Origin: a virus
Virus record (IMG/VR): IMGVR_UViG_3300035670_000198
Location: 1 to 63,922 of that record
Strand: one strand, 5' to 3'
DNA: 63,922 bases
In this document: positions 1 through 63,922 of the stretch, piece after piece
How the letters are laid out: the number at the start of each line of letters is the position of its first letter
How positions within the stretch are numbered: position 1 is the stretch's first letter
Notes under the pieces: model-generated
The model's input: only the letters and a program-made list of their open reading frames with translations
What the model was told of the DNA's origin: nothing
Databases searched by the model: none
Made by a program: the position numbers and the translations under genes

Positions 1-7
1 TGGACAT
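1..7 (-). CDS. possible start of next minus-strand gene (partial, cut by window edge)
   Basis: Only an ATG and a codon and a bit are visible before the window ends. It lies 36 bases beyond the uvsY stop and just after a GTAAATA promoter-like word at 14-20, which is why it is noted. In cyanophage T4-like genomes the helicase gene uvsW commonly follows uvsY, but nothing here identifies the product. Confidence 0.25.
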
Positions 8-13
8 AGATGT

Positions 14-20
14 TATTTAC
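14..20 (-). promoter_or_regulatory. weak late-promoter-like word GTAAATA
   Basis: On the minus strand this reads GTAAATA, one base away from the CTAAATA/ATAAATA words found before many genes in this window. It sits 6 bases before the ATG at 7. Confidence 0.25.
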
Positions 21-43
21 TTTTTCAACAACGACGTGTTCTA

Positions 44-493
44 TCATCGAGCACCTTGAATGAACTTCTCCCAGCCCATGTACTCTTTCAACTGCCACGT
101 GCGATTGTTCAATTCCTTCATAACATTGGTGCAAAAACTTGCAGACTCTTCATGATAGGCTTTTTTGCGCTTGAGTTTGTTTAGATCATCATCGCCATCA
201 AGATAGACAGCAATGTCAGACTTCAATGTGAAACGAAATGGCTCCCAACCAAGTTTATCTAATTCATCTTGGTCTAACTTGCCATTGTAATACATCCACT
301 TGAGTTTCTTGAGTTTATCAAACTCTAATGCTGCACGACGAGCAGCAAGATTATGCAATGACAAATATTTGTTATACTTGTTATGCAACAATGGAATGCG
401 CAAAATCTCTTTGCCAGGTTCCGTGGTATCGACTTCGGAATCCTTTTCCCATTGCTGCATTAGTTCTTCGAGCGGAGGTGTTTCTATTTTCAT
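44..493 (-). CDS. uvsY: UvsY-like recombination mediator
   Basis: The 149-residue product is close to T4 UvsY (137 aa) in length and pattern: an N-terminal Asp/Glu-rich helix, a central basic helix (LAARRAALEFDKLKKLKWMYY), the YYNGKLD stretch and a C-terminal Trp-containing helix. UvsY loads the UvsX recombinase on gp32-coated single-stranded DNA during recombination-dependent replication. It is the only replication/recombination gene in an otherwise structural window. It comes last in the visible minus-strand run, after the gp3-like gene, as in cyanophages. No late-promoter word precedes it. A TATAAT-like word lies at 500-505, so expression earlier than the structural genes is possible. The identity rests on remembered family similarity and gene order. 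Confidence 0.85.
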   Translation of the reverse strand: MKIETPPLEELMQQWEKDSEVDTTEPGKEILRIPLLHNKYNKYLSLHNLAARRAALEFDKLKKLKWMYYNGKLDQDELDKLGWEPFRFTLKSDIAVYLDGDDDLNKLKRKKAYHEESASFCTNVMKELNNRTWQLKEYMGWEKFIQGAR

Positions 494-609
494 GCATCAA
501 TTATAAATCATTTCAAATCAAAAGACAAGTCAAAGCAAGAGTTGTCTTACAAGGATTGCACCAGTATAATCAGTATGTCTGGTTTGATCGGGGATCTCAA
601 GAATAACTT
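494..609. other. 116-bp intergenic gap before uvsY
   Basis: No ORF of note and no T-run hairpin is visible. On the minus strand there is a TATAAT word at 500-505 and TTGACT at 528-533. The 22-base spacing between them is too wide for a standard sigma70 promoter, so the promoter reading is weak. Confidence 0.4.
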
Positions 610-1152
610 CTAGATTCTTTCGTATTCATAGTAAGAGAATCTAAATGTTGCATCTGCTGTGACAATATTCTCTGCAGAGTCTTGGGAAGAAAATAGTATA
701 GTTGAAAGCGTCGTTGGAAACAAGTCAACGAATTTGACTCTGAAATTTGGATTATTTTTGTTTGTATAGACTGAAAGAATTGCATCGCTATACTGCGGCT
801 TAGATTTGTATTCTGCTCTGAATAATGGTGCGCGATCTAATCGTTTCAGATCCAAATACTCTTTGAATTCTGTTGGGAATGTGATTGCGCGAATCCAATC
901 ATGAATCTCAGTCCATGCTCGTAGATCTTCATCTACCAAGAAAGTGATATTGAATGTATCATACACGAGTTTTTCTCCAGGAACATATAGATCAACAAAT
1001 GGTGTTGGTCTCTGGATTTCTGTAAGAGAAACTCCAGGAAAGTTTGCAGTTTGACAAAAGAATGTAGTTCCTGGTAAACGATCAAACGTCACTCTAAATT
1101 TTGTACTCTGCAATAAGTCTTTATTGCTAGGTGCTCGTGTTTGTGCTGTCAT
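610..1152 (-). CDS. 3: tail-tube-fold protein, probable tail completion protein gp3
   Basis: The 180-residue product has the pattern of the gp19/gp54/gp3 tube-fold family. An N-terminal KFRVTFDRLPG strand and a FCQTANFPG loop are followed by FNITFLVDEDLRAWTEIHDWI near residues 65-85, and a terminal strand ends in FSYYEYERI. T4 gp3 is 176 aa, and cyanophage genomes place gp3 between 23 and uvsY, exactly this position. gp3 caps the tail tube at the head-proximal end and limits its length. The alternatives are a gp54-like tube initiator or a gp19 paralogue, since the family fold is shared with the true gp19 at 7664-8251. Its start overlaps the upstream small gene by 26 bp. Confidence 0.7.
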   Translation of the reverse strand: MTAQTRAPSNKDLLQSTKFRVTFDRLPGTTFFCQTANFPGVSLTEIQRPTPFVDLYVPGEKLVYDTFNITFLVDEDLRAWTEIHDWIRAITFPTEFKEYLDLKRLDRAPLFRAEYKSKPQYSDAILSVYTNKNNPNFRVKFVDLFPTTLSTILFSSQDSAENIVTADATFRFSYYEYERI

Positions 1153-1345
1153 CTATAAGTTTCCGTAGATCTACAAGGTTTTCTTTCTCAATAAGATCAA
1201 TGATGAAGTTTGTGAGTTCAATTTCTTTTCGAATAAAAAACATTTTCTTATTCAATTCATCTAATCTCTCAGAGTAATATCTCAGCTCCTGCTCTTTTTG
1301 TTTGCGCAGGTCTTTTAGATCAGATAAAAGAATAATCTTCGCCAT
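1127..1345 (-). CDS. small coiled-coil protein, unknown function
   Basis: This encodes 72 residues, about half of them charged. A continuous predicted helix from residue 8 to 55 (DLRKQKEQELRYYSERLDEL) suggests a coiled coil. I do not recognise the family. The ATG lies 6 bases after a CTAAATA late-promoter word, directly behind the terminator of gene 23, so it appears to open a new late transcript with the gp3-like gene, which it overlaps by 26 bp. A virion or assembly role is inferred only from this pairing. Confidence 0.65.
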   Translation of the reverse strand: MAKIILLSDLKDLRKQKEQELRYYSERLDELNKKMFFIRKEIELTNFIIDLIEKENLVDLRKLIDDSTNTST

Positions 1346-1351
1346 ACCAAC

Positions 1352-1358
1352 TATTTAG
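1352..1358 (-). promoter_or_regulatory. late promoter CTAAATA for the 72-aa gene and gp3-like gene
   Basis: The minus strand reads CTAAATA, the cyanophage-type variant of the T4 late promoter TATAAATA. It sits between the gene 23 terminator and the ATG at 1345. If transcription starts at the usual distance, the mRNA begins at or next to the ATG, giving almost no leader. Confidence 0.65.
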
Positions 1359-1361
1359 GGA

Positions 1362-1392
1362 AATAAAAAAGGGGGAGTCTTTCGACCCCCCC
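1362..1392 (-). terminator. rho-independent terminator after gene 23
   Basis: On the minus strand a 9-bp stem (five G:C pairs, one G:U, then GUC:GAC) closes a GAAA tetraloop and is followed by six U and UAUUU. It lies 58 bp beyond the major capsid stop codon. It is the strongest terminator in the window and separates the abundant capsid mRNA from the next promoter at 1352-1358. Confidence 0.9.
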
Positions 1393-1449
1393 TCAGTATT
1401 TTGCCTTATTGTTTTTATCAAGTCGGCAATAACTTTTCTAGCACATCAA

Positions 1450-2784
1450 TTATTGGTTGATGTTTAGGACTTGGAACTTACGATAGTAGTAGTTCGTGCC
1501 GTCTGCTAGAGCGCCTGTACCTGCGCCAGTTGCGAATGGGTTTGCAACGAGACCGTAACGAGTCTTGAAGCCAACTTTTGGTTGGTAAGTCGTTGGGTCG
1601 ATTGCGCGGACCATCTGCAATGGAACGTATGGGCAATAGAACAAGCCAGCGTCATAAGCATTTGAACCCTTATAACCGACTACGACGTAGTCTGAACCAG
1701 CGACAGAATATGGGTCAACATAAACTTTGACACGACCGAATAGTGTGCCAGCGAATGTGTTGCCTGTATCGTCAACTGTTAGGTTTGTGTTGTTGCTTAG
1801 AGCAGAATTGTAGTCAAGTAGACCAGTCATTGCTAGGGCTGATGCAACATCGGTTGAAACGATGAGCAAGTTACCCTTGCCGCGACGAGTGTCCTTGGCA
1901 ATCTTATTGGCTGCTTGTTCGATGCGGAACAATAGGCTCTTATACTTTTCTACCTGCCAGCGACCTGAAGTGCCACCATCTGCATCAGATATAGTTGATG
2001 AAGATAGGTTGACAACGTTTTGTGACACTGATGAGATACCAACGTTAGCTGTTGCATAGATCGTACGAACAACTTCGCGGTTGATTTCTGCAAGAATTTC
2101 AGTTGACAAAATATTTGTCAATTCTGTTTCTGCATCTAGACCGTGAATTGCCTTGAGATCTTGTGCAAGTTCTAGCGTGTAGGCTGCTTGCAAGCCACGT
2201 GACTTGGCTGTAACAGAAACGCGGTCGATCTGGAAGCCCATGTACTTCATGGTTAGATCTTCTGCGGTTGATGTTGCAAGACCAGCACCTGTGTTTGCTA
2301 GACCGAATGTTGCGCTATCTGCGTCGCCGAAGTTTACATCACTGTTTAGAGTGTGTGAACCACCACCAGAGTGTGCAGTATTGGCTTCGTTGTATAGAGC
2401 CTCACCGCCACGTGCTGTTGAAGAAGCATAGACTGAGCGCATTGCGAAAATCAAACCTGTTGGACCAGTCATTGGCTGAACGCCGCAGATGTCATAAGCC
2501 ATTAGGTTTGGAAGAGCACGACGAACCAAACCGATTAGGATTGGATCGAAGCCCTTGATTCCACCTTCGCTACCAACTACTGGAGACATACCGCCGCCAA
2601 CTGCGTTGGCTGGTGATGCTTCCCATAGGTTTTGCATGGAGCGTGATTCTTCCATTAGGGCGCGTTCTTGGTTCTCTAGAACAAGTGCAGTAACTGCACG
2701 CTTGTAAGGATCTGTGATCTTTGGGAGTTCTGAGTGATCAAGAACTGGAGCCCACTTCTTTGCATATGTTTCGTTTAGATACAT
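1450..2784 (-). CDS. 23: major capsid protein gp23
   Basis: The 444-residue product is the major capsid protein of T4-like heads. It has the typical opening in which the N-terminal pro-region precedes a conserved segment (GIKGFDPILIGLVRRALPNLMAYDICGVQPM). T4 gp23 (521 aa) is longer. The prohead protease cleaves after (I/L)-x-E; candidate sites here are L43-M-E45 and L53-W-E55, the latter next to the Gly-rich stretch that would start the mature protein. The ATG is preceded by AGGAGAG at good spacing. It follows gene 22 after 27 bases and ends in a strong terminator. No gene 24 vertex protein follows it, as in cyanophages, so gp23 may fill the vertices as well. Confidence 0.97.
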   Translation of the reverse strand: MYLNETYAKKWAPVLDHSELPKITDPYKRAVTALVLENQERALMEESRSMQNLWEASPANAVGGGMSPVVGSEGGIKGFDPILIGLVRRALPNLMAYDICGVQPMTGPTGLIFAMRSVYASSTARGGEALYNEANTAHSGGGSHTLNSDVNFGDADSATFGLANTGAGLATSTAEDLTMKYMGFQIDRVSVTAKSRGLQAAYTLELAQDLKAIHGLDAETELTNILSTEILAEINREVVRTIYATANVGISSVSQNVVNLSSSTISDADGGTSGRWQVEKYKSLLFRIEQAANKIAKDTRRGKGNLLIVSTDVASALAMTGLLDYNSALSNNTNLTVDDTGNTFAGTLFGRVKVYVDPYSVAGSDYVVVGYKGSNAYDAGLFYCPYVPLQMVRAIDPTTYQPKVGFKTRYGLVANPFATGAGTGALADGTNYYYRKFQVLNINQ

Positions 2785-2811
2785 TTTATAACTCTCCTGA
2801 GTTCTTATTGA

Positions 2812-3972
2812 TTAGGCTTTTGGAGCCGTTTTTGTGATTGCATTTACATAATGTTTCATCAGACCTTGTACGTCTGCTACTTCTGGTTCTTCAACAGCTG
2901 TTTCTTGAAGAGCCTTGACCTCACTTGTCATTTTCTTGGCTGGGAAGTAGTTCTCGCGAATAGTTGCGAGCTTGCTATTAAACTCACCCTCTGTGGTGAA
3001 CTCCACGCCCTCTGCGAGCGAAATCATCTTAGCAATTTGTGTTTCAGTTAGACCTTCGCAAATCTTGCGAACTGCTTCATGTTTCTTAGCAACATTGAGT
3101 TCTTCAACCAATGCAGCCTTTTCAGCAGCAGCTGCAGATGCGGCTTCTTCAAGAGAAGCAACACGTGCGGCTAGTTCTTCTGCTACATCGACTTTCTCTT
3201 CAGGAATTTCGATGTAGTGTTCGTTGAATAGATTCTTGAGACCGTTGATGAAGTCTTCAGTCAATTCTGAACGTAGACCTGTTTCGATAGCAACCTTATT
3301 GTCTTCAACCCACTGCTCAACGACGTAGTTTAGATACTCGTCAACTTGTTCAGCCATTTGTGTTTGAAGTGCTTCGACTGCTTCGGCTAGAACTGATTCG
3401 TTTTCTGCCATTACGTCTTCAACAATCTTTTCAACACGTGATTGAACAGCAGCTTCGAAAATCGTAGTTGCTTTCGTGCGGAATTCTTCTGATAGTGATT
3501 CGCCATTGAAGAGAGCATCAACGTCTTCTGACATTGAACCCTTATGCTTCTTGACCATATCCTTCTTCCAGGCTTCCTTCATTTCTTTTTCGTCTTTCTC
3601 TTCTTCCTCGTCCTCGTCTTTTTCTTCTTCATCTTCGGACTTGGCTTCAGCGACGACTTCTTCTTCAGAAACTTCTTCAGCAGTTACAACTGATTGCTCT
3701 TCAGCAACTTCAGCAACAACTTCTGCTGTTTCGTCTGTTTCTGTCTCTTCCATAGCCTGAACTTTGACACCCTTTGCATCACCCTTGGTGGCTGGCTTTG
3801 GTGCTTCTGAAGCATCAGCAGCTGCCTTCTTACCAATATCGGTTGGTGCAGTTGTTGGTGTTTGACCACCAAGATCTTCCATCTCGGCTGGTAGTTTATG
3901 TGCTGGTTCCTTTGCGGCTGACATTGATGCCTTTAGGATTTCTGCAGCGGATTCTGATAATGTCTTAGTCAT
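2812..3972 (-). CDS. 22: prohead scaffold (core) protein gp22
   Basis: This 386-residue protein is highly acidic and helical, as expected for the major scaffold around which gp23 assembles and which the gp21 protease then degrades. Residues 112-130 are almost entirely Glu/Asp/Lys. Residues from about 150 to 310 form long amphipathic helices. T4 gp22 has 269 aa, so this version has an extended Ala/Glu-rich N-terminal third. Position between 21 and 23 confirms the assignment. A perfect TATAAATA promoter at 4000-4007 and AGGAG before the ATG suggest strong late expression together with 23. Confidence 0.9.
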   Translation of the reverse strand: MTKTLSESAAEILKASMSAAKEPAHKLPAEMEDLGGQTPTTAPTDIGKKAAADASEAPKPATKGDAKGVKVQAMEETETDETAEVVAEVAEEQSVVTAEEVSEEEVVAEAKSEDEEEKDEDEEEEKDEKEMKEAWKKDMVKKHKGSMSEDVDALFNGESLSEEFRTKATTIFEAAVQSRVEKIVEDVMAENESVLAEAVEALQTQMAEQVDEYLNYVVEQWVEDNKVAIETGLRSELTEDFINGLKNLFNEHYIEIPEEKVDVAEELAARVASLEEAASAAAAEKAALVEELNVAKKHEAVRKICEGLTETQIAKMISLAEGVEFTTEGEFNSKLATIRENYFPAKKMTSEVKALQETAVEEPEVADVQGLMKHYVNAITKTAPKA

Positions 3973-3999
3973 TTGTTGTAACTCCTGAAGAAGTAATAT

Positions 4000-4007
4000 T
4001 ATTTATA
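4000..4007 (-). promoter_or_regulatory. late promoter TATAAATA for genes 22-23
   Basis: This is an exact match to the T4 late consensus on the minus strand, in the 39-bp gap between genes 21 and 22. The predicted transcript starts near 3994 and carries AGGAG before the gene 22 ATG. Confidence 0.85.
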
Positions 4008-4011
4008 AATT

Positions 4012-4656
4012 TTACAGTTTTGACAAGAAGTTCTCGAAGATTTTCAAGGAGATCTCGTCGATTTGCTTTTGTTTAGCAGTTTTTATTTGAGTATAGTATT
4101 CGTTGATGTCAATTTCTTTGACCTTACCGTTGTCCCATACCCACTCTTTACCTTCCATAATGCCTTGAACAAAAGCACCTGGTGCGGACGGATCCGCTAC
4201 AATATCAGCCGCTGTGGCTAGATAATAGTCATCTTGAACGACGTTGACACCGCCCTCGTTTTTGAGAGAGCCCATGCCACGGCATGACACACCAAGAATT
4301 GCACCACCTTCCATAAGTGATTTGGCGATTTTACCCATTGGTGTTTCAAGAATTTTTGCTTTACCAACCCAAACGTTACCTTCTTGTTTGAGATTGGTGA
4401 TAAGATGTGATACTCGATCTAGATTGATCGATGGTGAGTCTGGATGACCTAATTCACCGAATGCGCGATTTCTATCTACATATTCTTCGCTATAACGCTT
4501 GACTTCTTTTGCAAGCGTATCTACAGGATACACACGACCGTTGCGATTCTTTGTTTCAGCAACGAGAAATGGTCCTTGAATGTAAAGCGATTTCACACCG
4601 TTTTGTTCTTCGGTAAGAACCTTGACTTCTTCGATTGATTCTGTGATTAGTTTCAT
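4012..4656 (-). CDS. 21: prohead maturation protease gp21
   Basis: The 214 residues match T4 gp21 (212 aa), the serine protease inside the prohead that removes the scaffold and trims gp23. The catalytic landmarks of the herpesvirus-assemblin-like fold are visible: His71 in GELGHPD, Ser124 in GVSCRG, and an acidic pair in ADIVADPSAP at 150-158. The early segment FLVAETKNRNGRVYP is also typical. It directly abuts the small basic gene upstream (stop and start adjacent), and its C-terminal helix (residues 190-214) is Lys-rich. Confidence 0.96.
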   Translation of the reverse strand: MKLITESIEEVKVLTEEQNGVKSLYIQGPFLVAETKNRNGRVYPVDTLAKEVKRYSEEYVDRNRAFGELGHPDSPSINLDRVSHLITNLKQEGNVWVGKAKILETPMGKIAKSLMEGGAILGVSCRGMGSLKNEGGVNVVQDDYYLATAADIVADPSAPGAFVQGIMEGKEWVWDNGKVKEIDINEYYTQIKTAKQKQIDEISLKIFENFLSKL

Positions 4657-4959
4657 TTACTTCAACCCCAGTGATGCGCGCTTTCTGAGAGAACGCTTTC
4701 TTTTGATAAGTGCTCGAGCCATTTTGGCTTTTCTTTTGATCTTAGCACGACGAGCTGCGAGCTTTCTCTTCATGCGTTCGCGCGGTGGGATGCGAACCAA
4801 TTTACCACCACGAATGGTATAGCCTGGAACTGCTGAAAGAACTTTGCGGCGCTGAACCTTACCACCACGCACTCTTGCGCGGATAAGTTTTTTGCGACCC
4901 ATGCGCTGAACGTTTGCTTCAGCGATAATCTCTCGTACAATTTCTGATACTAAACTCAT
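4657..4959 (-). CDS. small very basic prohead-module protein
   Basis: Of the 100 residues, more than a third are Arg or Lys, concentrated from residue 19 to the end, including a run of RAKIKRKAKMARALIKRKRS. The motif GYTIRGGKLVRIPPRERMKRK recurs, in my memory, in a family found next to prohead genes of T4-like and larger phages. It overlaps the gene before it by 4 bp (ATGA) and abuts gene 21. A role in the prohead core or in nucleating DNA or scaffold is inferred from context. It may be the functional counterpart of part of T4 gp68. Confidence 0.8.
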   Translation of the reverse strand: MSLVSEIVREIIAEANVQRMGRKKLIRARVRGGKVQRRKVLSAVPGYTIRGGKLVRIPPRERMKRKLAARRAKIKRKAKMARALIKRKRSLRKRASLGLK

Positions 4960-5777
4960 TCTTCGTCACCGATTGTGAATTTGACTTTACTCAATGCAAA
5001 GTGTGCTGCTTTTTCGAATCCTTTTGGATGTGTAAGCATATCAGCAAACTTCTTTTTGTTCTCGTCGTTCAATGCGCCGTGGACCATATGAATGGCTTTT
5101 GCAGCACCATGACTGACTTTGAGTTTTGATCCGTCAGCAAATTTCATATGTTTTGAAGTTGCTTTTGGATTTTCCTCAGAAGCATATTTAGAAACTTGCT
5201 CCAAACTCTCAAGAATATCTTCGATCTCCGTCTCTTCCATCTGTACATTTGTTCCAGGAACAATCTCTCCTGGTGAACTTCCAGTTCCAGCATACGGAAT
5301 CGTAATGACAAGACCGAGTTGCTTGTTTTGATACATTGCAACCTTGCGTCCGTCTGGGAAAATACGAATACCCTTACGCTGCATAACGATTACAACTGGA
5401 GGATTATTCTCGTCTTTGAATCCACCAATGGCTTCGTTGAGTTCTTCACCAGTAACTTCAATCTCATTATGAGAAACAATGTTACGGCGAACTGCTTGAA
5501 ATGATTGTTGAGAACCAATAGCTGCTTTTGACGCTGAATCGTAGTATCTGGTTACAACATCACGATCTTTTCTTGATAATTTAGCAATATCACCAACTTG
5601 TGAGTGACGGCGCAGCGCAATCTTCAAACGTGGAAGATCGCTGGCTGGCATCATACCAGCACGAACTAGTGCGCTGATTCTTGTGTTATCAACCTGCGCT
5701 TGTTTCTGCTGCTGCTTCTGCTGATCCATCGCTGGATTCGCTTCCGACAACTTCGCTTTGATTTGCTTCAACTTCAT
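4956..5777 (-). CDS. prohead core-region protein, possible gp68 counterpart
   Basis: This 273-residue protein lies where T4 has gene 68, between 67 and 21. Residues 1-30 are Lys/Gln-rich. Residues 30-110 contain LRRHSQVGDIAKLSRKDRDV, a segment typical of a family found in marine T4-like prohead clusters. Residues 120-165 look like a beta domain (VVIVMQRKGIRIFPDGRKVA), and the last 70 residues are helical. It is about twice the length of T4 gp68, so equivalence is by position only. The chosen ATG overlaps the upstream 67-like gene by 89 bp; an internal ATG at 5729 with GGAAG upstream is an alternative start. Confidence 0.75.
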   Translation of the reverse strand: MKLKQIKAKLSEANPAMDQQKQQQKQAQVDNTRISALVRAGMMPASDLPRLKIALRRHSQVGDIAKLSRKDRDVVTRYYDSASKAAIGSQQSFQAVRRNIVSHNEIEVTGEELNEAIGGFKDENNPPVVIVMQRKGIRIFPDGRKVAMYQNKQLGLVITIPYAGTGSSPGEIVPGTNVQMEETEIEDILESLEQVSKYASEENPKATSKHMKFADGSKLKVSHGAAKAIHMVHGALNDENKKKFADMLTHPKGFEKAAHFALSKVKFTIGDEE

Positions 5778-5943
5778 TTGTTTCTACTTCTGGTGTGAGT
5801 AAAGATGATGCTACTTCAACTTTTTTTACTTCAAGAGCATCTGATACTTTATTGGAAATCGTAGAGTTGAAAGCTGCTTCAAAACCAGCTTTGTCTCCCA
5901 TGATTGCCGCCTTTACCATATCAAGTGTCATTGGATTGTCCAT
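5689..5943 (-). CDS. 67: gp67-like prohead core protein
   Basis: The 84 residues are a short helical and strongly acidic protein. The family signature is a first half reading MVKAAIMGDKAGFEAAF followed by KVSDALEVKKVEVASSL, and the second half is Glu/Ser/Ala-rich. It corresponds to T4 gp67 (Pip), a prohead core component cleaved by gp21 and located just after the portal gene. An SD-like GGAG precedes the ATG. Its 3' part is read in two frames because the next gene starts inside it. Confidence 0.8.
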   Translation of the reverse strand: MDNPMTLDMVKAAIMGDKAGFEAAFNSTISNKVSDALEVKKVEVASSLLTPEVETNEVEANQSEVVGSESSDGSAEAAAETSAG

Positions 5944-5954
5944 GATGTCTCCAT

Positions 5955-5961
5955 TATTTAC
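5955..5961 (-). promoter_or_regulatory. candidate late promoter GTAAATA for gene 67
   Basis: GTAAATA on the minus strand overlaps the TAA stop of gene 20 and lies just before GGAG and the gene 67 ATG. It deviates from the consensus at the first base. Confidence 0.4.
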
Positions 5962-7610
5962 CTAACTTGTGAACTGAATGCTTGGTCAAGATTACTTGAA
6001 TTTGCTGTTTGCTGTTGTGGTGCTGCAGGTTGACCTTGCATAGCAGCCATGGCAGCATTTTGAGCAACAGCAGCATTTTGAGCAGATACTGATAGGCTAC
6101 CAATTCCCATTGCATCTGCGGCTGCTCTTTCTTCTTCAAGTTCTTGATCCATTCTCTCAATGCCTTCTTCATCGAAGTGAAGGACTTGTTTCTTGACCCA
6201 TGCTTTAGAGAAATATGTTCCAACGTATGGATCAACTTGATTCAAAAGTTGAAGTCTTGCTGTCATCAACTCTGATTCTTTCAACTCGGCAAAGTTGTTG
6301 TCTTTGAGGAAATCATAGTGAATCTTTTCTTTCAACTTTTCCCATTCATCAACAGAGCAAATGCCTTTGAGTGCAAGTTGACGTCTCATCAACTCGTCAA
6401 ACAACGTACTAAATTTAGCACGAACTCTTTCAATGAACTTTGTAAACTTCAATTCATCGCGAGTAATTTCTGTTGTACGACCAAGAGAGAATCCTTGATT
6501 CTGTTCTAAGCGAGAAATTGGGACGTTCAATGACTTGTATAGTTTTGATTCGAAGTATTTTACGTCAGACAATTCACCAAGATTTTGACCTGCTGGTAGA
6601 GTTGTGATTTCTGTTGACTTACCTTCACCGCGACGTGGAATCCAAAAGTCTTCCATCATTGACATAAACTTGCGATCGTCTTTGACTTCACCAGTAGAAC
6701 TATCGTAAACAACCTTGTTGCGGAACTTTGTCATGATATCACGAAGATATTGTTCTGCTTTGATTTTTGGCATGTTACCAACATCAATATAGAACACACG
6801 ACGTTCTGGAGCACGTGATAGACGATAGATTACAACAGCGTCCTCAACCATTCGGAGCTGGTTGAGTGGCTTGATTGCCTTGTGAAGGTAAGACAAAACC
6901 ATTTGACGTCTTGCGTCAAGAATACCTGAATTGATATTGATAATTGCGTCAGGAGCAATACGAACAGAGTTTGGTGAACTGACTGAAGTTACAATCTGTT
7001 GACCTTGTACTGATGCGCGCTCATTGAAGACGTAAAATTCTTCAATACCTGCAATTACATCAACTTTAGTTCTTGGATCTCTGTTCTTGATAATCGTACG
7101 AACTTTTTTGATCTTGCGTGGATCAATGTAAACCAATTCTTGAATACCAAGTTTTGGTTGCTTTTCGTCGATTAGAACCTGATAGAAAACGCGACCGTCG
7201 ATGTACCAGTTACGGAAAACATCTGCGCCGCGATTAGAGAAATCGAGCATACGAAGAACATTATCGAATTCTTCGCGGATCATTTCTTTGATTTTTTCTG
7301 GTTGCTCAAGATCATCGAGCATAATTGAAACGCTTTTGCCAGTTACATCGTGGACGATTGCTTCGTTGACAATTTCGTCAATGGCTGCTTCGAGTTCTGG
7401 CTGCATTGCCATTTCGCGATAGCGAGTAACAAGGTCGTTTTCGTTTTTGAAACTGGCTTCAAGATCTAGATACGTTCCAAAGTATCCGCCAGCATTGATA
7501 GCAAGAGCACCATCATCTGAAACAGGTGCAGTGATTTGAGGCTGAAGTTGTTGCGGACCTTCTTCGCCTTTCTTTCGTGTTATTTCGAATCCGAATAGAT
7601 TGATTGCCAT
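5958..7610 (-). CDS. 20: portal vertex protein gp20
   Basis: The 550 residues match T4 gp20 (524 aa), the dodecameric portal that initiates head assembly, holds the terminase motor and later binds the neck. Recognisable segments include RYREMAMQPELEAAIDEIVN near residue 65, the stem region around VVIYRLSRAPERRVFYIDVG (residue 265 onward) and the QNQGFSLGRTTEITRDELKF segment near 370. The last 60 residues are Ala/Gln-rich, as is common for portal C-termini. GAGGT precedes the ATG. It is separated from gene 19 by a hairpin. Confidence 0.97.
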   Translation of the reverse strand: MAINLFGFEITRKKGEEGPQQLQPQITAPVSDDGALAINAGGYFGTYLDLEASFKNENDLVTRYREMAMQPELEAAIDEIVNEAIVHDVTGKSVSIMLDDLEQPEKIKEMIREEFDNVLRMLDFSNRGADVFRNWYIDGRVFYQVLIDEKQPKLGIQELVYIDPRKIKKVRTIIKNRDPRTKVDVIAGIEEFYVFNERASVQGQQIVTSVSSPNSVRIAPDAIININSGILDARRQMVLSYLHKAIKPLNQLRMVEDAVVIYRLSRAPERRVFYIDVGNMPKIKAEQYLRDIMTKFRNKVVYDSSTGEVKDDRKFMSMMEDFWIPRRGEGKSTEITTLPAGQNLGELSDVKYFESKLYKSLNVPISRLEQNQGFSLGRTTEITRDELKFTKFIERVRAKFSTLFDELMRRQLALKGICSVDEWEKLKEKIHYDFLKDNNFAELKESELMTARLQLLNQVDPYVGTYFSKAWVKKQVLHFDEEGIERMDQELEEERAAADAMGIGSLSVSAQNAAVAQNAAMAAMQGQPAAPQQQTANSSNLDQAFSSQVR

Positions 7611-7630
7611 GCATTACCTCATAATAAATG

Positions 7631-7650
7631 GGGGGAGGATATCCTCCCCC
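7631..7650 (-). terminator. perfect 20-bp inverted repeat after gene 19, probable terminator or attenuator
   Basis: The sequence is its own reverse complement over 20 bases and can fold into an 8-bp G/C-rich stem with a 4-base loop. On the minus strand it is followed by AUUUAUUAU, a poor U-run, so termination may be partial. This would favour tail-tube mRNA over the portal mRNA downstream. A smaller inverted repeat (CGATT/AATCG) lies at 7650-7660. Confidence 0.65.
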
Positions 7651-7663
7651 GATTCAATCGGCA

Positions 7664-8251
7664 TTAGGTGCCAAGTAGAGATTCAATTGGTGATCTCAAA
7701 CTTGAGAGACCGCCACGATCAACTGATTCCCAGTATTGATATGCGAAGTTTACTGTGTACTCTTCGATAGTATCATTTGAACCCCAGTCGAGATCGATCT
7801 GAGCAATATCTGTTGGGAACATGCCAACAAACTTGTATTTTTTCAATTGCTTACCATCTTTAGCAAACTGAATTACTTCAGCATCAACACCGTATGATTG
7901 TGACGTTCTTGCTCTTGATGAGCGCAGGTTAGAAACATTATCGTTGATTCCGCGGACCCATGATTCCATAGCATTACGGATCAAGAAGTCTTCGTCATTG
8001 ATAATTGTTACTGACCAGTCAGCAAAAGTACGATTGCCAGCAACCTTTACTTCGCGACCGAAGTAAGGCACTGTAACCATACCAACTGTTGAACCTGGAA
8101 GAGCCGCAGTCTTTACCATGAAGGAAGATTTGACAGACGCTGAAGCACCAAGTGATGCATAATTTGGGAACGTTAGTCGTACTTCAAACAGATTAGGACG
8201 TGCGCCATCACCAGTAAGTTGGGTACGGAATGAATTTACATTAAAAGCCAT
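7664..8251 (-). CDS. 19: tail tube protein gp19
   Basis: The 195-residue product is the hexameric subunit of the inner tail tube (T4 gp19, 163 aa). Features include an N-terminal FEVRLTFPNY strand, the VKTAALPGSTVGMVTVPYFGREVKVAGNRTF segment at about residues 46-76, and the terminal IEEYTVNFAYQYWES strand. It directly follows the sheath gene 18, has AGGAG before the ATG and its own ATAAATA promoter. A hairpin closes the gene, consistent with high expression. Confidence 0.95.
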   Translation of the reverse strand: MAFNVNSFRTQLTGDGARPNLFEVRLTFPNYASLGASASVKSSFMVKTAALPGSTVGMVTVPYFGREVKVAGNRTFADWSVTIINDEDFLIRNAMESWVRGINDNVSNLRSSRARTSQSYGVDAEVIQFAKDGKQLKKYKFVGMFPTDIAQIDLDWGSNDTIEEYTVNFAYQYWESVDRGGLSSLRSPIESLLGT

Positions 8252-8277
8252 TGTTTTCTCCTGACTTTATCCTAGTC

Positions 8278-8284
8278 TATTTAT
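8278..8284 (-). promoter_or_regulatory. late promoter ATAAATA for gene 19
   Basis: ATAAATA on the minus strand shares one base with the TAA stop of gene 18 and lies 27 bp before the gene 19 ATG, leaving room for the AGGAG ribosome site. Confidence 0.75.
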
Positions 8285-9972
8285 TAGAAGCGACCAACGA
8301 TTTCGTCGAAGGCAACACCAGTACGGACAGCGACAAAGTTCAACTGGATAAAGTTGATGCTACGTGCTGGCTTGATGTAGATATCGCCTACAAACTCATT
8401 GCGGTCAATAACTTCTGGAGTATTGTTTGTTTCATCGCAAACAACACGGAAGTCATAGATACCGCGACGACCTTGTACCGTGCGAAGGAATGGCTCAACA
8501 AGATTTACGAAAGTCGCTCTTGTGAATTCATCGTTGAATTCAAAGAGACTTGACTTGGCTGCTCTTGCGATTGCCTTTTCTAGAACGATAAAGAGACGAC
8601 GTACATTGATACGATCAAATGCGCTTGGTCTTGCAAGCAACGTTTTATCACCATATAGAACCACACCTTCGCCTGGGAACGATACGATTGGGTTTACACC
8701 GTTCTTGTACAGTTCGTCGCGATTTGCTTGGCTTGGGTTATATGCCAACTTGATGACGTTCTTCAATTGACCGCGAGTAAATCCAGCTGGTGAGAACCAT
8801 GGATCGCGTTCTTCATCTGTGCGAGCGCAAAGACCAGCAACGTCACCATTACATGGAACCCAACGATAGGTATCGTTGTACTTGTCGTACATATACTTCC
8901 AGTTGCTATCCATTACAGCATATGATGATGAAGGTAGCGCGTCGCGATAGTTATTTACTGCAGCGACTGGATCAGGTGATGTTACGTTTGCATATGTTGG
9001 TGAAACGAAACCGACTGCATCGCGGCGTGAGCCAACAACAGCGATTACCTTCTCAGCAACTGCTTCACCATAACCACCAGTCATGATCAAAGAAACGTCA
9101 ACATTTTCTGTTGAAGTAAACTGATCATAGGCAATAATGACATTGCCGTCTGTTACTGTACCATCTGTACCACGCTCAAAAGAGATTGTTAGATTATCAC
9201 CTTCGAAGGCATGAGTTGAGTTAGCAGCAACGCCCCATGTTTCGTTATTTTGACCAAAACCAAAGACATAACGTGAATTGCGATAGAGAACATCTTTCCA
9301 GTAAATGCTATTACCAGATTCGTCTTTGGCGTTTGTTGCTTTTGAAACATAAGCAAAACGCTCGATAACGGTGTTTGGTGTTCCTGAGAACAATCCATCC
9401 TCGTCGACAACCGCGATGTGCATTTCGTCGTTTGCTAGGCTATTGTGATTTGCAGCAACCCAAGCTGATGTTCCAGGAACACCATCGAAGAACTCGTGGT
9501 ATGCAGCTGAACCGAACACAGAAGCATTGGCGTTTGCAATGATAGCGACCTTCAATGAGTTGCCGCGTGAACCAGGATAGCGAGCAGCGAAGGCAATATC
9601 TGTATTTGATGCATCGTGGTACGTCGTGAAGTAATGATCTTCATTCTTCATCTTGACGTTTGCGGCGCAAGAGAATGAATCGACATTCAATGCGACTGCA
9701 GAGTTGAGTGTTGCAGCATCAGCACGTGATACAAATAGGCTGTTGCTATATGATAGGAAGTTTGCTGCAGTGAAGAATGGTAGGTAAGTAGTGGCGTCTG
9801 GTTTGCCATATACTTCTACAAGTTCATCTTCGGAAGAAACTTGACGTAGAACGTCGACTGGACCCCACTGGAATGCGCCACCAATAGCGCCAGTGGCTGT
9901 TGAAACTGCTGGAACAACGGTTGTTGCATCAATTTCAGATACATTCACACCTGGTGATACTTGAAAAGCCAT
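8284..9972 (-). CDS. 18: contractile tail sheath protein gp18
   Basis: The 562-residue protein forms the contractile sheath around the gp19 tube (T4 gp18, 659 aa). The opening VSPGVNVSEIDATTVVPAVSTATGAIGG and the following WGPVD are classic sheath N-terminal features. The C-terminal 150 residues carry the conserved handshake domain with INVRRLFIVLEKAI and a terminal FIQLNFVAVRTGVAFDEI. The middle is shorter than in T4, as usual in cyanophage-type sheaths. A CTAAATA promoter and AGGAG lie upstream. Confidence 0.97.
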   Translation of the reverse strand: MAFQVSPGVNVSEIDATTVVPAVSTATGAIGGAFQWGPVDVLRQVSSEDELVEVYGKPDATTYLPFFTAANFLSYSNSLFVSRADAATLNSAVALNVDSFSCAANVKMKNEDHYFTTYHDASNTDIAFAARYPGSRGNSLKVAIIANANASVFGSAAYHEFFDGVPGTSAWVAANHNSLANDEMHIAVVDEDGLFSGTPNTVIERFAYVSKATNAKDESGNSIYWKDVLYRNSRYVFGFGQNNETWGVAANSTHAFEGDNLTISFERGTDGTVTDGNVIIAYDQFTSTENVDVSLIMTGGYGEAVAEKVIAVVGSRRDAVGFVSPTYANVTSPDPVAAVNNYRDALPSSSYAVMDSNWKYMYDKYNDTYRWVPCNGDVAGLCARTDEERDPWFSPAGFTRGQLKNVIKLAYNPSQANRDELYKNGVNPIVSFPGEGVVLYGDKTLLARPSAFDRINVRRLFIVLEKAIARAAKSSLFEFNDEFTRATFVNLVEPFLRTVQGRRGIYDFRVVCDETNNTPEVIDRNEFVGDIYIKPARSINFIQLNFVAVRTGVAFDEIVGRF

Positions 9973-10011
9973 GTTTTTGCTCCTGTCTTGGAGGATAAGA
10001 AATCTACTGAT

Positions 10012-10018
10012 TATTTAG
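10012..10018 (-). promoter_or_regulatory. late promoter CTAAATA for gene 18
   Basis: CTAAATA on the minus strand lies in the 59-bp gap between genes 17 and 18. The predicted leader of about 34 bases includes AGGAG before the ATG. Confidence 0.75.
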
Positions 10019-10031
10019 TATTTTGGGGTTT

Positions 10032-11687
10032 CTACCGTTCAACATTAGACCAAACAGCACCATCTTCAACGAATGCAATTGGGCTTCCATGATCTACATC
10101 TAAATGTCCTGCTAAAATCGTATCCCCAATAGACTCTTCCTCGATCATTTTTAGATGTTCTTCATTGAGTTTTCTTCGGATATCGACGTTAGTCATATCT
10201 GAAAAGAACTTTTGATTAGTAAGCCAAGAGAAAAGAACCAAACACATGACAAGATCGTCATGGCTACCTTCTTCGGCTTCGAAAGTTACTCCATTACTCA
10301 CGAAAGTTGAGAGTTCAGAGATAATCTCGTAGTCTTGGATAATCAATTGCTCTCTTTCGATTAGATTTTTCAAGAGAGTGCAACCCAAACGTTTGACAGA
10401 CTTGGTTGTCTTGACGCCTCGACCGCTCTTTTGACCATAGCCAAAGTTGACCAAGAGTTTTTTATTGAGTTTAGACTTACCATGCTCGACTGTCGAGAGA
10501 ATATGTTCGTATTCGTAATCTTCGAACAGGATATCGGCAATCTGTTGACCGTTATCGTTTGTTTCAATCAACTGGTAAGCATTATTATAATACGTTCCAA
10601 CCTGTTTGAGAATTGCAGGATAGACAAGTGGACTAATCTCGTTGTCTTTATATGTTGCAACGACTTTGTATGGAAGCTCGGTTGAGTCGATTACTGTAAA
10701 CGCAGAATAGTCTAAACCCTTACCGCGAGATGTATCGACTGTTATAAAGTAAACTCTATTTGGTTTTGCTTCTTCATAAATGTTTAGATTCTCAATACCA
10801 GTCGTCATAATCGGCTTGATGAACGCCATTGCTCGAAGAGCACGAGCACTGATCAATGTACCTGATGAGCCGAGGAACTCGCATTCCATTTCCTGCATAA
10901 ACTTCTGATCGCCAAGAACACGGTACTGTTCGTCAGCCCATGCTTGATCACGACCTGGAACTTCACGCCAGTTTGCAGAGATATAAGTGAAACCGTTGTG
11001 CCCTTCAACAGCATCAGTCCACATCTTATAAAAGTGGTTCATGCCGTTTGGTGTCGAAGAAATTAGAATCTTAGAATCTTTACCAGAAGAAATGGTAGGA
11101 TATACAGAAGTGAAGAATTCGTCAGCAATATTCGTCGGGACGAATGCAAACTCGTCAAGGTATAGAAGCGAGATGGAGAAACCACGGATCGCGCTGGACG
11201 CTGTTGAGTTAGCAAGAATACGGCAACCGTTTTCTAATTCAATGTCGCCCTTGTTCCAGGTTTTGACGCCTTGCTGAATCCAAAGTGGCAATGCTTCATA
11301 TGCCAACTTGATACGATTCAAAATTTCGCGTGACGTTGCTGCTTTGTTTGCAAGAATAGCAACAGTTTTATCTTGATTGAATAGAACATACCAAAGAATG
11401 TAACCAACAACCATCGTGGTCTTACCAACCTGACGACCTGCTTTTACAATGATCTGGCGATTCTTATTGAACTTATCAATAGCGTCTTTTTGAAATGGAT
11501 ATAATCTAATTTGAGTAAAACCAGTGTCAAGCATAACGACCTTGACATAGTTCTCAATAAAATATGTTGGGCTTTCTGCGCACTTGAAGTATTCTCTGAC
11601 CTCATCTTCGGTCAGATTCAACGTCATATTGACTCGTTTTAGTCTTGGATTACCAAGATAATTTTTGATTCTACTTGGCAGATTCAT
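10032..11687 (-). CDS. 17: terminase large subunit gp17
   Basis: The 551-residue packaging motor ATPase-nuclease drives DNA into the prohead through gp20. The ATPase domain shows Walker A GRQVGKTT at 84-91, Walker B with Asp178-Glu179 after LLYL, and the coupling motif ISSTPNG at 209-215. The RNase H-like nuclease domain shows Asp318 in ITVDTS, Glu375 in LIETND and the Asp477-Asp478 pair after SH. All catalytic residues are present. T4 gp17 has 610 aa. It overlaps gene 16 by 17 bp, so the two terminase subunits are probably translated in a coupled way. Confidence 0.98.
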   Translation of the reverse strand: MNLPSRIKNYLGNPRLKRVNMTLNLTEDEVREYFKCAESPTYFIENYVKVVMLDTGFTQIRLYPFQKDAIDKFNKNRQIIVKAGRQVGKTTMVVGYILWYVLFNQDKTVAILANKAATSREILNRIKLAYEALPLWIQQGVKTWNKGDIELENGCRILANSTASSAIRGFSISLLYLDEFAFVPTNIADEFFTSVYPTISSGKDSKILISSTPNGMNHFYKMWTDAVEGHNGFTYISANWREVPGRDQAWADEQYRVLGDQKFMQEMECEFLGSSGTLISARALRAMAFIKPIMTTGIENLNIYEEAKPNRVYFITVDTSRGKGLDYSAFTVIDSTELPYKVVATYKDNEISPLVYPAILKQVGTYYNNAYQLIETNDNGQQIADILFEDYEYEHILSTVEHGKSKLNKKLLVNFGYGQKSGRGVKTTKSVKRLGCTLLKNLIEREQLIIQDYEIISELSTFVSNGVTFEAEEGSHDDLVMCLVLFSWLTNQKFFSDMTNVDIRRKLNEEHLKMIEEESIGDTILAGHLDVDHGSPIAFVEDGAVWSNVER

Positions 11688-12084
11688 TCTTTAGTTGCTT
11701 CAATAACTCAGCAGTGCTTCCAACGAATACTGCTTTGTCTACATTGATATTTTGTGTTTGCGCTTGCTGTTCTTTTGGTATCAGATCTTTTTGCTGCTTT
11801 TGTAGGATCATCAACTTTTCTGTAACATCAGAGAGATTCTTGATCATATTAGCAGCAACTTCATACGCTCTTGGATGTTGCGATTCTCTCGCCACTTCAA
11901 GAATGCCATCCAAAGCCTCATTACCTTTTTCGATTAGATTATAATAGTTTGCGCGTGAATAATGCGCATCAGGGTTTTGTGATTCGTCCTGATGAATTGT
12001 AATGGGCTTATCTGATTTGTCGCTTACCACAGGAACATAATCAGTATTCAAAATGTCAGCAAGATTCTTATCTACATCACTCAT
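11671..12084 (-). CDS. 16: terminase small subunit gp16
   Basis: The 137-residue, largely helical protein sits directly before gp17, as in T4 (gp16, 164 aa). Central helices (YYNLIEKGNEALDGILEVARESQHPRAYEVAANMIKNLSDVTEKLMILQ) form the oligomerising coiled coil typical of gp16, which selects DNA and stimulates gp17. The C-terminus is short and ends in a Lys-rich helix. It starts 3 bases after the stop of the LamG-like gene, so it is probably co-transcribed with fibre genes. Confidence 0.9.
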   Translation of the reverse strand: MSDVDKNLADILNTDYVPVVSDKSDKPITIHQDESQNPDAHYSRANYYNLIEKGNEALDGILEVARESQHPRAYEVAANMIKNLSDVTEKLMILQKQQKDLIPKEQQAQTQNINVDKAVFVGSTAELLKQLKNESAK

Positions 12085-12087
12085 ACA

Positions 12088-12855
12088 TTATAGTCCAAAT
12101 CGAGTTTTAGTTGCATTATAATTATCAGCAATTTGAGTTGTCGTCAATGCTGCATTATAAACGTATAGTGCACCAATATCTATATTAGCATAATCAGTGC
12201 CTTCTAGAATATCGCGACCAAAAACAAATGGCGCGTCAATACTTGGAATTCCTGACTCAGTATTATTTGCAGAAATGATTGCAGTTGAGTTGTCGTTTAC
12301 ATACACCAAACTTGGGCTACCAGCACCACCACCAAACCTTACAATCGCAGTGACAAATATCCATGTGTTCAAATTGAACACATTATTTCCACTATTATAT
12401 CCACCATTTACTGCTGAGCCATTCATTTGCAGTCTCAAGATGTTTCCAGTTTTTATTGCTAAACTATAACCATCATATGTTGGCGAACCATATTGTTTAC
12501 CCCAAATACCATCATTATCATCATAACTTTTGATACGAACCCAAGTTTGAATTGTTCTTGTTCCACCGACGGTTGCTCTCATATTTGCACTATCAGCAAT
12601 TTGAATCGTATCGTTCACACCATCAAATGAAAAATATCCGCCATTACTTGAGCTGAATGTTGGACCATTTATAGTTCCGTCATTTGATCCTTGTATATCC
12701 GTCCAAGTTGAACCTGATCCAGAGTAACTGCTGCTTTCACTTGCGTCTAGATAAGCCAACAATCCAGTGGTCAAAATTGAACCTGATGGTGGTGGCGCTA
12801 CTGCCACTTTCATCTTTCCAAATCTAAATGTGCCGCTAAATCCGCTGAACATCAT
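12088..12855 (-). CDS. LamG/concanavalin-like lectin-fold virion protein
   Basis: Of the 255 residues, 35-255 match the LamG-like jelly-roll (Laminin_G_3) pattern: TTGLLAYLDASE, a DIQGSNDGTI segment, YFSFDGVNDTIQI, TIQTWVRIKS, then WIFVTAIVRF and LVYVNDNSTA, ending in IGALYVYNAALTTTQI. Such domains usually bind carbohydrate and are common at tips of phage fibres. The first 15 residues (FSGFSGTFRFGK) resemble the start of the neighbouring PA14 protein, suggesting a common docking tag. The gene overlaps the PA14 gene by 4 bp. Two ATGs in tandem (12855, 12852) are both possible starts. Confidence 0.85.
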   Translation of the reverse strand: MMFSGFSGTFRFGKMKVAVAPPPSGSILTTGLLAYLDASESSSYSGSGSTWTDIQGSNDGTINGPTFSSSNGGYFSFDGVNDTIQIADSANMRATVGGTRTIQTWVRIKSYDDNDGIWGKQYGSPTYDGYSLAIKTGNILRLQMNGSAVNGGYNSGNNVFNLNTWIFVTAIVRFGGGAGSPSLVYVNDNSTAIISANNTESGIPSIDAPFVFGRDILEGTDYANIDIGALYVYNAALTTTQIADNYNATKTRFGL

Positions 12856-13382
12856 ATCCCCATCGTGCTAGAATTATAGAACGTGCGACCTGTTGTCGTC
12901 GGTGTTTTTGATATTGTTGGTGTTGAAAACTGGAATGTGCAAATATCGCCACCGCCCATTTCACCAAACTGAATTCTTATTGGATAGTATATCCCTGCGC
13001 TTAGAGCAATACTTCCGCTGACTTCAGTCGGACCATGTAAACCACCATTATTGATCAATGCATTTCCAGTGGTAAATCCAGAGATAGCATTTGATCCCAA
13101 CCACATATAAGACGCATCATCACTACTCAAATAAAAAGTATATGTTTCAGTTGTTGCTGGTCTAAAGTAACCCAACCACTGATAACTGAAATTGTCACCA
13201 TCTTCATTGGCTGATTCAGATATTGAATTGACTTGAATTGTAGTAGAAGATACTGGCTGCGTAGCAAACCACGCAACGTTGTCAGCAAAATAGCCGCCGT
13301 TGTATCTTCGCGCAACAATACCAGGCAGGTAGGAGAGTGACCTCCTACCAAATGACCTGGATCCAGTAAAAGAACTAAACAT
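12852..13382 (-). CDS. PA14-domain virion protein, putative glycan-binding
   Basis: The 176 residues contain a PA14-type beta-barrel: ARRYNGGYFADN opening, FSYQWLGYFRPATTETYTFYLSSDD at about 64-88, YMWLGSNA, and the LSAGIYYPIRIQFGEMGGGDI segment near 130-150. PA14 domains occur in adhesins and glycosidases and typically recognise sugars. The protein is small and nearly all one domain, so it is probably an adhesin bound to another fibre. It sits between the 934-residue collagen-like fibre and the LamG protein. The first 12 residues (FSSFTGSRSFGR) match the LamG protein's N-terminal tag. No strong SD is visible; its ATG follows the upstream stop by a few bases. Confidence 0.85.
   Translation of the reverse strand: MFSSFTGSRSFGRRSLSYLPGIVARRYNGGYFADNVAWFATQPVSSTTIQVNSISESANEDGDNFSYQWLGYFRPATTETYTFYLSSDDASYMWLGSNAISGFTTGNALINNGGLHGPTEVSGSIALSAGIYYPIRIQFGEMGGGDICTFQFSTPTISKTPTTTGRTFYNSSTMGI
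13328..13349. repeat. 8-bp inverted repeat (hairpin) inside the PA14 gene start
   Basis: GGTAGGAG at 13328-13335 and CTCCTACC at 13342-13349 are perfect complements with a 6-base loop. It lies in the codons for residues 12-18 of the PA14 gene, close to its start codon. It could modulate translation, or it may simply reflect Arg/Ser/Leu codons. No U-run follows it. Confidence 0.5.
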
Positions 13383-13385
13383 AGA

Positions 13386-16190
13386 TTATCCGAAGGTCGT
13401 CAATTGACCAAGAGTAATCCAAGTTCCGTTATCATTCACAACACTGAACGAGACAACATCTTTCTTGCTTGCGCTACCAGCTGGTTGCGTACCACCTTGC
13501 CATACAACAGTTTGTGCTTGACCACCAATTTGTACAGCAGTTGGAACATACGCAGGTGTGCCTTGATTCAACACTAGTGTTAGCGCAGTTGCAGTATTTG
13601 CAGGAATTGTTACATTCGTGAAGTTTGCAGTAAAGTTCGCACTGATGCTTGAGTGGACAAAGATATGACCAAGGCTGCAATCATGCGTCACAGTTCCAGT
13701 TGCGGCTGATAATGTGTTTGTTGTCTCAAACACTTGTTTGACGTTCAATGCGTTAGTTGTCACGCTAGTAAAGATAACAGGATCAGCAACATTCAATGAT
13801 TGATCATATCCTGCCCCAGCTGGACCAGTTGGACCTTGCGGACCTGTGGCACCAGTATCACCCCTGTCACCAGTACGAGCAAATGTGATCAACACATCTT
13901 CAGAGCCACTAAATGTCGAAGCACTACCAGAAACATAAGAACAATTTACTTCGAAGTAACTTGTCTTATCTGTTAGGCTATTGACAACAAACAAAGCAAA
14001 GTCACTTGGATCAGACTTATTGCTAATCTTGAAGTGTCCCTTGATTGTTGATGTTGAGTCATCAATCGTAGCAAGGAAGTTATAGATATTTGTACCATTG
14101 TCATCAAGGTAATCAATCCACAAACGATCTGCAGAAGTTACAGTTCCATTATTCAACTTCAACATACCTTGACCAGGATCACTATCGCTAGTGTCTGCAT
14201 CAAAAGTGAAGTCAAACGTTGCACCACCAAATCCACCAGTAGCGCCAGTTGGACCAGTTGGACCTTGTGGACCAACTTCGCCTTGAACGCCTTGTGGACC
14301 TTGTGGACCTTGAGGACCAGTATCACCAATCACACCTTGCGGACCCTGTGGACCCTGTGGACCTTCAACACCCTGTGGACCTTGAGGACCGACAACACCT
14401 TGCGGACCCTGAGGACCCTGTGGACCTTGCGGACCATCAACGCCTTGAGGACCCTGTGGACCCTGTGGACCAAGATCACCTTGTGGACCTTGTGGACCTT
14501 GTGGACCAGCAGCGCCAGTATCACCCTTGTCACCAGTACGAGCAAATGTGATCACAATATCTTCTGAGTCACTGAAGCTGCTTGCGCTACCTGAAACGTA
14601 TGCGCAATCGACTTCAAAGTAGCCAGTACGATCTGTCAATCCACTAATTGTATACAACGCAAAGTCGGCAGAATTATTCTTGTTGCTAATTCTGAAGTGA
14701 CCTTTGATTGTTGACGTTGAATCATCAATTGTTGTCAAGAAGTTTTGAACTTGTGTTCCGTTATCGTCAAGGTAATCAATCCACAATTTATCTGCGGCTG
14801 TGATTGTCGTATTGTTCAAACGGAGTTTGCCAGTGCCTGGATCGCCTTGGAAGTCATTTGCACTAAACGTATAGTCAAATGTTGCTCCACCAAAGTTACC
14901 TGTTGCACCAGTTGGTCCTTGTGGACCTTGTGGACCTTGCGGACCCTCAACACCCTGAGGACCTTGTGGACCTTGTGGACCTTGTGGACCCTCAACACCC
15001 TGTGGACCCTGCGGACCTTGCGGACCTTGTGGACCTTCTACGCCTTGTGGACCTTGAGGACCTTCTGGACCTTGTGGACCCTGTGGACCTTGAGGACCAG
15101 CAACGTTTGATACGCCAGATGGACCTTGAGGACCTTCAGGACCTTGCGGACCCTGTGGACCTTGTGGACCGCCTGAAGGACCAGATGGACCAGATGGACC
15201 TTGTGGACCAGTCTCGCCCTTGTCACCAGTACGAGCAAATGTAATTAGAATTTCTTCACCAGAATCGAAAGTCGATGCACTACCAGAAACAAATGCGCAG
15301 TCGACTTCAAAATATGAAGTCTTGTCAGTCAAGTTACTAATAGTGAATAGCGCAAAGTCTGATGAATTTGCTTTATTTGTGATGCGGAAGTGACCTTTGA
15401 TCAATGATGTTGAGTCATCGATTGTAGCAAGATAGTTTTGAATATCCGTACCGCTTTCATCAACATAATCAATCCAAAGTTTATCAGCAAGAGTAACAGA
15501 ACCATTGTTCAATTTCAATGAACTGTTGCCTGGATCTGTATCTGATGTATCAGTTTGGAAATTATATGCGAACGTTGCACCACCAAAGCCGCCTTGAGCA
15601 CCTGTTGGACCCTGTGGACCTTGCGGACCCTGTGGACCAACATCACCAGTTACACCTTGTGGACCTTGAGGACCTTCTGGACCTTGTGGACCTTCTGGAC
15701 CTTGCGGACCAACAACACCTTGAGGACCTTCTGGTCCTTGTGGACCTTCTGGACCTTGAGGACCAACATCGCCTTGTGGACCTTGAGGACCCTCAGGACC
15801 TTGCGGACCTTCTGGACCTTGTGGTCCAACGTCGCCTTGTGGACCTTGAGGACCTTCTGGACCAGTCGGACCTTCAGGACCTTGAGGACCTTCAGGACCT
15901 TGTGGACCTGGAACATTTGAAACGCCAGATGGACCTTGAGGACCTTCAGGACCTTGCGGACCTTCTGGACCTTGTGGACCAACAACGCCCTGTGGACCTT
16001 CTGGACCAGATGGACCTGATGGACCAACAATACCACCGTATGCTAGTAAATTCCAAGCAGTGACACCGTCACCGACTTTGAATTGGCTTGAGTCTGTTTC
16101 TAGACCAAATTCACCAATTGCTAGAACTGTATTTGCCGCAGCCCATTCTGCTGCTGTGCCGCGACGAAATTGAAGTTGAATATATGCCAT
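13386..16190 (-). CDS. collagen-like tail fibre protein with three repeated beta modules
   Basis: The 934 residues begin with a short domain like that of major tropism determinant and other phage fibres ([37 protein letters not shown]). Gly-Pro-x collagen-like tracts follow. They are interrupted three times by a roughly 120-residue beta module starting FGGATF and ending ITFARTGD, and a C-terminal domain of about 140 residues follows. Collagen-like tracts are expected to trimerise into thin rods. Pro is mostly in the X position and Gln, Glu, Ser or Val in the Y position. It starts one base after the stop of the 389-aa collagen-like gene, with GGAGG upstream. Host recognition or virion decoration is the probable role. 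Confidence 0.88.
13820..16030 (-). repeat. Gly-Pro-x coding repeat tracts of the 934-aa fibre
   Basis: 9-bp units encoding Gly-Pro-Gln and variants occupy about 14240-14530, 14905-15225 and 15595-16030, plus a short tract near 13820-13860. Synonymous codons (GGT/GGA/GGG, CAA/CAG, CCA/CCT) alternate, so the DNA repeat is less exact than the protein repeat. Confidence 0.9.
13863..15594 (-). repeat. three direct copies of a ~370-bp fibre module
   Basis: Copies lie at about 15226-15594, 14532-14903 and 13863-14238. Each encodes FGGATF, a TSxxDPG segment, KLNN, LWIDY, IDDSTS-IKGHF and ITFARTGD. Further copies occur at about 16625-17008 in the next fibre and, more diverged, at 26232-26604 and 23972-24352 in the 1883-aa fibre. 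Confidence 0.85.
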
Positions 16191-16191
16191 G

Positions 16192-17361
16192 TTAGGTTAC
16201 GCCTCCGCAATTGATATTTAGTCCTACGCTAAAGTCTGTATCTGGTCTGCCGCCATCATATACAACAGCACCGATTGGTCCTTGTGGTCCTTGTGGTCCA
16301 GTTTCACCATTGACGCCACTTGGTCCTTGTGGACCTTCTGGTCCTGTTGGTCCTTGTGGACCCGTTTCACCATTGACGCCACTTGGTCCTTGTGGACCTT
16401 CTGGTCCTGTTGGTCCTTGTGGACCAGAAGGACCTTGCGGACCCGTATCTCCATTAGCGCCACTTGGTCCTGGTGGACCAGGTAATCCAGTAGGACCTTG
16501 CGGACCTTCAGGACCAGTTGGACCAGCATCGCCAGTTGCGCCAGTTGGTCCTTGAGGACCAGTATCACCAGTTGATCCAGATGGTCCAGTTGGTCCTTGT
16601 GGACCTGTTGCGCCTGTGTCGCCACGATCACCAGTGCGTGCAAAAGTAATGATCACATCTTCACCGTTTTCAAATAATGTTCCAGTTAGATTGCCATCTC
16701 CTGAAACATATGCGCAACCTATTTCAAAATAGTCGCCATGATCAATTAGTGATGAAATAGTGTATAGAACAAATGAAGCGGTATTGGTTTTGTTTGCTAC
16801 TCTAAAGTGACCTTTGATTGCTGATGTTGAATCGTCGACCGTCAATAAAAAATTACTAATATCATTTCCACCATCATCTAATTCATGAATGGTCAATTCA
16901 TTAGCCAATGTCAAATTAGAAGCATTGAGTTTTAGTTTACCAGCTCCTGGATCAGTGCTGCTGGTATTGGTATCAAACGTATAGTCAAATGTTGCGCCGC
17001 CAAAATTTCCCGCCTCACCTTTTGGTCCTTGCGGACCTTGTGGACCTTGTGGACCATCGATACCAGCAGCACCGCTTGGTCCTTGCGGACCTAAATCACC
17101 AGCAACGCCTTGTGGACCTTGAGGACCTGTGTCACCAGTCACACCACTTGGTCCACTTGGTCCTTGAGGACCAATTTCTCCAGCAATACCTTGCGGACCA
17201 GTCGGACCTTGCGGACCCTGCGGACCTTGTGGACCTGTGTCGGCACCAGCACCAGCATACAAATCAGTGAAGTTTTCGTTTACTTTTTCAAACGCTTCAC
17301 GAATTGTATCGCCAGTTCCGTCATTAGGTGCTGCGCCAATATCGATTATTTGTTGTGTCAT
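16192..17361 (-). CDS. collagen-like fibre protein with one beta module
   Basis: The 389 residues start with [30 protein letters not shown], a short N-terminal motif common on phage fibre proteins that probably mediates attachment. A collagen tract (about 42-118), one copy of the FGGATF module (about 119-245), and a second long collagen tract follow. The protein stops shortly after a [20 protein letters not shown] tail, so it lacks the large C-terminal domain of its neighbour. It may assemble with the 934-residue fibre, whose gene starts one base after this stop. Confidence 0.85.
16215..16221 (-). promoter_or_regulatory. late promoter CTAAATA for the 934-aa fibre gene
   Basis: CTAAATA on the minus strand lies inside the last codons of the 389-aa gene, 24 bp before the ATG at 16190, with GGAGG between it and the start. 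Confidence 0.6.
16262..17245 (-). repeat. Gly-Pro-x coding repeat tracts of the 389-aa fibre
   Basis: 9-bp collagen-like units occupy 16262-16625 and 17010-17245 on either side of one FGGATF module. The first tract contains a nearly exact duplication around 16300-16410, where the same run of triplets is repeated. Confidence 0.85.
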
Positions 17362-17372
17362 CTCTTATTCTC

Positions 17373-18440
17373 TTAGAAATTGTCGTCAACTGTTTTATTT
17401 CCACTATCAACGCTGATAAGTGTACTATCAACTCTGTCATCAAAGAAGTATGGATACTCTTGTAATATTTCTGTAAATCCAAACGCTGTATCTGCATTTG
17501 CATTCATAGGATCTGGGTAGATAATTTGTCTTACTAGTTGTCTATCAGCAACGCTGAATGATGCGATATTCCAGGAAGCGTTGCTAACTGCGCCAGTCAT
17601 GTATCTACCCTCTCTTAGAATTCCATTTGTATCTACTACAATCATAGTGTTACTGTCTGAATTCCAAGAATGTACAAAGGCTGTTGCATTTGCAGAAGCC
17701 AAAGTTCTACCTTCATAAATCAGTTCGCCGACTTTGAATGTACCATTGCCAGCGCTGAATATAATCTCACGCTCATTGACTTGATTGAATGTACTATCGT
17801 ATGTATTTGCTGTTGCTTTACGAATAATCTTCGATTCAGTCGTAGCGCCATACATGTAACCTTTCGCTGTAAATGTGAGTGTCCAAATAATAATTCTCAC
17901 AGGATCTGGACCACCAACGTCATCAACATCTTGAGTAATTGAATTTAGAATAAACGGCACATCAATCTTTTCGCTTGGTATTCCAACCAAATCCATTGTT
18001 ACTGTATAATCTGGCGCGAAGTATGGCAAAATTTGTTCAATGATTTGAGTGCCATCTTCGACATTTCTTACATAAATGCTCAATGTAAAATCAAAGTTAT
18101 ATGGAGTTGATCTTACATTTTTTACTTTTGAGTTTGTTTCTCCGTTAGAAAAACTATTTGTGAAATTGCTGCGTTTGCGCAACGGATCATATGTGATGCC
18201 AGCAAGTTCAAAACTCATACGTGGCAGCGTCATCATTGTTTCTTTTGTCAACTCAGGATCTTGTGTGATGCGCTGATAGAATTTTTCTTTTTGAGAGTAC
18301 ATCAACGGAACATTGATACGTTCAATCTCTTGAGTTCCTGCTTTATTGTATCTCTTGAGCATGATGTTGTTGAACATCGTGCCAAAAGCAACGACCATCT
18401 TGCGAGTAATTCTGTGATAAAAATGAACGTTTGATAACAT
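17373..18440 (-). CDS. 15: tail sheath stabiliser / completion protein gp15
   Basis: The 355 residues match T4 gp15 (272 aa), the hexameric ring that closes the top of the sheath and joins tail to neck. Typical features are FYHRITRKMVVAFGTMFNNIMLKRY at the start, VPLMYSQKEKF, LPRMSFELAGITYDP, and the IYVRNVEDGTQIIEQILPYFAPDYTVTM motif at about 125-152. The extra C-terminal 90 residues compared with T4 look like a beta insertion (GNGTFKVGELIYEG). It overlaps gene 14 by one base (TAATG). Confidence 0.95.
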   Translation of the reverse strand: MLSNVHFYHRITRKMVVAFGTMFNNIMLKRYNKAGTQEIERINVPLMYSQKEKFYQRITQDPELTKETMMTLPRMSFELAGITYDPLRKRSNFTNSFSNGETNSKVKNVRSTPYNFDFTLSIYVRNVEDGTQIIEQILPYFAPDYTVTMDLVGIPSEKIDVPFILNSITQDVDDVGGPDPVRIIIWTLTFTAKGYMYGATTESKIIRKATANTYDSTFNQVNEREIIFSAGNGTFKVGELIYEGRTLASANATAFVHSWNSDSNTMIVVDTNGILREGRYMTGAVSNASWNIASFSVADRQLVRQIIYPDPMNANADTAFGFTEILQEYPYFFDDRVDSTLISVDSGNKTVDDNF

Positions 18441-19327
18441 TATACTTCACCAAATGGATTTGCTTCGCTGAAGTCGAGAATATTATCTGCTTCTTGTTCA
18501 ATACGTTCGTTATCTTCAATATTCTCAAAGTTGGAGTTGCGCATTACATCGGCTTCGTTAGTAATATACCATTGTGCGCCGCTACTGTTTCCTTTGACAA
18601 CAGAACCAGTTACAAATGAGCCTTTGATATTTCGAAGTTTGAGTTTTCTAGATGGTTTGTCCCAATCAGCAACAACTGCTTTTGCCACAGCATCTTCAAG
18701 TGATGTTCCTTGGTATACCCATTCTAGATCAGTGAATGTTCCAGATCCACCAGAATCCATAGTAAAGTCGAGTGCATATGCTTGTACATTTGGAATGCGA
18801 TCAATTTCTGTGACACCCGTTTGTAAAAGTTCACCGTTATATTTGAATGCTTCCATCGTCAATCCATACATGTATGGATTTTTAGAGTCGCGACCCAATT
18901 GAAAGAAATTCTTCTCTTCTTCAACAAACTTGATTTCCATCAATTTGAATTGAACAGGTAGATAAACTAGATCACCTTCTTTAGGCACAATATGAGTTTC
19001 AGGAAACTGTCTAGTCACCAAACGTTCGAATGATCGGCGAGACATACAAAGGCGAGCTGTTTCTTGTAGTTCTAATCCAAACTTGCTAAAAAATTCTTGG
19101 TTTCCTTCATAGTTTTGAAATGTTTCAAGATACATCTCAATCTTGATCGCATGACGATAGCATTTGACGGGATCATCACCGAACAATTCATCTGTAGATG
19201 ATTGCGATTCTCTTGGAAGATAATAAACATCGATTCCGTGATTTCGGATAGACTCGATGATCAAATCTTCGAGCAGCTGCTGCTCAACAGTTGCTCTTTG
19301 ATTATTGAAATATACACTAGTTGGCAT
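18440..19327 (-). CDS. 14: neck protein gp14
   Basis: The 295 residues match T4 gp14 (256 aa), which with gp13 forms the head-tail connector. Recognisable segments are LIIESIRNHGIDVYYLPRES near residue 23, ELFGDDP, and FSKFGLELQETARLCMSRRSFE near 82-101, then PKEGDLVYLPVQFKLMEIKFVE. A beta segment at about 190-265 (a GTFTDLEW and SFVTGSVVKG pattern) is extra relative to T4. It follows gene 13 by 2 bases with AGGAT upstream. Confidence 0.94.
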   Translation of the reverse strand: MPTSVYFNNQRATVEQQLLEDLIIESIRNHGIDVYYLPRESQSSTDELFGDDPVKCYRHAIKIEMYLETFQNYEGNQEFFSKFGLELQETARLCMSRRSFERLVTRQFPETHIVPKEGDLVYLPVQFKLMEIKFVEEEKNFFQLGRDSKNPYMYGLTMEAFKYNGELLQTGVTEIDRIPNVQAYALDFTMDSGGSGTFTDLEWVYQGTSLEDAVAKAVVADWDKPSRKLKLRNIKGSFVTGSVVKGNSSGAQWYITNEADVMRNSNFENIEDNERIEQEADNILDFSEANPFGEV

Positions 19328-19329
19328 TA

Positions 19330-20088
19330 TTATCCTACAATGAAGGGTGTTGGCTCTTCGTAAGTGTCGCGAAGTTTTTCTTCTAATTTCTCAACTTCAG
19401 CACTTGCCTCGTCATAAATTTGCTGACCATTGATTGTCAAACCACCTGGAAGAACATAGTTACCATATTTCTTTAGATTTGTGCCCCACTGCTGTTTGAA
19501 GAGAGCTGTGGTATAGTCTCTCATCCAACCGTCATTATAGATTTCAGTATAAACTTCTGGATTGGTAATTCTATGACATTCGAACGCAAGATATGCATTG
19601 TCTTTGAATTTATCCCAATCCATAAAAATTTTCAGCTGATTCACTTTCTTATTATAAGTGAATGGCGGCAATCCCGTAACAATCATATCAAGCATTGCAA
19701 GATGTTCGCGAGCAATCACATAATAGGTGTATGAAGAGGCGGTTAGATTGTAAAAGTCGTTCAAACGCAACTGATAGTTGATGTCGAACATATTGAAACC
19801 GCTCGAAGACGTCGAAGATTGAATTGCTCCAGAAAATGGAAACACTCGAGTGACGCCAATAATAGAATCTGCTAGAGTAATATAGGTGTTTGAAATGTCT
19901 GCTTCCGTCACCTGATATGACAAAAAGCAGCGTTCTGTTCCATCAAAATGGTAGTTTTTGTATAGATACAGCGCGTCATCGATACGATCTTCGAGTTGAT
20001 CGTCGTCGACATTGATATCGATAACTGGAAATCCTAATCTTCGAAGACAATAATCTTTGAGTTGCGCACGAGATGTTGGCTGAGACAT
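19330..20088 (-). CDS. 13: neck protein gp13
   Basis: The 252-residue protein carries the gp13 opening: QLKDYCLRRLGFPVIDINVDDDQLEDRIDDALYLYKNYHFDGTER. T4 gp13 has 309 aa. It binds the portal after packaging and with gp14 provides the tail docking site. It is the first gene of the 13-14-15 set. A CTAAATA promoter lies in the 31-bp gap after the glycosyltransferase gene and GAGG precedes the ATG, so the neck operon can be transcribed separately from the modifying-enzyme genes. Confidence 0.95.
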   Translation of the reverse strand: MSQPTSRAQLKDYCLRRLGFPVIDINVDDDQLEDRIDDALYLYKNYHFDGTERCFLSYQVTEADISNTYITLADSIIGVTRVFPFSGAIQSSTSSSGFNMFDINYQLRLNDFYNLTASSYTYYVIAREHLAMLDMIVTGLPPFTYNKKVNQLKIFMDWDKFKDNAYLAFECHRITNPEVYTEIYNDGWMRDYTTALFKQQWGTNLKKYGNYVLPGGLTINGQQIYDEASAEVEKLEEKLRDTYEEPTPFIVG

Positions 20089-20111
20089 GTAGAACCTCGC
20101 TAATTATTGTA

Positions 20112-20118
20112 TATTTAG
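20112..20118 (-). promoter_or_regulatory. late promoter CTAAATA for the neck genes 13-14-15
   Basis: CTAAATA on the minus strand lies one base after the TAA stop of the GT2-like gene and 23 bp before the gene 13 ATG. Confidence 0.75.
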
Positions 20119-20119
20119 T

Positions 20120-20866
20120 TTATGCGATAAGTGTCCCATCTCTCGAACTATAAACTTTGTCTGGATGCATATGGGCAAATTGTTCCCAGTTTGGTTCCCC
20201 TGGAAGGATTCTTCGACCCGTAGATTCTTCCCCAATATGCTCTATAATGTTCTTTCCTTGAGCGTTTTTTAGGATTGCAGAGTACATTTTCTCGAAAAAG
20301 TCGAGATAAACCATAATCATTCCTTCATTTATCGTAAACTTCCAGTATTCTCTAAATGGATAATTGATAATACTGCGGCGATAAAACGAGAAAATAATCG
20401 GAAATTGTTTCGTATTCTTGCTGTAATAATACTGTTTGATTGGAGTATCCGTTTCCTCAACCTGCGGTGGCTTCTCATGAAAATACCACTCTTGTCTCTG
20501 AAGAACGACAGACGCCATTTTAGGATCTGATTCTAGAATTTCGATCATATCATCGAGCCGAACTGGCTCTTTTAGGACAACATCGTCCTCTTGGTGAATG
20601 ATATAATCATAGTCGGTAGTCTTTAGATAATCGAAAAACTCGGTCCAAGTAACTGATAATCCTAGATTATCTTTATGTAAATTGAGTTTGAATCCGTGCG
20701 TTTTTCCGATCAGATCGAAAATATTATTGTTTCGAGTTCTTGGATAATCATCGATAATCAATCGATCGACCTGATGCCCACAATAATCTAGAAAGTGCAA
20801 TGATTCTAGACTCTTTGTAAGATACTGGAGCCGATTACAGGAAAAGATTACATGCAGGACTTTCAT
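20120..20866 (-). CDS. GT2-like (GT-A fold) glycosyltransferase
   Basis: The 248 residues open with VLHVIFSCNRLQYLTKSLESL, the nucleotide-sugar binding strand-helix of GT-A enzymes, then VDRLIIDDYP and the acidic motif HQEDDVVL (Glu93-Asp94-Asp95), which fits the DxD metal site. GEESTG near the C-terminus could supply the catalytic base. Donor and acceptor cannot be read from sequence. It is the last of four genes between the giant collagen-like fibre and gene 13, overlapping the preceding gene by one base (TGATG). Context suggests modification of virion fibre protein; modification of host surface or DNA is an alternative. Confidence 0.8.
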   Translation of the reverse strand: MKVLHVIFSCNRLQYLTKSLESLHFLDYCGHQVDRLIIDDYPRTRNNNIFDLIGKTHGFKLNLHKDNLGLSVTWTEFFDYLKTTDYDYIIHQEDDVVLKEPVRLDDMIEILESDPKMASVVLQRQEWYFHEKPPQVEETDTPIKQYYYSKNTKQFPIIFSFYRRSIINYPFREYWKFTINEGMIMVYLDFFEKMYSAILKNAQGKNIIEHIGEESTGRRILPGEPNWEQFAHMHPDKVYSSRDGTLIA

Positions 20867-21414
20867 CAGTATTCAGTATTGAAGAAGAAAGTTTGAAACA
20901 AACGACCTGAGTGTAGCGTGCTACCGAAATAATCTAACGAAGCATGAAATAGATTACCGCGATAGAGAACGAGGCGATTATACTTGTTTGCGATATAATC
21001 GGTCATTTCCCATTTGGTATAATCGTATCCCTCATAGTCTTTCCCATCTCTCTCATATTGCCCACTTGCTTTATGACGATAGAGAGCAGTTCCTGAAGAC
21101 AGCGGAGCATCAGGAGTTAGATAGCAAACACCAGCCCAAGTATTATACTGATCAGCGTGGATCCAAGTTCTATCTTGGGCGGTGCAAATTTGAAAAGCGC
21201 CAGTATATCCTGAATCTTCAAACCAATAAGTCACTTCACCGCCAGCATAACGAACGATATCGCCGATCGTCTTTTTGGTATCTTCAGTGAGGAATGGTTT
21301 CGTGCGAAGTCCAGGATAGTTTCCAGAAACTTCAAACTTCTGGCTTAGAGCAAATTCTCTGACTGTATCTGGATTGCCGTAGAAATCGTCAATGATAATG
21401 GTTTTGATCTTCAT
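20866..21414 (-). CDS. jelly-roll dioxygenase-like protein (DUF6445-type)
   Basis: From the ATG at 21414 the protein has 182 residues. A GAAGG ribosome site precedes this ATG; the longer reading frame to 21486 would overlap the gene before and is not preferred. Residues 84-88 read WIHAD, an HxD motif (His86, Asp88). LYRGNLFHAS places a distal His at 157, and Arg171 in GRLFQTFFFN could bind 2-oxoglutarate. This is the layout of Fe(II)/2-oxoglutarate oxygenases of the double-stranded beta-helix fold, and the overall sequence resembles the DUF6445 family. The substrate is unknown. It lies among glycosyltransferase genes, so hydroxylation before glycosylation is a possible role. Confidence 0.72.
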   Translation of the reverse strand: MKIKTIIIDDFYGNPDTVREFALSQKFEVSGNYPGLRTKPFLTEDTKKTIGDIVRYAGGEVTYWFEDSGYTGAFQICTAQDRTWIHADQYNTWAGVCYLTPDAPLSSGTALYRHKASGQYERDGKDYEGYDYTKWEMTDYIANKYNRLVLYRGNLFHASLDYFGSTLHSGRLFQTFFFNTEY

Positions 21415-21424
21415 GATTGCACCT

Positions 21425-22177
21425 TCAGTAAAACATAAATCTTGCGGATGTTCCGTCCCATCCAGAAACTTTCCAGTCAACTTCAATTAGTTTGTCTTTA
21501 TATGGTCTTGTGAAGTAATATGATAGCGTTTCAATATCATAATGATACATCGGTGGTTGTTTGACTAGATGTATCGTGGCTTCATTGATGTCTATAAACT
21601 TATCTAGGTGTTCTGCTCCGAAGCCATAAAGTACGGTACAGTACTGATGTAAACGATTATTATTTTGCGCTGCGCGTTGATCTACAAATGAATACTTCCA
21701 AGAATCATTCCACTCAAAGTTCAGCGGCTTCTTGAAAAAGATTTTATCTTTATTTTCTTCTGTCAATAACTTATCGTTGAAGTCATAGTAGAAATATCGA
21801 CCAGTCGCCTTGAAGATAAAGTCATATTGTTTCAACTTATCTTTATAGTTCTTATAGATAATATTCAATAGAACACTTTCGCAGAGGCTTTTGTTCTGAT
21901 GCGTATTTACAATTTCAAAACACTGAGGCGCAATTTCTTTTACAGGAATAAACTCTACGTTCTTGAAATGTAAGAACGTTGAAGCATATTCTTTGTAATT
22001 ATCCGAAGAATCAATAATGATAATCTTGGCTTTGGGGAAAGCTGAGTGGATTGAACTTACTGTGAAAATTGTTTGTCTAAATCGCTCATGTGCACCGAAG
22101 ATTGATCGCTTATCACTGTAAGTAAATCGACCATCTCTTGGTTGAATAGAAGATGTTACGACAAAAACACTATTCAT
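21425..22177 (-). CDS. putative glycosyltransferase-like protein
   Basis: The 250-residue protein begins with a strand-loop (NSVFVVTSSIQP) and continues with AKIIIIDSSDNY, a pattern like the first Rossmann strands of GT-A enzymes. YDFIFKATGRYFYYDF near residue 118 resembles the segment around the acceptor or metal site in some capsule and lipopolysaccharide transferases. No clear DxD is visible, so the assignment is tentative. It overlaps the GT4 gene by 8 bp and is followed after 10 bases by the jelly-roll dioxygenase-like gene, so it belongs to the same translationally coupled set. Confidence 0.6.
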   Translation of the reverse strand: MNSVFVVTSSIQPRDGRFTYSDKRSIFGAHERFRQTIFTVSSIHSAFPKAKIIIIDSSDNYKEYASTFLHFKNVEFIPVKEIAPQCFEIVNTHQNKSLCESVLLNIIYKNYKDKLKQYDFIFKATGRYFYYDFNDKLLTEENKDKIFFKKPLNFEWNDSWKYSFVDQRAAQNNNRLHQYCTVLYGFGAEHLDKFIDINEATIHLVKQPPMYHYDIETLSYYFTRPYKDKLIEVDWKVSGWDGTSARFMFY

Positions 22178-23171
22178 AGAAATTATTCGACGCTACTCTG
22201 AGTAGATATTGACGATGAAGTTCATGAACTTTTTCGTCTGAGAATTGTAGTCCATGTTCTCGACAATCTGCTGAACTAATCTTACCTTCTTCTAGATTCT
22301 TCAGAGCTGTTACCAATTCACTAAAACTACGAACACGATATCCAGTTTTTCCCTCATGTACGATTTCAGGGAACGCACCCCAATCCGTAGAAATGACTGG
22401 TGTGCCTGATAGATTAGCCTCAATGATCATATTGCCGAATGGCTCAACATAGTATGTCAAGCCTAACAAACCTTTGGCTTTTTTCATCAATTGTTTACGT
22501 TGTTCTGCGTCTGCTACGCCAAAGACTTCAACGTGATCTGGAATCTTATTATAACCCATGGCTTGTAAAGATCCAGGACCAGCAACAATCAATTTCTTAC
22601 CAAGTTTCTCTGTTGCTTGAATGGCAAGATGAACACCTTTCTCCTCGCAGACGCGACCGAAGTAAAGATAGTAATCTTCTTTCTGATCGTCATATTCGAA
22701 TTCTTCAATTGTAAATGGATTTGGAATCACTGCGTCGAACCAGCTTGGGCTCATCAGCATTCCGCGTTCGCCATAAAACATATGCATATTAGCATATGAT
22801 GTGAACGCTCTATATGGCGCAAAGATACCGTTAGCGCGATAACCAATTGATGGTTCTACTGGCTTACAATTTTTATTTTTCTCGCAAGCAAGTTGATTGT
22901 CTACACCAAAAAAGCAAACGATAATATCACCGTCAGATGCGCGTCGGCGAATTTCATCGCCAGCAAATTCATTGAACAAGCGAATTTCTTTTGGTAGTGT
23001 TGGGATGTCGACATGCTCGCAGTCGACTTGTGCGCCAGGAATTCCATAATGAATCATTTCGAAATGTGGCGATAGATGCTTGATGTATTTGTAGCCGTGG
23101 ACCGCAAATGGGTCAACACGATTCATCAACCCTGTTGGATTGCGCGGATTTACAAGAACATGTACTTTCAT
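22170..23171 (-). CDS. GT4-family (GT-B fold) glycosyltransferase
   Basis: The 333 residues show the GT4 hallmarks. YLYFGRVCEEKGVHLAIQA at about 168-186 is the start of the donor-binding domain, KKLIVAGPG follows, and EPFGNMIIEANLSGTPVISTDWGAFPEIV at 243-271 contains the two Glu of the EX7E motif (Glu243, Glu251). These enzymes transfer sugars from nucleotide donors with retention. It is the first gene after the 1883-residue collagen-like fibre and has its own CTAAATA promoter, so the four-gene set 22170-20120 can be transcribed as a unit. The acceptor is not evident from sequence; neighbouring fibres are the obvious candidates. Confidence 0.9.
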   Translation of the reverse strand: MKVHVLVNPRNPTGLMNRVDPFAVHGYKYIKHLSPHFEMIHYGIPGAQVDCEHVDIPTLPKEIRLFNEFAGDEIRRRASDGDIIVCFFGVDNQLACEKNKNCKPVEPSIGYRANGIFAPYRAFTSYANMHMFYGERGMLMSPSWFDAVIPNPFTIEEFEYDDQKEDYYLYFGRVCEEKGVHLAIQATEKLGKKLIVAGPGSLQAMGYNKIPDHVEVFGVADAEQRKQLMKKAKGLLGLTYYVEPFGNMIIEANLSGTPVISTDWGAFPEIVHEGKTGYRVRSFSELVTALKNLEEGKISSADCREHGLQFSDEKVHELHRQYLLRVASNNFYE

Positions 23172-23199
23172 AATATACTCACAAAAAAATAATCTATTC

Positions 23200-23206
23200 T
23201 ATTTAG
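23200..23206 (-). promoter_or_regulatory. late promoter CTAAATA for the glycosyltransferase set
   Basis: CTAAATA on the minus strand contains the TAA stop codon of the giant fibre gene and lies 28 bp before the ATG of the GT4 gene, with GTGAG between. Confidence 0.75.
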
Positions 23207-26200
23207 CGCACGTCCTTCATAGTCAACGTACCCCAATACGTCGTGCCGCCATCATAAGTGATAAATGTCCACAAGTCGCGAGCATTTGCAGCAGTTGTAG
23301 CAGGAGGAATTGCTCCACCAGCCCAATATACTGTATTCGCAAACGTTGGGAATCTACCACCAGTGCCATCATTGAGCAATAGTAGTGAGAACATTTGCGC
23401 AGTTCCAGAACTTGGAGCGTTCGTAAATGTAAACGTTGTATTGCCTGTCAATGTATGGCGGAAGTAGTTAGCGTTTGACAAGTCGACAGTATTCGCTGTT
23501 GAGGTTGATGTATTGACAACCATAAAGTCTTTACTTGACTTCAACGTTGCTGTCAAATTACCGCTCATCGTCACAGAATTGTTTGATACGTTTGCAACAA
23601 GAGTTGAAGAACCAACAGTGAATACATTTCGAGTTAGATTGAACGTTAGATTGGCTGATCCACCAGTGCTTCCATTATTGTTGAAAAACACTTGAGTGTT
23701 TGATCCACCAATTGGTCCAGTTGGTCCTTGCGGTCCAGTAACACCTTGCGGTCCTTGCGGACCAGTAACACCTTGTGGACCCTGAGGACCAGTTGATCCT
23801 GCTGGACCTTGAGGACCTGCAACGCCTTGAGGACCTTGAGGACCAGCAACACCTTGCGGTCCTTGTGGACCAGGGACATTAGAAACTCCACTTGGTCCTT
23901 GTGGACCTTGTGGTCCGAATACACCTTGAGGACCTTGTGGTCCTTGTGGTCCTTGTGGTCCTTGAGGACCAACGTCGCCCTTATCACCTGTCACAGCAAA
24001 TGTGATAACAACATTTGCATTATCCGCAAACTGAGTAGTTACACCAGAGTTGTATGCAATTGGAATGTCAAAGTGATCGTTATGATCAATGTGATTTGCG
24101 ATGATAGAGAAGAATACAAAGTTTGCACTATTGGCTTCTTCTGTGATTTTGATAGTCCCTTTGATTGAACTCGTTGAGTCGTCAATCGTTTGGATAAATG
24201 ATGCAATATTTGAATCGCTTCTATCGATCACAGAAATACTCATTGTATTTGCTAATGAGAAATTAGTGTTTTCGACAACCACATAGCCATTGGCAACATT
24301 TTCTACATCAGTATCAGTATCAAACTTGTAATAGAATGACGCGCCACCAAAGTTACCAGTCTCACCTTTTGGTCCTTGAGGACCCTGCGGACCTTGTGGA
24401 CCAACGACACCCTGAGGACCTTGCGGACCAGTTGCACCTGTTGGTCCTTGTGGACCCTCAACACCCTGTGGACCCTGTGGTCCTGTATTTCCTTGTGGAC
24501 CAGATGGACCTGTTGGACCAGAGTTTACTGCAACTTTGATTACAGCTGATGAGTTGGCAACATAATATGTTTTACCAGTTGATTCGTTATGAACAAAGCG
24601 ACCAATACCAATATCCGTCCAAATGTCTCTGCTACCACTAATAATCCATGAGCCATTGTTTAGCGTATACAAGTCACCATTTCTAATATCAAAAATATCA
24701 TTTGTATCAGAAGTGAAGCCCAACACGGTGAATGTTGAACTTGCTTGAGAATATACACTAAATCCGTATGGGCTCTCACCCTTGAACTTATCGAGAATTG
24801 GATTGCTGTCCAAATCTAGCGTTAGAGTTGTGGCAGCATCAAGAGTTGTGTTACCAAGTTGTGTTGTAACAAACGTAAATTCATTACCAGTACGAGTTGC
24901 TTGAATTGTTACACCGTCTGGATAACTTGACCAACCGCCAGTAAAGGTGACATTTGCAGAACCATCAACTAATTTTACTGCATCTGATCTGAGGTAGTTG
25001 TACCAAATTTCCCAGCCAGTGATTGTACCGCCAGTATCGCGCAAGGCAGACAATGTATACTCGCGTCCAGTGTCTGGATCAACATACCAACCAACAAGAA
25101 TACCGATTGTGTCATTGTCAGCATTAGTTGATGCAAGTTTTGCCGTCAACGTATAGTCTGAATATGATTCTGGTGAAACAAATCCAAGATAAGTTCCGCT
25201 ATTTGTGGTGCTAGTGATGACGCCAGTATTTGCATCAAATGACCATGCGCTCAATTCACCAGAATTCGCTGGTTGATTTTCAGTAGCGTCGTGAGAGAAT
25301 CTTGTCCAAGTATTGAAGATCGTTGCATAATCTGTCAAAGTATTTTGAGCAGCACTCAATTCACCATTTGTTTCAATGAAGTATCCTTTGACAAGAGTAT
25401 AATCATTTTCTCTTTCGTAAGTTGCCGTGTTCGCCAAGAAAGATACTTGACCCTCAAGACCAACTGGTGCAACATTAGCAAGTTGTTGACCGTCAAGCAA
25501 GTCAGCATCAAGAGTAGACAAATGACCATCATTGCCAGCATGCCATACAGTATTACGATTGATCATCACACCATTGGCGCTGACGACATCAAAGTTGATT
25601 CTGTCATCAGCATCATTTGTCATGGTGAACGTCATTTCTGTCGCTTCACCACCAAGTGGATTCAATAACTTGATTGTTGCAGTATCGCTGCCACCACCAA
25701 ATGCGTCATTAGGGAATCTAATACCACCATTTGCTCCTGAAGCAACATTCAAGCTGCTTACATTTGCGTTATGAGTGCTGAAGAGTCTTGCCGTTGAGTC
25801 AAATGTAAGATCAGTACATCCAACTGCCGTCATGCTGCTATTATAAATGATTTGTTTGTCAGCGCCAGCAACAGGACCTGTTGGACCTTGTGGACCCAAC
25901 TCACCAGTTGAGCCGATTGCGCCTTGAGGACCCTGAGGACCTTGAGGACCTTCAACTCCCTGCGGACCTTGTGGACCCTGTGGACCTTGCGGACCATCAA
26001 CACCCTGTGGTCCTTGAGGACCCTCTGGTCCTTGTGGTCCTTGTGGACCAAATAATCCTTGTGGACCTTGAGGTCCTTGTGGACCAAACACACCTTGCGG
26101 ACCTTGAGGACCAAACAAGCCTTGTGGACCTTGTGGACCTTCTGGACCCTGTGGACCTTGTGGACCCTCAGCGCCTTGTGGACCCTGAGGACCATCAACG

Positions 26201-28854
26201 CCTTGCGGACCTTGTGGACCAACACTACCCCTATCGCCAGTTCTGCCAAATGAAACTAGAATTGCTTGATCGTTTACAAATGAACTTGAAGAACCAGTGA
26301 TGTGCGTTACATCAATCTCATAGTATCCAGTTAGATCAGTGAGATCATTGATGTTATAAAGTTCAAATGTACCAGCATTTGTCTTATCAAAGATTTTCAA
26401 ATAACCTTTGATTGTACTTGTACTATCATCAAATGCTGTCAAGAAGGTTAGAATATTTGAACCATCAGCATCAACGTTGTCAATATAAACTTTGGTTGTA
26501 AGTGTTGGAACAACATTATTGAACTTGAGTTTACCAACACCAGGGTCAGTACTTGTAACTTCATCATTGAATTCATAAGCAAAACTGATTCCACCATATG
26601 CGCCTTGCACACCTGATGGACCTGATGGACCCATTGGTCCTTGAGGACCTTGTGGTCCACGTGCACCAATCGCACCTTGTGGACCCTGTGGACCTTGTGG
26701 ACCAACTTCACCAGTAACACCTTGCGGACCTTGTGGTCCAGTTTCGCCTTGTGCTCCCTGCGGACCTTGTGGACCCTGTGGACCCTGTGGACCTTGAGGA
26801 CCTTGTGGACCAAACACGCCTTGTGGACCTTGTGGACCAACAATTAGACCAGCATCAACCCATTGTACAAGATCATCGTTATAGACATAAAGATGTCCAA
26901 TGCTTGTTACAACATAAGCGTCAGCATCATTTGCTGAGCCAGGAAGATCAGTAACATCAATTACTGTACCAAGTACATTGATGCCACCACCAGGAACACC
27001 CTGTGGACCTTGCGGACCTTCTGGACCCTGTGGACCTTGTGGTCCGAATACACCTTGAGGACCTTGTGGTCCTTGTGGTCCAACTACACCTTGTGGTCCT
27101 TGCGGACCATCAACACCTTGCGGACCTTGCGGACCTTGTGGACCAATGAATGGACCAGCATCAACCCAAACAGCTGGATGCGGACAATCGTCCCAAACAT
27201 ATAGATGACCGTCAGCGATTACAATATATGCATCGCCAGCAGTTTGGTCAGTAATTGAATTGATTAGAATTTCATAAGTTGGTACAGTGCCAACAAGACG
27301 AATGCCAGCGCCAGGAATACCTTGAGCACCACTTGGTCCTTGTGGACCTTGCGGACCAATTGCACCTTGAGCGCCACTTGGTCCTTGTGGACCTTGTGGT
27401 CCTGTGAAACCACGATCACCTTTGACGCCTTGTGGACCTTGCGGACCTGTTGGTCCACGTGAACCTTGTGGACCACGACGACCTGTTGTAGCAGTAACTT
27501 CCCAAGTCATACCGTTGTAAATGAATTCAACAGTAACGCCTCGGAGATCAAGTCTTACAATTTGATCGCTACCTTCAATGGTATTATCTAATGATTGGAT
27601 GAAGAGATTATTTGCGCCCCAATCATCACCGTCAGTAACTTGAACATAGCCACCAAGAACTGGAGTGTTTGGTAGTGTGATTGTGAATGGACCATTGACT
27701 GTTGTGTTAGCAACAATACGATCGCCATCAACTGCTGTGTAATCCAATGAGTGAACTGACCAGTGTTGTAGCGCACCGCTTGCACCTTGTGGACCTGTTG
27801 GACCAGCAACACCTTGCGGACCACGTGGACCAGCAACACCTTGAATACCTGATGGACCTGTTGGTCCCTGTGGACCAGATGGACCAGAAGCACCAACTAA
27901 ACCTTGCGGACCAGTAGGACCCTGTGGACCAGCAAAACCTCGAGGACCAGATGGACCTTGTGGACCAATGTCACCTTGCGCACCTTGAGGACCAGCAACG
28001 CCAGATGGACCTTGCGGACCAGCAACACCACGTGGACCCGTTGCACCAGATGGACCAGCCTCACCTTGTTCACCTTGCGCGCCCGACGGACCAGATGGAC
28101 CAGTAGGACCAACAGCACCAGTTGCGCCAGATGGACCTTGTGGACCACGCGCACCGCTTGGACCAGATGGACCTTGTGGACCTTCATCACCAACAGCACC
28201 AGATGGACCAATAGGACCTTGAGGACCTGCAGCACCAACCAAACCACGTGGACCTGAAGGACCTGATGGTCCAGCAAAACCTTGAAGACCTTGTGCACCT
28301 GATGGACCTTCTGGACCCTGTGGACCAGCAACACCTTGAGGACCTGATGGACCTTGAGGACCAGCAACACCACGTGGACCGCTTACGCCTTGCGGACCTT
28401 GTGGACCAGCATCACCCTTTACGCCTTGTGGACCAGAAGGACCTGATGGTCCAGATGGACCTTGCGCGCCAGCAACACCTTGTGGACCGCGAGCGCCTGC
28501 AGGACCACTTGGACCCTGTGGACCAATCTCGCCCTGAGCACCTTGTGGACCAGATGGTCCTGTGGGACCGCGACTACCAACAGGACCAGATGGACCAGAT
28601 GGACCAGAAGCACCGCGAGGACCAGAAGGACCAGAGACACCTTGTGGTCCTTGAGGACCAGCAGCACCTGAAGGACCTTGTGGACCGCCTGACGGACCTG
28701 TAGGACCGAGTCCACCTTGAGGACCTGATGGACCTTGTGGTCCTTGAGGACCAGCAGGACCACCTGCGCCGCGACCAGTTGAAACTTTTACAACTGGTTT
28801 TTGAGTTGAAACTTTGATTGTCTGGCCAATAGCCGTGCTGACATTCGCTGACAT
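23203..28854 (-). CDS. giant collagen-like tail fibre protein
   Basis: The 1883 residues are the largest product in the window. After about 28 residues, a long Gly-Pro-x tract runs to near 360. Then come a beta domain (about 361-455), more collagen tracts separated by two similar small domains (each ending near [12 protein letters not shown]), and a YGGISF module. A long region around 1000-1450 contains a [15 protein letters not shown] fibre motif and a LamG-like stretch, followed by a second module ([10 protein letters not shown]), more collagen, and a C-terminal 120-residue domain shared with the 402-aa fibre gene at 39652. It is expected to form a long trimeric rod and is probably a tail or head fibre contacting the host. 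Many Pro residues make it a possible substrate for the neighbouring oxygenases and glycosyltransferases. Confidence 0.9.
23705..28775 (-). repeat. Gly-Pro-x coding repeat tracts of the giant fibre
   Basis: Tracts of 9-bp units lie at about 23705-23980, 24355-24530, 25870-26235, 26600-26850, 26995-27150, 27315-27485 and 27780-28775. The N-terminal tract (27780-28775) uses many GPS, GPR and GVA triplets, while the later tracts are nearly uniform GPQ, suggesting different ages or expansion histories. Confidence 0.9.
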
Positions 28855-28855
28855 A

Positions 28856-29191
28856 TTACTGAGTTACCTGAGGGAGAACTGTAATGATTCCTTCGACGAT
28901 TCTTGTAGTTAGATTCGCAGTATCCTTTTGTTTCACATCAAATAAGTAACGTCCAGCCTTTATATTGGAAGTTGTAGCAGAATTCATGGTAAGAGTGACA
29001 TTGCCATTCGCTGAGTCTACTATCGTGACAGTCAAATTGGCTGTCACATTTGCTGAATAGTATGATTTACGAATTGACGACGTAAAAAGATAGCCTGTTA
29101 TATTTAGAGGGCTTCCGTCGTCTTGGGTCAGATCGAGGTTATAGGAGAGATCTGTTCCCTGGTCAAGATCTAATTCTACAAATTGCGCCAT
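28856..29191 (-). CDS. small beta-sandwich virion protein
   Basis: The 111 residues read as a single all-beta domain: [31 protein letters not shown], then [17 protein letters not shown] and [12 protein letters not shown]. This resembles the N-terminal domain of baseplate upper (BppU-like) proteins and small virion proteins that precede fibre genes in cyanophages. It may be an adapter for the giant fibre, whose ATG lies one base after this stop. It has a perfect TATAAATA promoter, so adapter and giant fibre share a late transcript. Confidence 0.75.
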
Positions 29192-29215
29192 TTAGGATTC
29201 CCCATTTTATTTTCT

Positions 29216-29223
29216 TATTTATA
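29216..29223 (-). promoter_or_regulatory. late promoter TATAAATA for the adapter and giant fibre genes
   Basis: This is an exact match to the T4 late consensus on the minus strand in the 57-bp gap upstream of 29191. GGATTCC (about 29194-29200) and GGAATCC (about 29230-29236) flank it as an inverted repeat. Confidence 0.8.
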
Positions 29224-29248
29224 AAACGAGGAATCCACTTCTGCAAGA

Positions 29249-30055
29249 TCAATCCCCTGTATATCTCTCCAATTTGAACTTTTTCTTGATCATATAATAC
29301 TTACGATACCAGTTCCCTTCGTAAAATTTCTTCGGCGATTTATGAGAATCTAATTGTTCAATAGTGCCTGGACCATAAGAAGCAGAAAAATCTTCAGTTG
29401 TTTTGATTGGGATAACTTGCAGCAATGGAGTTCCTGCTGGGATGGTAATATCTAATCTTCTTTTTGGGGAAAAGATCACATTTGCAGTCGTGAACTCTCT
29501 ATAATCTACAACTCCAGGATAGAGATATAGATCCTCAAGATATGGGCAGTGATAGAAAGCAGGAAGCAATAACGCAGAAACGTTTCTCTTTCCGTAGATT
29601 TTCCATGGACCTGGCATATTCCATGCAGTTGGTTTGATATCATCTTTGAATGTGAACAAACCATTTGTAACATCAGTAGCCATTGGAAATGGTTCTCTTA
29701 CTGGAAGTTCTGGTGGATGAATTTCCATTGGATTTGAGAATGGATGTGGTTTCGGTTTTGCTGCCTTATCGCCTGATGACGATCCATATCGAATCACAGT
29801 GCCTGCTTTATTTGATTTGATATGAATATCAATCCATGCTGTGATCAGATAACCCATGCGAGAGTAATCATGCATTCCAGGGCATCCTGGGAAATTATAA
29901 TTACCCTGTTCTTTTTCTTGAAACTCTTTGAAAAATGGTTTTACATCTTTCGCAAGAAGAATTGGGTAATGTGTATAGACCTGTCGACTCGAGTCAACAA
30001 ATTCTAGATCAGGAGTTTCTTTTGAAAAGAAATTGAATAACTTATTCATCTTCAT
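29249..30055 (-). CDS. conserved phage protein, paralogue of the next gene upstream
   Basis: The 268 residues align by eye with the 248-residue neighbour. Both have a GY/GF-x-I-x-x-x-x-D-I/L-H core (YLITAWIDIHI here), a segment ending in a hydrophobic LLLPAFYHCPYLEDLYLYPGVVD, and the closing motif IPAGTPLLQVIPIK. Family and function are not known to me. The protein is rich in aromatic and Pro residues, has no signal peptide, and looks like an all-beta enzyme or binding domain. It overlaps its paralogue by 14 bp and follows an oxygenase gene, so a role in the same modification pathway is possible but unproven. Confidence 0.65.
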   Translation of the reverse strand: MKMNKLFNFFSKETPDLEFVDSSRQVYTHYPILLAKDVKPFFKEFQEKEQGNYNFPGCPGMHDYSRMGYLITAWIDIHIKSNKAGTVIRYGSSSGDKAAKPKPHPFSNPMEIHPPELPVREPFPMATDVTNGLFTFKDDIKPTAWNMPGPWKIYGKRNVSALLLPAFYHCPYLEDLYLYPGVVDYREFTTANVIFSPKRRLDITIPAGTPLLQVIPIKTTEDFSASYGPGTIEQLDSHKSPKKFYEGNWYRKYYMIKKKFKLERYTGD

Positions 30056-30788
30056 GTTTTCTCTTTCTCAATTCCCAAGTATAATGATGAGTGCGTGTGT
30101 GCTGAGCCTTTTGAATCTTTTCAATGTGCTTCTTCTCAGCCATTGACATTGGACGAACTTTTGGTTTACGATTATTGAATGAACCACGCTTGACTGGAAT
30201 TGCCGTTACTAGTGGTGTTCCTGCAGGCAGACTTCCGTCAAAGTCAGGAACTAACCAAGCCGCAGGAAAATTCACTTCCTTTGGATATGCATCAGTATCA
30301 ACATATCCAGCAAGGCATCGGAAAGGTTGATCAAAATGATTCATTGGCGGGATAAACAAGGTTGACCAACCTGGCTTTGTTTTGATTACCCAACGATTGA
30401 TAAACTTGACAGGATTGCCATGCTTGAATCCCAGCGCAGCCTTACCACCAACCTGACCTGCGTCGTGGAACTCAGCAACCGTAAGTCCTGGAGGATTTAT
30501 AATCTCAATTTGTGTACAGTTGTGATTTGTTGCAACATGAAGATCGCCAGCAAGTGGAATTGTAAACCCAAGAGACATAGCGTCGAGCATCGGTAAACAC
30601 TTCTTTGCTGTCATAGTTGGATTGCCAAAAACATCTCGTTTACCAGGATCAAATGTTGGCGCAAGGTCTTTGAACCATTTCGGAAGATATTTTACAGCAG
30701 GGCGAGGTTCTGGAATTACACCATCGAAATCTGGATGACAATAAAATTCCATTACATCATTGCCCCAAAACTTGAGCAAATTTTTCAT
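30042..30788 (-). CDS. conserved phage protein of unknown function, paralogue of 29249-30055
   Basis: The 248 residues include EFYCHPDFDGVIPEPRPAVKYLPKWF at the start, KKCLPMLDAMSLGFTIPLAGDLHVATNH, GWSTLFIPPMNHFDQPFRCLAGYVDTD and LPAGTPLVTAIPVKRG, then a basic His-rich tail (HTRTHHYTWELRKRKHEDE). I have seen similar small proteins in marine T4-like phages without assigned function. It begins one base after the oxygenase stop and is followed by its paralogue, forming a three-gene unit behind the CTAAATA promoter at 31430. Confidence 0.68.
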   Translation of the reverse strand: MKNLLKFWGNDVMEFYCHPDFDGVIPEPRPAVKYLPKWFKDLAPTFDPGKRDVFGNPTMTAKKCLPMLDAMSLGFTIPLAGDLHVATNHNCTQIEIINPPGLTVAEFHDAGQVGGKAALGFKHGNPVKFINRWVIKTKPGWSTLFIPPMNHFDQPFRCLAGYVDTDAYPKEVNFPAAWLVPDFDGSLPAGTPLVTAIPVKRGSFNNRKPKVRPMSMAEKKHIEKIQKAQHTRTHHYTWELRKRKHEDE

Positions 30789-30789
30789 A

Positions 30790-31392
30790 TCAATGAGTCC
30801 TCTCGCCCATAACCCAGCATACTAACGATTTACGAACACCAGAGGTGACAGGCGCAACACGATGTGGCATAAATGAAGAGAAGAAAATAACTTCACCACG
30901 TTTTGGTTTTAGGACTAGTGGTTCGTTGACTCTGCCATGTGGAACTAATTGAAACTCACCACCGCCATAATCATCTGGATCAGTGAGCATGATACTAGCA
31001 CTAATTTTACGAATGTAATTGGTACTGCCAATGTCCATGTCCATGTGCCAATCATAATGTTGTTTTGTTCTGGCTTTATAGACGGTATACTGAAAATTAT
31101 CGAAACCGTCAATATTATACATGAAGTGGTCGTAATTTACTTGAGAAAGCAAACCACCAAATTTTTGAAAAATCCAGTCTGAGTTTTGATCGTGCATAAG
31201 CCACATGATATCACTATCGCGCGCTTTTTTATTCACGGATCCTGTGCTTGTGGTGCCACCGATCTGACCTCGTTGAAACTTTTGTAAGTCTTCAAGATCA
31301 ATAATCTTGTCGCATTCTTCGTCGGTGAATATTTGGTTTGTGATGCAATACTGATCTAGTTTTTTTGCATACCTTTGCACTTTGAATGGCAT
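30790..31392 (-). CDS. 2-oxoglutarate/Fe(II) oxygenase, prolyl-hydroxylase-like
   Basis: The 200 residues form a complete oxygenase of the prolyl-4-hydroxylase/PiuC-like type. The iron ligands are His116 and Asp118 in YDWHMDMD and His177 in FMPHRVAPVTSG, and Arg187 in GVRKSL would hold 2-oxoglutarate. ISASIMLTDPDDYGGGEFQL is the characteristic core strand. GGAG precedes the ATG, and a CTAAATA promoter overlaps the stop of the Tyr-Asn repeat fibre before it. The substrate is unknown; candidates are Pro or Asn in the adjacent fibres. Such oxygenases are frequent in cyanophages, where other roles are also proposed. Confidence 0.92.
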   Translation of the reverse strand: MPFKVQRYAKKLDQYCITNQIFTDEECDKIIDLEDLQKFQRGQIGGTTSTGSVNKKARDSDIMWLMHDQNSDWIFQKFGGLLSQVNYDHFMYNIDGFDNFQYTVYKARTKQHYDWHMDMDIGSTNYIRKISASIMLTDPDDYGGGEFQLVPHGRVNEPLVLKPKRGEVIFFSSFMPHRVAPVTSGVRKSLVCWVMGERTH

Positions 31393-31429
31393 AACAACTC
31401 CACATTTTGCAGAATAAACAATTATACTA

Positions 31430-31436
31430 TATTTAG
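31430..31436 (-). promoter_or_regulatory. late promoter CTAAATA for the oxygenase unit
   Basis: CTAAATA on the minus strand contains the TAA stop of the 884-aa fibre and lies 37 bp before the oxygenase ATG. Confidence 0.75.
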
Positions 31437-34087
31437 TCGATCTTTACAACTATTTGACCGCCTGTAGGTACAACTACTGGGTAGTTGGCAGAGTCAGGAT
31501 ACACATATGTATCTACTGGTGTTGGTGGAACATATGGTGCTGGTTCTCCAGCATTGTATCCTGCAATATTTCCTGGAGCATTATAGTTTGCGCTTGCGCC
31601 AGCACCACCTGGGAAATAAACACCAAGAACATTTGTTGGGCTTCCTGCTGTACCAAGAATTGGTGGGTTATACGTTGCAGGATTGCCAGCATTATATGAT
31701 GCGGCTGTATTACCTGAATAAGTTGCTACGTTTCTTGGATTATAAGTTGCAGGATTACCAGCATTGTATGAAGCAATATTATTGCCAGTAAATGTTGCAG
31801 GTGAAGGTGGATTATAACTTGCTGGATTGCCAGCGTTGTAATTAGCAAGATTGTTGCCAGTATAAGTTGCAGGATTTCCAGCATTGTATGAAGCAGCGCT
31901 GCCAGCATTATAATTGGCAAGAGTGTTTCCTGAATAAGAAGCAATGCTTCCAGGATTGTAAGATGCGACATTTCCTGCGTTATATCCAGAAACATTGTTG
32001 CCAGTATAACTTGCAGCAGAGCCAGCATTATACACAGCAGACCCAGGATTATATGCTGCTATGTTTCTTGGATTATACGTCGCTGTTGTGCCAGCGTTGT
32101 AGTTAGCGTTGTTGCCAACATAACCAGAAATATTTGTTGGATTATATGATGCTGGTGATCCAGAATTATAATTTGCTGATCCAGGATTATAACCAGAAAC
32201 GTTTCTTGGATTATATGAAGCAACAGTTCCAGGATTATAGTTTGCACTATTGCCAGAATATCCAGAAACATTGTTGCCAGTATAAGAAGCAGGTGAACCT
32301 GTGTTGTAATTAGCAGAACCTGGATTATAATTTGCTACTGTCGGTGGATTGTATGAAGCAACAGTTCCAGGATTATAGTTAGCAGATCCAGGATTATAGT
32401 TTGCTACTGTTGGTGGGTTGTAACTTGCTGGAGTTCCAGCATTGTAATTCGCTGATCCTGGATTATAGCTGGCAACATTTCTTGGATTATAAGTTGCAAC
32501 TGTTCCAGCGTTATAGTTTGCTGTACCTGGATTGTAATTCGCAATAGTTCTTGGATTATAAGTTGCTACAGTACCAGCATTATAGTTCGCAGTTCCTGTG
32601 TTATAATTTGCCACTGTTGGTGGGTTATATGACGCTGGGTTTCCAGGATTATAATTTGCTACACCTGGATTGTATCCGCCAGTCGCGTTTCCAGGTGATC
32701 CTGGAATTGATGAGTAATAAATGTAGACATACAAATTGATTGCTTCGTGCGGACCTGCTGCTGGATTACCATATGCATCGGTTGGGGCTGGAGCTGGTCC
32801 TGATCCAGATTGCGGATAATATTGAAATCCAATTTGAACAGGATCTTCATAGAAGAAATAATCAAATCCAAAATCATGAACATAGAATGTTCCAAACCAG
32901 TTTGTTGCTGTCGGTGGATTATATACTTGAGTGTTGCTAGAATAGCCAGCAATGTTTCTTGTATTATAAGTTGCGGGATTTCCAGGAGTAAAGTTGGCGT
33001 TGTTACCAGAATATCCAGCAACGTTTCTTGGATTATAAGTCGCCGCCGTTCCAGGATTATAGTTTGCTGTGTTACCAGAATACCCAGCAACGTTTCTTGG
33101 ATTATATGTTGCTGCAGTGCCAGGATTGTAATTTGCAGTATTTCCTGAGTATCCTGCTACGTTGCGAGGATTATATGATGCTGGATTGCCTGGAGTGAAG
33201 TTGGCATTGTTACCAGAATATCCAGCAACGTTACGAGGATTATATGTTGCAGCGTTTCCTGGAGTAAAGTTGGCGTTGTTACCAGAATATCCAGAAACAT
33301 TTGTAGGATTATAACTTGCTGGAGAACCAGTATTGTAGTTAGCCGAGCCAGGATTATAACCAGAAACGTTTCGCGGATTATATGATGCTACATTGCCCGC
33401 ATTATAATTTGCACTATTCCCAGAATATCCAGCAATATTGTTGCCAGTATAAGATGCTGGAGAACCTGTGTTATATGTCGCGCTTCCCGCGTTATATCCT
33501 GCTACGTTTCTTGGATTGTAAGTAGCAGGAGTGCCAGCATTATAGTTGGCATTGTTGCCAGTAAATCCAGAAACGTTTGTCGGATTATATGATGCGATGT
33601 TACCAGTGTTATAACCAGCAACGTTGCGAGGATTGTAACTGGCAATATTATTGCCAGAATAAGACGCTGCGCTTCCTGAGTTATAATTTGCATTGTTGCC
33701 ACTATATGAGGCGACATTGTTGCCAGAATAGGAAGCAGGATTCCCAGAATTATAGTTGGCATTGTTGCCAGTATAAGATGCTGGGACTGGCGGATTGTAA
33801 CTTGCTGGGTTGCCAGCGTTATAGGTCGCAGCATTATTGCCAGAATAAGATGCCGTGGTTCCAGCGTTATATGTTGCAGGGCTACCTGAATTGTAGGTTG
33901 CTGCGCTGTTTCCTGTATATGTGGCTGGTGTTCCTGGAGTTGCGTTAGTACCTGTGCCTGCGCGTCCAGAGACTGAAGCATTGAATCGACCGTATGGGAT
34001 CGTTATGCTGGATGTATTATTGAAAGTGGTTGTGTTTCGAAATGCCGAACCGATCCAGCTTTTCAACAGGTCTGTGTGTATGGGCAT
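31433..34087 (-). CDS. Tyr-Asn repeat fibre protein (complete architecture)
   Basis: The 884 residues have four parts. An N-terminal anchor of about 50 residues ends in IPYGRFNASVSGRAGTG. A very long array of 7-8-residue units follows, with consensus Y-N-(P/A/T)-G-(N/S/T)-x-A, for example YNPGTVAS and YSGNNAN. A non-repetitive island lies near residues 391-465 (WFGTFYV, DPVQIGFQYYP, NPAAGPHEAI). The C-terminal cap contains LGVYFPGG and ends VPTGGQIVVKID. Almost no charged residues occur in the array apart from the Arg of YNPRNVA units. The regular Tyr spacing suggests a stacked beta-solenoid or amyloid-like rod, and I know no named family for it. Tandem CTAAATA/GTAAATA promoters precede it and an oxygenase gene follows it. 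A virion fibre role is inferred from the neighbours. Confidence 0.8.
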   Translation of the reverse strand: MPIHTDLLKSWIGSAFRNTTTFNNTSSITIPYGRFNASVSGRAGTGTNATPGTPATYTGNSAATYNSGSPATYNAGTTASYSGNNAATYNAGNPASYNPPVPASYTGNNANYNSGNPASYSGNNVASYSGNNANYNSGSAASYSGNNIASYNPRNVAGYNTGNIASYNPTNVSGFTGNNANYNAGTPATYNPRNVAGYNAGSATYNTGSPASYTGNNIAGYSGNSANYNAGNVASYNPRNVSGYNPGSANYNTGSPASYNPTNVSGYSGNNANFTPGNAATYNPRNVAGYSGNNANFTPGNPASYNPRNVAGYSGNTANYNPGTAATYNPRNVAGYSGNTANYNPGTAATYNPRNVAGYSGNNANFTPGNPATYNTRNIAGYSSNTQVYNPPTATNWFGTFYVHDFGFDYFFYEDPVQIGFQYYPQSGSGPAPAPTDAYGNPAAGPHEAINLYVYIYYSSIPGSPGNATGGYNPGVANYNPGNPASYNPPTVANYNTGTANYNAGTVATYNPRTIANYNPGTANYNAGTVATYNPRNVASYNPGSANYNAGTPASYNPPTVANYNPGSANYNPGTVASYNPPTVANYNPGSANYNTGSPASYTGNNVSGYSGNSANYNPGTVASYNPRNVSGYNPGSANYNSGSPASYNPTNISGYVGNNANYNAGTTATYNPRNIAAYNPGSAVYNAGSAASYTGNNVSGYNAGNVASYNPGSIASYSGNTLANYNAGSAASYNAGNPATYTGNNLANYNAGNPASYNPPSPATFTGNNIASYNAGNPATYNPRNVATYSGNTAASYNAGNPATYNPPILGTAGSPTNVLGVYFPGGAGASANYNAPGNIAGYNAGEPAPYVPPTPVDTYVYPDSANYPVVVPTGGQIVVKID
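31545..33960 (-). repeat. Tyr-Asn 21-24 bp coding repeats of the 884-aa protein
   Basis: Roughly a hundred units of 21 or 24 bp encode the YNxGNxA-type peptide. The array is broken once, at about 32685-32915. Subfamilies (YNPRNVA, YSGNNAN, YNPGSAN, YNAGNPA) alternate in higher-order blocks of 3-4 units, pointing to block duplication. Confidence 0.9.
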
Positions 34088-34115
34088 CTATACCAAAATC
34101 CATTGCTAGTTTGGA

Positions 34116-34129
34116 TATTTAGTATTTAC
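34116..34129 (-). promoter_or_regulatory. tandem late promoter words GTAAATA-CTAAATA before the 884-aa fibre
   Basis: Two adjacent words on the minus strand (GTAAATA at 34123-34129, CTAAATA at 34116-34122) lie between the GlcNAc-transferase-like gene and the fibre ATG at 34087. Confidence 0.7.
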
Positions 34130-34133
34130 CGAA

Positions 34134-35096
34134 TCAATCGTATCGATCAGGAATTTCCCAGTCATTGACCACATCTGGAGGGAGAAGAATACTCCTCGAG
34201 ATGGCTCTATTTTCCAGTTTTCGATTGATATAATCGACGCCAGAATACTTACGATATTCTTCGAAGAACTCGTCGCTGAAACTATCCAAGAAATTGCGAA
34301 ATTCTTTTCTAGATTTTTCTCGATTTCTATTGAGTTGTTCGTGCGAGACAACCTGATTCACATCTTGTTTAGTGATATATCGGTGTGTATCTGTCAAGTG
34401 ATAGCAATGAATTCTTCTTGGAGCGCAAAGTTTATATCCAGCCGCAAATGAAGCCAGCGTCATATATTGTTCTTCGCCCTCAAAGAAAATGCGAGGATTC
34501 ATCCCAACGTTTCTCAACCAATCACTATGTGTGAAGAAGTTTCCAGCAAATAAGTGAATGGTTGGGTGTAGATGATCTTGTGTCGCTTCTCGAAACTCTC
34601 CGTGAGCGCCAAGAATATAATTCTCATGGAAAGACCAATATCCTGCTTTGACAGTAATATTGCCATGACGATCAAGGAATGGCGTTCCATCCTCTTGCAT
34701 TCTAAATGAACCACAATTCGCGTCAATGATGATTCGATCAGTTTGATGCTGTTGCATTCCAAGTTTGAAATCATTGATCAAATAGCGATCCCAATTCTTA
34801 TCAAAAAGCATATGAGAGTCTACTTGATAGTAGAACTCTTCATCATCGAGTTGAATCGAATTTAGATGTCTTGCCCAACCAACGCCATCTGAGAATTTGG
34901 CATCAATTCTTTTATATCGAACATTTTTATTTTGAGCAAGATCTGGATATTTGGCTTCTAGGCTATCAGCATAGTCAGTTTGTTCAAAGACGCCATAAGT
35001 TATTTTTGTCAGTTGAGATTGCATCTCCATCATATTGCGTAGAGTTTGGTGGAGAAGCGGATCTCTATATGAGACGATACTGACAAAAATTTTCAT
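34134..35096 (-). CDS. glycosyltransferase of the Skp1-hydroxyproline GlcNAc-transferase type
   Basis: From the ATG at 35096 the protein has 320 residues. The start is chosen because GAGGGG lies 6 bases upstream and the ATG overlaps the previous stop (TAATG); the upstream TTG is not needed. It matches the GlcNAc family (PF11397) pattern: KIFVSIVSYRDPLLHQTLRNM at the N-terminus, GVFEQTD, then GVGWARHLN and EEFYYQVDSHMLFDKNWD with the DSH motif at 93-95 in place of DxD, and FFEGEEQYMTLASFAAGYKL further on. The eukaryotic founder adds GlcNAc to a hydroxyproline made by a prolyl hydroxylase. Here the gene is coupled to an oxygenase homologue and flanked by repeat fibres. Donor and acceptor are inferred from family only. 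Confidence 0.85.
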   Translation of the reverse strand: MKIFVSIVSYRDPLLHQTLRNMMEMQSQLTKITYGVFEQTDYADSLEAKYPDLAQNKNVRYKRIDAKFSDGVGWARHLNSIQLDDEEFYYQVDSHMLFDKNWDRYLINDFKLGMQQHQTDRIIIDANCGSFRMQEDGTPFLDRHGNITVKAGYWSFHENYILGAHGEFREATQDHLHPTIHLFAGNFFTHSDWLRNVGMNPRIFFEGEEQYMTLASFAAGYKLCAPRRIHCYHLTDTHRYITKQDVNQVVSHEQLNRNREKSRKEFRNFLDSFSDEFFEEYRKYSGVDYINRKLENRAISRSILLPPDVVNDWEIPDRYD

Positions 35097-35659
35097 TAGC
35101 AACCCCTCTTACCCATTACCCATACGTTCAATGACTTTCTCGTTCCAGAAGTGATTGGTACGATTCTTGACGGCATCCATGGAGCATAAAATACTACGCT
35201 ACCAAGATTTGGTTTGATTGGCATGACTTCATTCGGATCGCCAGTATTCATGATCTCAATTTCACCCCCCAAATATTCTTCTGGGTCAGTAAGCATAATC
35301 GATGCGCAGATCTTTCGTTCCCAATTTAGAAACGCGAAGTCAACATCGTAATGCCAACCATATTCTTGATTCTTTTTATATTTGGCATATTGAAATGCAT
35401 CGAAGCCGTCGATATCATACATGAAGAAATCGATATTGATACGACCAATAAGTCCAGAAAACTTATCAAAAAGCCACTGAGTGTCTTGATTTGGCGGTAG
35501 GACTGCTAGATCTGCTTGATTCTTGCCATTTGTTTGTTCTTTAGAAAACATAAGTTTCTTTTCTAAAGAAGTTACTTTATCGACTTCTTCTTGCGTCAGA
35601 AAGTCTGAAACAACAGCAAATTTAGAGAGGATACGATTGTATTTGACAACTTGAGGCAT
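35096..35659 (-). CDS. 2OG/Fe(II) oxygenase homologue lacking the distal His
   Basis: From the ATG at 35659 the protein has 187 residues; GGAG lies 6 bases upstream, and an in-frame GTG four codons earlier is not preferred. It is a clear paralogue of the oxygenase at 30790-31392 along its whole length. HxD is kept (His103, Asp105 in GWHYDVD), as is the 2-oxoglutarate Arg174 in GTRKSL. The distal iron ligand is replaced: the paralogue's MPHRVAPVTSG reads MPSRIVPITSG here (Ser164, codon TCA). It may be an inactive partner subunit, use another ligand, or catalyse different chemistry. Its stop overlaps the start of the GlcNAc-transferase-like gene, so the two are translationally coupled. Confidence 0.88.
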   Translation of the reverse strand: MPQVVKYNRILSKFAVVSDFLTQEEVDKVTSLEKKLMFSKEQTNGKNQADLAVLPPNQDTQWLFDKFSGLIGRINIDFFMYDIDGFDAFQYAKYKKNQEYGWHYDVDFAFLNWERKICASIMLTDPEEYLGGEIEIMNTGDPNEVMPIKPNLGSVVFYAPWMPSRIVPITSGTRKSLNVWVMGKRGC

Positions 35660-35695
35660 AACGAACTCCACTATTCATGATCAACTATTATAACC

Positions 35696-35702
35696 TATTT
35701 AT
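35696..35702 (-). promoter_or_regulatory. late promoter ATAAATA for the oxygenase-GlcNAc-transferase pair
   Basis: ATAAATA on the minus strand includes the TAA stop of the 538-aa Tyr-Asn repeat gene and lies 36 bp before the chosen oxygenase ATG. Confidence 0.75.
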
Positions 35703-37315
35703 TCGATTCTTACAACTATTTGTCCACCTGATGGAACTTCAATTGCGTGATTTCGATAATCAATTTCTTGGTTCTCAAAGTAATAACTAATCTCTTGCTC
35801 ATTGACATAAACGCCAGGAGCGCAAACACCACCACCTGGGAAGTAAACACCAAACGCATATCCAGGTTCTCCAGGAGTTCCTGGGATTGGGAAGTTATAA
35901 GTGCTTGCACTTCCTGGATTATACGTTGCTACAAAGTTTCCAGTGTAACTTGCAATATTGTTGCCAGTATATGTTGCTGGATTACCAGAGTTATAACCAG
36001 AAACAAAGTTAGAAGTGTAAGACGCTGGGTTGCCAATATTATATGATGGAGGTGGTGCTGGATTGTATCCACTAATTGTGTTGCCAGTATATGTTGCTGG
36101 GCTACCAGAATTGTAGTTGGCATTGTTGCCAGTATATCCACTGATCGTATTTCCAGAGAAACCGCCCACAAACGTTTCATTATATGTTGCTGGACTTCCA
36201 GCGTTATAATTGGCATTATTTCCAGTATATGCACCAATTACATTTCCAGAGAAACCACCAACAAACGTTGGATTGTATGTGGCTGGATTACCTTCATTGT
36301 ATGTTGCTGGATTGCCGCCAGGGGCAAATCCAGCAGAGAAGTTTCCTGTGTAATTTCCAGCATTACCTGTATTATAATTTACATTGTTGCCTGAATAGTT
36401 ACCAACAGTAGAAGGATTATAGTTTGCTATGTTACCAATATAATCCGCAACGTTTCCTGGATTATAGTTGGCAGGTGGGCTTGCTGATGGCGTACACTCG
36501 TAATTGGTAACTGTATATTCAATAATTTCTGGAGTTCCAGGAGGTGGACCATAAAAACTTGTTGGAGTTGGGCAGCTTGGATCGCTTCCGCTTCCATAAT
36601 AAGTGCCGCTACCAATTGGGCTACCATCAAACGCAAATACGATTGAATAATTTGTAGTAGAGTTCCAAGTCACACCACCAGCAGCAGGATTATACCCTGC
36701 AACACTTGTTGGGTTATAACCTGAAATGTTTGTTGGGTTGTATGTAGCAACATTTCTTGGGTTGTATGATGCAATGTTTCCAGGAACATAGAAAGCATTT
36801 CCTGGAGTAAATTCTAGAGGATTATACCCAGTGATTGTTGGTTCATTATATGTCGCAGGATTACCGCCAGAAAGAACTGGATTGTATGTTGCATTGTTAC
36901 CAATGTAACCATCTAACGTGCCAGCATTATATTCAGCAGTTGCAGTTCCAGAAGTTCCAGGCTCATTACTTATTACACTGTATGTAATATAAATGTTTTG
37001 ACCAATAGCCTCATGCGGACCTGCTGCTGGATTGGCGTAAACATTTACTGGATCAGGCAGCGTGGGCGTTGTCAAAAATTGAGGATAGTATTGAAATCCA
37101 ATTTGTACTGGATCATCGAAGAAAAACTCAAGCTGTCCATTGTCATTACTAAAAAATGATGCGCTCCAATACACCAATCCACCGCCTGATGGTGGATTAT
37201 ATACCTGCACGTTTCCAGTATACGAAGCAACACCTTCGTTATAACCTGCAAGATTTCCTCCAGTACTTGGATTATATGTCGCAGGATTTCCTGGTTCGTA
37301 GATAGCAGTAGACAT
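35699..37315 (-). CDS. Tyr-Asn repeat protein without N-terminal anchor
   Basis: The 538 residues start directly in the repeat (IYEPGNPATYNPSTGGNLAGYNEG) and lack the YGR...VSGRxGxG anchor found in the other two Tyr-Asn proteins. They contain two non-repetitive islands: one near residues 48-120 matching the 884-aa protein's (DPVQIGFQYYP, NPAAGPHEAI) and another around 215-280 with three Cys-containing strands. The protein ends with LGVYFPGG-like (FGVYFPGGG) and VPSGGQIVVRIE cap motifs. Its ATG overlaps the stop of the Hint-tailed gene by one base (TAATG). Together the pair has the parts of one complete fibre, so the two products probably act together. Confidence 0.8.
   Translation of the reverse strand: MSTAIYEPGNPATYNPSTGGNLAGYNEGVASYTGNVQVYNPPSGGGLVYWSASFFSNDNGQLEFFFDDPVQIGFQYYPQFLTTPTLPDPVNVYANPAAGPHEAIGQNIYITYSVISNEPGTSGTATAEYNAGTLDGYIGNNATYNPVLSGGNPATYNEPTITGYNPLEFTPGNAFYVPGNIASYNPRNVATYNPTNISGYNPTSVAGYNPAAGGVTWNSTTNYSIVFAFDGSPIGSGTYYGSGSDPSCPTPTSFYGPPPGTPEIIEYTVTNYECTPSASPPANYNPGNVADYIGNIANYNPSTVGNYSGNNVNYNTGNAGNYTGNFSAGFAPGGNPATYNEGNPATYNPTFVGGFSGNVIGAYTGNNANYNAGSPATYNETFVGGFSGNTISGYTGNNANYNSGSPATYTGNTISGYNPAPPPSYNIGNPASYTSNFVSGYNSGNPATYTGNNIASYTGNFVATYNPGSASTYNFPIPGTPGEPGYAFGVYFPGGGVCAPGVYVNEQEISYYFENQEIDYRNHAIEVPSGGQIVVRIE
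35890..37290 (-). repeat. Tyr-Asn coding repeats of the 538-aa protein
   Basis: 21-24 bp units of the YNPGNPA/YTGNNIA type fill most of the gene between and around two non-repeat islands (about 36960-37170 and 36480-36670). Confidence 0.85.
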
Positions 37316-39645
37316 TAGTAAGTTAGAACCCCATTAGCATAGAAATTTGGGCTAGACTTATACTTATTATTGAATGTATAGACCGTATATGGATAGTTGA
37401 TTGAAACAATCGCATTGATTCGAACTGCGTTGCCATTCTTATCAACAAAACTATCGCCCACTTGTACCTTCGCCACATCACCCAAAGATCTATATCCTTG
37501 CATTGTCAAGTTTGGATTCATAGAAGCATAACCCTTTCCAATGACGAAGAATGGGTGATCATCAGACGCTCTGACAGAAATGCTATTTTCTAGAATGTAT
37601 TCAAACATCACTCTGTTCACGCGAGTGATAATCTCTGAAACTTCGTTTGTTTCATGCTCGCCTGTATCTGGGTTATACGACAAGATTTGATCACCAACTT
37701 GAATTGTTTCAATTGCCTTGGTTGAACCATCAGCCATTGAGATGAGCGTGTCACCAGCAAAGCAGCAACCACCGCCACCAATTGGTGTTGGCTCATTATA
37801 ACCACCAATTGTTGGTTCGTTATACGTCGCCACTGTGCCTTCGTTGTATGTTGCAGCAGTGCCTTCGTTGTATAGTGCAGTTCCTGCGTTATAAACCTCA
37901 GTGCTTCCACTTGGATTATATCCTGAAATAGTATTTCCAGTGTAACTTCCTACTGTGCCTGGATTATAATTTGCGATATTTCCAGCAACATAATTTGCAA
38001 TTGAGCCTTCGTTATAAATTCCTGTGGCGTTATTGCTGATGTAATTAGCAATGGTTCCCTCATTATAAATTTGTGCACCAGGAGTATTGAATGTTGCGGT
38101 AAAGTTTCCAGTATAAGTTGCAGGATTACCTGTATTATAATCCGCAATTCCTGGATTATACACAGCATTACCGCTATTGTATCCAGCAACACTAGTTGGA
38201 TTATATGTTGCTGGACTTCCAGTATTATAATCACCAACCCCTGTATTGTACAACGCATTACCGCTATTGTAGCCACCAATATTGGTTGGAGTGAATGACG
38301 CTGGATTGCCAGTATTATAGTTTGGATCAGCAGATCCAGGTGGATTATATCCAGAAATTGTAGCAAAGGAGCAGTCAGTGAATGGAGTGCCTGGAGTAAA
38401 TACTGCTGAATTGCCAACAAAGCTGTTTATATTACCAGCATTATAGATAGCAGTGCCTTGATTATAATTGGCATTATTATCTGCATAAGTAATTGCATTA
38501 CCAGCAGTAAATCCTGAAGGGTTGCCAGTATTATAATTCGCATTGTTTCCAGTATATCCACCAATGATATTGCCACCATAAGTGGCTGGTGTTCCAACAT
38601 TATATGCGCTTGCTGTTCCTGGATTATATCCAGAAATATTTGTTGCATTATAACTGCTTGGATTGCCAGTATTATAGTTTGCACTGTTGCCAGTATATGT
38701 TGCAGGATTTCCTGGAACTGCTGGAGAGCAATCGTAGTAGATGATATAAGAATAAACTTGTGCTCCACCACCAACCACGAATCCTGGGAAATTTGGAAAA
38801 TTGCTTGGTGTTACAACAGTCGTTGAGTCTCTCAGAGGACATCCAACAGAAGTCCCCGTACCCTCAAAGGCGAGTTGCTCATAATAGAAATAATCTTCGT
38901 CGAAAATTGTTTCAATAATAACACCATACCAGTTTACAGTGGCTGGATTATATGTGAGTGGACTACCTGCGTTATATCCTGAAATTGTATTACCAGTAAA
39001 CCCAACAGGATTGCCAGTATTATAATTCGCATTATTGCCTGAATAAGCAGAGATACTATTTGAACCGTTGACATATGTTGCAGGATTTCCTGGAGTATAC
39101 GTCGCAGTTCCAGTATTATATCCATTGATATTTCTTACATTATAACCACCAGGTGTAGCGGCATTATAAGTTGTGCCGACACCAACGTTATAACCTGCAA
39201 CATTTGTTGCGTTATATCCAGAAATGTTGCCAGCATTATATTGAGCGCCACCTGCGCTTCCTGAGTTATATCCTGTTATGACTGCTGGGTTGAATCCAGT
39301 CCCACAAGGATTATAGATTGCGTTGTTACCACCACTAGCTGGAATTTCAGTATTTCCAGTATATGACGCAGGATTACCAAAATTATAATTAGCACTGTTA
39401 CCAGTATATGAGGCAGTGAATCCTGGATTATATGTTGCAGCAACGCCAGAGTTATATGAGGCTGCGCTGTTGCCAGTGTAAGTTGCAATGTTTCCAGGAA
39501 CTGGACAGTTACCTGATCCACCACGACCTGAAACGTAAAGACGATTTCGACCATATGGAACAAACATATTTCCATATGTGTTGAATACAGTGGAACCGCG
39601 TGTAGCGGTCCATGTTTTTTCTAATTCATCAATACGCTTTGGCAT
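37315..39645 (-). CDS. Tyr-Asn repeat fibre protein with C-terminal Hint (hedgehog/intein) domain
   Basis: The 776 residues comprise an N-terminal anchor (VPYGRNRLYVSGRGGSG near 29-45), a Tyr-Asn repeat array to about residue 615 with one non-repeat island near 235-310, a Gly linker, and a Hint domain from Cys627 to the end. Hint features are CCFAGDTLISMADGSTKAIE with the candidate nucleophile Cys627/Cys628, VGDQILSYNPDTGE, the block-B-like ASDDHPFFV with His697, and a closing NGVLTY. The usual terminal His-Asn of inteins is absent, so full splicing is unlikely, but an N-S acyl shift with cleavage or ligation at the Cys is possible, as in hedgehog or bacterial intein-like proteins. The Hint domain stands where the other Tyr-Asn proteins have their cap. 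Confidence 0.85.
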   Translation of the reverse strand: MPKRIDELEKTWTATRGSTVFNTYGNMFVPYGRNRLYVSGRGGSGNCPVPGNIATYTGNSAASYNSGVAATYNPGFTASYTGNSANYNFGNPASYTGNTEIPASGGNNAIYNPCGTGFNPAVITGYNSGSAGGAQYNAGNISGYNATNVAGYNVGVGTTYNAATPGGYNVRNINGYNTGTATYTPGNPATYVNGSNSISAYSGNNANYNTGNPVGFTGNTISGYNAGSPLTYNPATVNWYGVIIETIFDEDYFYYEQLAFEGTGTSVGCPLRDSTTVVTPSNFPNFPGFVVGGGAQVYSYIIYYDCSPAVPGNPATYTGNSANYNTGNPSSYNATNISGYNPGTASAYNVGTPATYGGNIIGGYTGNNANYNTGNPSGFTAGNAITYADNNANYNQGTAIYNAGNINSFVGNSAVFTPGTPFTDCSFATISGYNPPGSADPNYNTGNPASFTPTNIGGYNSGNALYNTGVGDYNTGSPATYNPTSVAGYNSGNAVYNPGIADYNTGNPATYTGNFTATFNTPGAQIYNEGTIANYISNNATGIYNEGSIANYVAGNIANYNPGTVGSYTGNTISGYNPSGSTEVYNAGTALYNEGTAATYNEGTVATYNEPTIGGYNEPTPIGGGGCCFAGDTLISMADGSTKAIETIQVGDQILSYNPDTGEHETNEVSEIITRVNRVMFEYILENSISVRASDDHPFFVIGKGYASMNPNLTMQGYRSLGDVAKVQVGDSFVDKNGNAVRINAIVSINYPYTVYTFNNKYKSSPNFYANGVLTY
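37318..37767 (-). other. Hint (hedgehog/intein-type autoprocessing) domain
   Basis: The 150 codons from the Cys-Cys pair to the stop codon encode the Hint module of the 776-aa fibre. It has Cys at the N-terminal junction, a DHP block-B motif at residues 70-72 of the domain, and no homing endonuclease insert. The domain ends immediately before the TAATG junction to the next fibre gene. Confidence 0.85.
37790..39490 (-). repeat. Tyr-Asn coding repeats of the 776-aa protein
   Basis: 21-24 bp units encode YNTGNPA, YNPGTAx and YTGNSAN variants, interrupted by one non-repeat island at about 38705-38945. The last units before the Hint domain are YNEGTVA and YNEPTIG types with Glu, unlike the rest of the array. 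Confidence 0.85.
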
Positions 39646-39651
39646 CTTTTA

Positions 39652-40860
39652 TTATCTGAAGTCTTTTACAGCCAAAGTACCAACGTATGTTGATCCACCG
39701 TCATATGATGTAAATGTCCATAGATCTTTGCTGCTTGATCCAGTTGTCGATGGTGGAATTGCGCCACCAGACCAATAAACAGTATTAGCAAAAGAATAGG
39801 TTCTTCCACCAGAACCGTCTTGAATTACGATGAGCGAGAATGTCACAGCAAGACCATTAGATGGTGCATTGACAAAGGTAAAGGTCGTTGGTCCATTCAA
39901 TGTATACTTGAACCAGTTTGATGAACTCAAGTCTACACTTACTGCACCTGATACAGTGCTTGACGAAATGAAATCTTTTGTTGCTTTGAAGTTTGCTGTT
40001 ACGTTGCCCATGACAACGTTGGCTGGAAGATTATTATACTCGAGTGACCATGTATTTTCTGATTCGTCCCAATGCAAATCAGCATTTGCTGTTCCCGCAG
40101 TTTGTCCGCGACGAACTCGGAAGTATCCATCTCCGCCACCAGTAGCAGAGAATCTCAATGAGTATACGTCTGCATCCGTAACAGCAGGAGCAAGGATAGG
40201 ATCTGTAACAGAAAGTGTTCTCACATATGCTGTGATGATGTTTGCGTTGTCAATATTAGCAAGATTACGGACAATTAGATTACCTGTTGCAGTGTTACTT
40301 GCAACATTTAGATTATATGCAAAGACATTATTCGTAACATTCAGCGTGCCAGTAACATTTACATTCGCAAAGATAAAGGTATTTGGATGAATGTTCAGTG
40401 TTGCGAACTGTTCTGTGTTTGCGATATTCACTGTTCCAGCATTGATCGATACAGTTACCACATTGACATTGATAATACCATGAGAGACATTCGTGAAACT
40501 AATATTAGAACCATAGAAAGCCGTGTTTGTATTTACAGTGAATAGATCTGTTTCACCCATTCTTCTAAACTCAATATCACCAGCATCGACATAAACATGA
40601 TTCGTAGAATTGTCAACTTCGATATTGTGAACAGTTAGAGTTCCATCGATATTCGTGTCGTCTTTGACGTCAAGGATTACTCCGCCAGCAGAGTTTGCGA
40701 TGCGAACGTAACCCTCTGAGATCACAACGTTGCCAAAATGCTTGACGAAGTCGCCGCGACAAATTTCGTTCACGTCGTTTGCCACGAGGTTGTCGTTGAT
40801 ACGCCATTGATTGAACGTATTTGACACCGTTGTTAGGTAAACATTTATTGTATTTGCCAT
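39652..40860 (-). CDS. tail fibre-like protein sharing the giant fibre's C-terminal domain
   Basis: The 402 residues have an N-terminal INVYLTTVSNTFNQWRINDN stretch like other phage fibre openings. A long Asn/Val-rich beta region follows (about 70-210; GTLTVHNIEV, VNVTGTLNVTNNVFAYNLNV) resembling a beta-helix. The C-terminal 120 residues match the giant collagen-like protein's end (KDFxxxxTxSxxxSVDLSxxNxF, TFTFxNAPS, FANTVYWxGGAIPP, KDLWTF-YDGG). The shared end suggests a common trimerisation or attachment cap. GAGAAA precedes the ATG, 1 bp after the small coiled-coil gene. Confidence 0.82.
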   Translation of the reverse strand: MANTINVYLTTVSNTFNQWRINDNLVANDVNEICRGDFVKHFGNVVISEGYVRIANSAGGVILDVKDDTNIDGTLTVHNIEVDNSTNHVYVDAGDIEFRRMGETDLFTVNTNTAFYGSNISFTNVSHGIINVNVVTVSINAGTVNIANTEQFATLNIHPNTFIFANVNVTGTLNVTNNVFAYNLNVASNTATGNLIVRNLANIDNANIITAYVRTLSVTDPILAPAVTDADVYSLRFSATGGGDGYFRVRRGQTAGTANADLHWDESENTWSLEYNNLPANVVMGNVTANFKATKDFISSSTVSGAVSVDLSSSNWFKYTLNGPTTFTFVNAPSNGLAVTFSLIVIQDGSGGRTYSFANTVYWSGGAIPPSTTGSSSKDLWTFTSYDGGSTYVGTLAVKDFR

Positions 40861-40861
40861 G

Positions 40862-41089
40862 TTATTTCTCGCCGCCGACCGCTTTTAGTATTTGATTGAG
40901 CATAGACTTGATGTCAGAGACTTCTGACTTCAGATTATTTATTTCTTCCTCGACCATCTTCGTTCGCTTCAACTCAGCCATTTTCTGCTGATGTTTTGCG
41001 ACTGCAGATTTGTTTGTGTTCAAGATCGCAAAATTATTCAAATCTTTCACATAGTTTAGATTGTCACTCACTTTTGCTTTTTCTCTCAT
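40862..41089 (-). CDS. small coiled-coil protein
   Basis: From the ATG at 41089, with AGAGGG 5 bases upstream, the protein has 75 residues; a GTG seven codons earlier lies inside the preceding gene and is not preferred. The second half (KMVEEEINNLKSEVSDIKSMLNQIL) is a heptad coiled coil. Its position between a large virion protein and a fibre suggests a small connector. I recognise no named family. Confidence 0.65.
   Translation of the reverse strand: MREKAKVSDNLNYVKDLNNFAILNTNKSAVAKHQQKMAELKRTKMVEEEINNLKSEVSDIKSMLNQILKAVGGEK
40936..40942 (-). promoter_or_regulatory. candidate intragenic late promoter ATAAATA for the 402-aa fibre gene
   Basis: ATAAATA on the minus strand, inside the small coiled-coil gene and 76 bp upstream of the fibre ATG. 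It may be functional, but it also encodes plain Asn/Leu/Lys codons. Confidence 0.35.
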
Positions 41090-41090
41090 A

Positions 41091-44000
41091 TCAACCCTCT
41101 GGAACAGCACTGATTCTAAGATTTTTCACTCTAGGTATCAACGATTGATCTGTAGTAATCATACAAACTTTGATTTGGAAATTCTTGAACGTTCCACCGA
41201 TAGGGTATGAAATACCATTTTCGATATAACTAATTCTATTCTCATCTAGAGATGGACGGAATTCCAACCCAATAAATGTATTAGGATTTCTTGAATAATC
41301 ATCCTTGACTTTACTCATCAACTTCCAGCTCTTATCTGAAATTCTTTCTGGATCATCTGCAGATAGAACCTTATAATAGACAAGAATATCTGTACCTGTT
41401 GGACGAACTGCATCCATAAACACACGCAAGTCGCCAGATTCGAATCCATCTTCAAGAACGATTTCGCGAGTGATATACTTAGATAGGATGTTACCACCAG
41501 ACTTACCATCTTCACCAGAAACAACAGCAGCTGCTGTTGAGCCGCCAGTTGTACCGCCGAAGGTTGGAGCCTGAATAGCAACAGTTGGTGTCGTTGTATA
41601 TCCACTACCGATATGCGATAGAACGATTGAACTGACTGTATTACTTCCATCTGTGTTTGCAACAGCAAAACCAGCAGCGCTGGTGCCATTACCACCAGTG
41701 ATCGTCAACGCATACAAACCAACATTATATGCTGGATATGGATAGTATGTGTTTCTGAAAGAAATAGCCGCAGTATTCACAGCAGTATTTGTACTTCCGT
41801 GGACAGTGATTGATCCTAGAGGATCTGCTGAAGAAGTATTTGAGCAAATATATTTCGAGCCGAAGTTTGTAATGGCAATTTTAGTATTTGACAAACCAGC
41901 GTTATTGATAAGGAACGTTGCTGCTGTCAAAGACAATCTTTCAAGATTTACAATTGGAGAAACGTCAGCGTCTGAAGATGACATATCAGCAGTCAACACA
42001 AAGCTGTTAGCGTTACCCTGAACAAGTCGGCGACGATTGATTGAGTTCTTTGATGACTTATCAGAGATTGTTCCGAACTCAATAGTCTTGAATGGATCTA
42101 GATCAATACCATTCGTTTCTTGAGCAAGAGTTGCTGAGTATACACCCTTCAATGAGTAGTCAACCAATCCAACTGGGAATTTGAGGTCAGCAGAGGTCAA
42201 CATAACACGATCAAGGTCAATGTTTGCTACTGGTGGAGCATCAAGAGCAAATCGTACAGTACCAGAGGTATCAAAGGCTGCTTTGTTTAGAACAAACATC
42301 AAATCTTGATTTTGATATGGTGTCCAGGTTGATGAGTTTTGTGAGCGGAAGAATGAACCAGCATATGGCTGCTCAGAAATTCTAACTGTTGTAGTAGTTG
42401 AAGAACCGAGAACATCTGTTCCGAGTTCAGCAACAAACAACTCATAGTCAGGTGAGTCTGAACCGATAACGATAGCATACTCGCGATTTGGTTCCAAATA
42501 TACAGGATCATCGAAAGTAAACTTTGTTGCTGTCAATGGATCATTTACGCTTGGAATATCAGAAACGTTTACGTCTTTGGCGCTCACGCTCTTAGAAGCA
42601 AGATAGTTCTTGGTTGGGAATCCATTCTGTACTTCTGCAATTTTCACTGTAACTGGAAGTTGTAGACTTCCGCGTGTGAGTGTCTTTGAGTTCTTGAAGT
42701 ACGTTGAAACAGATGGCTTACTCTTGAAGAACAAATCAACAGAAGTGCAGTAGATACCATAATCTTGTTTATTTGAGTTTGGCTTTGGAGTAAAGAATGT
42801 TTGAGCCATACCATCGCCAAGAGGAATTCTTGGGATAGTAGAGGCTGTTGATCCAGTTACTGGTGGCTTGACAGGAGTTCCAACTGCAGGGCGATCTGTT
42901 GGTGCTGCAGGAACAACGAGTGAACTGCCGTCTGTTTCTGATACAGGTGGTAGAACTGGCGTTGTTTGAATTCTCTGCGTAGTTTGTAGAATACCAGAAG
43001 CAGAATACGTCGCACAAGCGCGCATTCCATAATCTGGATCATTATAACGAGCAGTATCCGTGATCGTGAATAGACGATTACCAGTCTTGAACTTGAATCC
43101 AGCGTAAGATGGAATATGGAAAAGTCCAGCAACCGTTCCGTAATTGTCTACATCGTGATTGCCGACCGTATACTTTGTCGTAGAATCAGGAGAGAAACTC
43201 AATGCGCTATTGAGTGCTAGATTTGCTCCATCCACAGAGAGAACTCTCTTGATTTCACCAACACCTGTACCGCTTACGAAGTAAATTAGATTGGCGTCAG
43301 ATGGATTGTTTCCATTATTCGAATTGACATGAATAAAGTCTGTCGCACCATATGTGTTAGCAACTACACCAGAACGATGGATGTATGATGTTACAGCAAT
43401 GTTTACAGCAGCATTTTGAATACTCTGAATTGTATTCCCAGAAGAGAATGTTAGAGTATGGATTTTATTTGCATAGAGTGCTTCTGCACTTGGCAAAGAA
43501 GCATTCCAAATTTTACAAGGATCTGTATTGCTTGAGTTTTGTGTAAATGAACCTTGGATAGGCTCAATTGCTAACATGCCCTGTCCACTAGTATGGAAAT
43601 AACGAACGATGCCACGGAATGTTGCAAGGTCGTATCTTTGTGAACCATCAGCCGTTTGATAGACAATATCGCCTGGTTTATACTTTCCAGCAACAACAGT
43701 TAGCGAAACACCAACTGGGAAAACGTTAGCGTTCAAATAATTTTGCTTTAGATAAACTAGATTTGGACCAGAGATCGAGATAACTGTTGCATATGCATTA
43801 CCTAATTGAGGAGAGATAACACCCTCGCCTGCATAGTATCTATCTGCTGTATCAGAATCAACTACAGAAACAACATTTGAGTTTGAATATGTGATCGTTG
43901 TTTTTACATTTTGGAAGTACAACTGAGCATTTTCATCTAGATCACCATCCAATTGACGAATGGTTACTGTTCTGTTGGTTGAGTCATAAGATTGAACCAA

Positions 44001-44282
44001 ACCATTGAAAGTATTGACTGTTGCACTAGTTCCTTGCCATAGGATATCTCCAGGATAAACTTGCGCAGCATTATTCCGATCAACCTCAACGATCTTTTTA
44101 GCATCAATGACAACTCTGTTACCTGCTTGACAGAAACCATTTACAGCCACATCGTCAAAAAAGATACGTGAGATTTTGTATGGCTTCAAGTTATTAGCCA
44201 CAAATTCTACTTCTCGCCCACGAATATATGGGACAAGATTTGTATCTACGACAACTTTACCAGATTGTGTTGTAATCGCCAT
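41091..44282 (-). CDS. large virion structural protein (baseplate/fibre attachment)
   Basis: The 1063 residues are rich in beta structure. The N-terminus carries VVVDTNLVPYIRGREVEFVANNLKPYKISRIFFDDVAV, which recurs in large virion proteins of cyanophages. The region near 500-620 (DYGIYCTSVDLFFKSKP, VTVKIAEVQNGFPT, EPNREYAIVIGSDSPDYELFVAELG) looks like a carbohydrate-binding-like beta sandwich. The C-terminal 200 residues contain a second conserved block (DDPERISDKSWKLMSK, FKNFQIKVCM). By position after 8 and the DUF4815 protein it occupies the T4 gene 9-12 region, so a baseplate-periphery or fibre-attachment role is probable. Confidence 0.8.
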   Translation of the reverse strand: MAITTQSGKVVVDTNLVPYIRGREVEFVANNLKPYKISRIFFDDVAVNGFCQAGNRVVIDAKKIVEVDRNNAAQVYPGDILWQGTSATVNTFNGLVQSYDSTNRTVTIRQLDGDLDENAQLYFQNVKTTITYSNSNVVSVVDSDTADRYYAGEGVISPQLGNAYATVISISGPNLVYLKQNYLNANVFPVGVSLTVVAGKYKPGDIVYQTADGSQRYDLATFRGIVRYFHTSGQGMLAIEPIQGSFTQNSSNTDPCKIWNASLPSAEALYANKIHTLTFSSGNTIQSIQNAAVNIAVTSYIHRSGVVANTYGATDFIHVNSNNGNNPSDANLIYFVSGTGVGEIKRVLSVDGANLALNSALSFSPDSTTKYTVGNHDVDNYGTVAGLFHIPSYAGFKFKTGNRLFTITDTARYNDPDYGMRACATYSASGILQTTQRIQTTPVLPPVSETDGSSLVVPAAPTDRPAVGTPVKPPVTGSTASTIPRIPLGDGMAQTFFTPKPNSNKQDYGIYCTSVDLFFKSKPSVSTYFKNSKTLTRGSLQLPVTVKIAEVQNGFPTKNYLASKSVSAKDVNVSDIPSVNDPLTATKFTFDDPVYLEPNREYAIVIGSDSPDYELFVAELGTDVLGSSTTTTVRISEQPYAGSFFRSQNSSTWTPYQNQDLMFVLNKAAFDTSGTVRFALDAPPVANIDLDRVMLTSADLKFPVGLVDYSLKGVYSATLAQETNGIDLDPFKTIEFGTISDKSSKNSINRRRLVQGNANSFVLTADMSSSDADVSPIVNLERLSLTAATFLINNAGLSNTKIAITNFGSKYICSNTSSADPLGSITVHGSTNTAVNTAAISFRNTYYPYPAYNVGLYALTITGGNGTSAAGFAVANTDGSNTVSSIVLSHIGSGYTTTPTVAIQAPTFGGTTGGSTAAAVVSGEDGKSGGNILSKYITREIVLEDGFESGDLRVFMDAVRPTGTDILVYYKVLSADDPERISDKSWKLMSKVKDDYSRNPNTFIGLEFRPSLDENRISYIENGISYPIGGTFKNFQIKVCMITTDQSLIPRVKNLRISAVPEG

Positions 44283-44302
44283 ATTTTATCTCTTACCTAA
44301 AG

Positions 44303-47300
44303 TTAGTTTCTATCATAGTTGAATTCTAGCAAATCATCTATAGATCTGCCGCCACCGCCACCACTTTCTGCGCCTCTGCCGCCATTGGCAAGCACGATTT
44401 GTGGTGTTGTGGTTGGATTGGTTGATTCGTAGATTGGTTCTGGATCAACAAATGTCGTAAACTCAGTTGTTGCTGGAACCCACTTAGAATCATCAAATAG
44501 TCCACCATTGGTAAACATATCACCAAGTGAATATGATGTTGCACCGAATGTGAAATTTACACCAAAGTTGATTGGCGAAATTCTGAACCATGGATCATAT
44601 TCTAGAATAAATTCTGGGAATGGTTCTGGTTCTTCAACTATTCCTGGAGGTGGAGCTGGTTCCTCTGGGATAACAGGGCGATCTGGTCCAACTGGAACAA
44701 CAACTACGATGTCATCGTCTGTTGCAGGTGGTGGATCAGTACCTGGATCTTCAACGATCACCACGTCAGCATTTGCTTTTGGTGGCGGTAACGTTGTAGG
44801 TGGTAGAGGCTCAATGACCTTCTCACGAATAACCGTTACAGTTTCAACGATTCTTTCTGGAACCGTGATGACTTCTGGCTTCAACGTCTCAGATACCCAA
44901 ACGTCTGTTTCTGGTGTCAAAGTAATTGAACCATTGAACTGACCAAACAAGAATGGTTGCACGGAAACAGATTTATCAGAAGCAAGACCTTGAGTGATTG
45001 CTGGAACTTCAGTATAACTCAAGCAAACAGTTTTCTTATTGACCGTGGTGTTTTCTTTATCGATTGGCTTCAAGCCAAGTGAGTAAACTTTCATTGCAGG
45101 GATCATGAATCCACCTTCAAGCGCAACGTTGAAATCTGTGCTCTTGTAGTCTGCAATGTTGAAGTTTAGGAAGTTTTCACCAACTAGACCATACTTCTCT
45201 TTCTCAGTGCCATCTTCATATTGAGTCTTGTCGCCCATTGCCAACTTTTCAACATTGTTCAACGAAGTGAAGAACTCAACTCTCTCAAGACGCTTGTCCA
45301 TACGAGAAATATCTTTCATCGTATAACGCTTGTTCTCGTTATACTTTAGACGAACTTCACGAACATCTGCCACATAAGGTGGGAGATATAGTGTGTAAAG
45401 TGTCATTGCGTCATCAGAATCAGCAGGTGGGAGTGGCTGTGGAGCAGCCTTACCCTTGATGACTCTAAATTCTTTATCTTTTGACAATACAAGTTTATCA
45501 ATACGTGGTAGATAATAATCGTATGACAACTCTGTTGTCTCGTCAGGAGATGAAATGGCTGGAACGATATATTTCTTGTCACCATCACCTAGAATCTGAG
45601 TTGGTCTAAAGTCTAAGCAATCTCTTAGATTGTAGACAGTGCCTGTTGATGAGGTGTAGACAGGAATCGTTCCGTTTTCATATTCTTCTTGAGCATATGA
45701 ATCAACAGAGAAGAACGAAACGTTTGTGCCAGTTGCGTAGATATGCTGATAGAAGTCAACATGCACAAGAAGTTTTGCGCTTGGAGAATCGTATCCATCT
45801 TTTAGAATCAATTTAGCGTGTTCATAGCGATCGTCTTTCTGACCATAATCGATATAGAAGTGATCAGTGATATCAGTGTATACGGTCGCGTTTGGTAACA
45901 TTGTAGAGTTACCTGCAATGACCTTACGAACACGAACTACGTCTGGAACATATAGTGAAATGGCATCGCCTGGACGAACTGTCGTATACTCAGTATTTGA
46001 AACAAACACTAGACCATTAGCCATGTCAACATTACCATAAGGAATGTTGGCGGTTGGGCTAACTCTCAATTCAATGTTTGTATTAGCGTTTGTTGTAGTC
46101 GTTGGATAGTTGAATGACGTGAGCGTATACTCTGTATTGCTGTGCAACACTTTTCTACGAATCTTATCTTCAGCATCGTTTTGTTTTACAAAGACAATAA
46201 TGTCGACTGAATTCAATCCAGTTAGACCAGTATCAATTGTCAAAGAGTCGTTTGTTTTCGTGATATTTCCAGCATCTAGTTGGAGAATATCACCGTTTGA
46301 CACGCCAGTCTCAGAGCCTTTGTCTCTTACGACTACGATTAGATTATCTTGAACTGCAGAGGTTGAATCTGCCCATGGAAGAGTTTCGAATGTAGTTGTA
46401 AGACCCTGACCACCTGCGATTTCGAATATACCGCTTCCAGGTGATGTTGGCGGACGATCAGAAATAATCTTATTGTGAACATAATCGCAGTTGTTGATCG
46501 AACCGCGTTTTGCATATGTTCTTGGTAGTCTGAATACCAAACTTTGCTTCAATGTGTCTTCAGTTGAAGTTTCTCCAGTTGTGTACTTGGAGTATGCAGA
46601 AACATTCATAGAAGAATTTGACACAACAGCTTGATTGTTTGCTACAATCGGACCTGCAATGAAAGCCTCAGCATGATCAATCTTGAAGTTCAATTGAACT
46701 ACGCTTGTTCCATTCGGAACTGCACCACCAACTTTTGCGCCATCATCAAATTCACGATCTAGCGTTGCCTTTTTACTTGAACCATCATAGTCTGTAATCA
46801 AGCGCGTTTGATTTGTTACGTTTGAGGAATATGCAGTTTGTTTGAATACTTGTAGAGGGAATGCTGCAGAAGTTGACAAGAACGTACTTGTAAACTCAGT
46901 ATTGACTAAGAATGTATTGTTGTTTGGTACGTTTACAACTTCTCTAACTTCGTTATTGATGCGAATAATATCACCAACATTGACCTTTGTGACTCCACCA
47001 TCATCGAGTAGGTCACTTCCAACATGAACTTCGAATGTATTCACATTGATATTTGCTCTAGAGATTCCTGACAACGCATCAAGGCGAACAGGAAGAATCG
47101 TAACAGCAACATTCACATAAGCATCATTCAAGGCAGAGAAACTAGTTGGTAGACTGATTGATTTGGCATTATCAGATGCTGCAGCGACCGTTGTTACGAT
47201 TGGTCTCATGTTGATATCTGACAGATACAACTTGAAAGCACCGTTTGAATCTGTATCAGAATTGAATGGATCAGCACCGTAACGAACAAAATTCTTTACT

Positions 47301-48526
47301 CTTGCTGTACCGATCTTTGTATTTTGATAGGTGTTGGCGTCAGCGCCAGTACCTAATCCAACAGCAATCTTAGAAGAATCAACGCAGTGAACGTCAACTT
47401 TTTCTAGTGCGGCGATATTGATGAAACCGTTGCTGCTTCCGCGCAACCCAGTGACATAGATTGAATTTCCGTAAGAAATATCAACATCAGTTTCAACCAA
47501 ACGTTTTACGTCGGCTTCGCTGCGCGGCTTCTCGACATTGAGTTTCATCGTACCGATGGTTTCAAACTCAAATCCTTTGACGTATGCTTTTCCTGGCTCG
47601 ATCACAATCGTATATTCGTCGTTGTCGACACCATCAACCAGCGATGCGCGGAATGGTCTAACTGTGTAATCGCCAGACTCATCGAATGTACGACGAGCAA
47701 GAGTTTTTTCTAGTTCAGCATAGACTGGATACTTGACTTGTTTTGTAATTAGTCCGTTCTCAACTCTCATCAACTCGAAGAACTTAGATTCATCAACCAC
47801 AGTATCAAGTGGGCGAGTCGTTAGAACAAGACTAAATTGAAAACGATCAGCACCTGGAGCCTGATAGTTGAATGAAGACTGGGCTGGATCAAGTAGAGTT
47901 GTATCAATTTCGCTATCAACAATTTCTTCGTTGATTTCAAGACCGATTTTTACGTTTGCTGAAGATGAGTATGGCGATACAACCGCAGTTTGATCGAGAA
48001 CCTTTACGAAGTAGCCGTCTGCATAGAACACACCCTCGTTGATAGAAACGATTGTTCCAAGACCGCTTGAGTTTGAACTATTAGCCTGAGCCTCTGTTGT
48101 CTCGCCAGCAACCTTGATGATGTCGCTGTTGGTAAATTCATTACCAGTAACATAACGAACCATAAGAGTTGGTTCGCCATCGAATGGATAGTACGTTGCA
48201 AGAACTTTAGCCTGAACATTGCCAGAGGAATTGCGGATAACGCGATCTTCGAAATCAGCAACATCAATATCGATACTATTGTATGTCTTTTCGAGTTTCA
48301 GCCACTTGCACTTATTGTCAAGAGTCATATTACCGCCGATGACTGGAGAGCCATCTTGGAAGACATGATCGCCGAACTGCTTGATTTGATTTTGTAGGAT
48401 AGACTGAATCTGCGTAAGTTCACGAGCCTGAACCGCTCTTCCAGGCTTGAAGAGAACCTTCACATAGTTGTTATCTAATGCGTTCTCTTTGAAATCGTCG
48501 TAATATGGGTCAATGTTGAATTCCAT
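44303..48526 (-). CDS. DUF4815-type large virion protein
   Basis: The 1407 residues begin with the DUF4815 hallmark: YYDDFKENALDNNYVKVLFKPGRAVQARELTQIQSILQNQIKQFGDHVFQDGS. The long middle is beta-rich and includes a copy of the GDIIRINNEVREVV module also found in the neighbouring baseplate genes. Residues 1250-1330 are very Pro-rich (ERIVETVTVIREKVIEPLPP onward), and the end is a Gly-rich tail (GGRGAESGGGGG). DUF4815 proteins are abundant virion components of marine T4-like phages, probably at the baseplate periphery. It lies between gene 8 and the 1063-aa protein. Confidence 0.88.
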   Translation of the reverse strand: MEFNIDPYYDDFKENALDNNYVKVLFKPGRAVQARELTQIQSILQNQIKQFGDHVFQDGSPVIGGNMTLDNKCKWLKLEKTYNSIDIDVADFEDRVIRNSSGNVQAKVLATYYPFDGEPTLMVRYVTGNEFTNSDIIKVAGETTEAQANSSNSSGLGTIVSINEGVFYADGYFVKVLDQTAVVSPYSSSANVKIGLEINEEIVDSEIDTTLLDPAQSSFNYQAPGADRFQFSLVLTTRPLDTVVDESKFFELMRVENGLITKQVKYPVYAELEKTLARRTFDESGDYTVRPFRASLVDGVDNDEYTIVIEPGKAYVKGFEFETIGTMKLNVEKPRSEADVKRLVETDVDISYGNSIYVTGLRGSSNGFINIAALEKVDVHCVDSSKIAVGLGTGADANTYQNTKIGTARVKNFVRYGADPFNSDTDSNGAFKLYLSDINMRPIVTTVAAASDNAKSISLPTSFSALNDAYVNVAVTILPVRLDALSGISRANINVNTFEVHVGSDLLDDGGVTKVNVGDIIRINNEVREVVNVPNNNTFLVNTEFTSTFLSTSAAFPLQVFKQTAYSSNVTNQTRLITDYDGSSKKATLDREFDDGAKVGGAVPNGTSVVQLNFKIDHAEAFIAGPIVANNQAVVSNSSMNVSAYSKYTTGETSTEDTLKQSLVFRLPRTYAKRGSINNCDYVHNKIISDRPPTSPGSGIFEIAGGQGLTTTFETLPWADSTSAVQDNLIVVVRDKGSETGVSNGDILQLDAGNITKTNDSLTIDTGLTGLNSVDIIVFVKQNDAEDKIRRKVLHSNTEYTLTSFNYPTTTTNANTNIELRVSPTANIPYGNVDMANGLVFVSNTEYTTVRPGDAISLYVPDVVRVRKVIAGNSTMLPNATVYTDITDHFYIDYGQKDDRYEHAKLILKDGYDSPSAKLLVHVDFYQHIYATGTNVSFFSVDSYAQEEYENGTIPVYTSSTGTVYNLRDCLDFRPTQILGDGDKKYIVPAISSPDETTELSYDYYLPRIDKLVLSKDKEFRVIKGKAAPQPLPPADSDDAMTLYTLYLPPYVADVREVRLKYNENKRYTMKDISRMDKRLERVEFFTSLNNVEKLAMGDKTQYEDGTEKEKYGLVGENFLNFNIADYKSTDFNVALEGGFMIPAMKVYSLGLKPIDKENTTVNKKTVCLSYTEVPAITQGLASDKSVSVQPFLFGQFNGSITLTPETDVWVSETLKPEVITVPERIVETVTVIREKVIEPLPPTTLPPPKANADVVIVEDPGTDPPPATDDDIVVVVPVGPDRPVIPEEPAPPPGIVEEPEPFPEFILEYDPWFRISPINFGVNFTFGATSYSLGDMFTNGGLFDDSKWVPATTEFTTFVDPEPIYESTNPTTTPQIVLANGGRGAESGGGGGRSIDDLLEFNYDRN

Positions 48527-48536
48527 GAACTTCTAC

Positions 48537-50570
48537 CTAGAATGAAAGTACAATTTTGATTTGATCAATCTGATTATCTACACGAGTAATATTCGTTCTA
48601 TTTTCCATATAAATCAAGTCTCCTGTGAAAGGCTTGATTTCGGAATTAGAAATTCCCAAAATAGGAGTCGATATTCCAGAAACCGTGCTCTTTATCGGAG
48701 AAGAGACTGTAAACGTCCCTGTGATATTATTTATGTAAAGAAAATTATCCCCTGCAGACCAGTGGGCTACATTTGCCACTGCAGTTGCCGATTCTATTTC
48801 ACTTCCGATATAAACCGTTTCGCCATTTACAAAATTTGCCGTCACAGGATCGCTCACCAATAGGCGAGTCGTAGTTCTATAGTTTGTTAGATTTGCAAAC
48901 CAAGCACTATTAGCAATGAGAGGATTGACGAGCAATCCGACCTGATTGAACTTGAACATGTTCGTTGAATCGCTAATTGGAATCTTCGTTCCATCCGTGT
49001 CGTCGTTCAACTCTACGCAAATCATTAGACTATGTGCGCGGAGCTCTTTGGCTGGATTGGATCCATGACCACCAGTAGGACCAATTTGAATGTCAAACTC
49101 AGCATTTGAGCGTTCGACAAACATCGTCTGACTATTTGCTGCGTGGATAAATGGAGTATTTACAGATAGGCTGGTGTTATTGATCACAGAAACGACATTT
49201 CTTGATGCGCCGTTGATTGTGACAATATCATTCACATAAACGTTACCGAAGAATAAATTAGCATTCGATGCAGTATTTGCATACACAAGAGTGGAACCAT
49301 CGATATTCACAGTACCAGAAAGAGTTGCAGTTTGTGGAAGTCTATCAGCAAGTTGGTTATTAGCTGTTATCGTTCCGCGAGTATAGTTGTTACCGCCGAT
49401 TTGTACAGAAACAGAGGTAATGTTACCATTTGAAACTCTTGCTAAAAGTTTGGCAGAACTTCCGTCTGTGTTTGTGATTGAGAGGAAACTTCCAGTGTTG
49501 GTGTTACCACCCCCAGCATATCCTGAACCACCCCACAAAACACGAACGATATCGACTCGCCCATCTTCAGTAGCAGCCAATACAGCGTTGTCTGTCACGA
49601 CAGGCATCCACTGAGACGTGAAGAATTTTTGCTTCAAACCAGGTGGGATTGTATACATATACTTCCAGCGATATCCATCGCCAGTTACAATGAACGGATC
49701 TTCTGGGAGCTGACCGTCGATATCAATTGTTGGTTCAATCGTCGACGGAGAGTTATTTCCGTTGAATAAGCACTTGAATACTTGATCTCGATTATTACGA
49801 ACATAGAAAGTATTTGCGACCTGAGGATAAGTATTATCTCTTCTTTGAACTGTCACATTAGTATTGCTATATGCAGCATTAGCATTCAGAGAAATAACTT
49901 TGTTACTACGGACAGAAACAACTTCTCTTGCGTCTTCGCCAATAACGATAACGTTTCCTGTTCCAACATTACCGACAAAATTTGCAGTATTGCCGATAAC
50001 AATGAGACTATTACCGAGTAGAGTTAGAGACTGAGAAGAATTTGTATTTGAGAATACACTATTCACAACCAATAGCGTATTATTTGTGACAGAAACAACG
50101 CTCTTAGTTGTGTTGTTTACAGAGATTAGATCTCCAGGGAAAACATATGATGTGAATGTTGTTCCGAGTCCAGTTACTACATTTGAATTTGATGATACTG
50201 AAACAGTCCCACTCAAAATAGTATTAGCGTTTGAGTTTGCTGTACCAAGATTATGGTAGTCAACATATGAGAAAATTTCAATATGATCTTCATATGTGTC
50301 ATACGTTCTTCCGCTCGCCCAGTCTACTCTTGAGATAACTGGCTGCATATCGGATTCGAAGACTTTCTTCATACCAACCATGCTATAGTAGAATTCGTTC
50401 TTGCTATTTGTCGTGTAGATTACATTATCCACATTTGATGGGTCTGACCCAGTAAATGCTGGTGAGCGACCAATCGTGACGTAAGTATTGCTTGTTTCTG
50501 TATTGGACAAATCTTTCTTTAGGCGATCAATTATAAAATTGCTAAAGAGTGGAGTTATGAGCGATTTCAT
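48537..50570 (-). CDS. 8: baseplate wedge protein gp8, enlarged
   Basis: The 677 residues are twice the T4 gp8 length (334 aa). The conserved gp8 core is visible at the start (TYVTIGRSPAF, MVGMKKVFESDMQPVISRVDWASGRTYD), in the middle (GDGYRWKYMYTIPPGLKQKF near 297-317) and at the end (GDLIYMENRTNITRVDNQIDQIKIVLSF, parallel to T4's end). Between these lie inserted beta modules, at residues 118-240 and again near 410-480. gp8 is a dimeric wedge component next to gp7 and gp10. The neighbours 7-like, 6 and 25 support the call. Confidence 0.9.
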   Translation of the reverse strand: MKSLITPLFSNFIIDRLKKDLSNTETSNTYVTIGRSPAFTGSDPSNVDNVIYTTNSKNEFYYSMVGMKKVFESDMQPVISRVDWASGRTYDTYEDHIEIFSYVDYHNLGTANSNANTILSGTVSVSSNSNVVTGLGTTFTSYVFPGDLISVNNTTKSVVSVTNNTLLVVNSVFSNTNSSQSLTLLGNSLIVIGNTANFVGNVGTGNVIVIGEDAREVVSVRSNKVISLNANAAYSNTNVTVQRRDNTYPQVANTFYVRNNRDQVFKCLFNGNNSPSTIEPTIDIDGQLPEDPFIVTGDGYRWKYMYTIPPGLKQKFFTSQWMPVVTDNAVLAATEDGRVDIVRVLWGGSGYAGGGNTNTGSFLSITNTDGSSAKLLARVSNGNITSVSVQIGGNNYTRGTITANNQLADRLPQTATLSGTVNIDGSTLVYANTASNANLFFGNVYVNDIVTINGASRNVVSVINNTSLSVNTPFIHAANSQTMFVERSNAEFDIQIGPTGGHGSNPAKELRAHSLMICVELNDDTDGTKIPISDSTNMFKFNQVGLLVNPLIANSAWFANLTNYRTTTRLLVSDPVTANFVNGETVYIGSEIESATAVANVAHWSAGDNFLYINNITGTFTVSSPIKSTVSGISTPILGISNSEIKPFTGDLIYMENRTNITRVDNQIDQIKIVLSF
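48728..48734 (-). promoter_or_regulatory. candidate intragenic late promoter ATAAATA before the DUF4815 gene
   Basis: ATAAATA on the minus strand inside the 3' part of gene 8, about 200 bp upstream of the DUF4815 ATG. Confidence 0.3.
49851..50219 (-). repeat. beta-module insertion in gp8, shared with neighbouring baseplate genes
   Basis: Residues 118-240 of gp8 carry two copies of a module reading SGTV...VTGxGTTF...GDLIxVNN...SVVSVTNNTLLVVN. Similar copies occur later in gp8 (about 49100-49350), in the 7-like gene (about 52330-52541 and 50735-50945) and once in the DUF4815 gene (near 46850-47000). Confidence 0.7.
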
Positions 50571-50577
50571 TTATTCT

Positions 50578-53500
50578 TTAGTTCCCTGTAAGTGTCACGA
50601 TTTTGAATTTGAGACCACCACCAGCCAAGTTAGGTACAACGTGATATACTGCATTCGTTGTATTGCCATAATATGCTAGATTGATATCGATATAGTTAGA
50701 AATGACAGCATTTACTCTAGCGTTTTGAGACGTTGCTCTCTTCAAGTAAATGACTCCAGATGCATTAGAAGTATATGGAGAGTCGACACTCAATACTGTA
50801 GCATTCGAGATATTTATCACTTGTCTAACCTGGTTTGCGACCATGATGTAGTCGTTAGCCATAAGTTGCGTATCAAAGAGAGTGTTTGTTCCGATGACTG
50901 TTCCGTTATTTGTGAATATCTCAACTGTTCCTGTTTGAGCAGTGTAAACATTAGCAGTTACAATATTCAACGAAACATTATCTCCAGCTCTGACAATTTC
51001 AGAAAGAGTATTCGTATTGCCAGCAACAACTAGGCGAGTATTCGACAAAACTTCCAATGCTTGGATTGTTGAATCACTAGTGAAATTACTATTCACAACG
51101 AAATGCGTACCGTTCGTCACAGAGATAACTTCTCTGACGTCGCTGCCGACGCGAATAATATTATTTTGAGATATAACTGGCTGTTCTGGGTTTGGTGCCA
51201 AGTTTCCTGGATACAATCCATCATATCGCGAATTTGGTAGAGCCATCACTTGATTTCCCGTCGTATTAGACGCACCAAGAATACGAAGGAAGATCGTGTT
51301 ACTTGAAACTAGACCCTGACCTCTATAGACAAAGTCTCCGTAAACTTCTAGTTCTGTGTTACTGTTGATCTTAGAGATCACACCGCTAATTGGCAATCTA
51401 AGCACCTCAGGAACAACGATATCATCTGGATCATCATCCATAATAATCAAGTCGCCGACGTTGACTCTCGTATTAGCATAAAGAGAGACATTGTTTGGAT
51501 CTGGATCCCAAGTTGTAAATGTTCCTGTGACGACGTTTGATCTAGAATTTGCTACTGCAACAGTAGCGGCTGCAGCACCCTCAGTTCTATTTCTAGAAAG
51601 AATTGCAGTCACATTTGAAGAGTACTCAGTGACTCTTTCAATATCGTTTCTTGAAAGAGTTTTCGAAATCATTGCCATTCCCGCAGGGTGAGCAATGTTT
51701 CTAATTGTTGTTTCGTAATCGACTAGATTCTTTTCTGATTCAATGACGTAAGAGAAGTTGTGATAAATCTTACCGTCTTGAAGAACCTTATCAGCGCTGA
51801 CAAAACCATCTGTGTTTAGATAGAATCCATTGAACTCAATCAAACCGTTTGCAAAGAATGCTTTAGCCTTCGCCAAACCGTTACCGTAACGCATTGGATT
51901 TGGTAGACCGTCTGCAATAACTTGAGGTGGATATTGTTCAGGCGCAGGAACATTCATTGAAACATTTGAATTGCAATACACACCATTGGCGCTGATCAAA
52001 TCTGTTGTATTGCTGAATGCTCCAGAATAATCATAAAGTCGTAGAACACCTGTTTCTCTATTGTAAGACTTTACGTTTGCTCTAAATGTAGAGTTAGCAA
52101 TGCTATCTCCTTGATAGACATATTCTGTCTCAGTAAAGACATTTGCTTCTGGGATTGGATTGATCACTGTATCCAAAATCTTCAACGAGACATTTGGAGT
52201 TGCAACGTAATCATAACCTCTATAGATCAATCTCAAATCTTTGATTCTACCGATAGCAGAAGCATTTACAATATTTTCTACTCCATCACCGAACAAATAT
52301 CCGATCAATACAGGCTCAACACCGCTTTGTTTTTCTATAGTTGTGTCAGTTGCAGTTGTTTTGAATTCACTATTGACATATAAATGAGTATTGTTGATAA
52401 CACTCACAACTCTACGAATTTCATTATTGACTCTAATCAATTGACGATTATTAGCCGCAGCGCTACCAGCAAAAGCTGTTCCTGTTCCAATCACTAAATT
52501 GCTACCGACTTGAATATTTGCTGTGCCGCTGAGAGTAGTATATGTTGGAGATTGTCTTGTGACATGAAGATCAGGTCTTGCCAGATAACCCTCACCACGA
52601 TCAGTAATCGCGATTGATGTAATTCTTCCGCCAGAGCCAACTGATTGTACAACTGCAGATCCACCATATCCACGACCATCAAAAGAAATTGTATCACCTA
52701 CAGAATAACCTCTACCACCATCAACAATTCGAATTTGAGCAATCAAGCCTAGATCTTTGAATGTTTGCCAGTGAGTTTTCTTCAACTCTTTTTCATCTTC
52801 GTAACTATACAAAGAAGATAGTTGAGTGTCATAATGAGACTCAATACCTAGTGCTGGTGCTTGTCTAAATCCTGCGCCTCCATTGATCACAGAAATCAAT
52901 GCGATACCACCAGTATTTTCTGTGACATAGTCAAAACATTGGATTAGTTGGCTTTGTGAGTTTGCTGGAACTTGATCATTGACAATTGAGTTGACAATGA
53001 ATACTTTATCCGTGTTCTTAGTTTGCAATTGTGAGCCGCTGAGTGCAGTTGCAACACTATCAACACCCTGAAGTTTGACATCATAAATCAGAATTTCGCC
53101 AGTATTTGCAGAAACGCCACCAACACCGAAAAGGGTATTGTTTGGCGTTGCAACTTTACCAGAGAATCGAGCATCTAGGAAGTTAGTTCCATTTGCCCAA
53201 ATTTGCTCTCCGTTTGCATAGAAATCATCTTTATCTGTTTCTGTGACATTCAATATAACGTTACGATTATTTTGCGTAAACACATCATAATCTGTATCAC
53301 TAATAACAGTATCAGCCATATAATCGATAACGCTGCGATCATATGTAATTGGAATCAAGAAATCTCTTTGGCTATTTGATGATGAGTCTGTTTGATTGAG
53401 AACAGTAACCTGCAAATCAGTGAATAGATTTGCGCGTGGATCATCACCAACGCCACGATAAACAATAACCTCAGTATTTGAATAGAGGCGATATCCGTAT

Positions 53501-54396
53501 CCTGGGAATCTGGTTGTTACCGATTCAATAGAACCGAGCGTAACATTCCCAACAATCGCAACAGCATCATTCGCATCGCCTGTAATACCAAGACCTCCAG
53601 TCATTACAACTGGATCGCCGATATTATAATATAAACCACGTCGTCTTTGTGTTGGATCTGTTTTGATATTAGAATCAATACGGATATTAGAAATTGTGCC
53701 GATAATTCTTTCTAGGAATACACGTTCAACACCGAATTGATCAACATAATCAATACGAATACGTTCGCCGTTATTGAAATATTGTTTTACGTTTGAAACA
53801 TAAATTTCAATAATCTCTTTCCCGTTTGTTTTATCGATAGTTCTATTTGCCGATTCAACTACGCAAGTTGCACCTGATTCAGTGCCAACAATCAAACGTT
53901 TTTCTAATAGATTTACGTCGACGCTTTTATTACTTTCGCTAACTGTAATTCTAAATGCTTTTGGTTTAGCCCACTTGCCGTCTGATGCAATGAGAATTTC
54001 TTCTTTTGGATAAAGAACTTCAATATCCTCAGCGAACAATGCTCTGAATAACCACTTGAGTGATTCGTCGCTGCCTTTTTTGCTATAATATTCTCTTGCG
54101 CTTTTGAGAATCTTTTCTGTACTGAGAGCAGTATTCTCTGGGAAATATGGCAGTATTTCTTGTTTGAAATAACGAATAAACTCATCTGGAGTTTCGTCAA
54201 TATCACGATAGGTATCAATGTTCATTGCATGGTAAACGGTGTTACCTGCTGTGTTAGAAATTCCTGAAGGATTATTGTTTTCTAACCATTGATAATACAA
54301 CTCAACGAAGCGTTGAAACTTCGGATGATCTGCTCTGATGAAATCAGGCAGCTGCGCCTCAATAAGAGCTGATAATGTTTTTTCAGAAACAGCCAT
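50578..54396 (-). CDS. baseplate wedge protein, probable gp7 counterpart
   Basis: The 1272 residues begin with LIEAQLPDFIRADHPKFQRFVELYYQWLENNN, a family signature I associate with the large wedge protein after gp6 in cyanophage-type baseplates. ILKSAREYYSKKGSDESLKWLFRALF near 110-140 is also conserved. Long beta regions include AQIRIVDGGRGYSVGDTISF-like repeats and several copies of the GDxIxVxxxxRxVVSVxNNT module. T4 gp7 has 1032 aa and occupies the same slot between 6 and 8, but I cannot confirm homology to T4 gp7 itself. It starts 3 bases after gene 6. Confidence 0.8.
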   Translation of the reverse strand: MAVSEKTLSALIEAQLPDFIRADHPKFQRFVELYYQWLENNNPSGISNTAGNTVYHAMNIDTYRDIDETPDEFIRYFKQEILPYFPENTALSTEKILKSAREYYSKKGSDESLKWLFRALFAEDIEVLYPKEEILIASDGKWAKPKAFRITVSESNKSVDVNLLEKRLIVGTESGATCVVESANRTIDKTNGKEIIEIYVSNVKQYFNNGERIRIDYVDQFGVERVFLERIIGTISNIRIDSNIKTDPTQRRRGLYYNIGDPVVMTGGLGITGDANDAVAIVGNVTLGSIESVTTRFPGYGYRLYSNTEVIVYRGVGDDPRANLFTDLQVTVLNQTDSSSNSQRDFLIPITYDRSVIDYMADTVISDTDYDVFTQNNRNVILNVTETDKDDFYANGEQIWANGTNFLDARFSGKVATPNNTLFGVGGVSANTGEILIYDVKLQGVDSVATALSGSQLQTKNTDKVFIVNSIVNDQVPANSQSQLIQCFDYVTENTGGIALISVINGGAGFRQAPALGIESHYDTQLSSLYSYEDEKELKKTHWQTFKDLGLIAQIRIVDGGRGYSVGDTISFDGRGYGGSAVVQSVGSGGRITSIAITDRGEGYLARPDLHVTRQSPTYTTLSGTANIQVGSNLVIGTGTAFAGSAAANNRQLIRVNNEIRRVVSVINNTHLYVNSEFKTTATDTTIEKQSGVEPVLIGYLFGDGVENIVNASAIGRIKDLRLIYRGYDYVATPNVSLKILDTVINPIPEANVFTETEYVYQGDSIANSTFRANVKSYNRETGVLRLYDYSGAFSNTTDLISANGVYCNSNVSMNVPAPEQYPPQVIADGLPNPMRYGNGLAKAKAFFANGLIEFNGFYLNTDGFVSADKVLQDGKIYHNFSYVIESEKNLVDYETTIRNIAHPAGMAMISKTLSRNDIERVTEYSSNVTAILSRNRTEGAAAATVAVANSRSNVVTGTFTTWDPDPNNVSLYANTRVNVGDLIIMDDDPDDIVVPEVLRLPISGVISKINSNTELEVYGDFVYRGQGLVSSNTIFLRILGASNTTGNQVMALPNSRYDGLYPGNLAPNPEQPVISQNNIIRVGSDVREVISVTNGTHFVVNSNFTSDSTIQALEVLSNTRLVVAGNTNTLSEIVRAGDNVSLNIVTANVYTAQTGTVEIFTNNGTVIGTNTLFDTQLMANDYIMVANQVRQVINISNATVLSVDSPYTSNASGVIYLKRATSQNARVNAVISNYIDINLAYYGNTTNAVYHVVPNLAGGGLKFKIVTLTGN
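50811..50817 (-). promoter_or_regulatory. candidate intragenic late promoter ATAAATA before gene 8
   Basis: ATAAATA on the minus strand inside the 3' end of the 7-like gene, 241 bp upstream of the gene 8 ATG. Confidence 0.3.
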
Positions 54397-54399
54397 AGA

Positions 54400-56469
54400 T
54401 TAGTCTACTACTGGATTGATGATTGTTGCGATACTTGCAGGATCTGTTAGGTCCATCGTTATAATTCTATTTTGTGAAGAGGCAAACACTTTCTTCGAAG
54501 GAGTTGCATGCACGACCATAGTACCAAATGGATCAGAAACAGAAACTGGTTGGAAGTTATTGATTGTAACTTGTCCAGTTAGATAGTCAATTGTTCCAAC
54601 ATTGTCATTGATAGTTTTCTTTACTGGTGAAACATCGTCATAATAATAAATTTTCAAACGACCAGTGCGACCTTCTAGACTTACTCTAAGTTCAGCACCG
54701 ACGCCACCACCATCAACGATTCTTGCACTAGCTGATGTGTAGTTTGCACCTGGATCTGTTACAACAATTTTTCTAATCTGACCGTTTACGATGACAGCCT
54801 CTGCTGTTGCACCATTACCATCACCCTCAATTACAACTTGAGGTGTTGTAACATATCCATTACCAGGAGAAACAACTTCAATTGATTCTACGCCTGTGTA
54901 AGATTGAATAACCTCTTCAATGTAGCAGTCTCTCAAAACGCCAGCAGTATCGAAGTATTGGAATGATGGCGTCACTTTGATATGATTTGCATTCGTTCCT
55001 TGCAACAATTCAGTATTGAAATTTAGAGTATATGATAAAGCGCGTGTGCTGTCTGCAAAGAAACGTTTTTCAAGAGAAACAAACACATCATTACTTACGA
55101 TAGAATTATCGCAGTCATCAATTGCGCGTGAAACCTGAGAAATTCTAAAGATAGAATTGAAACTGTTTAGGTTTTGATTAGCAAAGTTTCGAATAGCAGA
55201 GATAACAGCAGCATCAACTTCGCTTTGCGTCTTATTAGTCTTGGTTGGATCGTACCAAACCTCAGCCTTCACATTGACGTAATTATAATCAGCTGGAACA
55301 TATTCTGGTGTTATAGTAAGAACGCTAAATGGTTTGATGATGTTTTTCTTGACATTTTCAATCTCAGAAGCAGTAATCTCATATCCACCGAGCGGTTTGG
55401 CTGAGAAAAACACTTTACCATAAACTGGTGGAACATTTTCTTCTCCACCCCAAACATTGACTGCTTCAAAATATGGATAATCGCGATTGATCAATGCGAT
55501 ATAATCGTTCTTTGTAACAGCACGATTTTGAGAAATATATGCTTTTGGTGCAGTGAATCTAATTCCCTCAATATCTTCTGCAAGTGCTCCAGAAGAAGAT
55601 TCATTGACTAATGTAATTGCTGTATTTGTTCTAGATAAAATTGTATCTAAAAGTTTGAAGTTTCTGATGCCATTACCACCAGTACCATTGGTAACAATAT
55701 ATGAAACAACTACAATGTTTCCATTAGTAAGTTTTTTTCCAATTACACCATCACCAAAATAAATCTGATACTTTCCGTTCTTATTTTCTTCAAGGTAATA
55801 TACGAGAGCGTCAGAATCTACATCTGTCGCATCTTGAGATAGAATATACGATTCTTGATTTGCGTTCTCTGCAGAAACCTGAACCGAGACTTGAAGTGTT
55901 GTTGTATCAATGTTGGTATCTGGAAGTTCGAAATATTGACGTGGATTAGTTTGTTGGTCGTAAGTGAAGGTCAATCCTGTTGGCAACCCTTCTTTGATTT
56001 CTAAATTCTCCACAGTTATCAAACCAGTCTCAGTATTTTTTCTAGCAACACGACTAGATGGTGTAACAAAAACATAGTTTACTCCATCTTTAGTTTCAGA
56101 AACAAAGCGAGTAAATCTTGGAATTACCACAGCACTATTTGCGTCGTTTTCAACTGGAGTGATGGTGAGATTAATAACAGCGCGAGGCGCAACACGAGAG
56201 CGTGGAGTATAACCTAAAAGTTTAGCATGAGACACGACAGATTTACGAGTCAATGCAGTATCAATGAACATTTCGTTGGCTACCATATTCAAATAGTAAC
56301 CCATGTAATGTGTATTGTATGCTAGAAGATCGAGTAGAACAGACATACCCGAACCTTCAAAATTATAATCGCTAAACTCAGATTGAGATCTTAGATATGA
56401 GCGAAGATTTTCTTTGATTAGATCAAAGTCTAGTTCAGCAACTTTGAGTTTTGCGTCGACATTTGCCAT
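54400..56469 (-). CDS. 6: baseplate wedge protein gp6
   Basis: The 689 residues match T4 gp6 (660 aa), the dimeric wedge protein forming the inner iris of the baseplate. The opening LRSYLRSQSEFSDYNFEGSGMSVLLDLLAYNTHYMGYYLNMVANEMFIDTALTRKSVVSHAKLLGYTPRS is a textbook gp6/baseplate J start. A central IYFGDGVIGKKLTNGNIVVVSYIVTNG segment is typical of the J family. A GVESIEVVSPGNGYVTTPQVVI insertion near 525 is the same beta-type repeat seen in other large baseplate proteins here. Its ATG directly follows the gene 25 stop. Confidence 0.96.
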   Translation of the reverse strand: MANVDAKLKVAELDFDLIKENLRSYLRSQSEFSDYNFEGSGMSVLLDLLAYNTHYMGYYLNMVANEMFIDTALTRKSVVSHAKLLGYTPRSRVAPRAVINLTITPVENDANSAVVIPRFTRFVSETKDGVNYVFVTPSSRVARKNTETGLITVENLEIKEGLPTGLTFTYDQQTNPRQYFELPDTNIDTTTLQVSVQVSAENANQESYILSQDATDVDSDALVYYLEENKNGKYQIYFGDGVIGKKLTNGNIVVVSYIVTNGTGGNGIRNFKLLDTILSRTNTAITLVNESSSGALAEDIEGIRFTAPKAYISQNRAVTKNDYIALINRDYPYFEAVNVWGGEENVPPVYGKVFFSAKPLGGYEITASEIENVKKNIIKPFSVLTITPEYVPADYNYVNVKAEVWYDPTKTNKTQSEVDAAVISAIRNFANQNLNSFNSIFRISQVSRAIDDCDNSIVSNDVFVSLEKRFFADSTRALSYTLNFNTELLQGTNANHIKVTPSFQYFDTAGVLRDCYIEEVIQSYTGVESIEVVSPGNGYVTTPQVVIEGDGNGATAEAVIVNGQIRKIVVTDPGANYTSASARIVDGGGVGAELRVSLEGRTGRLKIYYYDDVSPVKKTINDNVGTIDYLTGQVTINNFQPVSVSDPFGTMVVHATPSKKVFASSQNRIITMDLTDPASIATIINPVVD

Positions 56470-56862
56470 TTAGCGTACTCTTTCTAAGAAGAATGTTATT
56501 GAGAGAGGTTCTAGAGAATTTCTCAAGAAAAATTTTATAGTTACATCATATCGGTTATCTTCAAAATTCGGAGTTGCAGTCACCTGTTGGACATCAACTC
56601 TAGGTTCGTAATTTCTAAGAGTAAATAAAATCGACTCTTGAATGAGTGATGTACTAATGGTATCCATAGGCTCAAATAGAAATTTCTTCAGATTTGACCC
56701 TAGATCTGGGTTGAATGGTCGTTCATAATGAGAGGTGAGAAGAAGATTACGAATAGATTGGGCAATCGCGTTCTCATTTAGTTTTTTCGACACATCTTTC
56801 GTGACTGGATGAGCCTCGAAATCCAGATCAAAATCGGAATATTTTCTAGTAATAAGAGACAT
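56470..56862 (-). CDS. 25: baseplate wedge protein gp25
   Basis: The 130 residues match T4 gp25 (132 aa) of the GPW/gp25 family: YSDFDLDFEAHPVTKDVSKKLNENAIAQSIRNLL, then HYERPFNPDLGSNLKKFLFEP and the EPRV motif (residues 90-93) followed by YDVTIKFFLRN. gp25 joins the wedge to the hub and helps initiate sheath assembly. A CATAAATA promoter word overlaps the stop of the preceding gene, so 25-6-7-8 may form a wedge operon. Confidence 0.96.
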   Translation of the reverse strand: MSLITRKYSDFDLDFEAHPVTKDVSKKLNENAIAQSIRNLLLTSHYERPFNPDLGSNLKKFLFEPMDTISTSLIQESILFTLRNYEPRVDVQQVTATPNFEDNRYDVTIKFFLRNSLEPLSITFFLERVR

Positions 56863-56890
56863 CTGTACTCGCGCGCCTTTGGTTATTGAT

Positions 56891-56898
56891 TATTTATG
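56891..56898 (-). promoter_or_regulatory. late promoter CATAAATA for the wedge genes 25-6-7-8
   Basis: CATAAATA on the minus strand contains the TAA stop of the 403-aa gene and lies 29 bp before the gene 25 ATG. Confidence 0.7.
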
Positions 56899-58105
56899 CT
56901 GGATCGGGGAGCTCTCCAACAACTCCAGGATATGGATCCACGTAGTTATTTTCGAGATTTTTAGTTACGGATATGCCTGAAAACGAAACATCGAAGTCGA
57001 AAGATATCGTGGTTGGAAATCCGATCAATTTCAAGAATTTGCAAAAATCCATAGTAAACCACTGGAACAGAGCATCTAACCCAATCAACTTGAAAAACTT
57101 ATTGATTTTTGCCATAAACTTCTTTAGAAGATACATTGGCCATTGTTCTGCAAAATGCTGAGCGGCTTCTACATTACGATGAATCTTTTCCTCGTAACTT
57201 GTAACAAATTCGTCTATATCTCCACCAATCAAGTCTAAAAGGGAATACCCGAAAATTTCAATACTCTCGAGTTTCTTTACTATCTCTTTTCGAATTTCGT
57301 TCTTCAATTCTGCAGGGGCATTTTGTATTCTTCGAACCTGCTCATCGATGGCTGATTGAATGATCGATTGAACATCTAGCGTCAAGAGAACTGGAAGAGG
57401 CGGTAGCCCTAAAGTTTCCCAGATGGTATTGAATTTATCGATCAGTTTAGCGATCGCATCGTAGATTATAAGCATAGCAGCATTCTGAAGTCTCGCCATA
57501 ATATAAGAAAATATAATCTCGGCTCTAATCGCTTTAGAATTGACTCCATACCTCAATCCATCGTAAAGCTGGTATGCAGTCGGAAGAATTGAGAATAGAG
57601 GATCCACCTTTTCTACAATTTGCGCTTTCAGTTCTGCTCTGTATGCAGGATTTGAAAACAGCTGTATAATATCGATAGAAATTCCAAGAACTGGGATCGT
57701 AAACGTCAACGGTATAACATTACTGATAATCTCGATAATTTTCGCTTGAATGAATAGATGGTACTCTTGACAAAGTGCGGTGATCCTTCTTTCCCATTCT
57801 TTGTCTGGAATACTCACGCCTTTATAAACTGGATTAGATACAGAGACAGGATAGTTCCCTAAAATTTTTTCTATACTTCTAATGATCGATCGAACCTGTT
57901 CGATTCTCTTTTGTATCGGTTCTATTTGTTCTAAAATTCTTCTTCGCGCCTCATCCTCGGCTTGAAGTGCAGCTTCTCTTACTAGTTTTTCTATTTCAAC
58001 CTGAAGAACAGATGGAAGATTGGCGACTTGAACAAACAAGTTAGTCAGTGCCGCTTTCGTTGGCAGCATTGTACCTTCACATGGAATGGATAAACTAATC
58101 GCCAT
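56894..58105 (-). CDS. helical virion-cluster protein of unknown function
   Basis: From the ATG at 58105 (GTG at 58108 is not needed) the protein has 403 residues. Residues 30-95 are a charged coiled coil (EIEKLVREAALQAEDEARRRILEQIEPIQKRIEQVRS). Residues 130-180 and 220-260 hold hydrophobic stretches (IPLTFTIPVLGISIDIIQLF, MLIIYDAIAKLI), and residues 320-375 are amphipathic helices with aromatic residues. The last 30 are a short beta tail. It lies between hub gene 5 and wedge gene 25. No T4 name can be assigned. A hub or tape-measure-related role is possible, but nothing in the sequence proves it. Confidence 0.75.
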   Translation of the reverse strand: MAISLSIPCEGTMLPTKAALTNLFVQVANLPSVLQVEIEKLVREAALQAEDEARRRILEQIEPIQKRIEQVRSIIRSIEKILGNYPVSVSNPVYKGVSIPDKEWERRITALCQEYHLFIQAKIIEIISNVIPLTFTIPVLGISIDIIQLFSNPAYRAELKAQIVEKVDPLFSILPTAYQLYDGLRYGVNSKAIRAEIIFSYIMARLQNAAMLIIYDAIAKLIDKFNTIWETLGLPPLPVLLTLDVQSIIQSAIDEQVRRIQNAPAELKNEIRKEIVKKLESIEIFGYSLLDLIGGDIDEFVTSYEEKIHRNVEAAQHFAEQWPMYLLKKFMAKINKFFKLIGLDALFQWFTMDFCKFLKLIGFPTTISFDFDVSFSGISVTKNLENNYVDPYPGVVGELPDPA

Positions 58106-58107
58106 CA

Positions 58108-59700
58108 CTAACCACCAGAAGTATTAGAACTGGTTCTTTGTGAAGTAATTTGTACTTCTTGTAGAGTTTCGGTTTTCGGGAATATTCGTTTACCAATAGT
58201 TGTAACGATTTCTCTCACTTTACTTGCTGCTTTCAGATCTGGATCAACATTGAATTCAATATTTTTCTCAGCAGACTTCTCTGCAACTATATCAATTTTA
58301 CCAATTAGATTATCCTTCAAGTCAGTTCGAAGATTCAAGATCTCTCCTTTCTTCTCATTGATACTTACTTCGAAATCAGCGACCTTTTGAGCCAATTCGC
58401 CAAGTGGCAGTTTATCAGTAAATCCTGAAATAACTTTGTCTGCCATCTGACCCAAGTTTTTGAATGTGTTACCGAGAGACGATGTAATGCCGCTCAGCGC
58501 CTTACCAAGACCTGAGCCGCTGGTATCAATTTTTCTACCTGTTACAGTCACTTCCTCAAGTCCATCAGATACTGCCATGGAAGTTGATGTTGCGGCATTT
58601 GTATTTGCTGCTTCTGATGCATCTTCGGTAGATGGTGCTGAACCGCCACCAGACAAACCAGTGCCAGAGGCTGATGTGGCAGAACCAGATTGCATATTGA
58701 TCTGAGCAGCAGGAATATCAACAACGTCACCTTGAAGCGCAGCAGTCGCACCTTTCAAACTCAACTTCTTATTGGCTGTTAGGTTTGCAACACCCAAGGC
58801 ATTGATGTTCATATCAGAAGTCGACTCAGCATAGAACTTCTTGCTCTTCATACGAATATCGCCAGTTACAGAAAGATTATAATTTCCTGCAACCTCGATG
58901 TTCATATTGCCGCCAACTTTTAGATTACAATCACCGCCTACTGTGACTGAACACTTACCGTCGATGTAAACGTAATCTGAACCCATGATCACAGTGTAAT
59001 GATCTTTCTGGACTCTTTCTACGCGATTACCATCGGCATCAATCTCGAGATAAGATCCATTTCTGTGGGCGAGATGTACTCGTTCTTTTCCTGGCGTATC
59101 GTCAAACTCTAAAGCATGTCCTGATTCAGTTTCGAGAGCATTGTTGTAAGGATACTTCGGACTGAATGATGATGGCGGCTCGCTCCAAGTCACACCGCCA
59201 GCAGATTTGATATTCTTCTTTAGATTTTTCTTTCTTGTGGCTATGATCGTCGCGTCGGCTCTGCCTCTAGCCAATCTACTTGTCGTTGGTTCTTTTAGAT
59301 ACTTTGATTTTGGATATGTTTCTTCAGCATCGTCTGGTTTCTTCGGACGACCACTCAAGTTTCCAGGATCACTGAATCCAAATTGACCATTTGGTTTCTT
59401 GTCGGGTTTTCCTGGAAGAACGCCCATGATCGCAGGGTTTTGTGCGTTGTCGCCGTCAATAAAGAATCCAAAGACCATATCACCTTCTTTTGGTGTATAT
59501 GAATTAGGATTATTGATCGGAATGACTGGGTGTGCCCAAGGTAGAGCGTCAGTCGGAATCTTTTCTTTCTTTTCTGTGTGCCAGCCGAAGCAGCGAACAC
59601 GGACACGACCAAGTTGCTCTGGATCATTGCGGTCTTCAACAACCCCAATCCACCAGATAAAACCCTCAAGTCCAATAAAATTTTTCTTTGCTCCTGGCAT
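58108..59700 (-). CDS. 5: baseplate hub/needle protein gp5 without lysozyme domain
   Basis: From the ATG at 59700 (AAGG upstream, ATGA overlap with the gene before) the protein has 530 residues. The N-terminal OB-fold is clear (FIWWIGVVEDRNDPEQLGRVRVRCFGWHTE, then PWAHPVIPI and GDMVFGFFIDGD). T4 gp5 carries a lysozyme domain next, but this protein passes straight to a linker and then the ETESGHALEFDDTPGKERVHLAHRNGSYLEID segment and the triple-stranded beta-helix needle (VTVGGDCNLKVGGNMNIEVAGN). The C-terminal 170 residues are Ser/Ala-rich and helical. Cell-wall degradation must be done elsewhere, or is not needed. Confidence 0.93.
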   Translation of the reverse strand: MPGAKKNFIGLEGFIWWIGVVEDRNDPEQLGRVRVRCFGWHTEKKEKIPTDALPWAHPVIPINNPNSYTPKEGDMVFGFFIDGDNAQNPAIMGVLPGKPDKKPNGQFGFSDPGNLSGRPKKPDDAEETYPKSKYLKEPTTSRLARGRADATIIATRKKNLKKNIKSAGGVTWSEPPSSFSPKYPYNNALETESGHALEFDDTPGKERVHLAHRNGSYLEIDADGNRVERVQKDHYTVIMGSDYVYIDGKCSVTVGGDCNLKVGGNMNIEVAGNYNLSVTGDIRMKSKKFYAESTSDMNINALGVANLTANKKLSLKGATAALQGDVVDIPAAQINMQSGSATSASGTGLSGGGSAPSTEDASEAANTNAATSTSMAVSDGLEEVTVTGRKIDTSGSGLGKALSGITSSLGNTFKNLGQMADKVISGFTDKLPLGELAQKVADFEVSINEKKGEILNLRTDLKDNLIGKIDIVAEKSAEKNIEFNVDPDLKAASKVREIVTTIGKRIFPKTETLQEVQITSQRTSSNTSGG

Positions 59701-61004
59701 CACTTACCCTTCTTTGATAATCTATTCAACCCTTCCTTGGCACCTGGAACTTCCTCAGCATAAGAATCAGAGACCAATTCAGCAATTGTTTCAAACACAT
59801 CTTCTGAAAATTTATGGTTTACTGCTGCAACAAGATATCTACCTGTTCGTTTTTTATCTAATTTTTTACCTTGCTTTGATGCAGACTCAAACATAGGGAA
59901 CTCATAATTCACAATATCTCCAGCTTTCATTTCAATATCACCTGGAAGTGTTACTCTAATTCTAAAGTGATTGAGCATAATCATATGCATTGCTCGTGGT
60001 AACATCCAGTTTTTTATATCGTTACTTTTCTCGGATGCAGTATCATTGATTGCCAAATGAGTTCTAAAAAATGAGTCTTTTGATTGGAATAATGTTTGAT
60101 TTTTAGAATTTCTGAAACTGTTTACTGGCTTATGTTTGTTGATCAGATTTTGTTGGGCTTCTGCAACAGTCAAATCATAATCTGCAAAACTAAAGTTTTG
60201 ATTGAATAAATCAATCATCAACAAACGAGAGGCAAATGCTCCATTTGAAATAGAGTTCAACATATCAAAATCATTTATAATATCTAAGTTATCGATAGAG
60301 TCTTTGTTGTTTGCTGGATCTCTATCTGAATTTTTCAATTCATATTTTAGAGTTTTATATGGCTTTTGTTTGATTAGAGTTTGCAAAGAAGTCAAATTGA
60401 AACCGTTCTTATTTTCGAAGAAGAAATAACAGAACTTCTTTTGATCATACGCTCTTGCAGTCACCCATTGTATTGCTTCGAGTGGTCTGTAATTTGGGAT
60501 AATAAAATCAAAACTGCCAGAAGTTTGTTCTAGAGAGGCAATTCTACTTGGTTCTGTTACAAGTTCTTTGAGAAGAATATCGGCTACCACATCTCTAACT
60601 TTGACAGACTTGTATGATTTACTAACCAAGATTTGCTGAGAAGAGATCATCTCATCTGAGCAGAAGTGTAAGAGATACGTTTGACCAGAATCGGTTGACG
60701 GAGCTCTTTTAGATGCTTTGAATATGCGAAATATTCTTTCAAGAGGTCTATTGAGACCTGGTTTATCAACGCTAATTTTTAGATACTCATTACCCACCAA
60801 ATAAAAATTACAAAACACATCATTACCATCATTGATGAGTATCTCGCCATACATGACGCTAGAATACAGATCTTGGAATATTTGTAATTCAACAAATATT
60901 TTTCGTAGATCTAAAGTTTGTCCGCCTGAATTTATTAGTTCTAAAGAATTGAATTTGAAATCTTTAGAACCAAACATTCCATCAGCATTACTGAGTTCAG
61001 CCAT
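59700..61004 (-). CDS. 27: baseplate hub protein gp27-like
   Basis: The 434 residues have the gp27/gpD-like hub pattern: a first barrel with IFVELQIFQDLYSSVMYGEILINDG and the RIFRIFKASKR strand, a middle domain with DVVADILLKEL and IIPNYRPLEAIQWVTARA, and a last barrel with FRIRVTLPGDIEMKAGDIVNYEFP and GRYLVAAVNHKF. T4 gp27 has 391 aa and forms the trimeric hub on which gp5 sits. The gene precedes gene 5 with a 1-bp overlap and follows 53 with an 8-bp overlap. The T4 name rests on fold-level similarity and position. Confidence 0.85.
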   Translation of the reverse strand: MAELSNADGMFGSKDFKFNSLELINSGGQTLDLRKIFVELQIFQDLYSSVMYGEILINDGNDVFCNFYLVGNEYLKISVDKPGLNRPLERIFRIFKASKRAPSTDSGQTYLLHFCSDEMISSQQILVSKSYKSVKVRDVVADILLKELVTEPSRIASLEQTSGSFDFIIPNYRPLEAIQWVTARAYDQKKFCYFFFENKNGFNLTSLQTLIKQKPYKTLKYELKNSDRDPANNKDSIDNLDIINDFDMLNSISNGAFASRLLMIDLFNQNFSFADYDLTVAEAQQNLINKHKPVNSFRNSKNQTLFQSKDSFFRTHLAINDTASEKSNDIKNWMLPRAMHMIMLNHFRIRVTLPGDIEMKAGDIVNYEFPMFESASKQGKKLDKKRTGRYLVAAVNHKFSEDVFETIAELVSDSYAEEVPGAKEGLNRLSKKGK

Positions 61005-61674
61005 CGTTCATTAGTGCTCTAAATTCGCGTTCTACACGATCAATATAAACAGGGTCTAACAATCTTATAGTTCGTTTTTTCTCATTTTCTTCAAATTCAA
61101 ACGTATAAATTGATACTGCTTTATTTTTCGTGACAACAGATAAAACATAATCAGGGTATGTCGCAGTTTTTGATTCAATTGTAAGAGATGAATCTGCTTC
61201 AGTTGGAAGCGAAACCTGCGGAGTCAATTCGTTTGTTGCGTAATCAACTTCATATTCGCTAATTATGGAACTTTCTTTAGTTTCATTCAGAATAACCCCA
61301 TTGAATACAGAAGTTGTAGTGGTCTCTTTTTCATAATGATGAACAATACTTTTTGCTTCTTGTACACTGATTCCATATTTACTTTCAATGTATTTGTTTA
61401 GTGCAAAATCTTTCAATGGCCAATCATAATTTGGATTCAAAATGTTATTGAATAGAAGAATCACCCAACTTCTATATGGATCGCCATATACTTTACTTGC
61501 AAGAACATCAGGTGTGTCAGAGTCTTTTATGATATACTCATAAGACAAATTGACATTATCAAGAATATCTCTAAGAAAGGTGTTTCTGGCTAAAATATCT
61601 GTGACTGCATTCACATTGATAGTATTTTTATCGAATGTATACAATAATTTTGGAAAACTTTCGAAGTATTTCAT
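60997..61674 (-). CDS. 53: baseplate wedge protein gp53
   Basis: The 225 residues match T4 gp53 (196 aa), which binds wedges together and to the hub. The opening FPKLLYTFDKNTINVNAVTDILARNTFLRDI, the LysM-like segment YIIKDSDTPDVLASKVYGDPYRSWVILLFNNILNPNYDWPL at about 47-87, and the closing KKRTIRLLDPVYIDRVEREFRALM are diagnostic. The ATG overlaps the gene 48 stop (TAATG) with AGGGA as ribosome site. Confidence 0.93.
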   Translation of the reverse strand: MKYFESFPKLLYTFDKNTINVNAVTDILARNTFLRDILDNVNLSYEYIIKDSDTPDVLASKVYGDPYRSWVILLFNNILNPNYDWPLKDFALNKYIESKYGISVQEAKSIVHHYEKETTTTSVFNGVILNETKESSIISEYEVDYATNELTPQVSLPTEADSSLTIESKTATYPDYVLSVVTKNKAVSIYTFEFEENEKKRTIRLLDPVYIDRVEREFRALMNDG

Positions 61675-62897
61675 TAGTATCCCTGAGCGATAAGTTCTTT
61701 ATGCATAATCTCAACTTCTTTGAATCGCAATTGCATTGAAACTTCTACTGGCGCGCCATCTTTAAAGGCAGACCATTGGCCAGTACTTCCATAATTGACA
61801 TCAATTCCTTGGAGCACACAGGTTGATAATTTCGGCAAGTATGGATTTCGCCCCCCACCAACTGAAAATTCAATCTCAAATTCTGATGGTGGAATAAAAT
61901 AACGACCGCTATTTGTTGTTGGCACTTCTGGTGCTGCAAAAAAGCGAATAGTTTTTATAATTTCATGAATTGTATCTGTTTCTTGTTGATTGCGGGGAGC
62001 AAATTTGAAATCAAACATAAATTCTCTGTTTTGAATATTCTTGAACAGCAATTCAACTTGAGGGTTGAGCGCAACGCCCGCAGAAAACAAAAGAACATCA
62101 GTTATTCCTGCACCAAAGTTTCCTGTTTTCTCAGCAATTGCTCCACCAGCTTCAGCAAGTGCACCAGCCTTTGTATCTGCTGAAGCAACGCCACCTCCAC
62201 CCAATCCCAGATTGCCACCGTTTTTAGCAATTCCGATAGCGTCTGCAATCGACTCACCAGCAGAAGCAACTAAACCTGCTCTACCTAAAGCCGCCGTCAA
62301 ACTAACTTGGTCATAATCATTCACTTGTTGCATTGTGACTGTATCTGGCATATACAATGTTATAGATGCTGCGGCTCTTTTTGTCTTACGACCAAGGTTG
62401 ATCGAACTTACAATTGCGCCAGAAGCGATGCCGCCCAACGCAGAGCCGAAGGCACCAGCTGCAGCCTGTCCACCCTCTCTATAGGCACCTCTTATATCTC
62501 CCTCCGCCAATTCTCCAATAATTCCTCCAGCGGCGTCTGCAAACTTTTCGATTCCACCCAACAGAGCTAGTCCTGCTGCGACTCCAAAAGAACCTCCAGC
62601 TGAAAATGGATCAATACTACCTGCACCACTTCTAGAGGCGCGGTTCTGGTCAGCAGTAGATTGACCTGCCGCACCGACTGCAGTCTGAACTTGATACGAA
62701 GATTTCTGCTGTATACATGGAGTCAACTTTATATAATGTAGTCTTTTTCCACTATTACCAACTTCTGATGGGAATCTTAGATCTTTAAAATCATAATTAC
62801 TACTTTCTAATTTTCTTTGCTCACCACTTGGATCTCTGGTGATCACTGGTTGCGCATTTCTTTTTGCGTCTGTTGGAGATGCTTGTTGATTTGCCAT
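61674..62897 (-). CDS. 48: baseplate tail-tube cap protein gp48
   Basis: The 407 residues correspond to T4 gp48 (364 aa), which caps the hub and starts the tail tube together with gp54. The C-terminal 150 residues carry the conserved tube-fold portion (NREFMFDFKFAPRNQQETDTIHEIIKTIRFFAAPE, FEIEFSVGG, VSMQLRFKEVEIMHKELI). The central 100-250 region is Gly/Ala-rich with helices that look membrane-like (AAGLALLGGIEKFADAAGG, AAAGAFGSALGGIASGAIVSS). It is the first minus-strand gene. No T4-type gp54 is seen next to it. Confidence 0.85.
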   Translation of the reverse strand: MANQQASPTDAKRNAQPVITRDPSGEQRKLESSNYDFKDLRFPSEVGNSGKRLHYIKLTPCIQQKSSYQVQTAVGAAGQSTADQNRASRSGAGSIDPFSAGGSFGVAAGLALLGGIEKFADAAGGIIGELAEGDIRGAYREGGQAAAGAFGSALGGIASGAIVSSINLGRKTKRAAASITLYMPDTVTMQQVNDYDQVSLTAALGRAGLVASAGESIADAIGIAKNGGNLGLGGGGVASADTKAGALAEAGGAIAEKTGNFGAGITDVLLFSAGVALNPQVELLFKNIQNREFMFDFKFAPRNQQETDTIHEIIKTIRFFAAPEVPTTNSGRYFIPPSEFEIEFSVGGGRNPYLPKLSTCVLQGIDVNYGSTGQWSAFKDGAPVEVSMQLRFKEVEIMHKELIAQGY

Positions 62898-62907
62898 CGA
62901 GTAGCCC

Positions 62908-62915
62908 TATAAATA
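62908..62915 (+). promoter_or_regulatory. late promoter TATAAATA for gene 4 (plus strand)
   Basis: This is an exact T4 late consensus on the plus strand, in the 23-bp divergent gap between genes 48 and 4. Only 5 bases separate it from the gene 4 ATG, so the mRNA would begin at about the start codon. Confidence 0.75.
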
Positions 62916-62920
62916 GTTGT

Positions 62921-63355
62921 ATGGCTTATAGTGGTAAATTTAGTCCTAAAAATACCAATAAATATTTAGGTGACCCAACGAACATCTGGTATCGTAGTCT
63001 GTGGGAGCGCCGAGTTATGGTGCACCTAGACGAAAATCCAAATGTAGTTGAATGGTCTAATGAAGAAATTGTAATACCATATTTATCACCTGTCGACAAT
63101 CGCTGGCATCGCTATTTCCCAGACTTCTTTGTTCGTGTTTTGAATAGAAATGGAATGAAAGAGGCGATGATTCTAGAAGTAAAACCTAAGAGTCAGTCTC
63201 AGCCTCCCGTGAAAAAGTCTAAAATCACTCGGAAGTATATCAACGAAGTAATGACTTGGGGTGTGAATGAGGCGAAATGGAAAGCAGCCGACGTATATTG
63301 TAACGAAAGGGGATGGAAGTTTAGAGTCATCACCGAGGAACATCTAGGAATCTAA
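62921..63355 (+). CDS. 4: head completion nuclease gp4
   Basis: From the ATG at 62921 the protein has 144 residues, against 150 for T4 gp4 (gp50/65), the small head-completion protein. Typical segments are YSGKFSPKNTNKYLGDPTNIWYRSLWERRVMVHLDENPNVVEWSNEEIVIPY, and the nuclease-like core RYFPDFFVRVLNRNGMKEAMILEVKPKSQ, with the D...ExK arrangement of PD-(D/E)xK enzymes (Asp92, Glu109, Lys111 by my count). Upstream in-frame codons to 62864 run into gene 48 and are rejected. It is the first gene of the rightward transcript. Confidence 0.94.
   Translation: MAYSGKFSPKNTNKYLGDPTNIWYRSLWERRVMVHLDENPNVVEWSNEEIVIPYLSPVDNRWHRYFPDFFVRVLNRNGMKEAMILEVKPKSQSQPPVKKSKITRKYINEVMTWGVNEAKWKAADVYCNERGWKFRVITEEHLGI
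62963..62969 (-). promoter_or_regulatory. late promoter CTAAATA for gene 48 and the baseplate operon
   Basis: CTAAATA on the minus strand lies inside the first codons of gene 4 and 66 bp before the gene 48 ATG. The predicted leader carries AGGG near the start codon. The divergent promoters therefore overlap, with each transcript reading through the other's promoter. Confidence 0.6.
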
Positions 63356-63906
63356 TGTCAACTTCTCTTTTTGATAAGGTCTCCTCTCAACTTCGAGCCC
63401 AAGGCATTCAGCCAAGAACATCTGCGGCTCAGGCTTGGCTTCGAGAGAAGATCACAGCCCTACGAATTCCGACCAATCGTTCTAATATCCTCAACGATGC
63501 AAAGAGAGTTTCAGGTAAAACTTTCGTTGGTAGAATGTATTTCTACCACTACGAGCCCAAACTGAAGGACGTCTTACCTGTATGGGACAAGTTTCCTCTC
63601 GTGATTCCGATGGAGACGTACTCTGATGGCTTCCTAGCCATGAACCTACACTACCTGGATCCATACAATCGATTGGCTCTTCTCAACAGACTCTACGATT
63701 TCGCAAACAACGATAAATATGATGACACGACTCGCCTAAATTTGTCATATGATCTGCTGGCGTCGTCGAGACGATACAAGTTATTTGAACCTTGCATAAA
63801 GCGATATCTTTTGAGTCACATTCGTTCTTCTATCATTTATATCGAGCCAGATAACTGGGAAACTGCTATATTCCTACCAACCGAAAAGATGATCTATAAG
63901 AAATAA
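63355..63906 (+). CDS. conserved phage protein of unknown function next to gp4
   Basis: The 183-residue product begins LFDKVSSQLRAQGIQPRTSAAQAWLREKI, continues with a short basic loop, then GRMYFYHYEPKLKDVLPVWDKFPLVIPMETYSDGFLAMNLHYLDPYNRLALLNRLYD. This pattern recurs in T4-like and larger phages near baseplate and head-completion genes, but I know no confirmed function. The C-terminal third (YLLSHIRSSIIYIEPDNWETAIFLPTEKM) is mixed. It overlaps gene 4 by one base (TAATG), so the two are translated together. Confidence 0.85.
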   Translation: MSTSLFDKVSSQLRAQGIQPRTSAAQAWLREKITALRIPTNRSNILNDAKRVSGKTFVGRMYFYHYEPKLKDVLPVWDKFPLVIPMETYSDGFLAMNLHYLDPYNRLALLNRLYDFANNDKYDDTTRLNLSYDLLASSRRYKLFEPCIKRYLLSHIRSSIIYIEPDNWETAIFLPTEKMIYKK

Positions 63907-63922
63907 TGTTCAAAGTATCCGA
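63906..63922 (+). CDS. start of the next rightward gene (partial, cut by window edge)
   Basis: An ATG overlaps the preceding stop (TAATG), the same coupling as in the gene before. Only about five codons (MFKVS) are visible, so no product can be named. Confidence 0.5.

What the first reader, a model, noticed from the sequence alone, without database searches (positions are those of the whole stretch)
20120..39645. Candidate phage pathway for hydroxylation and glycosylation of its own repeat fibres
A 2OG/Fe(II) oxygenase homologue and a glycosyltransferase of the Skp1-hydroxyproline GlcNAc-transferase type are translationally coupled at 35659-34134. A second, complete prolyl-hydroxylase-like oxygenase is at 30790-31392. 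A third jelly-roll dioxygenase-like protein and three transferase-like genes follow the 1883-residue collagen-like fibre. In established Dictyostelium biology a prolyl hydroxylase makes hydroxyproline on Skp1, and the PF11397 enzyme then adds GlcNAc. Here the same two families are interleaved with five Pro- or Tyr/Asn-rich repeat fibres. Inference: the phage hydroxylates and then glycosylates its fibres. Caveat: Pro is mostly in the X position of Gly-X-Y, which animal prolyl-4-hydroxylases do not prefer, and 2OG oxygenases have other proposed roles in cyanophages.
Basis: partly seen in the sequence, partly recalled or inferred. Interest (0 to 1): 0.88.

Follow-up and report, generated by a model that had tools for sequence, protein, structure and literature searches.

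The report
Phage fibres with a hydroxylation-glycosylation gene set
A freshwater T4-like phage carries, right behind its long Tyr-Asn repeat fibres, a conserved set of genes that looks built to hydroxylate and then attach a sugar to those fibres; this would be a new way for a phage to decorate its own particle and a possible answer to what phage 2-oxoglutarate oxygenases are for.

Summary
34134-35096 is a GT60-type polypeptide HexNAc-transferase: PF11397 E 4e-30, and its model matches polypeptide GalNAc-transferases at Z 23. Its metal motif DSH and the GEE motif are conserved. Three 2OG/Fe(II) oxygenase homologues lie nearby.

Two corrections. The oxygenase overlapping the transferase (35096-35671) has lost the distal iron-binding His (to Ser, or Ala in relatives), though it is under purifying selection; the complete enzyme is 30790-31392.

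The strongest new evidence is comparative. In 23 independent phage clusters (GT identity down to 38%), oxygenase, A, B and GT60 stand in this order behind a Tyr-Asn-repeat fibre. All 27 loci found from the fibre's C-terminal domain alone carry the set. Three related alphaproteobacterial loci also place a 2OG oxygenase directly before a GT60. A second block, collagen fibre-GT4-U250-DUF6445 oxygenase-GT2, recurs too.

I favour phage-encoded modification of the Tyr-Asn fibres. Hydroxyproline is not established: the universal repeat element is Tyr-Asn, Pro varies (4-19%), Lys is almost absent near Tyr-Asn. No chemistry has been shown. New variant of a known kind.

The parts
34134..35096 (-). GT60-type polypeptide HexNAc-transferase (PF11397), ATG at 35096
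   Evidence: PF11397 E 4e-30; all 34 relatives hit PF11397; AF2 pLDDT 95; Z 23.0 to GalNAc-T2, rmsd 3.1 over 255 residues; invariant D93-x-H95, E208, E209, H233
35096..35671 (-). ox1: P4H/PKHD-like 2OG oxygenase homologue without the distal Fe-ligand His; probable pseudoenzyme or subunit
   Evidence: PF13640 E 7e-11; HxD and 2OG Arg kept, distal His replaced by Ser/Ala in all five clade members; dN/dS 0.07-0.13
30790..31392 (-). ox2: complete P4H/PKHD-like 2OG/Fe(II) oxygenase (HMD...H...R)
   Evidence: PF13640 E 1.8e-15; alignment; family profile matches PiuC-type PKHD, chlorella virus P4H and PHD2 chains
30042..30788 (-). A: DUF6065/phrog_7084 protein, dUTPase (beta-clip) fold, function unknown, part of the conserved set
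   Evidence: DUF6065 E 1.9e-9, phrog_7084 E 3e-43; AF2 pLDDT 82; dUTPases Z 10.9
29249..30055 (-). B: paralogue of A, function unknown, part of the conserved set
   Evidence: phrog_7084 E 1e-13; hhalign of A and B families E 5e-14, probability 98
31433..34087 (-). 884-aa Tyr-Asn repeat fibre (period 7-8), probable substrate
   Evidence: 64 YN against 19 expected; conserved N- and C-terminal domains shared with cassette fibres of other phages
35699..37315 (-). 538-aa Tyr-Asn repeat fibre, probable substrate
   Evidence: 24 YN against 7.6 expected; same C-terminal domain
37315..39645 (-). 776-aa Tyr-Asn repeat fibre ending in a Hint-like domain
   Evidence: repeat statistics; weak Hint-family matches from residue ~626
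28856..29191 (-). S: small LtfC-like/phrog_1084 protein that follows the set in most relatives
   Evidence: phrog_1084 E 4e-25; synteny
23203..28854 (-). 1883-aa collagen-like fibre; first gene of a second conserved block
   Evidence: PF01391 E 3e-104; Pro in X, not among the common Y residues
22170..23171 (-). group-1 (GT4-like) glycosyltransferase of the collagen block
   Evidence: PF00534 E 1.6e-18; synteny in about 20 loci
21425..22177 (-). U250: protein of unknown family, conserved in the collagen block
   Evidence: no convincing Pfam/PHROG match; synteny
20866..21486 (-). DUF6445 2OG-oxygenase-like protein of the collagen block (start likely ATG at 21414)
   Evidence: DUF6445 E 2.6e-14; invariant HxD, H, R in 10 relatives
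20120..20866 (-). weak GT2-like transferase of the collagen block
   Evidence: PF00535 E 7e-4, below cut-off; synteny

Best explanation
The phage encodes a dedicated maturation set for its Tyr-Asn repeat fibres. The complete 2OG/Fe(II) oxygenase (ox2, perhaps with the Fe-ligand-less ox1 as a non-catalytic partner) hydroxylates side chains in the repeats in the host cytoplasm. The GT60-type transferase, using UDP-GlcNAc or a related UDP-HexNAc, adds a sugar to the hydroxylated side chain, or directly to Ser/Thr of the same repeats. The dUTPase-fold pair A/B is an obligate accessory of unknown chemistry (substrate binding or nucleotide handling). The result would be fibres carrying many small glycans, which could alter solubility, stiffness, protease resistance or receptor binding. 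Shown here: gene identity, folds, active-site motifs and conserved fibre linkage. Inferred: that the fibre is the substrate, the order of steps, the sugar and the residue. A parallel block (GT4, U250, DUF6445 oxygenase, GT2) may do the same for the collagen-like fibre.
For: Fixed order OX-A-B-GT60 in 23 GT clusters (95% identity level), with the OX start 2.03-2.28 kb before GT; no such set around the more distant phage GT60 clusters. Where enough upstream DNA exists, the preceding fibre is of the same family in 19 of 19 clusters (L062 diverged; in L048 the fibre is three genes up). Reverse test: 27 of 27 loci found from the fibre C-terminal domain carry OX-A-B. The GT is a polypeptide-HexNAc-transferase by family and fold. 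Complete HxD...H...R in every cassette oxygenase outside the ox1 clade. Independent pairing: a PF13640 oxygenase about 70-100 bp before GT60 in three related alphaproteobacterial genomes. Established precedent: prolyl 4-hydroxylase followed by GT60 on Skp1, and a dual-function P4H/GlcNAc-transferase in Pythium cited there (PMC8724618).
Against: No chemical evidence of modified fibres. Gene linkage could also reflect a host-receptor module. One phage group (L063-L065) has a 38% identical GT60 without the set within 10 kb. Most bacterial GT60 genes have no PF13640 gene close by. The residue that would be hydroxylated is not defined, and the oxygenase coupled to GT in the window lacks an Fe ligand. 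The role of A/B is unexplained.
Confidence: 0.6

Rival explanations
1. The set modifies a host surface molecule (LPS or a surface protein) to block superinfection or change the receptor. It travels with the fibre because both relate to the same receptor.
For: Glycosyltransferases in the host-recognition cluster of pelagimyophages are read this way in the literature (PMC7029224); the window's set lies in the equivalent region between baseplate and neck genes.
Against: GT60/PF11397 and its closest solved folds act on polypeptides; a P4H/PKHD-like oxygenase is not a usual LPS enzyme; the genes overlap and follow the fibre gene directly in dozens of contigs.
Confidence: 0.17
2. GT60 glycosylates Ser/Thr of the fibres directly, as in protist mucin-type O-glycosylation, and the oxygenases do something separate (for example hydroxylate Asn, Tyr or Pro for stability).
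For: GT60 includes enzymes that initiate mucin-type glycosylation (PMC8724618); Ser/Thr lies within six residues of nearly all YN sites, though this is close to the chance expectation; the window's coupled oxygenase is degenerate.
Against: The oxygenase is never missing from the set, and oxygenase-GT60 pairs recur in bacteria, which favours sequential action.
Confidence: 0.15
3. The oxygenases regulate host metabolism (2-oxoglutarate, nitrogen) and the neighbouring transferases are unrelated cargo of a hypervariable region.
For: This is the standing proposal for cyanophage 2OG oxygenases, stated as untested (PMC9602691).
Against: Rigid gene order across 23 clusters and 27/27 reverse linkage to one fibre family.
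Confidence: 0.06

Closest known systems
Protist Skp1 pathway: prolyl 4-hydroxylase PhyA followed by the GT60 Skp1 GlcNAc-transferase (Dictyostelium, Toxoplasma, Pythium), PMC8724618
   Same: Same two enzyme families, P4H-type 2OG oxygenase plus GT60, working in the cytoplasm on a protein; one dual-function protein in Pythium
   Different: Substrate there is Skp1, one Hyp; here repeat fibres of a phage, hydroxylated residue unknown, extra dUTPase-fold pair A/B always present
Mimivirus collagen modification by L230 and R699 (PMC9546862)
   Same: A virus that encodes both hydroxylation and glycosylation of collagen-like proteins
   Different: Lysyl hydroxylase and glucosyltransferases of other families acting on Lys; the Tyr-Asn fibres have almost no Lys near YN
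Polypeptide GalNAc-transferases (GT27)
   Same: Closest solved fold (Z 23), same DxH metal motif type, protein acceptors
   Different: No C-terminal lectin domain (320-aa single-domain protein); donor and acceptor untested
Cyanophage 2OG-Fe(II) oxygenases (PF13640/PF13759; PMC9602691)
   Same: Same families, in T4-like phages
   Different: Those have no assigned substrate; here one is tied to a fibre family and a GT60

Membership tests
GT60 / PF11397 | Sequence match above curated cut-off | tested here: met
   105.8 bits against 21; all 34 aligned relatives match
GT60 / PF11397 | GT-A fold of polypeptide HexNAc-transferases | tested here: met
   pLDDT 95 model; GalNAc-T2 Z 23.0, rmsd 3.1, 255 aligned
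GT60 / PF11397 | Metal motif DxH and catalytic acidic motif | tested here: met
   D93-x-H95, E208-E209 and H233 invariant in 34 sequences; assignment to metal ligands is by analogy with GT27 (own knowledge)
GT60 / PF11397 | UDP-GlcNAc donor, Hyp/Thr acceptor | not testable with these tools
   needs enzyme assay
2OG/Fe(II) oxygenase (PF13640), ox2 | HxD...H Fe triad and 2OG-binding Arg | tested here: met
   H116, D118, distal His, R187 in alignment of 32
2OG/Fe(II) oxygenase (PF13640), ox1 | HxD...H Fe triad | tested here: not met
   Distal His is Ser/Ala in all five clade members; homologue, not a demonstrable active member
Prolyl 4-hydroxylase (functional sense) | Hydroxylates Pro | not testable with these tools
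   Family profile matches PKHD PiuC best, then viral P4H and PHD2; Pro not universal in the fibres
Mimivirus L230-type collagen modification | Lys as hydroxylation and glycosylation site | tested here: not met
   Fraction of YN sites with Lys within 6 residues 0-0.16, mostly 0
dUTPase (A and B) | dUTPase-like beta-clip fold | tested here: met
   A: all top rows dUTPases, Z 10-11; B only by homology to A
dUTPase (A and B) | Membership of the dUTPase sequence family | tested here: not met
   No dUTPase family in Pfam at E<=1 for A or B; A matches DUF6065
DUF6445 oxygenase-like (20866-21486) | HxD...H...R | tested here: met
   H87, D89, H158, R172 invariant in 10 sequences including cyanophages

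The most novel reading that the evidence does not exclude
A four-protein assembly (2OG oxygenase, two dUTPase-fold proteins, GT60 transferase) found widely in uncultured T4-like phages installs a new kind of glycan, possibly on hydroxylated Asn, Tyr or Pro, at every Tyr-Asn repeat of a phage fibre. Ox1 would be a catalytically dead partner retained in one clade after two such gene sets merged.
Probability: 0.3. Interest if true: 0.88.

Novelty: new variant of a known kind. Interest (0 to 1): 0.77.

Why it matters
2OG oxygenases are common in T4-like phages of water bacteria and their function is stated to be uninvestigated (PMC9602691). Here one such gene has a definite candidate substrate, a definite partner enzyme and a conserved gene set. 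If true, phages carry a cytoplasmic, eukaryote-like hydroxylation-then-glycosylation pathway for their own fibres, relevant to receptor binding, particle stability and the origin of GT60/P4H pairs.

Tried and rejected
Collagen as the main substrate of GT60: rejected as first choice. Pro is in X (172 of 270 triplets) and absent from the common Y residues. The set is present in a 108-kb record (G002) without any collagen match (partial record).

Hydroxylysine-type modification: rejected, almost no Lys near YN.

Hydroxyproline as the certain product: not supported; Pro 4-19%, only YN universal.

Ox1 as decayed junk: rejected, dN/dS 0.07-0.13 over five contigs.

Ox1 and ox2 as a simple tandem duplication: disfavoured. 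The tree groups ox1 with the L009/L022 lineage (91/97) and ox2 with the L027/L045 lineage (86/92), suggesting a merger of two sets; support is moderate.

Led nowhere: no record in the phage collection encodes this GT or B; A relatives occur in haloviruses without an evident set. No solved structure by sequence for GT. No paper mentions DUF6065. A first fibre-domain alignment was too diverse to scan with. Papers on phage tail-fibre hydroxylation were not found. The Pythium P4H/GlcNAc-transferase paper is not held.
Full report
What is there. The interval is the fibre region of a T4-like phage fragment (major head, portal, tail sheath, terminase, baseplate genes); the record is a 63.9-kb IMG/VR fragment. 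The nearest tail-sheath relatives listed among isolates are a Stenotrophomonas phage (56%) and pelagiphages (53%), so the host is not known. All named ORFs are confirmed.

Transferase. The 34134-35096 product matches PF11397 (GT60) with E 4e-30. Thirty-four relatives from phages and bacteria all match the same family and share an invariant D-x-H, a G-E-E motif and a late His. The AlphaFold2 model has pLDDT 95. The closest solved structures are polypeptide GalNAc-transferases: Foldseek E 2e-11, Z 23.0 with rmsd 3.1 over 255 residues. A review states that GT60 holds the protist polypeptide alpha-GlcNAc-transferases, related to GT27, and that Skp1 is first hydroxylated by a P4H and then modified by such an enzyme (PMC8724618).

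Oxygenases. In an alignment of 32 cassette oxygenases the HxD pair and the 2OG Arg are invariant. The distal His is present in all except the five ox1 proteins of the window's clade, where it is Ser or Ala. Ox1 is nevertheless constrained, dN/dS 0.07-0.13, so it is a retained, probably non-catalytic homologue. Ox2 (30790-31392) is complete. The family profile is closest to PKHD-type PiuC, chlorella virus P4H and PHD2. The DUF6445 protein 20866-21486 has an invariant HxD...H...R in ten relatives.

The missed genes. A (30042-30788) and B (29249-30055) are homologous to each other (hhalign E 5e-14). A has a dUTPase-like fold (Z 10.9, pLDDT 82) but no dUTPase family match. Their function is open.

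Conserved set. Eighty loci were retrieved with a GT profile; 83 loci with a GT fall into 48 clusters at 95% identity. In 23 clusters outside the window's clade the genes stand as oxygenase, A, B, GT60 on one strand, usually overlapping, with the oxygenase start 2.03-2.28 kb before GT. One further cluster is cut at a contig end; one group (L063-L065) has GT without the set. In five clusters including the window the order is changed: fibre, ox1, GT, fibre, ox2, A, B. None of the more distant GT60 clusters (207 bits or less) has the set; one of them, L091, has a weak A-like gene nearby. Trees suggest that the window's arrangement joined two sets (moderate support).

Fibre link. Where upstream DNA suffices, the preceding long gene is a fibre of one family in 19 of 19 clusters: conserved N-terminal (IPYGR...GRGG) and C-terminal (LGV.FPGG...YPVTVP.GG) parts around very different repeats. 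In L048 two small genes intervene, and in L062 the fibre is diverged. Searching with the C-terminal part alone gave 27 loci, and all 27 carry OX-A-B, four of them on contigs not found by the GT search.

Target residue. Among 28 proteins chosen by position only, YN is the one dipeptide that is common in all (minimum 2.0%, 10th percentile 3.0%; next dipeptide 1.25%). Pro content ranges from 4% (L048, repeat SYNAQNVA) to 19%, and Pro lies within six residues of 31-100% of YN sites. Lys is nearly absent near YN. Thus hydroxylysine is unlikely, and Pro, Asn and Tyr remain possible; Ser/Thr could be direct acceptors. YN may also simply be structural.

Outside phages. Three of 19 bacterial genomes with GT60 have a PF13640 gene about 70-100 bp before it on the same strand, inside a cluster with further transferases and a second oxygenase-like gene. 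These three are related alphaproteobacteria and count as one or two events.

Second block. Collagen-like fibre, GT4-like transferase, U250, DUF6445 oxygenase-like protein and GT2-like transferase recur in the same order in about 20 loci, some cut by contig ends. A freshwater cyanophage record, DSL-LC02, also has a collagen-like gene, a mannosyltransferase and a DUF6445 homologue together. The two fibre types thus each appear to have their own oxygenase and transferases.

Known and unknown. The nearest functional parallels are the protist Skp1 pathway and mimivirus collagen modification (PMC9546862). Phage glycosyltransferases in this region are usually read as LPS modifiers (PMC7029224), and phage 2OG oxygenases as metabolic or unknown (PMC9602691). 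I found no paper describing fibre hydroxylation in a phage (open-access library only). Substrate, residue, sugar and order of steps are inference.

Noticed in passing
window 37315-39645 (residues ~626-776): The 776-aa Tyr-Asn fibre ends in a Hint-like (intein/hedgehog-type) domain starting CCFAGDTLI; kept in L017, L018 and L020, replaced by a poly-Pro/Gly tail in L019. Suggests self-cleavage or cross-linking of a fibre.
   Followed up: partly
L111, L113, L114 (alphaproteobacteria): GT60 genes sit in clusters with two 2OG-oxygenase-like genes, a fucosyltransferase-like protein (by eye) and other transferases; function unknown.
   Followed up: partly
L079-L085, L087, L088, L092, L093: Other phages carry two GT60-like genes in tandem without any oxygenase/A/B set.
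   Followed up: no
L115 8911-9795 (Halorubrum phage HF2) and about 50 related haloviruses: Homologues of A (31-36% identity) occur in haloarchaeal tailed viruses, annotated hypothetical.
   Followed up: partly
L048 7111-7842: A gene between the Tyr-Asn fibre and the oxygenase reads like a sulfotransferase (by eye), hinting at a further decoration step.
   Followed up: no
window 13386-17361: Two more collagen-like tail proteins (934 and 389 aa) lie outside the interval.
   Followed up: no
L094 (GTDB Chitinophagaceae MAG contig, 4365 bp): A bacterial MAG contig holds only the phage set OX-A-B-GT60 plus S; probably a misbinned phage contig or a host hint.
   Followed up: no

Follow-up and report, generated by a model that had tools for sequence, protein, structure and literature searches.

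The locus we investigated raises the question of what kind of structure is built by three neighbouring Tyr-Asn repeat proteins (P0001, P0002 and P0003), and what role the enzyme genes interleaved with them may play. It lies in the window, by which we mean the whole stretch of 63,922 nucleotides analysed here. The window covers part of the genome of a T4-like myovirus, with scaffold, terminase, neck, baseplate and tail-fibre genes, and its major capsid protein shares no more than 56% identity with those of named phages. The repeat genes have baseplate or tail-fibre genes on one side; on the other are genes for a long collagen-like fibre and an LtfC-type assembly protein. We consider it likely that the locus encodes an adhesive hairpin fibre of a T4-like phage, with paired arms of equal length, a variable tip, and modification by the products of the neighbouring gene cassette. 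Neither P0002 nor the glycosyltransferase of the window found a tblastn match among named phages, and no isolate of known host came to light in this way; only two contigs of metagenome-assembled genomes carry the glycosyltransferase, and both are short. Because psbA was not found in the 20 records searched, a cyanobacterial host is not indicated.

Repeat proteins between a conserved anchor and cap

The three open reading frames (884, 538 and 776 aa; Table 1) are confirmed where the earlier note had placed them, and their repeats are real: P0001, P0002 and P0003 contain 86, 32 and 46 units, whereas 1000 shuffled sequences contain 5.4, 2.7 and 3.3 on average and 13, 10 and 11 at most. Charge is nearly absent, as had been remarked, with 3.3, 5.9 and 7.7% charged residues. 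The spacing of 7 or 8 residues holds for 95% of the spacings in P0001; however, the simple alternation of 7 and 8 that had been described is wrong. The dominant period is 23 aa, an 8-8-7 triad with autocorrelation maxima at lags 23 and 46, and the corresponding period of the DNA is 69 bp. The modules that all three proteins were said to share each occur in two of them, but none is common to all three: the anchor is found only in P0001 and P0003, and the island with DPVQIGFQYYP and NPAAGPHEAI and the VPxGGQIVV cap are found only in P0001 and P0002. Substitutions in the repeats are mostly synonymous (pN/pS 0.39 among triads within a protein and 0.18-0.31 between orthologues), which shows that the repeats are kept by purifying selection and are not merely the result of recent DNA slippage.

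Table 1. Features of the repeat-protein locus, with positions in the window
Feature	Position	Strand	Basis
DUFb, second DUF6065-like protein	29249..30055	-	phrog_7084 E 1.1e-13
DUFa, DUF6065, predicted dUTPase-like fold	30042..30788	-	PF19541 37.8 bits (cut-off 26.6)
OG1, putative 2OG-Fe(II) oxygenase (prolyl-hydroxylase-like), HxD...H triad complete	30790..31392	-	PF13640 E 1.8e-15
P0001, complete fibre protein of the proposed hairpin type, 884 aa (anchor - N arm - island - C arm - cap)	31433..34087	-	
P0001 C-terminal cap, residues 820-884, GVYFPGG ... VVVPTGGQIVVKID	31433..31630	-	alignment
P0001 C arm, YN repeats, about 358 aa, length as N arm	31631..32704	-	
P0001 central island, residues 398-461, proposed receptor-binding tip	32705..32896	-	sole interior non-repeat segment
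P0001 N arm, YN repeats, about 353 aa	32897..33955	-	
P0001 N-terminal anchor, residues 1-48, TTTFNNTSSITIPYGRFNASVSGRAGTG	33944..34087	-	conserved across 20 diverse fibres (alignment)
PF11397 GlcNAc-type glycosyltransferase (GT)	34134..35102	-	E 4.4e-30, 105.8 bits (cut-off 21)
OG2, OG1 paralogue, distal metal His replaced (MPSRI for MPHRV)	35096..35671	-	PF13640 E 7e-11
P0002, 538 aa: repeats, two islands and cap, without anchor	35699..37315	-	
P0002 second island, WNSTTNYSIVFAFDGS...	36482..36670	-	swapped between near-identical L003 and L006
P0002 island with DPVQIGFQYYP / NPAAGPHEAI	36962..37174	-	
P0003, 776 aa: anchor, repeats, island and C-terminal Hint domain, without cap	37315..39645	-	
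P0003 Hint domain, GGGG-CCFAGDT ... ASDDHPFF ... NFYANGVLTY	37315..37767	-	Pfam AXH, Hint
P0003 island	38728..38925	-	self-similarity scan

The earlier note knew of no named family with this repeat, and our searches agree: the repeat has no match in Pfam or PHROG, P0001 has none in the PDB, and none of the three proteins matches a PHROG. For anchor and cap no Pfam or PHROG match was found above the cut-off, and the anchor profile returned no PDB match of note. Nine of ten related fibres also have no PHROG match, the remaining one matching by composition a family of unknown function. We also considered a kinship of anchor and cap with known Gly-rich phage domains, for which Pfam gave no support. 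To judge by the libraries searched, the family is undescribed, and a fibre is the best reading of it.

Relatives were collected by profile, the anchor leading to 39 loci; of 126 found with the glycosyltransferase and 192 found with DUFa, 80 each were kept. In alignments across these lineages anchor and cap remain recognisable, and the repeats between them have been replaced wholesale. When classes are defined at 25% 6-mer containment, the Tyr-Asn repeat appears as one among at least 20 unrelated repeat types set in a single anchor-cap frame in T4-like phages, which rules out a fixed Tyr-Asn repeat family. The types include YNPRNVAGYSGNNAN in the window, YNTVPGNPNPPNPTNYPYTAAV in L022, TNYNTNYNVAYPIANQPEAARPATAW in L031-L044, YNTVPGTTNPTTFPYTPAS in L052, FNIVPGNATG together with NFNAPTNGPQ in L131, and YNAQNVAS/YNVNNAN in L110; periods in the other classes are 7, 8, 10, 18, 19, 20, 22 and 27. 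As a universal motif, [YF]N was considered and rejected: it is enriched 1.6- to 6.3-fold in all 20 classes that bear the glycosyltransferase, but is missing from the small fibre L182. The comparison does not support the proposal that a Tyr ladder or a chemistry of Tyr is essential to these proteins. Relatives that have this anchor and cap and these enzymes carry Phe (with Tyr at 1-3%) or quite different repeats, and the replacement of Tyr by Phe in whole lineages argues against a Tyr-specific chemistry.

The enzyme cassette

The genes interleaved with the repeat genes are absent from the earlier note, as are the mirror symmetry of the arms, the swappable central island and the Hint domain. In an alignment, OG1 retains the iron ligands H116, D118 and H177 and the 2OG anchor R187, and its nearest solved relatives in PDB profile matches are PKHD-type enzymes and the P4H of PBCV-1. 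OG2 is probably inactive or altered; its distal His is also lost in the OG2 copies of the relatives that were aligned or seen. The AlphaFold model of DUFa is of medium confidence (pLDDT 73), and its predicted fold resembles dUTPase and dCTP deaminase (VIA Z 10.8, Foldseek E 4e-4, rmsd 2.6-5 Å); a sequence match to dUTPase was not found in the PDB at E<=10. A haloviral DUF6065 protein is also encoded near an adhesin gene, with no homologue of OG1 or the glycosyltransferase in the 16.7 kb examined. L097 and L129-L147 furthermore have pairs of OG and DUF6065 genes next to Gly/Asn-rich proteins.

Fibre, OG1, DUFa and DUFb occur together in all 48 glycosyltransferase loci with enough flanking DNA, out of a set with 56 distinct glycosyltransferase proteins. 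The glycosyltransferase itself is common but not obligatory in the cassette: L185, L195 and L196 have none within the flank, though fibre, OG1, DUFa and DUFb are present. The tight linkage of the fibre gene to an oxygenase, two DUF6065-type proteins and, in most cases, a PF11397 glycosyltransferase makes hydroxylation and glycosylation of the fibre probable, and the modified residue may be Pro or Asn. A further candidate was a hydroxyproline glycoprotein of the extensin type, in which Pro would be the essential target; it is weakened by the Pro-poor repeats of L087, L109 and L110, where OG1 and the glycosyltransferase are intact. Plain prolyl hydroxylation is weakened likewise because Pro is scarce in the L110 repeats.

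Alternatively, the enzymes may have a different target, such as the long collagen-like fibre encoded downstream. A GPQ-rich collagen-like protein of 1883 aa adjoins the repeat genes in the window, and the OG and DUF6065 pairs beside Gly/Asn-rich proteins would fit a different substrate. However, a collagen-like neighbour of the GPQ type is missing in L022, L026 and L110, whereas an anchored fibre lies directly upstream of OG1 in each of the 48 complete cassettes, and we therefore regard another substrate as unlikely.

Equal arms, mirrored indels and a variable centre

In a self-similarity scan most of the fibres contain exactly one interior non-repetitive island, and this island is located at the centre. 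We took the N arm to run from the end of the anchor to the island and the C arm from the island to the cap; the island-finding procedure has no bias towards the centre. The statistics cover 35 fibres of 20 classes, and the arms are equal in every class over a range of 46-353 aa (Pearson r = 0.989 with one fibre per class, the classes being partly dependent as several share the NYNVAYP theme and lineage). The median difference between the arms is 7 aa, and the asymmetry is 0.000-0.089, whereas random placement would give a uniform distribution from 0 to 1 (KS p 2e-21). The lengths of N and C arm are 353/358 in P0001 of the window, and 343/345, 253/253, 219/220, 192/191, 184/185, 97/112 and 46/55 in others, the last pair belonging to L097 with an island of 85 aa. 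Even in fibres with a tiny tip (L055, L059, L060, L062, L065 and L066), where the arms are of different repeat types, the switch from one type to the other occurs at the midpoint (292/293, 264/265 and 290/298 aa). As a control, the same procedure was applied to 41 other low-complexity proteins from the same loci; it returned 0 to 14 islands each, and the eight proteins with a single island had asymmetries of 0.30-0.86. In the held-out DUFa set, the only new fibre with a scorable island, L213, has arms of 87/87 aa, and the tips of six further fibres lie near the midpoint as judged by eye. There are exceptions: the arms of L031 differ by about 28 aa, and in L104 and L119 the repeat type switches off-centre.

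The arms have also changed length in a matched fashion. In the comparison of P0001 of the window with L003 the differences are +23 at height 175 and -8 at height 247 in the N arm, and +23 at height 183 and -8 at height 253 in the C arm, with both arms measured from the base. L003 and L006, whose arms are otherwise 100% identical, show a 23-aa difference in either arm, at heights of 295 and 310. Between L032b and L035b the differences are -5, -40 and -18 in the N arm and -4, -41 and -18 in the C arm, at matching heights. The comparison was extended without selection to all 22 pairs that differ in length and in which both arms are at least 75% identical. Mirror pairing fits better than parallel pairing in 22 of these 22 pairs, which are not independent of each other, and the median misfit of the cumulative length difference is 1.4 residues if the C arm is counted from the base, compared to 18.9 if it is counted from the tip. 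The arms also resemble each other locally in mirrored order, in 30 of 34 fibres. Both the mirrored indels and the mirrored similarity are explained by a two-arm structure with one N-arm and one C-arm segment at each height.

The island at the centre is the fastest-changing part of the fibre and is exchanged. Among P0001 orthologues it is 15-52% identical, with pN/pS of 0.59-0.89, whereas identity is 74-96% and pN/pS 0.06-0.31 in the anchor, the arms and the cap. The arms of L032a and L033a are 95 and 91% identical and their islands 26%; for P0001 of the window and L003 the values are 85 and 79% for the arms and 17% for the island. Conversely, the islands of the window and of L022 share 47% identity over 86 aa (E 2e-23), and the repeats of the two fibres are unrelated. 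This pattern of variation and exchange is that of a receptor-binding part, and suggests that the island binds a receptor.

From these observations we infer a physical hairpin as the simplest two-arm structure. The N-terminal anchor and the C-terminal cap would be held together at the virion end; the chain would extend along one repeat arm, fold into the variable island as a compact distal tip, and return along an arm of equal length. If the arms lie alongside each other and are matched at every height, an insertion in either would call for a counterpart at that height in its partner. The tip would bind the host and be exchanged between phages, and the arms would serve as a replaceable spacer in which the precise sequence counts for little provided both sides match. 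The cassette would modify or assemble the fibre, most likely by hydroxylation of side chains, followed by addition of sugar to the arms.

The main rival to the hairpin is an antiparallel homodimeric rod, in which two chains lie head to tail, with anchor beside cap at both ends and the islands in the middle of the rod. Its C2 symmetry predicts equal arms and mirrored indels equally well. However, the two ends of such a rod would be identical, which makes it hard to see how it would attach by one end while displaying a variable tip at the opposite one; the part that varies and is exchanged is the island, as expected for a distal tip; and fibres with short arms and a large island, such as L097, resemble a tip on a short stalk. 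On balance an antiparallel dimer seems improbable.

We rate just as low a Tyr-laddered beta-solenoid or cross-beta rod, the structure the earlier note had found plausible, in which the 23-aa triad would form one coil and the symmetry of the arms would be incidental. Indels mostly come in quanta of 23 or 24 aa, and the AlphaFold monomer model of P0001, with an overall pLDDT of 38, contains weak strands every 23 residues between residues 550 and 700. However, the pLDDT of these strands is only 55-66, the periods of the other classes differ, matched indels of 4-5 aa are found, Phe stands for Tyr in whole lineages, and symmetry of the arms this strong can hardly be incidental. It is possible that the hairpin is itself built of two solenoid arms. 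The least credible reading is a disordered entropic glyco-brush, an unfolded, hydroxylated and glycosylated flexible linker like the plant extensins, which would suit the low complexity, the near-absence of charge, the free exchange of sequence, the low AlphaFold confidence and the hydroxylase and glycosyltransferase in the cassette, but gives no reason for arms of near-equal length or for indels paired at the same height.

P0003 and P0002 are the two parts of a second fibre, which in the clade of the window is split; this pair, with several islands, does not follow the simple equal-arm rule. Anchor and cap are on one chain in 51 of the scored fibre ORFs, and the arrangement of one protein with anchor and Hint domain and another with only the cap is found only in the clade of the window. 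The ATG of P0002 overlaps the stop of P0003 (TAATG). The C-terminus of P0003 scores 42.1 bits against Pfam AXH (cut-off 33) and 25.4 bits against Hint (cut-off 29.7; E 1.2e-5); the Cys nucleophile after Gly (GGGG-CC) and the block-B His (DDHP) are both present. The Hint domain is kept in L003, L005, L006 and L046, with the Cys in all four. It is possible that the Hint domain drives the joining of the two halves. A much bolder reading holds that the rung-paired hairpin is a new structural class, that the Asn of (Tyr/Phe)-Asn and not Pro is hydroxylated and glycosylated, and that P0003 and P0002 are joined post-translationally by the Hint domain, whose Gly-Cys thioester could react with the N-terminal Ser of P0002; we consider this combination a long shot.

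Comparison with known systems

Fibrous proteins encoded together with their own modifying enzymes are known from mimivirus, which has a collagen with its own hydroxylase and glycosyltransferase (L230 and R699; PMC9546862). However, the mimivirus enzymes act on lysines of Gly-X-Y collagen, and the phage enzymes are from other families. Gly-X-Y triplets were not found over the fibre repeat, whose 8-8-7 units do not have Gly at every third residue. We take PF11397 to be the family that contains Gnt1. In the Skp1 pathway of Dictyostelium, the 2OG prolyl hydroxylase PhyA acts first, and Gnt1 then adds GlcNAc to the new hydroxyl (PMC3515798). The cassette differs from this pathway in that the putative substrate is a structural repeat of a phage, and in the addition of DUF6065 partners. 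If our reading is right, the locus would set DUF6065 in a first context, and would do likewise for the phage-borne pairing of a PF11397 glycosyltransferase and a 2OG oxygenase.

The nearest analogue of the proposed hairpin is found in the streptococcal antigen I/II adhesins SpaP and SspB, in which the chain runs outward and returns, and two repeat regions associate to form a long stalk with a variable V-domain at its distal end (PMC12974128). The likeness lies in a variable domain mid-chain between two repeat arms, which is the place of the central island here. However, one arm of antigen I/II is an Ala-rich alpha-helix and the other a Pro-rich PPII helix, whereas those of the phage fibre are usually of the same Tyr/Phe-Asn-Pro-Gly-rich type, have equal numbers of residues and no Ala-rich heptads. 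No sequence similarity between the two systems was found, and the phage fibre is not anchored in a cell wall and has an enzyme cassette of its own.

With gp34-37 of T4 the fibre shares its neighbourhood of baseplate and tail genes and the modular swapping of the receptor-binding part. In fibres of the gp37 type the variable receptor-binding part is C-terminal and distal. The proteins described here differ from the T4-type trimeric long tail fibres in that they end in a conserved cap at the C-terminus and vary in the middle of the chain, and they have no PHROG match to them. To our knowledge, which for the literature covers open PMC papers, no phage fibre with both termini at the base and mirror-constrained arms has been described. 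The mirror rule was derived from sequence alone. If the hairpin holds, constant ends, a free stalk and a swappable tip would make a naturally modular scaffold that comes with its own modifying enzymes. It would also be a phage adhesin with an architecture unlike the parallel trimer model that underlies phage fibre biology, with both ends at the virion, a variable tip mid-chain, and a stalk whose only apparent rule is that its two sides match.

Oxygenase paralogue and sulfotransferases

The second 2OG-Fe(II) oxygenase of the cassette, OG2, carries serine in place of the distal iron-binding histidine, and relatives have serine or alanine at this position. Judged from these residues, OG2 is likely a pseudoenzyme that was retained next to the intact copy, OG1. 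The lineages of L110 and L185 encode a PF03567 sulfotransferase, which may provide an additional modification of the fibre.

Features with coordinates
Feature	Position	Remarks
Collagen-like fibre protein, 1883 aa	window 23203-28854
LtfC-like assembly gene	window 28856-29191	upstream of collagen-like fibre gene
OG2, 2OG-oxygenase paralogue	window 35096-35671	adjoins P0002
Hint domain, P0003 C-terminus	window 37315-37767	preceded by poly-Gly stretch
Sulfotransferase PF03567	L110:5153-5845	fibre-OG1 interval; profile score above cut-off
Sulfotransferase PF03567	L185:4685-5392	fibre-OG1 interval; profile score above cut-off

Fibre proteins

The L001 counterparts of the Hint domain in P0003, the anchor-bearing half of the split fibre, are Hint-like without the N-terminal cysteine, and the L004 counterpart of P0003 ends in poly-Pro tracts (PPPPEPPPP) instead of a Hint domain. 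Several globular islands break up the collagen-like fibre protein.

Related gene sets elsewhere

DUF6065 is present in 51 phage records, 49 of which are haloarchaeal tailed viruses; in HRTV-17 the DUF6065 protein gp35, annotated as hypothetical, is encoded close to tail-fibre/adhesin genes. Pairs of OG1 and the DUF6065-type DUFa, without DUFb or the PF11397 glycosyltransferase (GT), adjoin Gly/Asn-rich low-complexity proteins (GNTGAAGTGANAGAAG) in L097:1-5000 and in L129-L147 (minus strand, ~6 kb downstream of GT). In L023, a distant PF11397 transferase has two 2OG-oxygenase-like genes and a structural protein with PPTFTAPPTFT repeats as its flanking neighbours; this gene set possibly represents a related yet separate system.
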